Source: Campylobacterales bacterium (GTDB lineage: Bacteria; Campylobacterota; Campylobacteria; Campylobacterales; QNZT01). Taken from it: a DNA stretch of 41,950 bases. Shown here in pieces: positions 1 to 41,950 of the stretch (within the stretch, counting starts at the first letter, position 1; each line of letters starts with the position of its first letter). The stretch covers positions 1 to 41,950 of the forward strand of contig JAJRSK010000059.1 of assembly GCA_024278835.1 (NCBI GenBank), read 5' to 3'. The notes under the pieces were generated by a model. It ran no database searches. It was not told the origin of the DNA and saw only the letters and a program-made list of their open reading frames with translations. Both the position numbers and the translations under genes were made by a program.

Positions 1-60
1 AACTACATAAGGAATCAAGAAAACGAAGATAGGAAAATGGACAAACTATCTCTGTTTTGA
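1..60 (+). CDS. 3' end of a gene, possibly an IS200/IS605-type transposase
   Basis: Frame 1 is open from the window edge to a TGA at 58-60 and gives a 19-residue tail: NYIRNQENEDRK, then MDKLSLF. The other two forward frames stop early. The pattern of YIxNQ followed by a charged stretch and a final LxLF resembles the C-terminus of Y1 (HUH) transposases of the IS200/IS605 family. The two hairpins just downstream (84-98 and 111-131) would suit the folded right end of such an element. The match rests on a very short tail recalled from the family, so it is tentative. It could be the end of any other gene. Confidence 0.35.
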   Translation, partial: NYIRNQENEDRKMDKLSLF

Positions 61-83
61 GTTGCCGCCTTTAGACGGTTAAG

Positions 84-98
84 ACCGCTTTGAGCGGT
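84..98. repeat. Small hairpin, ACCGCT-TTG-AGCGGT
   Basis: A perfect 6-bp stem with a 3-base loop lies between the upstream partial gene and dnaG. It may be part of an IS200/IS605 right end or a minor structure in the 3' untranslated region of the upstream gene. Confidence 0.5.
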
Positions 99-110
99 TC
101 ATGTTTTCAT

Positions 111-136
111 ACCTCCGGCTTTGCCGGAGGTCTTTT
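111..136 (+). terminator. Rho-independent-type terminator upstream of dnaG
   Basis: ACCTCCGGC (111-119) and GCCGGAGGT (123-131) form a perfect 9-bp GC-rich stem with a TTT loop, followed by CTTTT. It would end transcription of the gene to the left of the window. If that gene is an IS200/IS605 transposase, this hairpin could instead be the element's right-end structure. Confidence 0.65.
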
Positions 137-201
137 GACTTTAACTTTAAAGTAAAATAATTTGATATCTTGCTATCATGATAACGCCACTTTATATCTG
201 C

Positions 202-207
202 TATAAT
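202..207 (+). promoter_or_regulatory. Candidate -10 box of dnaG
   Basis: TATAAT lies only 7 bases before the chosen dnaG ATG at 214. A transcript starting the usual 6-8 bases downstream would begin at or next to the start codon. No -35 element is evident, as is usual for Campylobacterota sigma-70 promoters. Confidence 0.45.
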
Positions 208-213
208 ACTATC

Positions 214-1878
214 ATGATAGAACAGCAATCCATAGAAACCCTCAAAAATAGACTTGATGTCGTTGATGTTATCGAACGCTACATAGAGCTGAAAAAAGCT
301 GGGGCAAATTTCAAGGCAAATTGTCCTTTTCATGAAGAGAATTCGCCTTCATTTGTCGTCTCTCCTAGCAAGCAGATATATCACTGTTTTGGCTATGGGG
401 CTGGAGGGGATAGTATCAAGTTTGTGATGGAGTATGAAAATCTTAATTACCCCGAAGCCATCGAAAAACTAGCCTCTGAGTATAATGTTCAACTCCAATA
501 CACACAGGGGAGTAAAGATAACTATCATGATAAGAAGATACTCGATAACTACAACCTCTTTTTTCGTAAAAAACTGAGTGAAAATCCTGAAGCACAAGCG
601 TACTTTAAATCGCGAGGGGTGTATGAATCGTCTATCGAAAAGTTTGAACTAGGTTACGCACCGCACTCTAAAGAGTCACTAGAGTATCTCAATAAAAATG
701 GCGTAGGTATGCAAGAGGCATTGGGATTGGGAATTATTGCTAAGAGTGATGATGGCAGGGTTTATGCGCGATTTTCCAAGCGTATCACTTTTCCTGTTTT
801 TACCGCAGGGGGCAAACTTGTAGGATTTGGCGGGCGTATCATCGATAATCGTGAAAATGTTGGCAAATATATCAACTCCCCGACTACGAAAATCTTTGAT
901 AAATCCTCTCTACTTTATGGGTATCACAAAGCCAAGACGACTATCATGAAAAAGGGTGAAATCATCATCGTAGAAGGAAACCTCGATGTTGTGATGTTGC
1001 ACCAAGCGGGATTTACCTCTGCTGTTGCCACACTTGGTACAGCCCTCACCGAGAAGCATATCCCTATCCTAAAGAGGGGTGACCCGAAAATCATTTTGGC
1101 TTATGATGGCGATGATGCGGGGGTGGCAGCGGCATTTAAGGCAGCGAGTATGCTCTCACATCGTGGGATGTTTGGTGGGGTTGTGATATTTGCCAAGGGG
1201 ATTGATCCTGCCGACATGGTCAAGGAGGGCAAGGAGGATGAACTCAAAGCGCTTTTTTCTAAAACAAAAGGGTTTGTAGAGTTTTGTATAGAGCATATCA
1301 TCTCACAGTTTGACACACACAATCCCATCCATAAAGAACAGGCCCTTAAAGAAGCAGTCAAGTACCTCAATACACTCTCACCTATGTTACAAGATGAGTA
1401 CAAACCTTATCTCTCCGCCATCTTAGGTGTGCAAGAGCGCCATGTGCATATCCAACAAGCCCCACAAGAACAGTCTACTTCTGTGCAGTCCCCTCGTAGA
1501 CACGAAGATATCGCAGAACTGAGTATCATAAAAACACTACTTGCCAATCCCCGCATGATAGACCGCATCCTCAATGTCATCTCTTCTGAGATATTTCAAT
1601 CTCACAGGGAAGAGCTAGACCTTGTTATTGGTGATGAAGTGGAGCATCCTTTGCTCATTGGTATCGATATACGAGATGATATACAGGTACATAGCGATGA
1701 AGAGTTCACTCAACAAATCATCTTTTTACTGCGTCGTTACTATAACAATGAACTTAGACGCATCAACTCTATCACCACGCTCTCACTTAGCGAAAAAACT
1801 TTTATAATTCGTAAAATACGGGAAGTGTTAAACCGGCTTCAAAAGGGGGAACTTGTGCCTTATGAGGGGTTTATCTAA
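214..1878 (+). CDS. dnaG: DNA primase DnaG
   Basis: Primase that lays RNA primers on the replication-fork template and works with the DnaB helicase. The 554-residue protein has an N-terminal CHC2 zinc-finger region (C37, H40, C58), a catalytic core and a TOPRIM domain with EGNLD (E254) and DGDDAG (D298-G303). Within the zinc finger, the position of the expected fourth ligand is Tyr61 (HCFGYG rather than HCFGCG). The C-terminal part is diverged, as expected for the DnaB-binding domain. I start it at 214 (MIEQQSIE), because this matches the family N-terminus; an in-frame ATG at 178 would add 12 residues of unlikely sequence. There is no Shine-Dalgarno sequence before 214. Both candidate ATGs lie inside copies of the TATCATGATA palindrome. 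The gene is convergent with ygiQ and overlaps it by 4 bases. Confidence 0.96.
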   Translation: MIEQQSIETLKNRLDVVDVIERYIELKKAGANFKANCPFHEENSPSFVVSPSKQIYHCFGYGAGGDSIKFVMEYENLNYPEAIEKLASEYNVQLQYTQGSKDNYHDKKILDNYNLFFRKKLSENPEAQAYFKSRGVYESSIEKFELGYAPHSKESLEYLNKNGVGMQEALGLGIIAKSDDGRVYARFSKRITFPVFTAGGKLVGFGGRIIDNRENVGKYINSPTTKIFDKSSLLYGYHKAKTTIMKKGEIIIVEGNLDVVMLHQAGFTSAVATLGTALTEKHIPILKRGDPKIILAYDGDDAGVAAAFKAASMLSHRGMFGGVVIFAKGIDPADMVKEGKEDELKALFSKTKGFVEFCIEHIISQFDTHNPIHKEQALKEAVKYLNTLSPMLQDEYKPYLSAILGVQERHVHIQQAPQEQSTSVQSPRRHEDIAELSIIKTLLANPRMIDRILNVISSEIFQSHREELDLVIGDEVEHPLLIGIDIRDDIQVHSDEEFTQQIIFLLRRYYNNELRRINSITTLSLSEKTFIIRKIREVLNRLQKGELVPYEGFI

Positions 1879-3638
1879 GAAGCAAATCCAGAACAGAAAC
1901 TATCCTTCGCTACCACGATAGACTTCTGTTTTTCCTTTCTTTTGGTATCTTTCTCAACAAATATCTTTTTTCTTGTGACTGGATCCATTTCTGTATAGTA
2001 CATCACCGCAGAGTAGGTACTAGGCGTAGGTGTAAAGACTTGGGCTTGTTCAGGATTCATCTGTAGTTCATCGGTGGTAAAGCGTTTGAGTTCGTGCATA
2101 TCTTTCTCTTCACAGCCGGGATGTGCGGCGATGAGGTAGTATGTGAGAAACTGTTTTTTTCCCTCTTCACGGTTGAGTTTGTCATAGAGTTTTTTAAAGT
2201 CTACAAGTGTCTGTTTTCCCGGTTTTCCCATGAGGTCTAGGACATGTTGTTGGGTGTGTTCTGGGGCGACTTTGAGTTGTCCTGATATGTGGTGTTTGAC
2301 TATCTCTTTGAGGTAGTTATAGCCGTCTCTTTTATCTTCATTGATGAGATCATAGCGGATACCTGAAGCGATAAAAGCTTTCTTGATACCAGGTACGGCG
2401 CGTACTTGTTTGAGTAGGTTGATATTGCGTGAGTGGTCAACATGCATCGTTTTGCAGAAGTGTTTAGAATCTACACAACGCTGATAGTCACAGGTGCCGA
2501 GTTTGAGTTTTTTGCCACATTCGTAGCCGTACATATTTGCCGTAGGCCCTCCGACATCAGAGATGTAGCCTTTGAAGTCTTTGTACTCTGTAAAGTCTTT
2601 GGCTTCTTGGACGATGGATTTTTCGCTTCGTGTTCGGATAGTACGACCTTGATGCACGCCGATAGCGCAGAAGTTACACTCTCCCCAGCATCCTTGGTGT
2701 GTCATGATAGAAAACTTGATAGTCTCCAAGCACTTCACTTTGCCCTCTTTTTGGTGATAGGGGTGTAGCTCTCTAGTAAAAGGTAGTGCGGATAACGCGT
2801 CCATTTCATCTTCATCGAGGTAGTCACAAGGAGGGTTTTGGATGAGGTAGCGACTATCTACCGGCTCACAGAGTCCATTGGCTGATATGGGGTCGTTGTT
2901 GTCATAAAAGGCATCAAACATATCGATGTATTTTTCTTTATCTTTGAGACAGTCTGCGTGAGAGGGGAGTTGGATATACTCCTCTTTTGGCTCTTTTGCG
3001 ATGTAGCAAACCCCTCTGATATCGGTGGGTTCTCGTCCCTCTTTTATCGCCATGGTGAGGTCAACAAGTGCTATCTCTCCCATGCCATATATCATATAGT
3101 CGGCTTTGGCATCAAAAAGAATAGGTTTTCGCAGCTTGTTTGACCAGTAGTCGTAGTGGGTGATACGACGCAGACTTGCTTCTATACCACCAAGAACTAG
3201 TGGTGCAGTATTTTTAAAGTATTGGCGTATGAGGTTACAGTAAACTAGTGAAGCACGATCTGGGCGTTTGTCATTGACCCCACCGGGTGTGTAGTCATCG
3301 CTGTTTCTGAACTTTTTGGTGGCAGTGTAGTTGGAGACCATAGAGTCCACAGAACCACCGCTCACACCCCAGTAGAGCTTGGGCTCTCCTAAGCGTGTGA
3401 TATCTTTGTCTGACTTGATGTCTGGTTGTCCTATCATCCCCACACGATAGCCCTCTTTTTCAAGGATACGCCCGACCATTGCCACACCGATAAAGGGAGA
3501 ATCGATATAGGCATCACCACTGACGATGATGACATCTAGCTGATCCCAGCCACGCCTATCCATCTCTGCACGCGTCGTGACTAAAAAGTCTGCTTCTGTA
3601 AAACCGTTATCATAATCTTTTTTGCGTCTGCTCATCAT
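1875..3638 (-). CDS. YgiQ-family radical SAM protein
   Basis: Large (587-residue) radical SAM protein of the YgiQ/UPF0313 family. The reaction is not established for this family. The cluster-binding motif is CWGECNFC (C317, C321, C324; CX3CX2C), followed by HQGR and a TIM-barrel region. The N-terminal part (DVIIVSGDAYID) fits the B12-binding-like domain of this family, and the length is typical. It starts at a double ATG; the second (3635) is equally possible. It is divergent from the PP-loop gene at 3711 and tail-to-tail with dnaG. Family assignment is firm; the function is unknown. Confidence 0.9.
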   Translation of the reverse strand: MMSRRKKDYDNGFTEADFLVTTRAEMDRRGWDQLDVIIVSGDAYIDSPFIGVAMVGRILEKEGYRVGMIGQPDIKSDKDITRLGEPKLYWGVSGGSVDSMVSNYTATKKFRNSDDYTPGGVNDKRPDRASLVYCNLIRQYFKNTAPLVLGGIEASLRRITHYDYWSNKLRKPILFDAKADYMIYGMGEIALVDLTMAIKEGREPTDIRGVCYIAKEPKEEYIQLPSHADCLKDKEKYIDMFDAFYDNNDPISANGLCEPVDSRYLIQNPPCDYLDEDEMDALSALPFTRELHPYHQKEGKVKCLETIKFSIMTHQGCWGECNFCAIGVHQGRTIRTRSEKSIVQEAKDFTEYKDFKGYISDVGGPTANMYGYECGKKLKLGTCDYQRCVDSKHFCKTMHVDHSRNINLLKQVRAVPGIKKAFIASGIRYDLINEDKRDGYNYLKEIVKHHISGQLKVAPEHTQQHVLDLMGKPGKQTLVDFKKLYDKLNREEGKKQFLTYYLIAAHPGCEEKDMHELKRFTTDELQMNPEQAQVFTPTPSTYSAVMYYTEMDPVTRKKIFVEKDTKRKEKQKSIVVAKDSFCSGFAS

Positions 3639-3668
3639 CGTCCTTTAGGGGATTTTAGCAGAATTTTG

Positions 3669-3704
3669 TATAATGCGCATAAAAATTCCTTTCACTCAAG
3701 GAGA
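3669..3704 (+). promoter_or_regulatory. -10 box and ribosome binding site of the PP-loop gene
   Basis: TATAAT at 3669-3674 lies in the short divergent gap after ygiQ. AAGGAGA follows at about 3699 with 6-7 bases to the ATG at 3711. Both are read directly from the sequence. Confidence 0.55.
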
Positions 3705-3710
3705 AATTAA

Positions 3711-4700
3711 ATGATCAAAGCATTAGCGCTATTTTCAGGAGGGCTTGATAGTATGATTGCTATCAAGTTGCTCACAGACCAAGGTATCGAAGTGACTGCC
3801 CTGCATATCGATATCGGTTTTGGTGGCACAAAAGATAACACGCAATTACTCAAAAGCCGTGCCGCGATGGTAGGGGCAGACTATATGAGTGTCAATACTA
3901 GAGAACAGTTCATTCAAGAGATACTTTTTAATCCAAAGTATGGTTATGGCAAGCATTTTAATCCTTGTATTGATTGCCATGCCAATATGTTTCGTATCGC
4001 GCTGGCACTTTTAGAGGAGCATAACGCCTCTTTTATCATCACGGGAGAAGTTATCGGTCAACGCCCGATGAGTCAGAGATCTGAAGCGATAAAAAATGTC
4101 ACAAAGCTAGCCAATCAAGAAGAAGATGGCTTGATTTTGCGTCCGATGTCTGCCAAGCTGATGGCACCAACTACACCTGAGATAGAAGGTTGGGTCGATA
4201 GAGAGAAGCTACTAGGTATCGAGGGGAGAAGTCGAGAGGTACAGCTTCGACTTGCTAAAGAGTATGGATTTGAAGAGTATGAGAGTCCGGGTGGAGGATG
4301 TCTGTTGACTGAGACTTCTATGGCAATGAAGATTAAAGATGTCGTGGCACATGGGGATTTTAAAGTAGAAGATATCGATGTGCTCAAACATGGTCGGCAT
4401 TTTCGTCTACCTGATGGGGCAAAACTCGTGATGGGACGCAACAAAGAAGACAATGAAATGTTGCAAAAAATTTCTCATCCTGATTATCTCTTTGCAAGAA
4501 CGGTGGGTATCGTGGGTGGTTTATCACTACTCTCATCTGATGCAAGCCAAGCAGATAAAGAGCTTGCGGGTAGGTTGATGCTTACCTATACAAAAGCCCC
4601 AAAAGATACAAATGGTACTATCATGATAGGCGAAGATACTTTAGAAGTGATGCCTTTTGAGGATAAGCGTGAAGCACAAAAGTATTTTGTGTTACAATAA
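3711..4700 (+). CDS. PP-loop ATP pyrophosphatase, ThiI/MnmA-like, probable tRNA or cofactor thiolation
   Basis: N-type ATP pyrophosphatase of 329 residues. The PP-loop is SGGLDS (9-14). A CIDCH motif (C86, C89) follows and could carry sulfur or bind a metal. The C-terminal segment RHFRLPDGAKLVMGRNKEDN resembles the small domain found beside PP-loop domains in archaeal and Campylobacterota ThiI/MnmA-like proteins (an NFACT-R-like fold). Members are annotated variously as thiouridylase or argininosuccinate-synthase-domain proteins, and the true substrate is unclear. I infer adenylation of a tRNA base or small molecule before sulfur transfer. A small membrane protein gene follows after 17 bases. 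One TATCATGATA copy (4619-4628) is translated as IMI near the C-terminus. Confidence 0.75.
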   Translation: MIKALALFSGGLDSMIAIKLLTDQGIEVTALHIDIGFGGTKDNTQLLKSRAAMVGADYMSVNTREQFIQEILFNPKYGYGKHFNPCIDCHANMFRIALALLEEHNASFIITGEVIGQRPMSQRSEAIKNVTKLANQEEDGLILRPMSAKLMAPTTPEIEGWVDREKLLGIEGRSREVQLRLAKEYGFEEYESPGGGCLLTETSMAMKIKDVVAHGDFKVEDIDVLKHGRHFRLPDGAKLVMGRNKEDNEMLQKISHPDYLFARTVGIVGGLSLLSSDASQADKELAGRLMLTYTKAPKDTNGTIMIGEDTLEVMPFEDKREAQKYFVLQ

Positions 4701-4717
4701 ACTTTTTAGGAGAAGGG

Positions 4718-4873
4718 ATGAGTGCAATGACAGCAAATGTAGTGATAATCGCAGCGGTAGTGATGGGGATTTTACTGTTTGCAGCCGTTTATATTGGGTT
4801 GCATTTTAGTAAGAAATCTGCTAAAAAATTACAAGAACAACGCCAAAAAGAGTTAGAAAAAAGAAAAGACTAA
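4718..4873 (+). CDS. Small single-span membrane protein, 51 residues
   Basis: Short gene of 51 residues. A hydrophobic segment (about residues 7-29, VVIIAAVVMGILLFAAVYIG) is followed by a highly charged Lys/Glu/Gln tail ending EKRKD. AGGAGAAGGG lies just upstream of the ATG, and the gap to the preceding gene is 17 bases, so it is probably co-transcribed with it. The shape (one helix plus a basic cytoplasmic tail) is that of a small inner-membrane accessory protein. I do not recognise a family. Confidence 0.7.
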   Translation: MSAMTANVVIIAAVVMGILLFAAVYIGLHFSKKSAKKLQEQRQKELEKRKD

Positions 4874-4884
4874 ACTCTTTTTGC

Positions 4885-4890
4885 TATAAT
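4885..4890 (+). promoter_or_regulatory. -10 box of the tRNA-Ala gene
   Basis: TATAAT within TTGCTATAAT, 20 bases before the mature 5' end of the tRNA. The spacing suits a short 5' leader removed by RNase P. Confidence 0.55.
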
Positions 4891-4909
4891 CTTCTTTCTA
4901 CAATTTTGT

Positions 4910-4985
4910 GGGGGCTTAGCTCAGCTGGGAGAGCGCTTCGCTGGCAGCGAAGAGGTCAGCGGTTCGATCCCGCTAGTCTCCACCA
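4910..4985 (+). tRNA. tRNA-Ala (anticodon GGC)
   Basis: A complete 76-base cloverleaf. The acceptor arm is GGGGGCT paired with AGTCTCC and includes the G3-U70 wobble that marks alanine tRNAs. The D arm is GCTC/GAGC. The anticodon stem is CTTCG/CGAAG with loop CTGGCAG, giving anticodon GGC. The T arm is AGCGG-TTCGATC-CCGCT. The 3' end is ACCA, so CCA is encoded in the DNA. Confidence 0.97.
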
Positions 4986-4997
4986 ACGGAAAATATC

Positions 4998-5219
4998 ATG
5001 AAAAAAACTTTTAGAGACCTTTATGGTACATGGTTACTTTTCTTCTACTATATCAAATGGCCTATCTTTTTTGGGCTTCCTCTTCTTTACCTAGAAATGG
5101 ACTATGAACATGACCTTGTTATGGATATTTTATGGGTCTATTCCGCTTACTTGATTTTAACAGAACTCTATAAAAGATTTATAAGTAAGAGTTACTGTGA
5201 TGATAATTGTAGAAAATAG
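4998..5219 (+). CDS. Hypothetical small membrane protein
   Basis: A 73-residue protein rich in aromatic residues, with two likely membrane segments: about residues 11-32 (WLLFFYYIKWPIFFGLPLLY) and 43-58 (DILWVYSAYLILTELY). It ends in a charged tail with two cysteines (CDDNCRK). It starts 12 bases after tRNA-Ala; the upstream GGAAAA is a poor ribosome binding site. I do not recognise a family, and the call as a gene rests on hydrophobic organisation and position only. Confidence 0.55.
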   Translation: MKKTFRDLYGTWLLFFYYIKWPIFFGLPLLYLEMDYEHDLVMDILWVYSAYLILTELYKRFISKSYCDDNCRK

Positions 5220-5273
5220 ATATCTTTAAGTTTCCCTCGATACACTCTCCCTTTTTTAACAAGAGGGGTTATC

Positions 5274-5549
5274 ATGAAAATAAAATTATTACTAGTATTG
5301 GCACTTAGTCATGAACTTTTTGCATTTATGTCTCCAAAAGATATAATGGACAGAATGACAATGCAAAATGCGAAAAACATGATGCTTATGCCACTACATC
5401 CTGAAAGAAAAATAGCACAAGGTATGAGATTGATGGAGGAGATGGGTACGGTGTTTGAATACACGGTGACACAAATGAGTAAAAACTCACAACGGAGTAT
5501 TGCTAAAGAGAAAAGTTCCCTGCTACGGAAAGATTTTGCTCTTTATTAA
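5274..5549 (+). CDS. Hypothetical exported protein, Met-rich
   Basis: A 91-residue protein with an N-terminal signal-peptide-like stretch (MKIKLLLVLALSHELFAFM), followed by a methionine-rich segment (residues 20-63; MDRMTMQNAKNMMLM and MRLMEEMG). AGAGGGG lies 5-8 bases upstream of the ATG. The 3' end overlaps the convergent lipoprotein gene by 27 bases. No family is recognised. Met-rich periplasmic proteins sometimes bind copper, but nothing here proves that. Confidence 0.55.
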   Translation: MKIKLLLVLALSHELFAFMSPKDIMDRMTMQNAKNMMLMPLHPERKIAQGMRLMEEMGTVFEYTVTQMSKNSQRSIAKEKSSLLRKDFALY

Positions 5550-6518
5550 GTTGGCTACTTGCTCTTGCGTGGTAGTTGTCATATGATAATGAATATCGTC
5601 TGTTTGGAACATCTCGTGTATAAAGTTAATTTCACCCATAGTATCAATCAAAGGTAATCCAAGTTCATTGGAAATCTCTAGGTAGGCAGTCTTAAGAATA
5701 TTGCTTTTTTGTGTTGCTTCAAATGCATCTGGATCTTTCGGATTTGGCATCGTGAGAAGAAAGTGTGTATGTGGTTTTTGTGCCTTTATCTTACCAATGG
5801 CACTTATTATATCTGTTTTTATATCTGCAACTGTTCCGTCATAATTATTTGCCTCACTAAAAATATCATTTATCCCCAAGGAAATATCGACAATAGCTGT
5901 GCTACCATCACTTGGAATGATATTGCTAACATCACGCCATGTAGGAGAACGTGTTTCTAGATTAAATTGTTTTGCCTCCTGTCCTGCTTTGGCATATAGG
6001 TATGAAGAAACGTTATATCCATCTAATGCACTTTTTAGTACATCAAAAAGATGTTCTCCATTGTAAGGAGAAGGAGGGTTGTCAAAGGGAGAAAGTGGGC
6101 CAGCTCTTGTACTATCACCCACACATATATAGGTTGCACTTCCACTAGAGATAAGATTTTGGATGGCAGAAAAAGGAGTAGTCGCTGTATCATTAACGGT
6201 TATTGTGATAGATGCATGGTCTGTTAAACCATCATCATCTGTCACCTTTAGTGTGATGGTATATGTTCCTGCTATATTTGGTGCAATCCATGACGCTTCA
6301 CTTGCTGTACTAAAACGTTTATTATTTTCAATCCATTGATAAGATACTATGTTACCATCACTGTCGCTGCTTGCGTTGGCATTTAGTGTAAGTACTTCTA
6401 ACGTCTGTATCGTTGTTATACTTGTTATACGTGCAACTGGTGGTTGATTTGTAAGTTGTGTATCATTCCCACAACCTATGAAGAATAATAAAAAAATAGG
6501 TAGTAAATACTTTATCAT
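5523..6518 (-). CDS. PKD-domain SGNH/GDSL hydrolase lipoprotein
   Basis: A 331-residue predicted lipoprotein. The lipobox is FFIGC (Cys16). A PKD-type beta-sandwich follows (about residues 27-110; NANASSDSDGNIVSYQW and GTYTITLKVTDDDG). The C-terminal SGNH hydrolase domain has block I GDST (the GDSL motif), block III GIND and block V DDIHYH (catalytic Asp-His). It is likely an esterase or acyl-hydrolase anchored in the envelope with the PKD domain as a spacer or binding module; the substrate is unknown. Its start codon is the central ATG of a TATCATGATA copy (6513-6522), and no clear Shine-Dalgarno sequence precedes it. Confidence 0.85.
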   Translation of the reverse strand: MIKYLLPIFLLFFIGCGNDTQLTNQPPVARITSITTIQTLEVLTLNANASSDSDGNIVSYQWIENNKRFSTASEASWIAPNIAGTYTITLKVTDDDGLTDHASITITVNDTATTPFSAIQNLISSGSATYICVGDSTRAGPLSPFDNPPSPYNGEHLFDVLKSALDGYNVSSYLYAKAGQEAKQFNLETRSPTWRDVSNIIPSDGSTAIVDISLGINDIFSEANNYDGTVADIKTDIISAIGKIKAQKPHTHFLLTMPNPKDPDAFEATQKSNILKTAYLEISNELGLPLIDTMGEINFIHEMFQTDDIHYHMTTTTQEQVANLIKSKIFP

Positions 6519-6594
6519 GATAACCTCTCTAATATTTTGGCTATAATACTACAAAAATGTGTATAAAAAGTGTATAGCATACAAAAGGAGCATT

Positions 6595-6903
6595 ATGGCC
6601 GCTATAATTTTAGAAACTGTCATCAAAGCAAATCCAATAGGACGGTGGTATTTAGAAATAAGAGATTCAGAAGAAGAGCGTACTGAAATTTGTTTAGACT
6701 TGGATGAGTATGCGCAAAAGATTGAAGATATGGGCGCGATTTATGGTGGAGATGTAGAAGTAGCTTGGTCTGCGGAAGAGAATGTTACACAGGTTCAAAT
6801 CAATGAAGTACGTCAAGCGATGATGATGTATGAACAAAAACTCCAAGAAGAACAAGCAGAACAAAATAATCCAGACGATGGTGGCTTTAATCCAAACGGG
6901 TAA
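6595..6903 (+). CDS. Hypothetical acidic cytoplasmic protein
   Basis: A 102-residue acidic protein without signal peptide or membrane segment. I start it at 6595 (MAAIILETV) because AAAGGAG lies just upstream; an earlier in-frame start at 6559 has no such site. The C-terminal half is a Gln/Glu-rich helix (QKLQEEQAEQ) ending in a flexible NPDDGGFNPNG tail. A TATAAT box at about 6542 gives it its own promoter. The family is not recognised. Confidence 0.6.
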   Translation: MAAIILETVIKANPIGRWYLEIRDSEEERTEICLDLDEYAQKIEDMGAIYGGDVEVAWSAEENVTQVQINEVRQAMMMYEQKLQEEQAEQNNPDDGGFNPNG

Positions 6904-6965
6904 CTTAATCCCATTTTAAACCCTTTTTTTGTACACTCACGACAAATTATAGAAGAAGGAATTTT

Positions 6966-7319
6966 ATGTCCAAGATACAAATTTGGCACAATCCAAGATG
7001 TAGTAAATCACGCAATGCTCTCGCACTATTAGAAGAAAAAGGTGTTGAGGCAGAGGTGGTGAAATATCTTGAAACACCTCATAACAGCGAAGAGATTAAA
7101 ACACTTTTAAAGATGTTAGGTATTGATGCGCGTGCTTTGATGCGAACTAAAGAAGAGATTTATAAAGAATTACATCTTAAAGAGGTAGAGGATGAAGAAA
7201 AACTCATTACTGCCATGGTAGAAAACCCTAAACTGATAGAGAGACCAATCGTGATAAAAGATGGCAAGGCAGCCATCGGTCGTCCTATAGAAAATATCAT
7301 AGAACTTATAAAAGGATAG
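6966..7319 (+). CDS. arsC: ArsC/Spx-family arsenate reductase-like protein
   Basis: A thioredoxin-fold protein of 117 residues similar to glutaredoxin-dependent arsenate reductase (ArsC). The catalytic cysteine is Cys12 in HNPRCSKSR. The arginines that hold arsenate in the E. coli enzyme have counterparts in RALMR, ERPIV and GRPIE. It would reduce arsenate to arsenite in the cytoplasm. No ars efflux or ArsR gene is adjacent, so another reductase role in the ArsC/YffB family is possible. AAGGA precedes the ATG. The ABC-F gene follows after 3 bases, suggesting co-transcription. Confidence 0.82.
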   Translation: MSKIQIWHNPRCSKSRNALALLEEKGVEAEVVKYLETPHNSEEIKTLLKMLGIDARALMRTKEEIYKELHLKEVEDEEKLITAMVENPKLIERPIVIKDGKAAIGRPIENIIELIKG

Positions 7320-7322
7320 CCC

Positions 7323-8912
7323 GTGTTAAAAGCAGTCAATATTACCCAAAGATATGGAAAACGAGTCCTTTTCGACAATATCTCTCTTAGTTTAGATAAG
7401 GGGAAAAGATATGGTCTTATTGGTGCCAATGGTGCTGGAAAGAGTACATTTATTAAGATTCTTTCAGGAGAGTTAGAGCCTACACTTGGTGAAGTACAAC
7501 TGAGAAATGGTCTTACGATGGGTGTGCTAGGGCAAAATCAGTATGCTTTTGAAGAGTATAGCCTTAAAGACGCGGTTCTTGTTGCCAATAAAAGACTTTT
7601 TGATGCACAAAAAGAGAAAGAAAAACTTTATATGGAAGGCGACTTTGAAGATGATGCAGTCAATAACCGTTTAGGAGAGCTAGAAATCATTTGTGCAGAA
7701 GAAGATCCTACCTATGAGTCAGATGTGCATATCGAAAAACTTCTTGAAGCCTTAGGATTTCCAGCATCTCAACATGATGACTTGATGTCTTCGCTGACAG
7801 GTGGTGATAAATTTAAAGTTTTACTAGCACAAGTACTCTTTCCAAAACCAGATGTTTTACTACTTGATGAGCCTACCAACAACCTTGATATAGAGACGAT
7901 AGCCTGGTTAGAAAATACAATGAAAAGACATGAGGGGACGATGATAGTTATCTCTCATGATAGACACTTTTTGAACAATGTTGTGACACATATCCTTGAT
8001 CTTGACTTTGCCAATATCCGTGAATTTGTTGGGACTTATGATGACTGGTATATTGCAGCGACAGTTATCCAAAAACAACAAGAAGCTAATCGTAGTAAAA
8101 AGATGAAAGAGAAAGAGGAACTTGAAGCCTTTGTACGCCGTTTTTCTGCCAATGCCTCAAAAGCAAAACAGGCAACTTCAAGACAAAAACAACTTGATAA
8201 ACTTGATCTTGGTGAGATAAAAACTTCAAGTAGAAGAGATCCAAGTATCATATTTAAACCTTGTCGTGATATCGGTGCAGAAGTACTTGAAGTGGAAAAT
8301 ATCTCTAAATCTTATGATGATGAAAAAGTGATAGATGATTTTACATTTAAGATAGAAAAAGGGGATAAAATCGCCCTTATCGGACCAAATGGCGTGGGTA
8401 AAACGACACTACTTGACATCATCACAGAAAACTTAAAACCTGATAGTGGCACTATCAAATGGGGACAGACTATCTTCACAACCTACTTCCCACAAAATAC
8501 CACAGATATCATCAAGGGTGATATGAAGCTATATGATTGGTTACAAGGGCATGACGCCAAGTGGCATATAGATGAGATTAGAAAATGTCTTGGGCGTATG
8601 CTCTTTTCTGGTGAAGCGCAAGAGAAGTCTGTAGAGAGTATCTCTGGTGGTGAAAAACATCGTATGATGCTTTCAAAGATGATGATGGATGATGCCAACT
8701 TTTTGATTTTTGATGAGCCAGACAATCACTTGGATCTTGAAGCGATTATTGCACTTGGTGAAGCACTTTATAACTATCCTGGCAATGTTATTTGTGTCTC
8801 TCATGATAGAGAACTTATCGATGCCTTCGCCAATAGAATCATTGAATTTAAATCAGATGGCACAGTAGTAGATTTCCACGGAAATTATGAAGAGTACACG
8901 TCATCAAAATAA
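7323..8912 (+). CDS. ABC-F family ATPase (YbiT/EttA-like)
   Basis: A soluble protein of 529 residues with two ABC ATPase domains and no membrane segment. Domain 1 has Walker A GANGAGKST (about 34-42), signature LTGGDKFK and LLLDEPTNNLD. Domain 2 has Walker A GPNGVGKTT (about 354-362), signature ISGGEKHR and LIFDEPDNHLD. The charged linker between them (ANRSKKMKEKEELEAFVRR) is the family's P-site tRNA-interaction motif. ABC-F proteins act on the ribosome in translation control or antibiotic protection; the linker and length fit the YbiT group. It starts with GTG at 7323, 3 bases after arsC. Confidence 0.92.
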   Translation: MLKAVNITQRYGKRVLFDNISLSLDKGKRYGLIGANGAGKSTFIKILSGELEPTLGEVQLRNGLTMGVLGQNQYAFEEYSLKDAVLVANKRLFDAQKEKEKLYMEGDFEDDAVNNRLGELEIICAEEDPTYESDVHIEKLLEALGFPASQHDDLMSSLTGGDKFKVLLAQVLFPKPDVLLLDEPTNNLDIETIAWLENTMKRHEGTMIVISHDRHFLNNVVTHILDLDFANIREFVGTYDDWYIAATVIQKQQEANRSKKMKEKEELEAFVRRFSANASKAKQATSRQKQLDKLDLGEIKTSSRRDPSIIFKPCRDIGAEVLEVENISKSYDDEKVIDDFTFKIEKGDKIALIGPNGVGKTTLLDIITENLKPDSGTIKWGQTIFTTYFPQNTTDIIKGDMKLYDWLQGHDAKWHIDEIRKCLGRMLFSGEAQEKSVESISGGEKHRMMLSKMMMDDANFLIFDEPDNHLDLEAIIALGEALYNYPGNVICVSHDRELIDAFANRIIEFKSDGTVVDFHGNYEEYTSSK

Positions 8913-8926
8913 AACAATCTATCTAT

Positions 8927-8962
8927 CAAGGTATCATCTCTTAGCCGAGTGGTGATACCTTG
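8927..8962. terminator. Hairpin between convergent genes (bidirectional terminator candidate)
   Basis: CAAGGTATCA (8927-8936) pairs perfectly with TGATACCTTG (8953-8962), with an additional inner CTC/GAG pairing. It sits between the ABC-F gene and the convergent DUF302 gene, so it could serve both. No strong T tract follows on either strand. Confidence 0.5.
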
Positions 8963-8970
8963 AGCCTCTT

Positions 8971-10890
8971 CTATTTATAAGCTTTTACAACTTCTTTTTC
9001 TATCTCATCAGGTGCCGCTGCTATCTTCATAAAGTCTGTCATAGTTAAAAGAGGTAGTGACAATGCTAGATAGAACTTAGGATCTAACATATAAGCTTTG
9101 CCATCTTTTATCATAGATTGATAAGGCAGTAATTGCGTATTTTTAGCAGCATCTACTTTGATTAAAAATTTATTATTTCTTGTGCGCATCTTGTGCCCTA
9201 CTAGTGTAGCACCATTTGGTAGCTTGAGTGTGTAGGCAATATGTTTTGTTGCTTTATCACCAACTAACTTGCCTGTCAGTTGAGTACCTTCGGCTACGTC
9301 GATAGTATCAGCAAGGTGAGGCATACCAAACATAAAGTTATAGTCTTTTAATTTCGAAAACTCATTGATATCTGTTACTGCATACATATCTCCAAGTGCT
9401 GCTTGCAGTGAAGTAAGTGTTGCTTTAAATTGACCATAGTGAAACTTTCCTTGTAGGTAAGCAGCAGCAAAATAGGAAGGATTTTGTACGCGAATTTCAT
9501 CGCTGCCATTGACAAGAACATTAAGCACAGCCATAAAAGTATTTGTATTTTTTAGTTCATCATTGGTGATAGTGATGACAGTTTTATCTTTTAGTATCTC
9601 GTTTGTACTTACTATCTGAAAACCGTTGGCTTTTAGTTTTGCTGTGAGGGCATCAACAGTTTGAGGGTTAGCAGCATAATAAGCAGTTAAATTTTTGGGT
9701 GCGTTGTCTCCAATTATCAGTTTAGCTGTTTTAAACTCTTTTTTAGGGAGTACTACGCTGAGTGGAGATATCTCTTTTATTGCTTTGGTTTTTACTGCTT
9801 CTTTCTTTTTCAACTGTGCAACATCTTTTGCTAAGGATTTTACCACTGCTTTAAGTTTGGCTATCTCGCTGGCTAACTCTCTTGTACTGACTAGTGCTTT
9901 GGCTGATTCTCCACCTGTTCCCTCTTCTATGGTAAATCCAAGCTCTTTAAAGACTTCAAGTACTTCATTAGCAACTTTTTTCATGTAAGAAAGCTGGGCT
10001 TTGTCTTTGATGTTTGTGGTTGTTAACCAGTTTTCAACGGTAGCGTAACCCACATGTAGCTCATTGGAACCTTTTGGTATGTAAAAGTAGATAGAACATG
10101 GTGCAAATACGCCTGCATGAGGTGCATTGTGATTGAACACAGAGTTTGAAAATTGAAAATGACATAGAGAGGAGACCCAGTAAGCATCATACTCATCAAA
10201 ATCTAGTTCCATATCTGCATATTCAAACTTTAAGTCTAAAAAACCAGCGATAACAAAATGATGTCTTGTAAACATAGAATCATGTTTCATGACAAAATCT
10301 TCTACGTAAGCATCGATATCTTCCACTCCTTCAAATTTTTTTACCATTTTTAGTAGTGGTTGATTAGGAAGATGATGGTTAAATTCCATTGTGTTTTTGA
10401 GTGTTGGTTTCATCTCTTTTTGTATCAGTTTGTCAACTTTGGCAACCATATCTCTAAATGTTTGTTTTGTTGCTTCATCTTTTTCACCTATGATATTTAA
10501 CATGGTTTCAACATTAAGATGTCCATACCAAGTATCGTTACTATCTTCTGTGCCTGCTAACTTTTTATAACCAAGAAGGTTAAAAGGGGTATAGGCACCA
10601 AAGTCTGGATTCTTAATCAAGAGTTTTCTCATAGTCACTTTGTCAGTGATGGTATAAAAGTTTAAAATATCTAAGTTCTTCTCTTGAAAAGTATTAAGAT
10701 AATGAAGTTCGATATGTTCATTTTTCCCCATTATAGAATAATTGATGTCTTTAAGCTTTTTTACCATAGCACTTAATGCTTTGTCTGCATTCCCCTTGGT
10801 CCCATAAAATTCTGCCAATATAGCAGCCTGTGATAAACTGATGGTTAGCATTAATAACGCTATAATCTGTGCAATTTTTTTATATATCAT
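8971..10890 (-). CDS. Large exported DUF302-type protein
   Basis: A 639-residue protein with a Sec signal peptide (to about residue 22, SLSQA-A). It contains repeated DUF302-like modules. Module 1 carries FGAYTPFNLLGY; module 2 carries AGVFAPCSIYFY and HVGYATVENWL. A coiled-coil linker follows (about 335-370, EIAKLKAVVKSLAKDVAQLK). The C-terminal part has a weaker third copy and a unique end. Module 2 closely matches the second half of the lipoprotein at 15612-16661 (AGAYAPCSLYVY, HMGFPTVHNWF), so the two are paralogues. DUF302 has no established reaction. Its place beside the sox genes and export suggest a periplasmic role in sulfur metabolism, which is inference. It follows the MOSC gene by 2 bases. 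Confidence 0.75.
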   Translation of the reverse strand: MIYKKIAQIIALLMLTISLSQAAILAEFYGTKGNADKALSAMVKKLKDINYSIMGKNEHIELHYLNTFQEKNLDILNFYTITDKVTMRKLLIKNPDFGAYTPFNLLGYKKLAGTEDSNDTWYGHLNVETMLNIIGEKDEATKQTFRDMVAKVDKLIQKEMKPTLKNTMEFNHHLPNQPLLKMVKKFEGVEDIDAYVEDFVMKHDSMFTRHHFVIAGFLDLKFEYADMELDFDEYDAYWVSSLCHFQFSNSVFNHNAPHAGVFAPCSIYFYIPKGSNELHVGYATVENWLTTTNIKDKAQLSYMKKVANEVLEVFKELGFTIEEGTGGESAKALVSTRELASEIAKLKAVVKSLAKDVAQLKKKEAVKTKAIKEISPLSVVLPKKEFKTAKLIIGDNAPKNLTAYYAANPQTVDALTAKLKANGFQIVSTNEILKDKTVITITNDELKNTNTFMAVLNVLVNGSDEIRVQNPSYFAAAYLQGKFHYGQFKATLTSLQAALGDMYAVTDINEFSKLKDYNFMFGMPHLADTIDVAEGTQLTGKLVGDKATKHIAYTLKLPNGATLVGHKMRTRNNKFLIKVDAAKNTQLLPYQSMIKDGKAYMLDPKFYLALSLPLLTMTDFMKIAAAPDEIEKEVVKAYK

Positions 10891-10892
10891 TT

Positions 10893-11369
10893 TTAATCTT
10901 TCTTTTTAGTTATTTTTTTGTTCTCATTTGCTAGAACATGTACAGTATCACCTTGATAGATTGTACCTGATTTGATAACTTTTGCAAATATGCCTCTATC
11001 GTTCTTGAGTATTTTTGGTAGTTGAGAATCTACTTTTGCGAGACTGTTGCAAATGGTACAATTTTGACTGATTTGTACGATCACTTCTCCCATTTGAAGT
11101 TGAGAGCCGGAAGGAAGGTGATAGGGGTTACAATCTACTAGTATATTTTCCCCCAAAAATCCATTAGCGATATGAATACCGTGCTTTTGCGCCATAGCAT
11201 AACTACTGGTTGACGTTATAAGGACAGACCTTTGGATATCTCTATCATAAAACTTATCATCTAATATACCTTTTCTGTCCAATGATATTTCATGTAGGGG
11301 TACCCTCTGGGAGTTCCCTTTATGTGAGATAAACAGCGATAAAACCTCTCCATTACAATCATTCAGCAC
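10893..11369 (-). CDS. MOSC domain protein
   Basis: A 158-residue MOSC-domain protein. Features visible are an early basic/Asp segment (SLDRKGILDDKFYDRD), GFLGENILV, CTICNSL, and the closing RGIFAKVIKSGTIYQGD. MOSC domains occur in molybdenum-cofactor sulfurases and in mARC/YiiM-type molybdenum proteins. Next to the molybdoenzyme gene soxC, a role in handling molybdenum cofactor or a sulfur/N-hydroxylated compound is plausible but unproven. The start is GTG at 11369, supported by AGGAG 6 bases upstream. It forms an operon with the DUF302 gene and diverges from soxC. Confidence 0.8.
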   Translation of the reverse strand: MLNDCNGEVLSLFISHKGNSQRVPLHEISLDRKGILDDKFYDRDIQRSVLITSTSSYAMAQKHGIHIANGFLGENILVDCNPYHLPSGSQLQMGEVIVQISQNCTICNSLAKVDSQLPKILKNDRGIFAKVIKSGTIYQGDTVHVLANENKKITKKKD

Positions 11370-11600
11370 AAACTCTCCTAGGAATTTTAGTCATAAATTT
11401 ACATTTATTATACTAAAAAATTATTAATATTACTTATATGATATATACCGTAATACCTTGACTTTAAAATTATATTATATTATAATAAGCGCTTTAATGC
11501 AATGAGAAAGTGAAAAATTATTACTTTGCAATGCCAAAATATTATCATTTTTAATGTTTTGTTATGGTAAAATGAATGGTTGATTTTAAAAGGAGGACAA
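11370..11600. promoter_or_regulatory. Divergent promoter region between MOSC and soxC
   Basis: A very AT-rich gap of 231 bases with repeated TTATATTATATTATAAT-like runs. TAAAAT at 11568-11573 could be the soxC -10 box, and AGGAGG at 11591-11596 is a strong ribosome binding site. An in-frame TTG at 11580 lies upstream of that site and is rejected as the start. I see no gene or clear operator in the gap. Confidence 0.5.
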
Positions 11601-12896
11601 ATGAATACTGATTCAAAATTAGAGCAGTTAAGTAGAAGAAATTTTTTCAAAAAAACTGCTCAATATTCTGTTGGTGCGATAGCTGCTGCGAGCGTGCTTT
11701 CACCTGTCACAATGAGAGCAGACGACCCTGCAATCATGGAAGAGAAAGAGTGGGGGACAACACTTGGTGATCCTGTCACAAAAAATAAGTATGGTATGCC
11801 TTCAGTGTATGAACATAATAATACAAGAAGAATAACAAAACTTTTATCATCTGGAAATTGGCAAGCATCTATTGCCATGTGTCCTATACATGAGCAAGAA
11901 GGTATCATTACACCAAATGGTCTTTTCTTCAGTCGTTCACATGGTGGTACAGCACAAATAGATCCTAATGAACATCGTTTGATGATTCACGGTCTTGTTG
12001 AAAAACCTATCGTTCTTACGATGGATGAATTGAAAAGATATCCAAGTGTTACAAGAATTCACTTTATAGAATGTCCAGCAAATGGTGGACCAGAATGGAG
12101 AGGACCTCAGTTTAATTCTATTCAATTTGCCAAGGGTATGATGTCGTGTGCACAATGGACTGGTGTTTATGTAAAAACTATTTTAGAAGACTTAGGTCTT
12201 AAACCAGAAGCTTTATGGATGTTAGCAGAAGGTGCTGATAATTCACATATGGGTAGGACTATCCCTGTTGATAAAGTACTAGATGATGCGATGATTGTCT
12301 GGGCTCAAAATGGTGAAGCATTAAGACCTGAACAAGGATACCCTATCCGTATATTGCTCCCTGGCTGGGAAGGTAACTTATGTGTTAAATGGCTAAATAG
12401 ATTAGAATTTTCTGCAGAGCCATTTTATGCAAAAGAGGAGACTTCAAAATATACTGGACTCCTTCCAAGTGGAAAAGCTATCCAGCATTTTTACCCACTA
12501 GAAGTTAACTCTATCATCACATCACCATGCCCTGAAAAGCCATGGACTGACTTGAAGAAAGGTGATTTAGTAGAGATTAGAGGATTAGCATGGAGTGGTC
12601 AAGGAACTATTACCGGTGTTGATATTTCATTTGATGGTGGTAAAAACTTTGTTGAGGCTAGCTTAACCGGTTTAGTGCTCCCAAAATCTTGGACGAACTT
12701 TTCTTATATGTATCGTTATGAAGGTAAACCGTTGTTATTACAAAGTCGTTCTCGTGATGATTCTGGTAATGTTCAACCAACTATTGATCAAGAAACAGCA
12801 GTAGTAGGTGTAGAGCATGTTTATCATAGGAATTCTATCTGTACTTGGGAAGTAACAGCAAAAGGGGAGGTGAACAATGTTCATATTAGGTCGTAA
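11601..12896 (+). CDS. soxC: Sulfite dehydrogenase molybdenum subunit SoxC
   Basis: The molybdopterin subunit of the periplasmic SoxCD complex, which oxidises the sulfane sulfur held on SoxY. The 431-residue protein has a Tat signal (SRRNFFKK, cleavage near RADD). A sulfite-oxidase-type fold follows, with the molybdenum-ligand cysteine at Cys158 in FIECPANGGPEWRG, and a C-terminal dimerisation domain (WSGQGTITGVDISFDGGKNF). Length and motifs are typical for SoxC. It is first in soxCDYZ; soxD overlaps its end by 20 bases. Its electrons go to the cytochrome SoxD. In Campylobacterota this cluster usually lies apart from soxXYZAB, as seems the case here. Confidence 0.95.
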   Translation: MNTDSKLEQLSRRNFFKKTAQYSVGAIAAASVLSPVTMRADDPAIMEEKEWGTTLGDPVTKNKYGMPSVYEHNNTRRITKLLSSGNWQASIAMCPIHEQEGIITPNGLFFSRSHGGTAQIDPNEHRLMIHGLVEKPIVLTMDELKRYPSVTRIHFIECPANGGPEWRGPQFNSIQFAKGMMSCAQWTGVYVKTILEDLGLKPEALWMLAEGADNSHMGRTIPVDKVLDDAMIVWAQNGEALRPEQGYPIRILLPGWEGNLCVKWLNRLEFSAEPFYAKEETSKYTGLLPSGKAIQHFYPLEVNSIITSPCPEKPWTDLKKGDLVEIRGLAWSGQGTITGVDISFDGGKNFVEASLTGLVLPKSWTNFSYMYRYEGKPLLLQSRSRDDSGNVQPTIDQETAVVGVEHVYHRNSICTWEVTAKGEVNNVHIRS

Positions 12897-14061
12897 ATTT
12901 AAAACTTCGATAATCGGTTCGGCTTTTCTTTTAAGTTCACTTGCTTTTACAGCATGTGGTGCTAGTGAGACAACAACAAAAGTTGCGGATGCTGTGAAAA
13001 CAGTTGCAGTGAGTACTACTGCTTCAGCAACATATGCAAATGGTAAAAAAGTCATTGATGGTGGTTCAACATATCCAGTCAAGGATGGAAAAACCTCTTT
13101 GTATCATGTTAATACGCAAGAGCAAAAAGGTTTCAAATATGGTAGAACACCTACTGCAAATGAAATTAAAGCTTGGGATATAGATGTTATGCCAGATGGC
13201 ACGGGTTTACCAGAAGGTGAAGGTAGTGTTGAAGATGGTGATGAAATCTATGAAGCAAAGTGTACAAGTTGCCATGGTGACTTTGGTTCAGGTGGTGGTG
13301 GATATCCATCGCTTTCTAAAGGTAATGCAGAGGAAGGTTTTGCAACACTAAAAAATCAAAGAACAACACCTGATAGTGATGGACCTGTACGTGTTTTTGG
13401 TTCTTACTGGCCAAAAGCTAGTACGCTGTGGTGGTACATCAAAACGGGTATGCCACACAATGCACCACTGAGTTTATCAAATGATGATGTATATGCGCTT
13501 TGTGCGTATATTTTATCGATAAATGAGATGGAAATAGATGGGCAAGAGTTAGATGATGAGTATGTTCTTAATAGAGAAAAATTTATGAAGATAGTTATGC
13601 CTAACAAAGATGGTTTTGTTCCGAATATAGATGGGCCAAAAGGGCCTGATAATGTTCGTGAATTTCTTGCAGATACTAAAAACTATGGTAATGGTACTAG
13701 GTGTATGAAAGATTGTACTGATAAGGTCAATGTTGTCAGAATTAAAGTAGAGATGAAGGACTTTTTACCACCTATGTCTGTTAAACGTGATTTACCAAAA
13801 GTAGATGCGTCAGCTGCTGGTGCGCCACAGCCAGGTAAAAAAGCTTATGAATCAACTTGTGCAGTTTGTCACGCGACAGATGCGATGGGTGCTCCTGAAG
13901 TTGGTAATAAAGCAAAATGGGAAAAAGTTATGAAGCAGGGTATAGATGTTGTCTATGGTCACGCTATTAATGGGTTTAACGGTATGCCAGCAAAAGGTGG
14001 TAAAGCTAGTTTATCAGATGATGAAGTGAAGCAAATTGTTGATTATATGGTTGCGCAGTAG
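12877..14061 (+). CDS. soxD: Diheme cytochrome c subunit SoxD
   Basis: Electron-accepting partner of SoxC, 394 residues. It has an N-terminal lipobox-like signal (AFTACGAS, Cys at about 27), so it may be membrane-anchored. There are two heme c sites: CTSCH (C129, C132, H133) and CAVCH (C328, C331, H332). Methionines in NGMPAKGG near the C-terminus could be an axial ligand of the second heme. The ATG at 12877 lies inside the soxC end and is preceded by GGGGAGGTGA, so the two genes are translationally coupled. A stretch with CMKDC (about 267-271) lies between the hemes. Confidence 0.94.
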   Translation: MFILGRKFKTSIIGSAFLLSSLAFTACGASETTTKVADAVKTVAVSTTASATYANGKKVIDGGSTYPVKDGKTSLYHVNTQEQKGFKYGRTPTANEIKAWDIDVMPDGTGLPEGEGSVEDGDEIYEAKCTSCHGDFGSGGGGYPSLSKGNAEEGFATLKNQRTTPDSDGPVRVFGSYWPKASTLWWYIKTGMPHNAPLSLSNDDVYALCAYILSINEMEIDGQELDDEYVLNREKFMKIVMPNKDGFVPNIDGPKGPDNVREFLADTKNYGNGTRCMKDCTDKVNVVRIKVEMKDFLPPMSVKRDLPKVDASAAGAPQPGKKAYESTCAVCHATDAMGAPEVGNKAKWEKVMKQGIDVVYGHAINGFNGMPAKGGKASLSDDEVKQIVDYMVAQ

Positions 14062-14161
14062 CCATATTCCACGATTAATTCACAACTATAAGATACAATT
14101 AAAAGTAACATTTGAGAGTCTGAGATTAGGGGCTCTCAAACAACATAATAAAGGAAAAGAT

Positions 14162-14608
14162 ATGAAGAGAAGAAATTTTTTAGGCTTGGGTGTAGCTACA
14201 TTAGTGACACTACCAGCAGCGTTAAGTGCAGTAGATTTTAGAAAAGAAAAACCAGATACGTGGACTGCACATACACTAGATGATGCAATCAAAAAATTAT
14301 ATGGTGACATAAAAGCGGAAGAAAAAGGTATTACACTAAAAACTCCAGAAGTTGCGAATAACGGTGGAGCAATTCCAGTTTCAGTAAAATCTGATATCGA
14401 TGCGAAAACAGTAGCAATTTTTCAAGATGTAAATCCTGAAGCAACAGTTGGTGTATTCACAGTGGCTGAAGGTCAACCGGTTGATTATTCATTAAAAATC
14501 AAAATGAAAAAATCAGGTTCTATTACAGTGATTATCGAAGGTAGAGATGGTAAGTTTTATTCAGCAAAGAAGACACTTCAAGTTGCCCTTGGTGGTTGTG
14601 AAGGTTAA
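14162..14608 (+). CDS. soxY: Sulfur carrier subunit SoxY
   Basis: Carrier on whose C-terminal cysteine thiosulfate-derived sulfur is bound during Sox oxidation; it pairs with SoxZ. The 148-residue protein has a Tat signal (KRRNFLGLG, cleavage near SAVDF) and an Ig-like domain. It ends in GGCEG with the carrier Cys146. The better-known SoxY terminus is GGCGG, so the penultimate residue here is Glu. I start it at 14162 (MKRRNF), supported by AAAGGAAAAG, not at the upstream in-frame ATG, which would disrupt the Tat signal. Confidence 0.94.
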   Translation: MKRRNFLGLGVATLVTLPAALSAVDFRKEKPDTWTAHTLDDAIKKLYGDIKAEEKGITLKTPEVANNGGAIPVSVKSDIDAKTVAIFQDVNPEATVGVFTVAEGQPVDYSLKIKMKKSGSITVIIEGRDGKFYSAKKTLQVALGGCEG

Positions 14609-14667
14609 TCCAACTGATAAATATTATGACTAGATTTTTGCTATAAGCATAGTTTAGTTGAGAGGAA

Positions 14668-14693
14668 TTTTATTTGAGTTCAGTCAAATAAAA
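14668..14693. repeat. Hairpin between soxY and soxZ
   Basis: TTTTATTTGA (14668-14677) and TCAAATAAAA (14684-14693) form a perfect 10-bp stem with a 6-base loop, in the 115-base gap between soxY and soxZ. The stem is AT-rich. It could stabilise or process the operon mRNA between the two genes, or weakly terminate. Confidence 0.6.
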
Positions 14694-14723
14694 GAAGACA
14701 TAAAATATAGTTAAGGAATATAA

Positions 14724-15017
14724 ATGAAAATTAAAGCAAAATTAAAAGGCGATGTGATTAACGTAAAAGTAATGGTTAAACATGACATGTTAACTTATGA
14801 TCAAGCAAAAAAGAAAGGTAAAGAAGCAAACTTTATTACACATATCTCTGCAAAAGCAAATGATAAAGTGGTATATGATTTGTCATCAAGCCAATTTTTA
14901 TCAAAAAATCCAATCTTTAAATTTAAATTTAAAGGTGCAAAAGCTGGTGATAAAGTTGAAATCACATGGGTTGACCTTTTAGGAAACACGAAAACTAGCT
15001 CTAAAAAAATCAAGTAG
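14724..15017 (+). CDS. soxZ: Sulfur carrier complex subunit SoxZ
   Basis: Partner of SoxY in the SoxYZ carrier, 97 residues and typical in length. It is an all-beta protein; ITHISAKANDKVVYDL and GDKVEITWVDLLGNTK match the family. There is no signal peptide, as expected since SoxZ is exported with Tat-borne SoxY. AAGGAATATAA precedes the ATG. It is separated from soxY by an unusually long 115-base gap containing a hairpin. Confidence 0.94.
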   Translation: MKIKAKLKGDVINVKVMVKHDMLTYDQAKKKGKEANFITHISAKANDKVVYDLSSSQFLSKNPIFKFKFKGAKAGDKVEITWVDLLGNTKTSSKKIK

Positions 15018-15119
15018 TCACTACTTACGTTTAGACTCACTACACAGAGAGAATTTCTTTTGTACTGGGTCTAAAATTTCTTCAAAAATTTATTTAAACT
15101 CACAACAAAGACTTTCATC

Positions 15120-15590
15120 ATGATAAAGACAAAATTTCAACAAATAGATACAGACAATGATATCAGAGAAGTTATCAAATCAGCATTCGATTTGGAACTT
15201 AATATTGATGGTGGCTGGGGGTATGATAAGGATAGTGCACTTATCATACATGCGTCACCTATGCCTCTTATGCAACTCCAACATACCCTTGCTTCTATGC
15301 GAGCACATTTAGAAATGAACATGACATTGCCAAAAGAAAATAGATATGGTGCTATCAATGTAAATGAAATAAATAGAGATGAGAAAGAATTTAACATTAG
15401 AAAATATGATATAATTACCTTTGAGATAAGTGCCATGCTAGAGGGAGCTTATGCTAAGTTTATAGCAGAGTATAAAGAGGGTCAAGAGTTGGTTGATTTT
15501 GATATCAAAGAACACTTTGAGAGAAGAAAAGAAGAGACACTTATACGGCAAGAGGTTTTCTGGTTCGATATAAGTGATATAAAATCATAA
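15120..15590 (+). CDS. Hypothetical protein downstream of soxZ
   Basis: A 156-residue soluble protein with no signal peptide or membrane segment. Features include IDGGWGYDKDSALIIH, a helix with MQLQHTLASMRAHLEMNM, and an acidic C-terminus. I do not recognise a family. There is no clear Shine-Dalgarno sequence; the ATG is in CATCATGATA, a one-mismatch relative of the TATCATGATA palindrome. The gap from soxZ is 102 bases, so it may or may not share the sox transcript. The DUF302 lipoprotein gene follows 21 bases later. Confidence 0.65.
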   Translation: MIKTKFQQIDTDNDIREVIKSAFDLELNIDGGWGYDKDSALIIHASPMPLMQLQHTLASMRAHLEMNMTLPKENRYGAINVNEINRDEKEFNIRKYDIITFEISAMLEGAYAKFIAEYKEGQELVDFDIKEHFERRKEETLIRQEVFWFDISDIKS

Positions 15591-15611
15591 TTTAAAGGGA
15601 GATTATCAGAT

Positions 15612-16661
15612 ATGATACAAAAAAGAACATTAGCAGTATTATTTTTTAGTTGTGCGTTACTTTTTACTGGCTGTGATAAAAAAGCTGAAGTGGTGGAAGC
15701 TGTTGAGACAGCGACTTCAACAGTGACTAAAGTTGTTGAAACTGTTAAAAGCGAAGCAAAAGAGATTAAACAAGAAGTTGCTCAAGCAGAGGTGGCTGTT
15801 GAATCACAGGATATTTATGTGTTTACGTCAGATAATAGTGATGGTAAGATAACACCTAAGACAATCGAAGACGCTTTTACAGAAGCTGGATTTTACGTAT
15901 CTGCCAATAATGACATGAACTTTCCATACAAAAGAGACTTTAACAATACTGAGTATGATGTTTATAATTTAGCAGCATTTTATAGTAAAGATGTTGTGGC
16001 TGAGTTTATTCAAGAATATCCAAAGATAGGTCTCTTTTCTCCAATGAGTATGTCTATCTATACAAAAAAAGGTGACAAAACGATTTCAATAGCGACAATC
16101 TCTCCAAAACGAATTGCTGAAATTACAGGTATACCAGCAGATCATGCCGCTTGGGGAAAACTAGATGCACTCATAACAAAGGCATTTAAAGCAGCTATGC
16201 CAAATGGTAAATTAGCTACTTTAGCAAATACGAAGCTTGATATCAAAGAGCCAATCATTGCTGAATTTCAGTTTGAAATGACAGATGAGTGGGATGATGA
16301 GAAAGAAGATTTTGAGAATGCCTTTGAAAGTGCATTGACACCTGCTGGCTTTGCGATGCCTGCATTTAATGAAATCACTGATGAACTTGAAGATATCGGT
16401 TATGATTTTTACGAAGTGTATTCTATCTGTAAAATTCCTGTTATCTATACAGTTTCAAAAAATCATCCAGAAGCTGGAGCCTATGCACCATGTTCACTAT
16501 ATGTCTACAAAAAAGAGGGTGAAAATACGGTACATATGGGATTCCCAACTGTACACAACTGGTTTTATTCTATGGGCATTAAAGATGAAGCATCACACAA
16601 AGTGCTTATTGAGGCACAGGATACGTTTGAAGGTATCTTAAATAAGATATCAGGAAAATAA
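15612..16661 (+). CDS. DUF302-type lipoprotein
   Basis: A 349-residue lipoprotein with lipobox LFTGC (Cys21). A helical, Val/Glu/Lys-rich stalk follows (about 25-60). Two DUF302-like modules then carry IGLFSPMSMSIY and AGAYAPCSLYVY; the second is followed by HMGFPTVHNWFYSMGIKD. The latter block is nearly superimposable on module 2 of the protein at 8971-10890. The pair sits on either side of the sox genes, so sulfur-related function in the periplasm is a fair inference. AAAGGGAG lies 9 bases before the ATG. Confidence 0.75.
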   Translation: MIQKRTLAVLFFSCALLFTGCDKKAEVVEAVETATSTVTKVVETVKSEAKEIKQEVAQAEVAVESQDIYVFTSDNSDGKITPKTIEDAFTEAGFYVSANNDMNFPYKRDFNNTEYDVYNLAAFYSKDVVAEFIQEYPKIGLFSPMSMSIYTKKGDKTISIATISPKRIAEITGIPADHAAWGKLDALITKAFKAAMPNGKLATLANTKLDIKEPIIAEFQFEMTDEWDDEKEDFENAFESALTPAGFAMPAFNEITDELEDIGYDFYEVYSICKIPVIYTVSKNHPEAGAYAPCSLYVYKKEGENTVHMGFPTVHNWFYSMGIKDEASHKVLIEAQDTFEGILNKISGK

Positions 16662-16666
16662 TTTTT

Positions 16667-16699
16667 AGGTATGGATTAAAGTTTAATTAATCCATACCT
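16667..16699. terminator. Strong hairpin after the DUF302 lipoprotein
   Basis: AGGTATGGATTAA (16667-16679) and TTAATCCATACCT (16687-16699) form a perfect 13-bp stem with a 7-base loop. It marks the end of the sox-side unit. No T tract follows, so it may be a processing or stability structure and not a classical terminator. Confidence 0.55.
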
Positions 16700-16746
16700 G
16701 CTAGTTCTTACACCCATTTTCTGGGTTGATAATGCGGAAGGTTATC

Positions 16747-18135
16747 ATGATAGATTTTATCACACTGCATTTTTTTACACTATTTACTTTTTTACTTATC
16801 TTTGTAACAATTGGACATCTCTTTACGCAAAGAAAAAAACCCTCTAGTACTATTGCTTGGACAGTCACCATCATCGCACTTCCTTACATAGGCATCCTTT
16901 TTTATGTGATATTTCATGGTAGAAAATTGAATAAAATCATCAAAAATATAAAAGAGATTAAACTCAAAAAGATACATGAGGTTGAGGCAGGATTTGATTC
17001 TAGAATAGAGAAATTGTTGCGCGCAAATAGACTTGCAGGGGCAACTTCGGGGAATGCATTTGCACTTTGTGAGGATGGATTAGATAGCTATCAAAAACTT
17101 ATTGCACTTTTAATGAGTGCGAAATCTAGTATTTATATCTCTACATATATCTTTGGGAAGGATATAGTGACACAAAAGATTGTGGATATTTTGGTGCAAA
17201 AGGCAGAAGAAGGGGTGGAAGTTAAATTACTTGTTGATGCTTTTGGTTCACAAAGATTGGAGTTTTTTCCCTCTATTTTAAAACCACTTCAAAAAGCAGG
17301 AGGTGAATATCATTTTTTTATGTCGATGATAAAACACCCTTTTGATAGTAAGCTCAACTTGCGAAATCATAGAAAGATGATTATTGTTGATTGTTGTTCT
17401 GTGATGAGTGGTGGGATTAATATCTCAAAATTATATCTCTCACCTGTGAACTATGAAGGTTTATGGATGGATTTATCTTTCATCCTCAAAGGTGCTGGAG
17501 CATTGCATTATAAAGAGATATTTCGTCATAACTGGGAAAATGATGCCAAAACAATGCTCAGAAAATACCCAGAGAAAGAGCGTGAACTTGAGTATGGTAA
17601 GAGTATCGTGCAAGTTGTTCCTTCTGGTCCCGATGTGGATAGTGATGCACTTTATGAAGCATTACTGGCTTCAATCTATGAAGCACAAAAGAGGATTTGG
17701 ATAGTGACACCTTATTTTGCACCGGATAACTCCCTCATGGATGCTTTAATTGTGGCAAAGCACCGTGGTGTCGAAATAAAAATTATTACACCTCAAACAT
17801 CTGATAACGCTTTGGCAGATATTGCACGTAGCGGATTTTTGAGGGATTTACAATATGAGGCGGTTGAGATACTCTTTTTTAAAAATAAGATGATGCACGC
17901 TAAGGCTTGTTTGATAGATGATAAATGCGCCATACTTGGCTCTTCAAACTTTGATGCCAGAAGCTTTTTTTATAACTTTGAAGTAGTGAGCTTTATCTAT
18001 ACAAAAGAGGATATCATGATAGTGAAGCTGTGGATTGAGAGGCTGTTTTCGGAGTGTGAATATGGTATAAAAGAGGTTTCAAATATACGAAAACAGTTAG
18101 AAAACTTTTTTAAGATGTTTGCACCAGCATTGTAA
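16747..18135 (+). CDS. cls: Cardiolipin synthase (phospholipase D family)
   Basis: Makes cardiolipin from phosphatidylglycerol at the inner membrane. The 462-residue protein has two N-terminal membrane helices and two HKD motifs: HRKMIIVD (His208) and HAKACLID (His384). Length and architecture match bacterial Cls. I choose the ATG at 16747 because GGAAGG (16736-16741) is correctly spaced. Upstream in-frame starts (TTG 16726, ATG 16732) lie before that site. The chosen ATG is the centre of a TATCATGATA copy. A phosphoesterase gene follows after 11 bases, probably in the same operon. Confidence 0.92.
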   Translation: MIDFITLHFFTLFTFLLIFVTIGHLFTQRKKPSSTIAWTVTIIALPYIGILFYVIFHGRKLNKIIKNIKEIKLKKIHEVEAGFDSRIEKLLRANRLAGATSGNAFALCEDGLDSYQKLIALLMSAKSSIYISTYIFGKDIVTQKIVDILVQKAEEGVEVKLLVDAFGSQRLEFFPSILKPLQKAGGEYHFFMSMIKHPFDSKLNLRNHRKMIIVDCCSVMSGGINISKLYLSPVNYEGLWMDLSFILKGAGALHYKEIFRHNWENDAKTMLRKYPEKERELEYGKSIVQVVPSGPDVDSDALYEALLASIYEAQKRIWIVTPYFAPDNSLMDALIVAKHRGVEIKIITPQTSDNALADIARSGFLRDLQYEAVEILFFKNKMMHAKACLIDDKCAILGSSNFDARSFFYNFEVVSFIYTKEDIMIVKLWIERLFSECEYGIKEVSNIRKQLENFFKMFAPAL

Positions 18136-18146
18136 GGAATAGAAGA

Positions 18147-18914
18147 ATGTATCGAACATTTTTACCTTGGTATATGGATCAAAATGCAGATAGTGTGTGT
18201 ATCAAAGAGCATAAAAATCATCAACTCCAAGAGGATAGTATCACCCTTTTAAACTGGAATGTACATAAAAATAACCACCATTATAAGTGGTTGCACGATT
18301 TTGCAAATATCTTGCATAAGTATAATCCCAATCTTATCTCTTTTCAAGAGTACCAGACTATGAGTAGGCGAAGTATCTTGGATAAAGATGAAGATTTTGG
18401 ATATGGTTTTTTCCCAAATATCGCTTACAAACAACAGATGTATGGACTTTTAACTGCTTCAAAATCAAAGATGTATAACTTTCACTCTCTTTTTTCTCAC
18501 GATGTAGAACCAATCATCAAAACACCCAAAGTAAGCTTTGTCAGCCAACATCGTATGTATAATGGTGAAAGCCTTACGGTGATAAATGTGCATATGATTA
18601 ACTTTGTAAAAATCAATAAATATATCGCGCAGCTAAAACAGATAGAAGATGTCTGTCTTAAAGATGAGGGGGCTTTGATACTGACAGGTGACTTTAATAC
18701 ATGGAGTCAAAAAAGGATGCGTTTACTGAGGCATATGACAGAGGCTGCAGGGCTAGATATCGTGACATTTGAAAAAGAATATCATAAAAAGTCTTTTATG
18801 GCTCATCCATTGGATCATATATTTTATCGTGGTCTCATACAGAGAGATAGTAAGATTTTAAAAGAGATAAAGACTTCAGATCACAAGCCCATCATGGTCA
18901 CTTTTTCACAGTAA
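18147..18914 (+). CDS. Endonuclease/exonuclease/phosphatase (EEP) family protein
   Basis: A 255-residue EEP-superfamily metal-dependent phosphoesterase. Catalytic motifs in order are LNWNVHK, SFQEY (metal-binding Glu), GDFNTWS, HPLDHIF and SDHKPI. There is no signal peptide. The family includes nucleases and phospholipid or inositol phosphatases, and the short form is usually of unknown substrate. Co-transcription with cls suggests a lipid-linked phosphodiester substrate, which is inference. The 3' end overlaps the convergent lipoprotein gene by 9 bases. Confidence 0.85.
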   Translation: MYRTFLPWYMDQNADSVCIKEHKNHQLQEDSITLLNWNVHKNNHHYKWLHDFANILHKYNPNLISFQEYQTMSRRSILDKDEDFGYGFFPNIAYKQQMYGLLTASKSKMYNFHSLFSHDVEPIIKTPKVSFVSQHRMYNGESLTVINVHMINFVKINKYIAQLKQIEDVCLKDEGALILTGDFNTWSQKRMRLLRHMTEAAGLDIVTFEKEYHKKSFMAHPLDHIFYRGLIQRDSKILKEIKTSDHKPIMVTFSQ

Positions 18915-19508
18915 ATTTTTTAACCATAGTTGAAGTTCTTTTGCAACTTTTTCTAAGCCAAGATGAAAAGCTTGTACTCCTCCTTTTGCATCAAGAGTAG
19001 AAGAGGGTATTTTTATGCTGATATGGTGCTTTGCAATCAATCTTTTATCTTTTTTATTGATAAGGTAAAATTGGATTTTGATGATAGAGAATGCCTCACT
19101 TTTATCCTCAAAATAGTGGTAAAAATCATCGATATTGCTTTCTAGTATCCACTGTGGCTTTATCTGTGATGTGCTGGGAATGACTGCTCTAAAAAGTCCA
19201 CTATGGTTGAGATGAGAAACTAAAAATTGTTCTATCATATGATTTGGTGTGTCACTCCATCTGCTATAGGCATAAGCTTCTCGTTGCTGAGGCATTTTGG
19301 CATAGAGAATTTTATTGTGTTGAATCTCTTTGCTACTTTCTGGGAGGATGATTTTTAGTATTTTATTGGTTTTTGGGAGGGATATATTTTCTGTGGGATA
19401 TGCTTGATATTTTAGTGTGTAAACATCTATGCTTTTACCCGTCTTGCTACTACATCCACCTAGTACAATTATCATGATAATAGCCAATAACCCATAATAC
19501 TTATGCAT
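18906..19508 (-). CDS. ABC-transport auxiliary lipoprotein of the Mla/Mce system
   Basis: A 200-residue lipoprotein (lipobox VLGGC, Cys19) of the ABC_trans_aux/PqiC type. Typical features are DVYTLKY after the anchor, AYSRWSDTPNHMIEQFL, and a conserved block around residues 110-130. Such proteins sit on the outer membrane side of MCE transporters. It is last in the minus-strand operon after mlaD (3 bases apart), which supports the assignment. A TATCATGATA copy lies in the signal-peptide coding region (translated IMI). Confidence 0.8.
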   Translation of the reverse strand: MHKYYGLLAIIMIIVLGGCSSKTGKSIDVYTLKYQAYPTENISLPKTNKILKIILPESSKEIQHNKILYAKMPQQREAYAYSRWSDTPNHMIEQFLVSHLNHSGLFRAVIPSTSQIKPQWILESNIDDFYHYFEDKSEAFSIIKIQFYLINKKDKRLIAKHHISIKIPSSTLDAKGGVQAFHLGLEKVAKELQLWLKNLL

Positions 19509-19511
19509 CTT

Positions 19512-20456
19512 TTACTCTCCTGGACCTAGCTTTATTGTTTTGCTTTTAAAGAGTATATCACTAGGACTCTCTTGTATTTGTTCTACTGTTTCTTGCATCT
19601 TTGTTGAAAGTGCACTAAATTCATCTATCATGATAGAGAGTTTTTGTACCATAGGTTCTGAAATCTCTTTGAAGTTGTAGTCACCATTTTTGATACTCTT
19701 ATCGATGCGCTTTGTGAGCGTTTTCATGACTCGTGAAGCTGCTTTAAATTCTCTTAAAGTTTGTTTTATATCGTCACCAAGCTTAGCGTCAAGATGTGAA
19801 GTAATATTATTTATCCTTGATAAGCTTAAAGTAGCTTTATCTTCTAAGACAACAGCTCGTTGTATAAGTTGTGAGATGTTGGTTTTATTAGTGTTTAATT
19901 CGCCTGTTATGGCTGAGATATTTTCTAGGGAATTTTCCAAGTTTTTTACATTTTTTGGGCTGATGAGCGCTTCTATATTTTCTAATGTTAGGGAGAGTTT
20001 CTCTGTGAGATTAGCGAGAATTTCATCCAGTTTTACAAAAAGAGAAGGAGAAGATTTTATGAGTGGTATCTCTCCCTCTTTAGGAATCAATAGAGGAGCG
20101 TTAGGGTTGTGACCGGAGATTTCAACATATGCCAAGCCCGTCATGCCATAAAATTTTAATGTGGCTTGCATATCTTCTCTGATTTTGATTTCATGATTGA
20201 TTTTGAGATAGACGGCGATGAGTTGTGTATTTTCAGGATCTACTTTGATATCTTCAACCACCCCAGCATCCACACCCATGTATTTAACAGAAGAGTCTTT
20301 ATTTAATCCTGCGACAGATTCGTCAAAGTAGATGAGATAATGGTCTTGTTGTTCATAATTGCTATATTTTGTCAGCCAAAAAGCAAACCCCAATATACCT
20401 GTGATAAAAAGAGTGACAAAGATACCCACCAATAGATAGTTAACTCTACCTTCCAT
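19512..20456 (-). CDS. mlaD: MCE-family substrate-binding protein, MlaD-like
   Basis: Forms the periplasmic lipid-binding ring of the Mla-type ABC transporter. The 314-residue protein has an N-terminal membrane helix (about 8-29), an MCE domain (about 38-118; DESVAGLNKDSSVKYMGVDAGVVEDI and YGMTGLAYVEI) and a long helical C-terminal region. It overlaps the ATPase gene by 11 bases and is followed by the auxiliary lipoprotein. It carries an in-gene TATCATGATA copy (19626-19635). Confidence 0.9.
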   Translation of the reverse strand: MEGRVNYLLVGIFVTLFITGILGFAFWLTKYSNYEQQDHYLIYFDESVAGLNKDSSVKYMGVDAGVVEDIKVDPENTQLIAVYLKINHEIKIREDMQATLKFYGMTGLAYVEISGHNPNAPLLIPKEGEIPLIKSSPSLFVKLDEILANLTEKLSLTLENIEALISPKNVKNLENSLENISAITGELNTNKTNISQLIQRAVVLEDKATLSLSRINNITSHLDAKLGDDIKQTLREFKAASRVMKTLTKRIDKSIKNGDYNFKEISEPMVQKLSIMIDEFSALSTKMQETVEQIQESPSDILFKSKTIKLGPGE

Positions 20457-21219
20457 CTTTCACTCCCTTTCTGAGTTGTGCCCTTTGCCCTTTGAAAAAG
20501 GCTTCTATAAAAGGATGTGGCGATTGTAAAATCTCTTTTAAAGTTCCTGTGGCAATCACTTTTTTATCTCCTAGTACGGCTATGCGATCTACGATTGTAA
20601 AAATCGAATCTATATCATGTGTTATCATCACTATCGTCAATCCCAGCAAATCCCTTAATTTGACAATCAATTCATCAAACTCTTGCGCGCCAACGGGATC
20701 CAAACCAGAGGTAGGCTAATCTAAAAAAAGCAATTTTGGTTCCATCGCTAGAGCCCTCGCAAGGGCTACTCTCTTTTTCATTCCCCCACTTAGTTGCGCG
20801 GGATAAAGTGTGGCTGCACGAGAAGGAAGTCCTACTAAGTCGATTTTGAGTGATATCAAATCTTCTATAAGATCTTCTTCTAGGTTGGTATATTCTCTTA
20901 ATGCAACACCTATATTTTCAGCGACACTCAAAGAAGAAAAAAGGGCACCCGATTGAAAAAGTACACCCCAGCGGGTACGTAAAGTCTGTTCTTGTTCTAG
21001 TGACAAAGAGGAGAGGTTTTGTCCTAACACGGTGATTTCTCCGCTTGTGGGCGGTATCAACATAATCATCTCTTTTAAAAGAACAGATTTTCCAGAACCA
21101 CTACCACCTAAAAGCCCAAATATTTCCCCTTCATTCACAGATAAATTGACCTTATCGTGTACAACATTATTACCAAACTGGGTTACTACGTCCTTGACTT
21201 CTATGATAACACGGCTCAT
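20446..21219 (-). pseudogene. mlaF: MlaF-like ABC ATPase interrupted by an in-frame TAG at Walker B
   Basis: ATPase of the Mla/Mce lipid transporter. Walker A (GGSGSGKS), Q-loop (LFQSGALF), signature (LSGGMKKR) and the D-loop/H-loop half (GLDPVGA, MITHDID) are all present in one frame. The frame is broken only by TAG at 20716-20718, codon 168. The normal text here is LLFLDEPTSGLDP, so the stop replaces the Walker B catalytic glutamate. A single G-to-T change of GAG would give it. The rest has no other damage, so this is either a recent mutation, a sequencing error or a programmed readthrough. A TTG at 20703 could restart translation but would give only the C-terminal third. The gene starts 4 bases inside mlaE and ends 11 bases inside mlaD. 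Confidence 0.9.
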
Positions 21220-22355
21220 ATGCCCAACTTGGTTAAAATGATAGAAAATAGTGCATCACAGGCAATCACTAAAAAGATAGCATTTACCACACTCATCGTG
21301 GTATACCGCCCGATACTCTCTGTATCCCTAGAGACTTGCAAGCCTCTAAAACAGCCAATGGCAGCAATCAACCATCCAAAAAAAGGCCCTTTGCCTATCC
21401 CCACCCAAAAATGCTTTGAATCTAAGGCACTTTGAAGATGTTCGATAAAAGAAGCAAATGAGATATGTAACTGTGCGTTAGCAACGACCATACCACCAAA
21501 TATACCTACAATATCAGCGAAAAATATCAGAAGTGGTAAGGCAATCATCAAAGCAATCATGCGTGGTAAAACTAAAAATCGATATGGCTCAAAACCCATC
21601 GTTTTCATCGCATCAATCTCTTCTGTGAGTTTCATCACGCCTAGTTGCGCGGTAAAAGCAGAGCCACTACGACCCGCAACAACGATAGCGGTGATAAGTG
21701 GAGCGAGTTCACGGGTGATAGAGATACCAATCATATCTACGATAAAGATACTTGCGCCAAATTTTTCTAATTGTACGGCACTTTGATAGGCGATGACTAC
21801 ACCGATGAGAAAGGAAGTAAGCGCAATGATACCTAGTGCTTTGAGTGCAGAAGATTCGAGATACTTGATGATAGCTTGGTAGCGGATAGACGAGGGATGA
21901 CGAAAATAGTAAAAAAGATGCATCGTCACTTCTCCTAAAAAGGTTAAAAATGCCAGTACGTCAGTCAGTAGATGCATGCTATTTTTACCAAGATTTTCAA
22001 GTGTGTTTTTGATGATATTTTGTTTGGGGGATTGTGGTTTTTTTGAGCTTAGATTGTCCATAAGTAGTTGGTAAATCTTCTCGTGCTCGGTAGAAAAGCC
22101 AACTCTTCGTATGCGTAACCCTTTTTTTATAAAATGCTTTTGAAATTGGATGATAAGCATCATACCAGCAGAATCAATCAAACGAACTTGTGAAAAATCC
22201 CAAATAATTTCTTGTGTAGTAAGGGAATGCTTAAGAAGCTTTTTTAGTTTCAACTCCATAGGAGCGATGGTAGAGATGACCCAATCCCCCGAACTTTGAA
22301 GGGAAATGCTTGCATCCTTAGGGCTAATATCTAGTTTTGCTTCATGAATATCCAT
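21216..22355 (-). CDS. mlaE: MlaE-type permease with N-terminal STAS domain
   Basis: Membrane subunit of the phospholipid transporter, 379 residues. It has a STAS domain at about 1-105 (IIWDFSQVRLIDSAGMMLIIQFQ), comparable to separate MlaB in Enterobacteria. The permease domain (about 130-379) has the family signature ITRELAPLITAIVVAGRSGSAFTAQLGVM, EEIDAMKTMG and RMIALMIALPLL. The fused STAS-MlaE layout is common in bacteria outside Gammaproteobacteria. The mlaF start overlaps its end. The upstream patatin gene is 33 bases away, so the two may share a transcript. Confidence 0.92.
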   Translation of the reverse strand: MDIHEAKLDISPKDASISLQSSGDWVISTIAPMELKLKKLLKHSLTTQEIIWDFSQVRLIDSAGMMLIIQFQKHFIKKGLRIRRVGFSTEHEKIYQLLMDNLSSKKPQSPKQNIIKNTLENLGKNSMHLLTDVLAFLTFLGEVTMHLFYYFRHPSSIRYQAIIKYLESSALKALGIIALTSFLIGVVIAYQSAVQLEKFGASIFIVDMIGISITRELAPLITAIVVAGRSGSAFTAQLGVMKLTEEIDAMKTMGFEPYRFLVLPRMIALMIALPLLIFFADIVGIFGGMVVANAQLHISFASFIEHLQSALDSKHFWVGIGKGPFFGWLIAAIGCFRGLQVSRDTESIGRYTTMSVVNAIFLVIACDALFSIILTKLGI

Positions 22356-22388
22356 GCGCTATTATAGCAAAAGTGTGGATTGATACTA

Positions 22389-23243
22389 TCATGATAAGCG
22401 TTTTAGATTTTCCTCTGCTTCTTTTTTTCCATAGGCTATCAACTCTTTTGCTTTATGAAAGTCATAAAAATCACAGATATTTTTAGGTATTTCGATGATG
22501 AGATCTGGTTCGTGGGCAGCTAGTTCATAACGAATGAGAAGATTTTGCATCGTTTCGATGGATTTTGAGATGATTTTAAAAGAGCTAAATTCGTGTTCAT
22601 TGGATTCAAAAAACGTCTCTTTTAAATAAGAAGCGATTTTATCTTGGATACTAAGGTCTTCATCTTTTTTACTTGTTATCATGATAGAGGGTTTTTCATC
22701 TGCATGGATGTTGACAGCGATAGTATAGTCACTATGATTTGCAAGTAAAGGCTGGGTAGGAAGAGGGGTTAAGATACCACCATCGACAAGGTACTGCGTG
22801 CCTATTTTTTTAGGTGTGAGGATAGTGGGTATCGATACAGAAGCGCGGATAGCCTCGAGTAAATCACCCTTTTGAAACCAGACAGGTTTTTGGGTGTGCA
22901 AGTTTGTTGCTACGGCGGTGAAGGCGATGGGAAGGTCTTGGATATTGACTTTTCCGACCATTTTTTCTATATTGTCAAAAACTTTATCCCCCTTTATCAT
23001 GCCATTTTTGGCAAATGAAAAGTCGATAAGTTTGATGAGTTCATAGACATCGAGTGAGAGAATCCACTCTTTAAAAAGTGTGAGCTTGCCAGAGGCATAA
23101 AGTCCTCCGACAAGTGCTCCCATAGAAGATCCAGAGATTGAGACGATTTCATAGCCGTGCGCCTCAAGTGCCTCGATAACACCGATATGCGCATATCCAC
23201 GCGCGCCGCCACTACCAAGAACTAAGGAAACCGTCTTTTTCAT
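22389..23243 (-). CDS. Patatin-like phospholipase, RssA-type
   Basis: A serine acyl-hydrolase of 284 residues. It has the oxyanion-hole motif GSGGARG (10-16), nucleophile elbow GSSMG (Ser40) and catalytic Asp in LVDGGILTPLP. It likely cleaves acyl chains from phospholipids at the inner membrane. There is no signal peptide. Neighbours include the lipid transporter and cardiolipin synthase, so a lipid-turnover role fits. The stop codon TGA lies within a TATCATGATA copy (22387-22396). Confidence 0.9.
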   Translation of the reverse strand: MKKTVSLVLGSGGARGYAHIGVIEALEAHGYEIVSISGSSMGALVGGLYASGKLTLFKEWILSLDVYELIKLIDFSFAKNGMIKGDKVFDNIEKMVGKVNIQDLPIAFTAVATNLHTQKPVWFQKGDLLEAIRASVSIPTILTPKKIGTQYLVDGGILTPLPTQPLLANHSDYTIAVNIHADEKPSIMITSKKDEDLSIQDKIASYLKETFFESNEHEFSSFKIISKSIETMQNLLIRYELAAHEPDLIIEIPKNICDFYDFHKAKELIAYGKKEAEENLKRLS

Positions 23244-23288
23244 TACTGACCTTCTATATTGATAAGGCTATTATAGCAGACTAGGCTA

Positions 23289-23444
23289 CTACAGCCAACC
23301 TTCTGGGTCAAATTCAGCATCAAATCTAGTGTGTCCTATACTCTCAATGGGAGTATAAGTAGCTGCCTGAAGTGACATACCACTCACACCTGCAAAACCT
23401 AGTATAGACATATATCCGATAAAATTTCTTCTTGATTTATTCAT
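23289..23444 (-). CDS. Very short Tat-signal protein, 51 residues
   Basis: A small gene with a strong ribosome binding site (AAGGAGA, 23454-23460 on the minus strand) 9 bases before the ATG. The 51-residue product begins MNKSRRNFIGYMSILGFAGV, a clear twin-arginine signal, and has a likely cleavage site after SLQA. The mature part would be about 24 residues (ATYTPIESIGHTRFDAEFDP...). It ends with a TAG at 23289. Either it is a genuine tiny periplasmic subunit carried by Tat, or the start of a decayed larger enzyme. The first is favoured because the frame is clean and well initiated. I do not recognise the mature peptide. Confidence 0.65.
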   Translation of the reverse strand: MNKSRRNFIGYMSILGFAGVSGMSLQAATYTPIESIGHTRFDAEFDPEGWL

Positions 23445-23514
23445 AAGTAGTTCTCCTTATAGTTATATGCGAACATGTAGATGCTAGCATATAACTGTGA
23501 AAGGATTGTGGAAT

Positions 23515-24435
23515 TTATTTAAATGTTTTTTCTAAAAATGGAACCACTTGCTTTTTACGACTTAGTACGCCATCAAGCCATACTTTAGAATCTTTAGTTT
23601 TTACTCCAAAAGCTGATTCAATCTTACTGATATCATCACTAGCGATTAAGAGTTCTGAACCCTCTTTCATGATATCGGTAAGTAGTAGTAACACAGAGTG
23701 TCTATCTCCCTCTTCTTTTAGTGCTTGTAAATCCTTGAGTAATTCCTCTTTCATCGTATCAAACATTGTGATATCGACCGTTTCAAGTTGACCGATGCCG
23801 ACTTTAGTGCCTGACATATTAAAGTCTTTAAAGTCTCTCATCACAAGATTACGGATAGGGGTGCCTTCTATGGCTGACTTGATTTTAAACATCTCCATGC
23901 CTAACTCTTTAGGGTTTTCTATGCCTGCTATTTTAGCTAACTCTTTGACTGCTTTGGTGTCAGCTTTGGTGCATGTTGGAGATTTAAAGATAACGGTATC
24001 GCTTAAAATGGCACACATCATGATACCTGCGATATTGGCTGGAATCTCAATGTTATAATAATCAAACATCTCTTTAACGATAGTATTTGAACAACCAACC
24101 GGACGGATCCACGCTTCTAAAGGTGTAGAGGTTGTTAAATCACCAAGCTTGTGGTGATCTACGACACCGACGACATTGGCATCTAAAATATCATCTGGAC
24201 ATAAAGCTAAGTCTGTTGTATCGGTGATAAAGGTATCTTCATCTGCGTAGCTGGTTTTGGTGATAGGTACTTCGCAAGCAAATTTTTCTAAGATAAATGC
24301 TGTTTCTGGGTTGATATCACCTTGTTTACAAGCGATTGCTTCGATGCCTTGGGCGTTCTTGAGGTAGGCTACTGCGATAGCTGAGCAGATAGAGTCTGAG
24401 TCTGGGATTTTGTGTCCTGTTATGTAAAGAGCCAT
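23515..24435 (-). CDS. ppaC: Manganese-dependent inorganic pyrophosphatase
   Basis: Family II pyrophosphatase that hydrolyses pyrophosphate to two phosphates. The 306-residue protein has GHKIPDSDS near the N-terminus (His and two Asp metal ligands), the DHH motif VDHHKLGDL, and the C-terminal DHHA2-type substrate domain ending LSRKKQVVPFLEKTF (RKK motif). I start it at 24435 (MALYITGHK). The open frame continues upstream to 24513, but those residues are not family-like, and AAGGAAAA precedes the chosen ATG. A TATCATGATA copy (24493-24502) lies just upstream. Confidence 0.93.
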   Translation of the reverse strand: MALYITGHKIPDSDSICSAIAVAYLKNAQGIEAIACKQGDINPETAFILEKFACEVPITKTSYADEDTFITDTTDLALCPDDILDANVVGVVDHHKLGDLTTSTPLEAWIRPVGCSNTIVKEMFDYYNIEIPANIAGIMMCAILSDTVIFKSPTCTKADTKAVKELAKIAGIENPKELGMEMFKIKSAIEGTPIRNLVMRDFKDFNMSGTKVGIGQLETVDITMFDTMKEELLKDLQALKEEGDRHSVLLLLTDIMKEGSELLIASDDISKIESAFGVKTKDSKVWLDGVLSRKKQVVPFLEKTFK

Positions 24436-24681
24436 AGTTTTCCTTGCTGTATAAAGTTTTTTATAATAGTACCATATCGGCATAAATATTTCTATCATGA
24501 TAGATAAAAACAAGTGCCTAAAAATTAATCACTTTTTTTTCACAAAGCAAATAAGATAATGTTATCATTTTCTCAAGTTGTCAAGTTCTACCTCAAATTG
24601 AGGTAAGCTTCAGTAGAGCGTGAATTTTAGAGGGGCTTTGCTCCTCTAAAAGATGACAATTAAATAAAAAAGGATATGAAT
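24436..24681. promoter_or_regulatory. Intergenic region upstream of amtB with a palindrome and leader hairpin
   Basis: A 246-base gap between the divergent ppaC and amtB genes. It contains a TATCATGATA copy (24493-24502) and a 17-base dyad TACCTCAA-A-TTGAGGTA (24589-24605) that could be an operator. A 12-bp stem is formed by TTTTAGAGGGGC (24625-24636) and GCTCCTCTAAAA (24640-24651), with one G-U pair and a TTT loop. AAGGA at 24670-24674 favours the amtB ATG at 24682 over 24676. No gene is seen. No sigma-54 element (TGGCAC-N5-TTGC) is recognisable. Confidence 0.55.
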
Positions 24682-25941
24682 ATGAAGTTTAGACTTTTAG
24701 CGCTTTTGGCTTTGATGCCGATAGCAGCGTTTGCAGATGATGCGGTGCTTAGTTCAGGAGATACAGCGTGGATGCTTGTAGCAACGGCGTTTGTTATGTT
24801 GATGACGCCTGCTGGTTTGGCACTATTTTATGGTGGTATGACAAGAAGTAAAAATGTGCTTAATACTATGGGTATGAGTTTGATAGCTTTTGCTGTTGGT
24901 ACACTTGTATGGGTAGTCGCTGGATATAGCATCGCTTTTGGTGATGGTGATATGTTTGGTACAGGTAAATTACTTTTAGCAGGGATTACGGATCAGTCGC
25001 TTTCTGGGACGATTCCTGAGTTATTGTTTGTAGCGTTTCAAGGAACTTTTGCAGCGATTGCTGTAGCGATTGCAAGTGGTTCTATGATTGAGAGAGTGAA
25101 ATTTTCTACATTTACAATCTTTTCAGCACTATGGATTTTAGTGGTGTACGCACCGGTAACACACTGGGCCTGGGGTGGTGGTGAGACACTAAACTTCGGT
25201 GAGATGGATTTTGCTGGTGGTACAGTTGTACATATCAATGCGGGTGTAGCTGGTTTTGTCGTGGCAATGTTATTGGGTAAAAGAAAAGATTATGGAAAAT
25301 CAGCACTTAAGCCTTTTTCACCTGTTTTAACTGTGCTTGGTGCAGCTTTACTATGGTTTGGTTGGTTCGGATTTAATGCCGGAAGTGAAGTAGCGGCAGA
25401 TGGTGTTGCGGGTAATGCTTTCTTGGTCACAAATGTGGCAGCTTCACTAGGTGTTATCGGTTGGTTAATCGTTGAGTATATGTTCTATAAAAAAGCAACT
25501 TTGGTTGGTGGCGCTTCAGGAGCGGTGGCTGGTTTAGTTGCCATCACACCAGCGTCTGGTTCAGCAGGTGTTGTCGGTGCTATCATCATCGGACTAGTTG
25601 GTGGTATCATCGGTTTCCTTGCTGTTTCAAAAATGAAAAAATGGTTCAAAGTGGATGATTCATTGGACGCATTTTGGGTGCATGGTATGGTAGGTATCTG
25701 GGGTTCAATAGCCACAGCAATCTTTATCGCACCATACTTAATGGCAGATGACTATAACATGGGTGCACAACTTGTAGCACAGTTTAAAGCTATCGGTTTG
25801 ACTATCGTATATAGTGGTATCATGACAGCAGTAGTATACTTCATAGCTAGTATCTTAACAGGTGGTGGTAGAGTAAGTGAAGAGACTGAACAGATGGGTC
25901 TTGATGAAGCCGTGCATGGTGAAAAATCAATAAATCTATAA
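24682..25941 (+). CDS. amtB: Ammonium transporter AmtB
   Basis: Moves ammonium across the inner membrane as a trimer. The 419-residue protein has a signal peptide (MKFRLLALLALMPIAAFA-DD) and eleven predicted membrane helices. Signatures include PAGLALFYGG, THWAWGGGETLNFGEMDFAGGTVVHINAG (first pore histidine) and FWVHGMVGIWGS (second pore histidine). I place the start at 24682 and not at 24676, because the ribosome binding site AAGGA is 7 bases from the former and 1 from the latter. A PII gene follows, 24 bases downstream, which would shut the channel when nitrogen is plentiful. Confidence 0.95.
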   Translation: MKFRLLALLALMPIAAFADDAVLSSGDTAWMLVATAFVMLMTPAGLALFYGGMTRSKNVLNTMGMSLIAFAVGTLVWVVAGYSIAFGDGDMFGTGKLLLAGITDQSLSGTIPELLFVAFQGTFAAIAVAIASGSMIERVKFSTFTIFSALWILVVYAPVTHWAWGGGETLNFGEMDFAGGTVVHINAGVAGFVVAMLLGKRKDYGKSALKPFSPVLTVLGAALLWFGWFGFNAGSEVAADGVAGNAFLVTNVAASLGVIGWLIVEYMFYKKATLVGGASGAVAGLVAITPASGSAGVVGAIIIGLVGGIIGFLAVSKMKKWFKVDDSLDAFWVHGMVGIWGSIATAIFIAPYLMADDYNMGAQLVAQFKAIGLTIVYSGIMTAVVYFIASILTGGGRVSEETEQMGLDEAVHGEKSINL

Positions 25942-25944
25942 TAA

Positions 25945-26304
<360 letters not shown>

Positions 26305-26316
26305 GCATTTTCACTT

Positions 26317-26343
26317 ATTGGTAGGCGATTAAAGCCTACCAAT
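26317..26343 (+). terminator. Terminator-like hairpin after glnK
   Basis: ATTGGTAGGC (26317-26326) pairs perfectly with GCCTACCAAT (26334-26343), with a 7-base loop. It ends the amtB-glnK unit. No clear T tract follows. Confidence 0.6.
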
Positions 26344-26354
26344 ACCTATCATGA

Positions 26355-26360
26355 TATAAT
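26355..26360 (+). promoter_or_regulatory. -10 box of the lipoprotein gene, overlapped by the palindrome
   Basis: TATAAT at 26355-26360 lies 31 bases before the ATG at 26391. The last two bases of a TATCATGATA copy (26347-26356) are the first two of this box. AGAGGAGG precedes the ATG. A protein bound to the palindrome could interfere with this promoter. Confidence 0.5.
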
Positions 26361-26390
26361 AGTACAACCCTTTATCAAGAGGAGGTTATT

Positions 26391-27350
26391 ATGAAACGTG
26401 TATCATTATTTCTTATACTATTTTGGCTATATGGATGTACCTCAGTCATGGAAAACAGTACAATAAAAAACAATCAAAGCAACAGCAATAATCGCTCTTT
26501 TCAATCTGTTTGGAATGAAGTGATAAAAGACCCCTATACAACGCTTCCTCAAACTAAAGTTTCTTATTTTAAGCTCTCTTCTGGTGGCAAAGATGTCATA
26601 TTGGAGAATTCACAAAGAACACTCACTGAGCACGCCGATATCATCGCACCATTTGAAAAACTTGCCCATCCCAATGGTATCTGCTTGAAAGGTGTTTGGG
26701 AGATTTATCATGATAACCCTTATGGTGGGTATTTTAAAAAGGGTAGTAAAGCATTGATTATTGTGCGTGCTTCTTCAGCTATGTCTAACACCCGTCGTGG
26801 TGAAACACGGGCATTTGGTTTGGCTGGAAAGCTGTTTCCTACTTTGAGAGAGGATAAGGTTAGCAAGGAATATACAGCAAACTTCTTCTTGATAGATGAT
26901 TTAGGTGGGAGTGATGCGGTACATTTTACGGATGTCACTTTGACCAATGAACCTAGTGTGACGACCACTTTTGAAGTGATTAAACACTTGATGTATGGTC
27001 TGAAAGTGGCCAAAACTTTCGCAAAGGCTGATAAACACGCTGGTATCAGACAAGTGTATGAGGTTGCTTATCTAGGAGAGAAAAAAGATGCCAAAGTATT
27101 AACGCCAAAGTGGATGAAAGTAGAAGCACAAAAAGAGCAAACAGTGGATGCTGAGGATTTTCGTGATGAATTGCGTTTGGAAAATGGGAAAAAGTTAATT
27201 TTTGATATTTTTGTGGCTAGTGAGATAAAAGAGGGTAAAAAGATGTGGCAAAAGATAGGCGCGATAACTTTGGATACCTCTGTCGCTTCAGGGAGTTGTG
27301 ATAGAGAGCTTCATTTTCATCATCCTTTGTGGAGAGAAGACCTTAAATAA
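26391..27350 (+). CDS. Lipoprotein with catalase-like motifs
   Basis: A 319-residue lipoprotein (lipobox LYGC, Cys16). Residues 90-175 carry a pattern reminiscent of the catalase/heme-peroxidase fold: LAHPNGICLKGVWEI (His93), GYFKKGSKALIIVRASS, TRRGETRAFGLAGKLFPT, TANFFLIDDL. In catalases the matching blocks are the distal-His HGKGAGAFG, the F(S)T stretch, RGFALKFYT and NNTPVFFIRD. The proximal-Tyr helix of true catalases was not found, so heme binding is uncertain. I call it a catalase-like lipoprotein by motif order only. A TATCATGATA copy (26706-26715) codes for YHD here. Confidence 0.5.
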   Translation: MKRVSLFLILFWLYGCTSVMENSTIKNNQSNSNNRSFQSVWNEVIKDPYTTLPQTKVSYFKLSSGGKDVILENSQRTLTEHADIIAPFEKLAHPNGICLKGVWEIYHDNPYGGYFKKGSKALIIVRASSAMSNTRRGETRAFGLAGKLFPTLREDKVSKEYTANFFLIDDLGGSDAVHFTDVTLTNEPSVTTTFEVIKHLMYGLKVAKTFAKADKHAGIRQVYEVAYLGEKKDAKVLTPKWMKVEAQKEQTVDAEDFRDELRLENGKKLIFDIFVASEIKEGKKMWQKIGAITLDTSVASGSCDRELHFHHPLWREDLK

Positions 27351-27425
27351 ATGTGATATATCAGAATCTGATAGTGATAAAAATTAAGATACAATATAGC
27401 CACTAAAACTATTAGAGAGAATCCT

Positions 27426-28871
27426 ATGAAATTATTAAAAATTCTTATCATGATAAGCCTTGTAACGACACTCATATATGCGGATAAAGTCCCCAATGGT
27501 GTAAAAGACTCTATCGTTAAAATCTATACGGTGGCTAAAGTACCAAAGTATTTAGAACCTTGGAATGTTTCTATCTCACGCTCTTCAGGGTCTGGCTCTA
27601 TCATCACAGGTAATCGTATCTTGACAAATGCCCATGTAGTGGCAAATAGCACCTTTATCGAAGTGCGTCGATATGGTAAGAGAAAGCGTTATAAAGCCAA
27701 AGTTTTGTCGGTTTCTCATCAAGCAGATTTGGCACTTTTAGAAGTGGAAGATGGGAGTTTTTTTGAGAGTGTTGTGCCTTTAGATTTTGGAGTATTGCCA
27801 AAGATTCAGCAGAAGATTACGGTATATGGTTTCCCAACAGGTGGGGATACACTCTCGGTGACTACGGGGGTTGTGTCACGTATAGAGCATCTGCGTTATG
27901 TACATAGTGGAGAGAGCTTTTTGGCCATTCAAGTTGACGCTGCGATAAACCCTGGCAATAGTGGTGGACCTGCATTTTCGCAGGGGAAAATCGTTGGTGT
28001 TGTGATGCAGCAAAGACGTCACTCTCAAAATATCGGTTATCTTGTACCCATTAACATGATAAAGCATTTTCTTCATGATATGGAGGATGGTAGTTATGAT
28101 GGATTTCCAGATATTGGGATTGTGACACAAAAGTTGGAAAATCCCACACTTAAAGAGATGTATAAACTAGATGAAAATCGCACGGGTCAACTCATCATCA
28201 CGAAGTTGTATAATTTTAATGCTTCTGAGAGTATAGAAGTGGGGGATGTATTAACAGCGATTGATGGGCATAAGATAGAAGATGATGGCACGGTTGAGTT
28301 TCGTCATCACGAATATACTTCTTATAAGTACTATTTGGATTTGCACCAGATGGGAGATGAAATCACATTGACGATTTTCAGAGATAACAAAGAGAAAGAG
28401 GTAAAGTTCAAACTCACCCATAAAAGTGATGATTTGTTACTGGTTAAAACGATGCGATATGATACAATGCCCACCTATTTTATCTGTGGTGGGTATGTTT
28501 TTTCTCCTCTTACGAGTAATTTACTCGCTTCTACAAGGGGAAGTCTACTCTCCTTGCGTTCGATGACTAGAGATTGGCCCAAAAAAGATAAAAAAGATGT
28601 GGTTGTTTTGGTGAAAGTTTTGGCGACTGATTTTAACCGTGGAGATCATGGACTCGCGCTTTGGGCCATCGAAAAAGTGAATGGTGCGCATTTTAAAACC
28701 TTTGATGAATTTTATCAAAAAGTGACAAATTTTCATGGAGAGTTTTTACTTTTGGAGGATCATGAGGGCTCCCAGGTGGGGATAGATGTCAAAAAAGCCA
28801 AAGAGGGAAGAGAGAAGATACTAAAGCGTTATTATATCAAAGCTGACAAGTCGATTGATTTAATCCATTAA
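27426..28871 (+). CDS. Periplasmic trypsin-like protease with PDZ domains (DegP/HtrA family)
   Basis: A 481-residue exported serine protease. A signal peptide covers about residues 1-19 (ending LIYA-DK). The catalytic triad is His70 (TNAHVV), Asp101 (HQADLALLEV) and Ser179 (GNSGGP). A PDZ-like domain follows (about 245-325; SIEVGDVLTAIDGHKI), then an additional C-terminal region (about 340-470) with DRGDHGLALW-like text resembling the PDZ_3 of plant/epsilon Deg proteases. It would degrade or refold envelope proteins. A separate htrA may exist elsewhere. A TATCATGATA copy falls in the signal-peptide region (IMI). Confidence 0.87.
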   Translation: MKLLKILIMISLVTTLIYADKVPNGVKDSIVKIYTVAKVPKYLEPWNVSISRSSGSGSIITGNRILTNAHVVANSTFIEVRRYGKRKRYKAKVLSVSHQADLALLEVEDGSFFESVVPLDFGVLPKIQQKITVYGFPTGGDTLSVTTGVVSRIEHLRYVHSGESFLAIQVDAAINPGNSGGPAFSQGKIVGVVMQQRRHSQNIGYLVPINMIKHFLHDMEDGSYDGFPDIGIVTQKLENPTLKEMYKLDENRTGQLIITKLYNFNASESIEVGDVLTAIDGHKIEDDGTVEFRHHEYTSYKYYLDLHQMGDEITLTIFRDNKEKEVKFKLTHKSDDLLLVKTMRYDTMPTYFICGGYVFSPLTSNLLASTRGSLLSLRSMTRDWPKKDKKDVVVLVKVLATDFNRGDHGLALWAIEKVNGAHFKTFDEFYQKVTNFHGEFLLLEDHEGSQVGIDVKKAKEGREKILKRYYIKADKSIDLIH

Positions 28872-28915
28872 TCTTGATATAATCATAGCAACTAACTTAG
28901 TACTGGATAAAAACA

Positions 28916-29956
28916 TTGGACTTGCTTTCACTCGATTATCGTGACCCTATTTATGGGGTTATTATACTTTTTGCCCTTATCTTTATCATCTCTTCCGTGT
29001 CGTATTGGTGGGGAATTTTCAAGCATAAAGAAGATGAGACCAATATCAAAAAATTTGTGAAAAAATTTGATCAATATCATAGTTTTGATGATTATAAACA
29101 GTTAATACAAAAAAAAGACTTGCCTGTAGAATCCGCTATCTTGATGGCACTTACATATGAAAAGAGTGGGGAGTATGAAAAAGCCATTGAAATTTATCTC
29201 TCTGTCCTTAAAAATATGGTAGGTCCAAAGAAGCGAAAAGATGTTTTAACCCTCCTTGGAAAAACTTATTATAAGGCAGGATTTTTACAAAAATCACGCG
29301 AAATATTACTGACATCTCTGAGGTTATATCCTAAAAACGAAGAGGCGTTGACTTATCTTTCTGTTATCTATGAAACCTTGCGCGAGTATGATAAGGCTTT
29401 GGAAGTTTTGGACACTTTAGAAGAGTTTGGTTGTGAAGTCAAACAAAAAAAGCTTTATTTTCAAACGCTCACTATCATACACAACAAAGGTATGAAGGTG
29501 GGGAGAAAGATAGAGGGCTTAAAACAGCTTGGTTTGGAAAATAAAATAGTACAGCGAAAACTTTTTGAATTTTTAAAGAGTAACAGTCTCCCTTTTGAAA
29601 ACGAGATATTAAAACAGTATGACTATAAAAATATCATGGATTTGCTATGGATGACAAAGGTTGAAAGGTTTGATGAAAAATTTGTCAAAGAACAACCCTT
29701 GCTTGCTGAAATATTTACAGCGAGGGGTGACTTGCTAGAGGCGAAACAAAGCGATATATTTGAGTTGAATGTCTTGATAAAATTGCATCATCAAGAGGAT
29801 GCAAGTGGGGATTTGAGTTTTTCTTATATCTGTAGCAATTGTAAAAATGTTTTTCCACTTTACTTTTATCGTTGTCCTAAGTGTCAACAGATTGATACAA
29901 CAGAAATCGAAACAAACTTAATAAAGAGGGGCTATGAAACAGGTTCATTTATATAG
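28916..29956 (+). CDS. TPR protein with N-terminal membrane helix and C-terminal zinc ribbon
   Basis: A 346-residue protein with an N-terminal helix (about 14-34, YGVIILFALIFIISSVSYWWG), TPR repeats (about 70-170; EKSGEYEKAIEIYLSVL, KAGFLQKSREILLTSL, LREYDKALEVLDTL) and a zinc ribbon near the C-terminus (CSNCKNVF...CPKCQ). The layout matches LapB/YciM, an inner-membrane regulator of lipopolysaccharide synthesis, but general identity was not checked. It starts at TTG (28916), with no strong Shine-Dalgarno sequence; no better start precedes the membrane helix. It overlaps rnhA by 23 bases. Confidence 0.75.
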   Translation: MDLLSLDYRDPIYGVIILFALIFIISSVSYWWGIFKHKEDETNIKKFVKKFDQYHSFDDYKQLIQKKDLPVESAILMALTYEKSGEYEKAIEIYLSVLKNMVGPKKRKDVLTLLGKTYYKAGFLQKSREILLTSLRLYPKNEEALTYLSVIYETLREYDKALEVLDTLEEFGCEVKQKKLYFQTLTIIHNKGMKVGRKIEGLKQLGLENKIVQRKLFEFLKSNSLPFENEILKQYDYKNIMDLLWMTKVERFDEKFVKEQPLLAEIFTARGDLLEAKQSDIFELNVLIKLHHQEDASGDLSFSYICSNCKNVFPLYFYRCPKCQQIDTTEIETNLIKRGYETGSFI

Positions 29957-30374
29957 CGACGGCTCTTCACTGGGTAATCCCGGTTTTGGAGGATATTGTG
30001 CCATACTTAAGTATCAAGGGCATGAAAAGGTAGCATCAGGAGCACAAGGTGATGCTACCAACAATCAGATGGAACTTAAAGCAGTGATAGAGGGGTTAAA
30101 GCTCTTAAAGGAACCTTGTAAAGTTGCGGTGACTAGTGACTCTTCTTATGTGGTCAAGGGGATAAATGAGTGGCTTGCTGGCTGGGTGAGAAAGGATTTT
30201 AAAAAAGTTAAAAATCCTGAACTTTGGCAAGAATATCTAGAAGCTGCAAAAGGGCATGAAATCATAGCTTTTTGGGTCAAGGGTCATGCAGGGCATGAAG
30301 AGAATGAAAAGTGTGATAAAATAGCACGTGGGGAAGCTGAAAAAATTAAAAAAATCTCAGGAGAGTATCTATGA
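29934..30374 (+). CDS. rnhA: Ribonuclease HI
   Basis: Cuts the RNA strand of RNA-DNA hybrids. The 146-residue protein has the catalytic carboxylates in order: Asp in [11 protein letters not shown], Glu in NNQMELKAV, Asp in VTSDSSYVV and Asp in [10 protein letters not shown], plus the HAGHEENE loop histidine. AGAGGGG precedes the ATG. It overlaps the end of the TPR gene by 23 bases and the start of rnc by 4. Confidence 0.95.
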
Positions 30375-31051
30375 AAGAGCTTCAAAAGTTAGAGGAGAGA
30401 CTGGGGTATACATTTCAACAAGAGGCGTTGATATTGGAAGCACTGACGCATAAGAGTTGTAAAAAACCTTATAATAATGAGCGATTAGAGTTTTTAGGGG
30501 ATGCCGTACTTGATTTAATCGTGGGTGAATATCTTTTTAAAAAATTTCCAAATGTCAATGAAGGTGATTTATCAAAATTGCGTGCTTCTTTGGTCAATGA
30601 GAAAGGTTTTCAAAAGCTAGCCAACTCGATAAATCTTGGGGAGTATATCTATATATCTGCTGCAGAAGAGAATAATGATGGTCGGACTAAATCATCTATC
30701 TGTTCCAATGCTTTTGAAGCATTGATAGGGGCGATATATCTTGAGAGTGGATTAAAAAAGGCGGAAGAAGTATCGCTGTATCTACTTGAAGCAGCTTATC
30801 CCAAGATAGACCTTGAGAGTGTTTTTCGAGACTATAAGACAACCCTACAGGAAATCACACAAGCAAGAATGGGTGTTACGCCTGAATATATCGTGATCTC
30901 AGCTTCTGGCCCTGATCATAAGAAAGAGTTTGAAGTGATGATTAAAGTGGCTGGTCGTGAGTTGACTACAGCAAAGGGAAGTTCTAAAAAAGTGGCGCAT
31001 CAAGAGGCGGCAAGATTGGCATTGGAAGTATTAAAAAAGGATAAGGATTAA
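30371..31051 (+). CDS. rnc: Ribonuclease III
   Basis: Cuts double-stranded RNA, including the ribosomal RNA precursor. The 226-residue protein has the signature [22 protein letters not shown], the second catalytic region [15 protein letters not shown], and a double-stranded RNA-binding domain at the C-terminus ([15 protein letters not shown] to [18 protein letters not shown]). It overlaps rnhA by 4 bases (ATGA) and shares one base with aroC, so the three are translationally coupled. Confidence 0.96.
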
Positions 31052-32133
31052 TGGGTTCTAATACATTTGGAAAGAAGTTTAGTTTTACAACTTTTGGGGA
31101 GTCTCATGGTAAGGCTTTGGGGTGTGTTGTAGATGGTGTACCGGCAGGACTCAAAATCGATGAAGCTTTTATACAAAGTGAGTTAGATAGAAGAAAACCG
31201 GGAAAATCAAAGTTTGAAACGGCGCGAAAAGAAGATGACAAGGTAGAAATCCTCTCCGGTGTTTTTGAAGGACTCAGTACGGGTACCCCTATCGCTATGG
31301 TGATTTATAATACCAATCAAAAGAGTAAAGATTACAGCAATGTCAAAGACTTGTTTCGCCCAGGTCACGCGGATTTTACTTATTTTCATAAATATGGTTT
31401 ACGTGATTATCGTGGCGGTGGACGTAGTTCAGCGCGAGAAACAGCGGCACGTGTAGCAGCAGGAGCTATCGCAAAACTGATGTTAAAAGAGCTTGATATA
31501 CAAGTGAAAAGTGGTACATTTGCAGTTGATGGGATAGAAGCTGAAAGTATTGACTTTGAAGGGGCTAAAGAGAGTGAGATATATGCACTTGATGCCAAGC
31601 AGGAAGTAGCACAAAAAGAGGCTATTTTAGAGGCAAAAGGTAAACATGACTCTGTAGGTGGTGTGGCTTTGGTGAAGATTGTTAATACGCCTATCGGATT
31701 AGGCGAGCCTATATACTATAAAATGGACGCACTTCTCGCTGATGCGATGATGAGCATCAATGCGGTGAAAGGTGTGGAAATAGGCGAGGGGACAGATTCT
31801 GCAGCCCTTTTAGGTTCACAGAATAATGACCAAATTTGTCAAGATGGGTTTTTAACCAATCACAGTGGGGGATTACTGGGGGGAATCAGCAATGGCGATG
31901 AGATAGATATCAAAGTTTATTTTAAACCTACCCCTTCTATCTTTCAAGCACAAAAAACGGTAGATACCCAAAATAAAGACAGAGAGTGTGAATTAAAAGG
32001 GAGACATGATCCTTGTGTGGCTGTGCGTGGTTCAATCGTCGCTGAGTCTATGGCAGCACTAGTAGTGGCAGATATGTTACTTTTAAACCTAGGTTCTAAG
32101 ATAGGAGATCTCAAAGCTTCTTATACTAAGTAA
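31051..32133 (+). CDS. aroC: Chorismate synthase
   Basis: Last step of the shikimate pathway, turning EPSP into chorismate with reduced flavin. The 360-residue protein has the typical start (GSNTFGKKFSFTTFGESHG), FRPGHADFTY, the signature RDYRGGGRSSARETAARVAAGA and the C-terminal GRHDPCVAVRG. The start overlaps the rnc stop (TAATG). A terminator stem begins inside its last codons. Confidence 0.96.
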   Translation: MGSNTFGKKFSFTTFGESHGKALGCVVDGVPAGLKIDEAFIQSELDRRKPGKSKFETARKEDDKVEILSGVFEGLSTGTPIAMVIYNTNQKSKDYSNVKDLFRPGHADFTYFHKYGLRDYRGGGRSSARETAARVAAGAIAKLMLKELDIQVKSGTFAVDGIEAESIDFEGAKESEIYALDAKQEVAQKEAILEAKGKHDSVGGVALVKIVNTPIGLGEPIYYKMDALLADAMMSINAVKGVEIGEGTDSAALLGSQNNDQICQDGFLTNHSGGLLGGISNGDEIDIKVYFKPTPSIFQAQKTVDTQNKDRECELKGRHDPCVAVRGSIVAESMAALVVADMLLLNLGSKIGDLKASYTK

Positions 32134-32154
32134 TTATTTTATTACTTAGTATAA
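32121..32154 (+). terminator. Terminator overlapping the aroC stop codon
   Basis: TTATACTAAGTAAT (32121-32134) and ATTACTTAGTATAA (32141-32154) form a perfect 14-bp stem with a 6-base loop, followed by TTTTATTT. The aroC stop codon (32131-32133) lies in the left arm. Confidence 0.75.
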
Positions 32155-32395
32155 TTTTATTTACCTTTTGTTAATCAATTCTTATTTTTTGTTACACTCA
32201 GTAACAGTTTATATTTAAAATGTCATTTTGACCAAATATCTCCTTAAGAGAGACTACTCTAAACTAACAGCATAAATATATATTTGTTTTAAAGACTAGT
32301 CTGATTGTTTTAAGTAAAGAGGCGCAAATGACGAAAGTCAGTTTGCATTGTTAGATAGATACATATAGGTTATCTATGTTTTCGAGGAGGAAAAA
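32155..32395 (+). promoter_or_regulatory. Long structured 5' leader of the Cys-rich protein gene
   Basis: A 241-base gap with no gene. The part nearest the next gene is richer in structure: GCAAA-TGAC, tetraloop GAAA, GTCA-(G)-TTTGC (32324-32346) is a 9-bp stem with one bulged G. After it come TAGATA...TATCTA repeats (32352-32375) and the strong ribosome binding site GAGGAGG (32384-32390). A GAAA-capped stem with a bulge suggests a folded RNA. It does not match a riboswitch class I can identify. The promoter position is not clear. Confidence 0.45.
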
Positions 32396-32716
32396 ATGAA
32401 ATTATTTACAAAACTAGCTATCTCTATGGTAGCAGTTGCAAGTATGGCGCAAGCTGATGTAACATTAATTGGTGTTGACGGTGGTTTAACGGTTTTAGGA
32501 CTTAGAGTAGGTGGAAATGCAGGTTTAACTGTAGGTACAAGACCAGTTGGAAACTATGGTACATCATATGGCACATCATGTGGTTCAACTGTAACAACAA
32601 CGACTGTTGTACATAATCCATGTTCATATGTTTGTGGCCCATGTGAAGTTGTAGCAGCTCCAGTAGCTTGTCCAGCTCCAAAACCAGCATGCCCATGTGA
32701 TCCTTGCGCAAAGTAA
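32396..32716 (+). CDS. Secreted Gly-rich and Cys-rich protein
   Basis: A 106-residue protein with a Sec signal peptide (cleavage near AQA-DV). The mature part begins Gly-rich (GVDGGLTVLGLRVGGNAGLTVG), passes through a Ser/Thr/Tyr stretch, and ends with a cluster of Cys and Pro (CSYVCGPCEVVA, then ACPAPKPACPCDPCAK), giving eight Cys in all. It has a strong ribosome binding site and a long leader, which suggests high or regulated expression. The Cys pattern could hold metal or form disulfides in the envelope. I do not recognise a family. Confidence 0.75.
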   Translation: MKLFTKLAISMVAVASMAQADVTLIGVDGGLTVLGLRVGGNAGLTVGTRPVGNYGTSYGTSCGSTVTTTTVVHNPCSYVCGPCEVVAAPVACPAPKPACPCDPCAK

Positions 32717-32730
32717 GTTTTTGACATGTA

Positions 32731-32772
32731 TAAATTGAAAGTCTAGAAAGGAACTCTACGACTTTCAATTTA
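32731..32772 (+). terminator. Terminator-like hairpin after the Cys-rich protein gene
   Basis: TAAATTGAAAGTC (32731-32743) and GACTTTCAATTTA (32760-32772) form a perfect 13-bp stem. The loop can pair further (TAGA/TCTA). No T tract follows. Confidence 0.6.
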
Positions 32773-32813
32773 CCCTTACTAAAATGATACTATCATACTT
32801 AAAAAGATAAAGT

Positions 32814-33473
32814 ATGCCTATCATGATAAGTTCTGCCACTTTTTTATGTCCTCTTTGTCACTCATCCAAAACAGAAGAATTTTCACACTCAGAAAATCGT
32901 CATTATCATCTTTGTCAAATTTGCGATGTTGTTTTTGTGCCCCAAAAGTATCTTGTTAGTAAGATAGAAGAAAAATCCAAGTATGATAATCACCAAAATA
33001 GTCCAGACAATGAAGGCTATTGTACTTTTTTGGATAAGTTACTTTTGCCCTTAGAGGAGTACCTAAATAGAGGTGATAGAGGACTTGATTTTGGTTCTGG
33101 TCCGGGTCCCACTCTCTCTATTATGATGGAAAAAAGAGGATATAAGATGGATATCTATGATATCTTCTATCATGATAGTCCTGAAGTGTTTGATAAAGAG
33201 TATAATTTTATCACGAGTACGGAGGTGATTGAGCACTTACGTCATCCTATGAAGGAGATAGAGAGATTATGGGGATGCTTGAAGGAGGGTGGTGTGCTTG
33301 GGCTTATGACAGCATTTCGCGTAGGTGATTTTGAAAGATGGTATTATAAGAGAGATTTGACGCATATACGATTTTTTACCCCTTCGACATTTAAGTGGCT
33401 GGCAAAAAAGCTAGGGGCGACACTCATCATTCCTGAGAGTGGTGTGGTGATACTAAAAAAGGATGTTTTGTGA
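32814..33473 (+). CDS. Class I SAM-dependent methyltransferase with zinc-ribbon start
   Basis: A 219-residue methyltransferase. It opens with a two-CxxC zinc-ribbon (CPLCHSS...CQICDVVF), then a SAM-binding motif LDFGSGPGPTLSIM and STEVIEHLRHP typical of class I enzymes (UbiE/Methyltransf_23-like). The substrate is unknown. There are two in-frame starts, 32814 and 32823; the second is the centre of a TATCATGATA copy, and neither has a strong ribosome binding site. A second palindrome copy (33168-33177) is translated YHD. The TetR gene overlaps its end by 4 bases (GTGA). Confidence 0.85.
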   Translation: MPIMISSATFLCPLCHSSKTEEFSHSENRHYHLCQICDVVFVPQKYLVSKIEEKSKYDNHQNSPDNEGYCTFLDKLLLPLEEYLNRGDRGLDFGSGPGPTLSIMMEKRGYKMDIYDIFYHDSPEVFDKEYNFITSTEVIEHLRHPMKEIERLWGCLKEGGVLGLMTAFRVGDFERWYYKRDLTHIRFFTPSTFKWLAKKLGATLIIPESGVVILKKDVL

Positions 33474-34048
33474 GTGAGAAAAAAAGAACAAGTCGTGATA
33501 AGCTTCTGGATGTGACATTTGATGAAGTCTATAGGTATGGCTATTGTGGTGCGGCTACTGCGACTATACTTAAAAAAGCAGGAGTGCCTAGGGGGTCGAT
33601 GTATCATCATTTTGCTTCCAAAAAAGCATTGGTTATGGCGATGATAGAGGAGAGATTGTCACCAAAAGTGCGAGCATTTTTTGATGTTGAGATAGATGAG
33701 GATTTGTCTGCTGAGAGGATGATTGATGTGACTATCAAAAAGATAGCCAAAAATAGTATGCTTATCAAGCACGGTTGTCCGCTTCACCGCTTGATGTTTG
33801 AGATGGGTGCTTTGGATGATGAGATAGCATCTGCTTGTGAGAAGGAGTTTGATTATCTTGTTGGAAGATTTGAAAAAGTTCTTTTGATAGGCATAGCGCA
33901 GGGGCATATCAAAGAGGGGGATGCCAAAGCTATGGCAGAATTTTTCATCACTTCTTCGTGGGGCATACTCTCCCGCACCCCAAAATCCTCCTCAAAAGAG
34001 CAGTTTTTAAAAGATATGGAGTTTGTTATGATGGCACTTCGTGCGTAG
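33470..34048 (+). CDS. TetR/AcrR-family transcriptional regulator
   Basis: A 192-residue regulator with an N-terminal helix-turn-helix (about 10-55; FDEVYRYGYCGAATATILKKAGVPRGSMYHHFASKKAL). The remainder is a helical ligand-binding domain. It starts with GTG overlapping the methyltransferase stop. It probably controls the genes around it, such as the CMD-like and hotdog genes downstream or the methyltransferase; the ligand is unknown. Confidence 0.88.
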   Translation: MSEKKRTSRDKLLDVTFDEVYRYGYCGAATATILKKAGVPRGSMYHHFASKKALVMAMIEERLSPKVRAFFDVEIDEDLSAERMIDVTIKKIAKNSMLIKHGCPLHRLMFEMGALDDEIASACEKEFDYLVGRFEKVLLIGIAQGHIKEGDAKAMAEFFITSSWGILSRTPKSSSKEQFLKDMEFVMMALRA

Positions 34049-34112
34049 ATTCAGGATGTGTAAAGTTACTTTACTCTAAACTAGACCGACCAATCTACTA
34101 CTAAGGAAGAAT

Positions 34113-34622
34113 ATGTTTATTTATAAACCAGATGGCACACTAGAGAGCCAGTCTCTCAAAGATAGAGTCAAAGAGAAGTTTGGCATGATGCCACCGCACT
34201 GGGAACTTTTGGTACAGATGAATCCTAAGCGATTTGAGATGTTTATGGATGAGATAGGGTATCTGCTCAATCATCCTCATATCCATCCTGACTTTTTCGC
34301 ATTTATACGCTTGTATATCGCGAGTAAAGAGGGGTTTTCTTACTGTAAATCTTTTAATACTAAGTTACTTTTAGCACGTGGATATGATAAAAAAGTGTTA
34401 CAAGCGTATAAATATGATATCTATACTTTACCACTAGATGAGAAGCATCAAGCACTTATGGTGGGTGTGATGAAGGCGATGTTTGAGCCTGATGATTTTA
34501 GTGCACAAGATATAAAATCGTTGAAGGTGTATGGCTGGAGTGATGGGGATATATATGATGCCATTGACCATGGGGCATTTTTGTTTAAATTTTCTCGGAT
34601 TTTAAAGGCGTACTTATCATGA
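34113..34622 (+). CDS. Carboxymuconolactone decarboxylase/AhpD-like protein
   Basis: A 169-residue all-helical protein. The segment FIRLYIASKEGFSYCKSFNTKLLLARGYD resembles the active-site helix of the CMD/AhpD family, but only one cysteine (YC) is present where AhpD-type members have CxxC. The residue after the helix also differs from the family's usual histidine. It may be a non-redox relative. AAGGAAGA precedes the ATG. The stop codon TGA lies within a TATCATGATA copy (34615-34624). It follows the TetR gene by 64 bases. Confidence 0.55.
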   Translation: MFIYKPDGTLESQSLKDRVKEKFGMMPPHWELLVQMNPKRFEMFMDEIGYLLNHPHIHPDFFAFIRLYIASKEGFSYCKSFNTKLLLARGYDKKVLQAYKYDIYTLPLDEKHQALMVGVMKAMFEPDDFSAQDIKSLKVYGWSDGDIYDAIDHGAFLFKFSRILKAYLS

Positions 34623-34643
34623 TAAGTGTCTTTAATGGTCTCC

Positions 34644-34707
34644 TTGTTAGAAAGCAAAGCTCCCTAACAATTCCTAGCACTAAAGCACAATGCTTACGCA
34701 TCGTAAG
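34644..34707. repeat. Two short hairpins before the hotdog-fold gene
   Basis: TTGTTAG (34644-34650) pairs with CTAACAA (34664-34670). CTTACG (34693-34698) pairs with CGTAAG (34702-34707) around a CAT loop. The second hairpin ends just before the ribosome binding site, so its stability could affect initiation at 34717. Confidence 0.45.
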
Positions 34708-34716
34708 GGAGTTATC

Positions 34717-35106
34717 ATGATAATCCCTTTTATGGATACGATAGGATTGGTGGGTGAGACTTTGGAGTGTACAAAAGGAGTGCAAAATCATCTAGGTTCT
34801 ATCCACGCCGGAGCGCAGTTTACTTTTGCTGAGAGTATGAGTGGGAAGTACCTCTCTTCTATTTTTCCTGACATGCAAGATGAGATTATTCCATTATTGC
34901 GGGAGTCTACTGTCAAGTATAAAAAACAGGCATTAACGGCGCTGGTGAGTGAAGTATCTGTGGATAAAGAAGATTTAGAGAAGTTTAAAGTGCGATTTGC
35001 ATTAAAGGGGCGTGCGAGTATAGTGGCAAATGTAATTTTAAGAGATGATGAAGGTGATATAACATGTCAGGGGAGTTTTAAGTGGTTTGTGCAGCGTAAG
35101 GAGTAG
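34717..35106 (+). CDS. Hotdog-fold thioesterase-like protein (DUF4442/PaaI-like)
   Basis: A 129-residue protein with the hotdog signature HLGSIHAGAQFTFAE in its first third, where PaaI-type thioesterases have GxxHGGA. It may hydrolyse an acyl-CoA or bind an acyl chain; the substrate is unknown. I start it at 34717 (MIIPFMD), because GGGAG is 5 bases upstream; an in-frame ATG at 34690 lies inside a hairpin and has no such site. The start codon is the centre of a TATCATGATA copy. Confidence 0.72.
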   Translation: MIIPFMDTIGLVGETLECTKGVQNHLGSIHAGAQFTFAESMSGKYLSSIFPDMQDEIIPLLRESTVKYKKQALTALVSEVSVDKEDLEKFKVRFALKGRASIVANVILRDDEGDITCQGSFKWFVQRKE

Positions 35107-35120
35107 CCAGAAGGCTACTC

Positions 35121-35324
35121 CTATTTTTTAAATGTGTCGTATACTCTTTGTAAGTCCTCATAAGGAATCTCACTATTTTCAGTGATAAATGTAATCGCTT
35201 CATAAGGATCTTCATCTGTGATTCCTAATGCCTCTTCTAAAAGATCAGCAATCACATCATCATCGATGTCACGCAAATCGATTTCACTAAGCGTACCTAA
35301 TAATTCTAATTCTTCTACTGTCAT
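35121..35324 (-). CDS. Small acidic hypothetical protein
   Basis: A 67-residue very acidic protein (TLSEIDLRDIDDDVIADLLEEALGITDEDPYEAITF). I start it at 35324 (MTVEELELL) because GGAG lies 6 bases before it; the open frame continues upstream to 35408 with no such site. It is convergent with the hotdog gene. The function is unknown; it has no membrane segment or signal peptide. Confidence 0.65.
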   Translation of the reverse strand: MTVEELELLGTLSEIDLRDIDDDVIADLLEEALGITDEDPYEAITFITENSEIPYEDLQRVYDTFKK

Positions 35325-35557
35325 TGTTTCTCCAATACTTAACATAGCTGTTATACTACATCTGTTGCCATTATCGGCATAATTGCTCATTTCTTTAGTT
35401 TTTATCATTAAGAAAACCGAATTTTACATAATTTAACTTAATCTATACTTTTTATATTTCTTTAGTTTATAATTTAACATATAAATAATATTATAATAAA
35501 AACTTATTGATGAAAAATATGCTATTGTATTTAAGTAATTACAAAAAAGGAGTAAAT

Positions 35558-36004
35558 ATGAAAAGATTTTTAATCACAGTTGCAGCAGCAACATTGGTAG
35601 CATCTTCAGCAATCGCTGGTGGTAACTCAAATACAGGTTGTGGACTTGGTTCTATGATTATCCCTGTGCAAGATACGGTAGCAACACAAATCTTGGCAGC
35701 AACAACAAATGGTACATCAGGAAACCAAACATTTGGTATCACATCAGGTTCATTAAACTGTACAAAACCTATGAAAATAGTGATGAATGATCAAGCACAA
35801 AAGTTTGTAGCAGACAACATGGATAGTATCGCAGTAGAAGTTGCAGCTGGTCAAGGTGAAAATTTAGACACGCTTCTTTCTCTTATCGATGTTGAAGATA
35901 AAGTAAAAGCAGCGGCAACGTTGAAAGCAAACTTTTCTAACATCTATTCAAGTTCAGACGTAACATCAGCACAAGTGGTTGATAGTATTGCTACTGTACT
36001 TTAG
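35558..36004 (+). CDS. DUF3015-family exported protein
   Basis: A 148-residue exported protein with a Sec signal (cleavage near AIA-GG). The mature start GCGLGSMII, then ATTNGTSGNQTFGITSGSLNC is the DUF3015 pattern, with two conserved Cys that could form a disulfide. The role is unknown. I start it at 35558 (MKRFLI), where AAGGAG precedes; the frame opens upstream at 35507 with no ribosome binding site. It sits 4 bases before the DUF4105 start and may share a transcript. Confidence 0.82.
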   Translation: MKRFLITVAAATLVASSAIAGGNSNTGCGLGSMIIPVQDTVATQILAATTNGTSGNQTFGITSGSLNCTKPMKIVMNDQAQKFVADNMDSIAVEVAAGQGENLDTLLSLIDVEDKVKAAATLKANFSNIYSSSDVTSAQVVDSIATVL

Positions 36005-36008
36005 TCAT

Positions 36009-37706
36009 ATGAGACAAGTGTTAAGATTTTTAACACTTGTTCTCTTTTTTCTCCCTTCCTTCTCCTATTCCCTAGATACTAAAAAACTTTCAAAAGAACG
36101 TTACTGGCAACAACTTTTACATTTTTGTGATGGAAAAAGTGAGATAGATTCTAAAGAATTTTTTCTCTCACCAAAGGGCAAAACAGACGCCAAGGCAGAG
36201 TTGGATGCAACGCTCAATGCTATCTATTATGATAAGAAAGTATTTTGCAAGTTTCCTGCGCGTGTAAAGTGGCTATATGAAAAGATTCCTTCACTTGAGA
36301 ATTATCAAACGTGTGAAGCCTTAGAAAATCTCATCGAAAATTACCAAGCTTCTAAGGCGGTGCTGGTTTTCCCAACGGCGCACATCAACTCTCCTGCCTC
36401 TATGTTTGGACATACTTTTTTACGTCTTGATGATAAAAAAGGTTTGGCACTTACTGCAAATGCCGTCAACTACGCGGCTAAAACGACGGAAACCAATGGA
36501 CTTATATTTGCCTATCAAGGGTTATTTGGTGGTTATGAAGGGCGTTATTCGGTATTGCCTTATTATAAAAAGATTAAAGAGTACAATAACTTGGAGAGAC
36601 GTGATATCTGGGAGTACACACTCAACTTAGAAACGCCGGAGTTACGAAGGCTTTTGACCCATCTTTATGAGTTAAAAGATATGTATGGAGATTATTTTTT
36701 CTTTACAGAAAATTGTTCTTATAACTTGTTGTGGCTTTTAGAAATAGCACGTCCAAACACGCATTTAGTGAAAAATTTTTCTATCAAAGCGATTCCTATC
36801 GATACGATAAGGGCAGTGAAAGAGGCGGGTTTTATAGAAGATGTCAATTTCCGTCCCTCTAAAACAAAGCGTATCAAGTCACTACTTTTTGAAGAACAAA
36901 AGGCAAAAGGCAAGTTAAAAGAGGCGTATCATGCCGAACTAGGCGTAGAGTTGCTCCAGCTAAAACGCACGCAAAATAAGATAGATAAAAAGGGGTATGT
37001 CACAGAGTTGATGCAGCGTCTAGCAATAAGAAGCAAATTACCTACCTTGCCAAAAGCTAGTATAAAAAAACCACCAAATCCACTCTCAGCGCATCAATCT
37101 ACAAGGCTTGAAATGGGTATGGATGGTAAAAAAGCTTTGGAATTTGGTGTTAAATTGGCTTTTCATGATATCTATGATGTGGAGAAGGGATTTATCACAG
37201 GCGCATATATAGACTTTTTTCATCTTTTGCTCTCCAAAGAGCAATCTGGAGATATAAAGTTGAAAAATTTAAATCTTGTTAACATCAACTCGTATGCGCC
37301 ACGAGATAAAATCTTTAAGCCATTTTCTTGGGGAGTGCAGGTCGGGGCTGAGGCGTTTAGAAATCAGACGTATTTTAAACTCAAAGGGGAAGTGGGGCTC
37401 AGCTATGCCTATCATGATAGGCTCTTTGGCTTTATCATGATACGTCCTTCGTTTTACTATCATGATAGCCTTCTTGCAGGGGTTGGTCCTAAGCTTGGAA
37501 TGATTGTTAATTTTGAAGATACTAAGTTTGGTGTGATTGGGGAGAAAAGCTTTTATAGTGATGGTGGAGATGATTTTCATGCGGAAGTTTTTTCTACTAT
37601 CATGATAGATAAAAATAGTGCTATAAATCTAAAGATAGATAGTGATAAAATAGGGCAAACAAAAGCAGATACGCGTTTTAGTGCTTCGATTTTTTACTAT
37701 TTTTAG
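36009..37706 (+). CDS. DUF4105-family envelope protein
   Basis: A 565-residue protein with a signal peptide (about 1-20). The DUF4105 domain shows [22 protein letters not shown], then a [16 protein letters not shown] segment. The C-terminal third has beta-rich text ([29 protein letters not shown]) and ends in FYYF, as outer-membrane proteins often do, so an outer-membrane barrel is possible. The domain's function is not established. The ATG at 36009 has no clear ribosome binding site; translation may couple to the DUF3015 gene 4 bases upstream. Four TATCATGATA copies lie within its last 300 bases. Confidence 0.8.
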
Positions 37707-37714
37707 GGGTTATC

Positions 37715-38704
37715 ATGATACTAAGTATTGAGAGTTCTTGTGATGATAGCTCTATCGCTATCACAGAGATAAAAACAAAAAAGGTTCTTTTTCATACTAA
37801 AATATCGCAAGAGTTAGAGCACTCTGTTTATGGTGGTGTCGTACCTGAACTAGCCGCGCGCTTACATGCCAAGGCCTTGCCTGATATCTTAGAGAAAACA
37901 ACAGCATATTTCCCTTCTCTAAAGGCGATTGCTGTGACCAATGAACCTGGGCTTTCGGTGACATTGGTGGAAGGAGTGATGATGGCACAAGCACTCTGCC
38001 TCTCTTTGGATGTTCCCATCATCGCGGTGAACCATCTCTATGGGCATATTTATTCGCTTTTTATCGAAAAAGAGACGCATTTTCCACAAACTATTTTGCT
38101 CGTTTCTGGTGGGCATACGATGGTGATAGAAGCAAAAGGCTTTGATGATTTTAGGGTGATTGCTTCTAGTATGGATGATAGTTTTGGTGAGAGTTTTGAT
38201 AAGGTAGCTAAGATGTTGGGTTTAGGCTATCCTGGTGGCCCTGTGGTTGAGAAGTTAGCAGGAGAGGGTGATGCGCATCGTTTTAACTTTACCGTGCCGC
38301 TTTACCATTCTAACAAGATTGCATTTTCTTACTCTGGGCTTAAAAATCAAGTACGCTTGGCGATTTTGGAGTTGGGTGATAGCAGAAGTGAACAAGATAC
38401 GGCAGATATTTGTGCCTCATTTCAGCGCGTAGCGACGGAACATCTCCTGCATAAACTCAAAAAGATTTTTAAAACGACAAAGATAAAAGACTTTTCTATC
38501 GTGGGAGGGGCAAGTGCCAATCTTTATCTTCGTGGAAAGATAGAAAAACTTTGTGCTGAATTTGGGGCAACTTTACATCTTGCAGCATTGGAGTATTGTT
38601 CTGATAATGCTGTCATGATAGGGCGGTATGCTATAGATGCCTATCATGACAAGCAGTTTACAGACTATAGCGATATCACATCAAATCCAAAAGTTTTTAA
38701 ATAA
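37715..38704 (+). CDS. tsaD: tRNA N6-threonylcarbamoyladenosine synthase catalytic subunit TsaD
   Basis: Transfers threonylcarbamoyl to A37 of tRNAs that read ANN codons. The 329-residue protein has an actin/HSP70-type ATPase fold, with [13 protein letters not shown] at the start, the metal-binding HLYGH, and [10 protein letters not shown]. The C-terminal SDNAVMIG completes the family pattern. The start ATG is the centre of a TATCATGATA copy (37711-37720), 8 bases after the DUF4105 stop. Confidence 0.95.
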
Positions 38705-38768
38705 ATAGATAATTCACACTAAGTTCATATTGCTCTGCTATCCTAGCACTATCATGATAGGAGTAACT

Positions 38769-40055
38769 ATGAAGTATATTTTGACACTATTGGTTTTTTC
38801 CAATATGCTATTTGCTAGTACGCTAGATGGTCTCATCAAGCAAGCTTTGCAAAAAAGCACATTGATACAACAAGCCAAAGCCAACAGAGAACTTTCCTCT
38901 CTCAAAGTACAAGAGAGCAGAGCTTCGCGCTATGGTGAACTGGGTGTTGTAGGCGACGCAACACACTATAACATCGAACGCACCCTCGCACCTTTATCAC
39001 CTAATGCGATAGGTAGTGGTCAACCCATCACCACAAGTGATGATATTTTCTCACTAGGACTCTCTTACTCGCTCCCTCTTTTTACAGGGTTTGCACAGAC
39101 AAGACAAGTAGAGATGGATGCCTTAGCAAGTCACATGGCAGAGATAAAACTCTCTTTGACCAAAGAGCAGTTGATTTATAATATCCGCACACTCTATCTT
39201 GCTATTTTGACGCAAAAAGAGATTTTGCTAGCGCAAAAAAAGTATACATCCACTTTAAAGAAATTAAGCAAACAGATAGGATATGAAGTAAAGTTAGGGA
39301 AAAAAGCCCAGATAGATTTACTTAAATCAGAAGCAGATTATCAAGCGTCTAAAACAAAAGAAGCTATCTTAAAAACCAATATCAAGACAACAAAAGCGAC
39401 ACTCTCTTCGTTGGTAGGGGAAGATGTGTCTGTTTTAGAACCTATCATGATAGCAGTTAAAGAGCCGCATTATTCACTAGATACATTGTATGAAACAAGT
39501 GCCACACTGGGCAAGATACAGTCCCAAGAGTTGGCGATTAAAAAAGCAGAAAAGATGATATCTAAAAGCAAATCAGCCAATCTACCACAAGTCAATCTAG
39601 CCTCATATCTTGGTAAAAACTATGGTGAAGATATCAAAACTAATGACTGGGATGATGAGACACTTTGGCAAGTCGGGCTCAATCTCAAGTATAACCTTTT
39701 GGATTTTGGTAAACGAGATGCTGGTGTACAAAAGGCAAAAATTGCAGCGTTACAAGCAAGGCTAAACAAAAAGCAGACATTACTTGACTTGAAAAAACTT
39801 TTGATTGAGTCTATTGGCAATATTGAACAAAGTTATGCTCAGTTTCAAGGAAATGCTACACAGTTAGCGTTGAGTGAAAAAAGTGGGAAAATAGAAAAAG
39901 TGCGTTATGAAAATGGTGTCGCTACACTCAATGATCTTTTACTAGCACAAAGTAAGACACTTTTAGCAAAAGCAAAAGTGATTGAGAGTAAGTATGGATA
40001 TCAGAAAAATGTATATTATTTAGATTATGTATTGGAGAGAAGTAGTGAAGATTAA
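38769..40055 (+). CDS. TolC-family outer-membrane efflux protein
   Basis: An outer-membrane channel subunit of 428 residues for a three-part efflux pump. It has a Sec signal (cleavage near LFAS), two long helical halves and two beta stretches (GLSYSLPLFTGF and GLNLKYNLLDFG), the usual TolC repeat. The start at 38769 is supported by AGGAG 5 bases upstream; the open frame reaches back to 38730. A TATCATGATA copy (38750-38759) ends at the first base of that AGGAG, and a second (39443-39452) lies in the gene. The adaptor gene overlaps its end by 11 bases. Confidence 0.9.
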   Translation: MKYILTLLVFSNMLFASTLDGLIKQALQKSTLIQQAKANRELSSLKVQESRASRYGELGVVGDATHYNIERTLAPLSPNAIGSGQPITTSDDIFSLGLSYSLPLFTGFAQTRQVEMDALASHMAEIKLSLTKEQLIYNIRTLYLAILTQKEILLAQKKYTSTLKKLSKQIGYEVKLGKKAQIDLLKSEADYQASKTKEAILKTNIKTTKATLSSLVGEDVSVLEPIMIAVKEPHYSLDTLYETSATLGKIQSQELAIKKAEKMISKSKSANLPQVNLASYLGKNYGEDIKTNDWDDETLWQVGLNLKYNLLDFGKRDAGVQKAKIAALQARLNKKQTLLDLKKLLIESIGNIEQSYAQFQGNATQLALSEKSGKIEKVRYENGVATLNDLLLAQSKTLLAKAKVIESKYGYQKNVYYLDYVLERSSED

Positions 40056-41130
40056 GAAAATTATTATTGGGGTAGTGGCTGTTGTCGCAGTTGTAGCGTT
40101 AGGTATAAAAGGTAAAGGACTACTAAAAAGTAGACAAGCAGAGGTAGCCCATGAAGCTTTACCCTCAGTACAAACCATGACTGTTCCTGTTGTCAATCCT
40201 ACACAAGGAGGGATGAAAAATGCAGACTCCTTTCTTGCCCGTATCGCTTCAGACAAAAGTATCAAACTTTCCACGAAACTTGCTGGATATGTAGAAAAAG
40301 TTTTTGTGCAGGAGTCTCAAAAAGTGAAAAAAGGAGAGTTACTTGTCACTATAGATGAGACAGAATTACTCTCAAATATACGAGCACTCAAAGCAACACT
40401 CTCTACACAGATTGCCGATGCAAAAGTAGCAAGAAGCATTTATGCAAGAAATATCAAACTTTATAATATCGGTGGACTGCCTAAAGAGAAACTCGATATC
40501 TCACGCGTTGCCAAAGAGGCAAAATCTTCTATCGTAGAAAATACAAAACAGAAAATTGCGCAACTGCAACACCAAGGCACGTATCTTAAGATTGTAGCAC
40601 CATTTGATGGGGAAGTAGATGCTATCCTCTTGCATGAAGGGGATTTGGCAGCAACAGGAAAACCAATCCTTGCTATGAGCAATGGCGATAAAAAACTACT
40701 TTTCTCTTATGCGCCTGCTGCAAGTAAGATAGAAAAAGGACAAGCTGTGCTTTTTGAGGGTGAAAAAATAGGTCAGATAAAATCTATCTACACCACCTCT
40801 TCCAATGGTCTTACAACAGCAGAAATTGCTTTAAGTGGTGGATTAAACCAGCCCGTGGGAAGTTCTCTTACGATAGCCGTAGTTACCAAAGAGTCCAAGG
40901 GATGTATCGTCCCTTCAAATACACTTTTGCATAAAAAAGAGGGAACTTTTGTGATGCTCTATCATGATGGTAAATTCTCTCCATCTAAAGTAGAGGTAAG
41001 TATGCAAGAGCAAGATAAAGCACTCATCTCTCCTTGCCCAGACAGACCTATCGCACAAGCAAGTGAAGTAAAACTTGCCACACTTCCAGCTTTTCAAAAG
41101 GTAGATGTTTTGGGAGCAAATGATGAGTAA
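40045..41130 (+). CDS. RND efflux periplasmic adaptor (membrane fusion protein)
   Basis: Links the inner-membrane RND pump to the TolC channel. The 361-residue protein has an N-terminal membrane helix (KIIIGVVAVVAVVALG), a lipoyl-like half (KLAGYVEKVFVQESQKVKKGELLVTID), a helical hairpin (about 110-170) and the second lipoyl half (KIVAPFDGEVDAILLHEGDLA). I choose the GTG at 40045, with TGGAGAG upstream; ATG at 40027 falls before that site. It overlaps tolC by 11 bases and the pump gene by 8. Confidence 0.9.
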   Translation: MKIKKIIIGVVAVVAVVALGIKGKGLLKSRQAEVAHEALPSVQTMTVPVVNPTQGGMKNADSFLARIASDKSIKLSTKLAGYVEKVFVQESQKVKKGELLVTIDETELLSNIRALKATLSTQIADAKVARSIYARNIKLYNIGGLPKEKLDISRVAKEAKSSIVENTKQKIAQLQHQGTYLKIVAPFDGEVDAILLHEGDLAATGKPILAMSNGDKKLLFSYAPAASKIEKGQAVLFEGEKIGQIKSIYTTSSNGLTTAEIALSGGLNQPVGSSLTIAVVTKESKGCIVPSNTLLHKKEGTFVMLYHDGKFSPSKVEVSMQEQDKALISPCPDRPIAQASEVKLATLPAFQKVDVLGANDE

Positions 41131-41950
41131 AAACTCTAGCACATGGGTAGAAAAGATACTCAAAAAACCCCATATCATCATCTCCTTTTTAGCCCTTTTT
41201 GTTTTGGCGGGGATGATGGGTTATGGCAAGATTCACCGTAATCTTTTTCCAAACTCCAACTATCCTGAAGTAGCTTTAGTTATCGTAGAGCCCGGAGCAT
41301 CTGCAAAAACGATGGCTAGTAACATCGCCGTACCTGTAGAAGAAGAGTTGTACGCTCTTGATGAGATTCGTCGTGCTTACTCTAACACTATCGATGAGGT
41401 AACTGTGATAAGAGCTGAGTTTGAGTACTCAAAAGATATCGACACCGCGGTCAATGATGTCACCAATGCACTCTCAAAAATTCGTGCAAAACTCCCACGA
41501 GATATCAAAGAGCCTCAAATCATCAAGATAACAGAAGCAACTGCTCCTATACTTGTCGTGGCAATGTCTCCTAAAGAAGGGGTCAAACTAAGCTTAGAAG
41601 ATATAAGAGATTTAGCTAGTGGAGAGATAAAACACAAACTTCTTAAAACCAAAGGCGTGGCAAATGTCGATATCTTTGGTGGATTTGATAAAGAGGTGCA
41701 AATCATCATCGATAAAGATAAGTTGGATCGTTATCATCTCTCACTAGGACAAGTCATCGCGACACTTCAAAAAAATGATAACGAATATGCCGTAGGTTTT
41801 GTCAGTAATCAAGAGCATCGTTATCTACTAAAGTCCAAAGGAAAAAGAGAGAAGATTGAGAGATTAAAAGCCCTGCCTATCACGGCGGACTTGAAACTTT
41901 CTGATGTGGCAGAGGTCTATTTTGGGCATTATGAAAACTCATCTGGGTAT
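41123..41950 (+). CDS. RND-family efflux permease (5' part)
   Basis: The first 276 codons of an AcrB/HAE1-type inner-membrane pump. The gene continues past the window. The start text is a short N-terminal tail, a membrane helix (PHIIISFLALFVLAGMMGYG), then NLFPNSNYPEVALVIVEPGASAKTMASNIAVPVEEEL, with GVANVDIFGG and the porter-domain order seen in RND pumps. GGGAG lies 6 bases before ATG 41123 and 3 before ATG 41120, so 41123 is preferred. Drug, metal or other substrate cannot be decided from this part. Confidence 0.9.
   Translation, partial: MSKNSSTWVEKILKKPHIIISFLALFVLAGMMGYGKIHRNLFPNSNYPEVALVIVEPGASAKTMASNIAVPVEEELYALDEIRRAYSNTIDEVTVIRAEFEYSKDIDTAVNDVTNALSKIRAKLPRDIKEPQIIKITEATAPILVVAMSPKEGVKLSLEDIRDLASGEIKHKLLKTKGVANVDIFGGFDKEVQIIIDKDKLDRYHLSLGQVIATLQKNDNEYAVGFVSNQEHRYLLKSKGKREKIERLKALPITADLKLSDVAEVYFGHYENSSGY

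What the first reader, a model, noticed from the sequence alone, without database searches (positions are those of the whole stretch)
174..39452. Highly iterated perfect palindrome TATCATGATA, roughly 100-200 times over-represented
I count 26 exact copies of a 10-base palindrome in 42 kb (positions in the feature table), with an extended preference YTATCATGATAR in 22. Near-matches with one change are fewer (about 14 by eye), and several of those are explained by conserved protein text such as the ABC SHD motif. A dominance of exact over near copies suggests active maintenance. Copies are found in coding and non-coding DNA, and in coding DNA are read as YHD or IMI. The best-known analogue is HIP1 (GCGATCGC) in cyanobacteria; DNA uptake sequences and chromosome-organisation sites are other models. 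I recall no report of such a motif in Campylobacterota. It could be a site for a DNA-binding, methylating or repair protein.
Basis: partly seen in the sequence, partly recalled or inferred. Interest (0 to 1): 0.9.

Follow-up and report, generated by a model that had tools for sequence, protein, structure and literature searches.

The report
Ten-letter palindrome repeated 1,549 times
A bacterium related to Campylobacter carries the same ten-letter DNA palindrome about 1,500 times across its chromosome, kept at the level of DNA even where that changes its proteins, which resembles a famous unexplained motif of cyanobacteria in an unrelated group and points to an unknown protein that reads it.

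Summary
TATCATGATA occurs 26 times in the window and 1,549 times in the 2.5-Mb genome (reversed word 7). The one same-genus genome held has 1,009; the other 20 family genomes have 3-88; of 398 genomes of the order one more passes 100 (G056, 166). The site is YTATCATGATAR; information ends at +-6. Maintenance acts on DNA: 45 of 90 and 45 of 70 aligned copies are identical between the two species while flanks differ by 27-28%; kept IMI peptides keep all nine bases in 23 of 24 cases, 23% expected; against an outgroup 0 of 18 coding copies keep the peptide. It behaves like cyanobacterial HIP1, but no methyltransferase found in the classes searched tracks it. A weaker form tops the 10-mer list in two further lineages. 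Best reading: a HIP-like chromosome-wide site read by an unidentified symmetric DNA-binding protein. Reader and role are inferred.

The parts
174..183 (.). copy 1, overlaps the start of the ORF 178-1878 (DnaG-like primase)
210..219 (.). copy 2, coding, read IMI in ORF 178-1878 (+)
523..532 (.). copy 3, coding, read YHD in ORF 178-1878 (+)
4619..4628 (.). copy 4, coding, IMI in ORF 3711-4700 (+)
6513..6522 (.). copy 5, overlaps the start of ORF 5523-6518 (-)
16743..16752 (.). copy 6, coding, IMI in ORF 16726-18135 (+, phospholipase-D-like)
18012..18021 (.). copy 7, coding, IMI in ORF 16726-18135 (+)
19470..19479 (.). copy 8, coding, IMI in ORF 18906-19508 (-)
19626..19635 (.). copy 9, coding, IMI in ORF 19512-20456 (-)
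22387..22396 (.). copy 10, overlaps the end of ORF 22389-23243 (-)
22677..22686 (.). copy 11, coding, IMI in ORF 22389-23243 (-)
24493..24502 (.). copy 12, coding, IMI in ORF 23515-24513 (-)
26347..26356 (.). copy 13, intergenic
26706..26715 (.). copy 14, coding, YHD in ORF 26391-27350 (+)
27446..27455 (.). copy 15, coding, IMI in ORF 27426-28871 (+, trypsin/PDZ protease)
32819..32828 (.). copy 16, coding, IMI in ORF 32814-33473 (+)
33168..33177 (.). copy 17, coding, YHD in ORF 32814-33473 (+)
34615..34624 (.). copy 18, overlaps the end of ORF 34113-34622 (+)
34713..34722 (.). copy 19, coding, IMI in ORF 34690-35106 (+)
37410..37419 (.). copy 20, coding, YHD in ORF 35979-37706 (+, Lnb_N/DUF7840)
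37433..37442 (.). copy 21, coding, IMI in ORF 35979-37706 (+)
37458..37467 (.). copy 22, coding, YHD in ORF 35979-37706 (+)
37598..37607 (.). copy 23, coding, IMI in ORF 35979-37706 (+)
37711..37720 (.). copy 24, overlaps the start of ORF 37715-38704 (+)
38750..38759 (.). copy 25, coding, IMI in ORF 38730-40055 (+, outer membrane efflux protein)
39443..39452 (.). copy 26, coding, IMI in ORF 38730-40055 (+)

Best explanation
YTATCATGATAR is a highly iterated palindrome (HIP-like element): the recognition site of a symmetric, probably homodimeric, sequence-specific DNA-binding protein that acts along the whole chromosome, about once per 1.6 kb. Shown: abundance, a symmetric site with no information beyond +-6, uniform spread, conservation on DNA, little excess of partial sites, a massive expansion seen in one genus, and weak enrichment of the same word in two other lineages. 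Inferred: that one protein older than the genus reads it, that it is a dimer, and that the job is chromosome upkeep (repair, recombination, nucleoid organisation, marking of own DNA) rather than local gene control.
For: Genome-wide 1,549 and 1,009 copies in the two species. Perfect dyad; the neighbour at +-6 is C in 58%, T in 28% (read on the left side), near flat beyond (both species pooled). Strict core, soft edges: the strongly enriched one-off words change position 1 or 2 on one side only (CATCATGATA, TGTCATGATA; in G002 also GATCATGATA); two-sided variants are near background. Uniform: chi2 33.3 on 37 df over 38 stretches of G000 and 29.7 on 39 df over 40 of G002. Conservation 45/90 and 45/70 identical, against 2/21 and 2/19 for shuffled words. 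Given a kept peptide, all nine bases kept in 23/24 (IMI, 0.23 expected) and 8/8 (YHD, 0.52 expected); third positions of fourfold-degenerate codons with kept residue differ in 61%. Per-frame density in coding DNA of G000 0.235 and 0.362 per kb, intergenic/3 0.306. Outgroup keeps the peptide at 0 of 18. The same word is the top-ranked 10-mer of G056 (30 copies in 400 kb, 2.9 expected) and of G015 (18 in 340 kb, about 72 kb of it masked; 3.9 expected), both with the IMI codon bias.
Against: No reader protein was found. Selection and biased repair were not told apart. A contiguous 10-12-bp dyad is short for a classical helix-turn-helix dimer on one DNA face (recalled). Five copies within 310 bp around one gene of the window, and the excess of pairs 20-29 bp apart (18 in G000, about 3.3 expected; 5 and 1.7 in G002), are not explained by an even-spacing role. 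Half of the G000 copies and more than a third of the G002 copies are not identical in the other species (45 of 90, 25 of 70), and only 32 of 77 aligned coding copies keep the peptide in G002, so turnover is high. In G002 coding density falls below what full tolerance predicts (0.161 and 0.219 per frame against 0.266). Only one other genome of the genus could be compared.
Confidence: 0.45

Rival explanations
1. Self-recognition signal for natural transformation: the palindrome, perhaps adenine-methylated, marks own DNA for uptake, as methylated RAATTY does in Campylobacter jejuni or as non-palindromic uptake sequences do in Neisseria and Haemophilus; molecular drive through uptake and recombination multiplied it.
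For: Copy number per genome is in the range of uptake sequences (recalled). ComEC is present in both species. C. jejuni imports only DNA methylated at RAATTY by CtsM (passages of PMC10046745; PMC8468864). Both species share a D12 adenine methyltransferase, 78% identical, which matches PADLOC type II and orphan methyltransferase models; the three neighbouring ORFs of 150 aa or more in G000 are not a recognisable restriction enzyme (FAA hydrolase, SelO, an exo/endonuclease-phosphatase-family protein).
Against: Uptake sequences described in PMC1939737 are not palindromes (passages). Fall-off is steeper here: base-composition ratios 228 (load 0) and 4.5 (load 1), against about 146 (438/3) and 11 (947/86) for the uptake word ACAAGCGGTC in a passage. 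Coding tolerance is full in G000. The D12 enzyme also occurs in nine other family genomes and ComEC in 17 of the 20 other family members.
Confidence: 0.25
2. Mutational ratchet as proposed by Elhai for HIP1: a methyltransferase plus methyl-directed mismatch repair creates and fixes the palindrome; the site itself has no selected function.
For: One-off words lean to the outer positions, as reported for HIP1 (PMC4390886). A MutS-family protein with MutS domains I, III and V is present; by eye its tail has a Cys/His motif like an HNH nuclease, as in the MutS7 lineage (the frame is cut by the end of the stretch and Pfam reports no HNH), so repair with a built-in nicking domain may exist.
Against: The only orthologous methyltransferase found in both species is the D12 enzyme; it occurs in copy-poor genomes, and in no 20-column window does the genus depart from the others by more than 0.11 beyond their own mutual difference. 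TCATGA outside the 10-mer is not enriched (819 in all, 476 inside copies, 321 expected). MutS1 is over the cut-off in 0 of 22 family genomes.
Confidence: 0.18
3. Ordinary composition, codon or protein-motif effect.
For: The word encodes YHD and IMI; a weak excess of the word is seen in several relatives.
Against: 64-fold over an order-3 model; in G000 ATCATGATA is used in 218 of 222 IMI tripeptides against 14% expected, TATCATGAT in 159 of 165 YHD against 43%; in G002 163 of 187 against 11% and 134 of 150 against 45%; intergenic copies are denser than coding ones.
Confidence: 0.02
4. Debris of a small mobile or hairpin element (REP, terminator) whose core is the palindrome.
For: Close pairs have longer complementary extensions than re-paired flanks (mean 1.83 against 0.93 bp, 29 pairs), so some pairs may serve as terminator hairpins.
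Against: Flanking letters are near background beyond +-6; 364 of 476 copies lie wholly inside ORFs.
Confidence: 0.03

Closest known systems
HIP1 (GCGATCGC) and alternate HIPs of cyanobacteria
   Same: Short perfect palindrome, about one copy per kb (one per 1,131 bp in Synechocystis 6803, passage of PMC6604393; one per 1.6 kb here), extension that keeps the symmetry, one-off words biased to the outer positions, gain on particular branches (PMC4390886).
   Different: Campylobacterota; AT-rich (20% G+C, against at least 75% for the alternates that replace HIP1); 10-12 bp; no matching methyltransferase found; enclosed hexamer not enriched by itself.
DNA uptake sequences (DUS/USS/DUES) of Neisseriaceae and Pasteurellaceae
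   Same: Copy number per genome and genus-limited dialects (recalled), close inverted pairs that can form hairpins.
   Different: Here a true palindrome; sharper fall-off of near matches; in G000 no shift to non-coding DNA beyond what the forbidden frame explains.
Methylated RAATTY uptake mark of Campylobacter jejuni (CtsM)
   Same: Same phylum, palindromic; an adenine methyltransferase without an evident restriction partner is present here too.
   Different: RAATTY is not the word found here and is a short, very frequent site (28,170 listed in one C. coli genome, passage of PMC4687069); there is no evidence that TATCATGATA is methylated.
Chi sites
   Same: Over-represented, genome-wide (PMC4390886).
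   Different: Chi sites are asymmetric and oriented (recalled); this is symmetric.

Membership tests
Highly iterated palindromes (HIPs, Elhai 2015) | Perfect palindrome at very high observed/expected ratio across the genome | tested here: met
   1,549 copies, reversed word 7; 64x order-3
Highly iterated palindromes (HIPs, Elhai 2015) | Extensions preserve the palindrome | tested here: met
   C/T left and G/A right at +-6; CTATCATGATAG 175 of 476 in G000
Highly iterated palindromes (HIPs, Elhai 2015) | Deviations concentrated at outer positions | tested here: met
   strong excess only at positions 1 and 2; milder excess of TATCTTGATA (29, expected 17.8) and TATTATGATA (13, 7.0) in G000
Highly iterated palindromes (HIPs, Elhai 2015) | Genome encodes a methyltransferase predicted to recognise part of the palindrome | tested here: inconclusive
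   PF01555, PF02086, PF02384, PF00145 searched in 22 genomes; one shared D12 enzyme of unknown specificity; PF05063 gave nothing but its control was silent too; PF07669 and others not searched
Highly iterated palindromes (HIPs, Elhai 2015) | GC-rich sequence (described for alternates that replace HIP1) | tested here: not met
   TATCATGATA is 20% G+C
DNA uptake sequence | Competence channel present | tested here: met
   ComEC in G000 and G002
DNA uptake sequence | Non-palindromic word with graded excess of near matches | tested here: not met
   palindrome; load 1 only 2.2x, load 2 0.94x
DNA uptake sequence | Raises DNA uptake | not testable with these tools
   needs an uptake assay
Regulatory operator of one regulon | Confined to promoter regions of a limited gene set | tested here: not met
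   364 of 476 copies wholly inside ORFs
Interspersed repeat (REP/MITE) | Shared flanking sequence | tested here: not met
   near background beyond +-6

The most novel reading that the evidence does not exclude
Campylobacterota hold a conserved, undescribed protein that reads YTATCATGATAR across the chromosome; one genus multiplied its sites to a thousand and more until they sit in proteins as IMI and YHD as freely as between genes. HIPs are then a general kind of chromosomal element that arises outside cyanobacteria and without a matching methyltransferase.
Probability: 0.35. Interest if true: 0.88.

Novelty: new variant of a known kind. Interest (0 to 1): 0.74.

Why it matters
HIP1 was described in 1995 and its role is still debated (PMC4390886, PMC6604393). 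A second, independent case with a different sequence, in another phylum, with copy-rich and copy-poor relatives side by side and a graded series (about 40- to 60-fold in this genus, 10-fold in G056, 4- to 5-fold in G015), allows comparative and biochemical tests. It also shows DNA-level pressure strong enough to rewrite protein sequence: 20 of 145 TGA stop codons in the G000 sample lie inside a copy.

Tried and rejected
Window-only effect, chance and composition: rejected. Methyltransferase that tracks the copies: N6_N4 class none over cut-off in G000 or G002; C5 class two in G000, none in G002 (G002 is 89% complete, so absence is weak); N6_Mtase present in both, but the best protein of each is not orthologous (28% identity; the weaker matches were not compared); D12 shared but also in nine other family genomes, one of them in fragments. 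MT-A70: no match, but the control was silent too, so nothing follows. Phage carriage: three viral contigs have two copies within 30 bp; the stretches fetched hold no more than those two each. It cannot serve as a survey. Clusters: quadruples within 500 bp 5 observed, 2.5 expected in G000, 0 and 0.6 in G002, so no special locus. Copy-poor islands: no stretch with more than 5 expected fell below 45% of expectation; the longest copy-free run in the samples is 11.6 kb. Ori-ter gradient: not tested, contigs are unordered. PDB sequence search with the D12 enzyme: no match; NCBIfam gave only sub-cut-off matches. Expectations for 18 relatives come from 3.6-30 kb of loci, mostly around methyltransferase genes, and are rough. 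The phylum draw turned out to hold only members of the same order, so other orders were not surveyed.
Full report
WHAT WAS CHECKED. The window holds 26 exact copies of TATCATGATA at the listed places, against 0.06 expected by dinucleotide shuffling, 17 one-off copies and 22 copies with the YTATCATGATAR extension (flanks).

GENOME AND RELATIVES. The window is contig 72 of an almost complete 2,507,854-base genome (G000) with 1,549 copies, one per 1.6 kb; the same word read backwards occurs 7 times. Of 22 genomes of the family, the only other member of the genus (G002) has 1,009 and the remaining 20 have 3 to 88. Of 398 genomes of the order, the next highest is G056, from another family, with 166. 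In a second draw of 397 genomes, all at least 90% complete and all of the same order, the 12-base form gives 1,161 in G000, 64 in G056 and at most 10 elsewhere (G002 and G015 were not in this draw; one search gives 761 and 49 for them). G002 is very probably the record set 'MAG: Sulfurospirillum sp. isolate bin10080': contigs 1, 2 and 4 have the same lengths (124,288, 67,707 and 40,728 bases). The label is the depositor's.

THE SITE. In 677 kb of G000 (7.3 kb masked) and 784 kb of G002 it ranks first among over-represented 10-mers (476 against 12.3, and 368 against 8.4, order-3 model). The left neighbour is C in 58% and T in 28%; from the second neighbour outward the letters are near background. 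Counted by mismatch load with the copies masked from the model, exact copies are 64-fold, one-off words 2.2-fold and two-off words 0.94-fold over expectation in G000; 62, 2.5 and 1.04 in G002. The strongly enriched one-off words change position 1 or 2 on one side only: CATCATGATA 79 (expected 10.7) and TGTCATGATA 38 (5.0) in G000; 48 (9.6) and 72 (6.2) in G002, where GATCATGATA is also enriched (28, expected 5.6). Forms changed on both sides are near background. Milder excesses exist at positions 4 and 5 (TATTATGATA 13 against 7.0, TATCTTGATA 29 against 17.8 in G000). The enclosed TCATGA is not enriched outside the 10-mer. The unit is therefore a 10-12-bp dyad with a strict core and softer edges.

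MAINTENANCE ON DNA. Over 133.8 kb of aligned DNA (74% identity) 45 of 90 ungapped G000 copies are identical in G002, and 45 of 70 in the other direction, while flanks differ by 27-28%; shuffled control words are identical in 2 of 21 and 2 of 19 (4 and 1 gapped copies left out). Of 15 ungapped intergenic copies 7 are identical (3 gapped left out). In coding DNA the word is read as YHD or IMI, the third frame being closed by TGA. In G000 ATCATGATA is used for 218 of 222 IMI tripeptides against 14% expected from codon usage, TATCATGAT for 159 of 165 YHD against 43%; in G002 163 of 187 against 11%, and 134 of 150 against 45%. Of 77 aligned coding copies, 32 keep the peptide in G002 (24 of 54 IMI, 8 of 23 YHD); these keep the nine bases in 23 of 24 and 8 of 8 cases, while the same codons elsewhere would give 23% and 52%. 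Against the outgroup G015 (99% complete, 6% contamination), none of 18 copies in 41 aligned genes keeps the peptide, and each of the six residue positions under the site is kept less often than that residue is on average (genes under 40% identity or 60% coverage were dropped). So the copies changed proteins. In G000 the density per permitted frame (0.235 and 0.362 per kb) is about the intergenic density divided by three (0.306); in G002 coding is lower (0.161 and 0.219 against 0.266). 20 of 145 TGA stop codons in the G000 sample and 17 of 175 in G002 lie inside a copy. Gene calls here are simple longest-ORF calls.

DISTRIBUTION. Counts per stretch fit one constant density (chi2 33.3 on 37 df, and 29.7 on 39 df; three of the 41 G000 stretches, without readable letters to speak of, were left out). 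Gaps are close to exponential (CV 1.12 and 1.02), apart from an excess of pairs 20-29 bp apart (18 against 3.3 in G000, 5 against 1.7 in G002). Such pairs tend to extend into longer stems than re-paired flanks (1.83 against 0.93 bp over 29 pairs); some may serve as terminators.

BEYOND THE GENUS. In G056 (20 stretches, 400 kb) the word again ranks first among 10-mers, 30 against 2.9, present in 15 of 20 stretches; IMI is coded by it in 23 of 36 cases against 7% expected, and ATCATGAT is enriched more broadly (120 against 34). In G015 (340 kb, about 72 kb masked) it also ranks first, 18 against 3.9, IMI 15 of 20 against 12%. For 17 of the other family members rough estimates give about 0.65 to 3.7 times the order-2 expectation, so several show no excess. 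The reader protein is thus probably older than the genus, and the genus multiplied its sites; an independent origin in G056 is not excluded.

WHO READS IT. Known HIPs go with methyltransferases that recognise part of the palindrome (PMC4390886; parts 1 and 3-6 of 8 read). Here four methyltransferase families were searched in the 22 family genomes. The only orthologous one found in both rich genomes is a D12 adenine enzyme (344 aa, 78% identical); none of its three neighbouring ORFs of 150 aa or more in G000 is a recognisable restriction enzyme. It also occurs in nine other family genomes, at 55-64% identity in the eight with more than fragments, and no 20-column window of the alignment stands out on the genus branch. 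Mismatch repair is of an unusual kind: no MutS1 over the cut-off in 22 genomes, long sub-cut-off matches in 16 of 22; the G000 protein has MutS domains I, III and V and, by eye, an HNH-like Cys/His tail at the point where its stretch ends, as in the MutS7 lineage described from epsilonproteobacteria (passages of PMC3166940). This neither proves nor excludes a repair-driven origin. ComEC is present in both genomes, so transformation is possible; in C. jejuni uptake needs DNA methylated at RAATTY (passages). Symmetry, the steep fall-off and the coding tolerance fit a cytoplasmic dimeric reader better than a pilus receptor. This is inference.

NOVELTY. The word occurs in 13 papers of the library, none with a title or abstract start about a genomic motif of these bacteria; in the rows shown by searches for HIPs and over-represented palindromes I saw none on Campylobacterota (listings, partly capped). 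Xu et al. 2018 on HIP1 selection and Beauchamp et al. 2017 on RAATTY are not held and are known to me here only through citing passages. I rate it a new variant of a known kind: it works like a HIP, but the methyltransferase criterion is open and the G+C criterion is not met.

Noticed in passing
G000 sample (41 stretches) against G002 sample (40): GATC-containing hexamers are strongly depleted in G000 (AGATCT 98 counted on both strands against 1,153 expected) and about two-fold in G002 (494 against 1,133), which suggests a GATC-cutting system in the history of G000.
   Followed up: no
window 37410-37720: Five copies within 310 bp, four of them in one gene (Lnb_N/DUF7840 protein) and the fifth at the start of the next; the densest cluster in the samples.
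   Followed up: partly
L126, L128, L130, L139: In Vibrio, Kiloniella and Silicimonas loci pairs of 14- to 18-base palindromes around TATCATGATA, 27 or 30 bp apart start to start, look like double operators of an unrelated regulator.
   Followed up: no
L138, L165, L170, L172, L176: Candidatus Lindowbacteria (63-64% G+C in the three stretches measured) has several loci with two TATCATGATA 12 bp apart; the one read (L138) sits in a larger palindromic array.
   Followed up: no
L116:1-2793 (G000:C23): MutS-family protein that looks like MutS7 (domains I, III, V; HNH-like tail by eye) as the best match to the MutS1 model.
   Followed up: partly
L055:9080, L117:10917, L123:9696, L068:12072: Close copies flank complementary bases, as in hairpins; possible use as transcription terminators.
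   Followed up: partly
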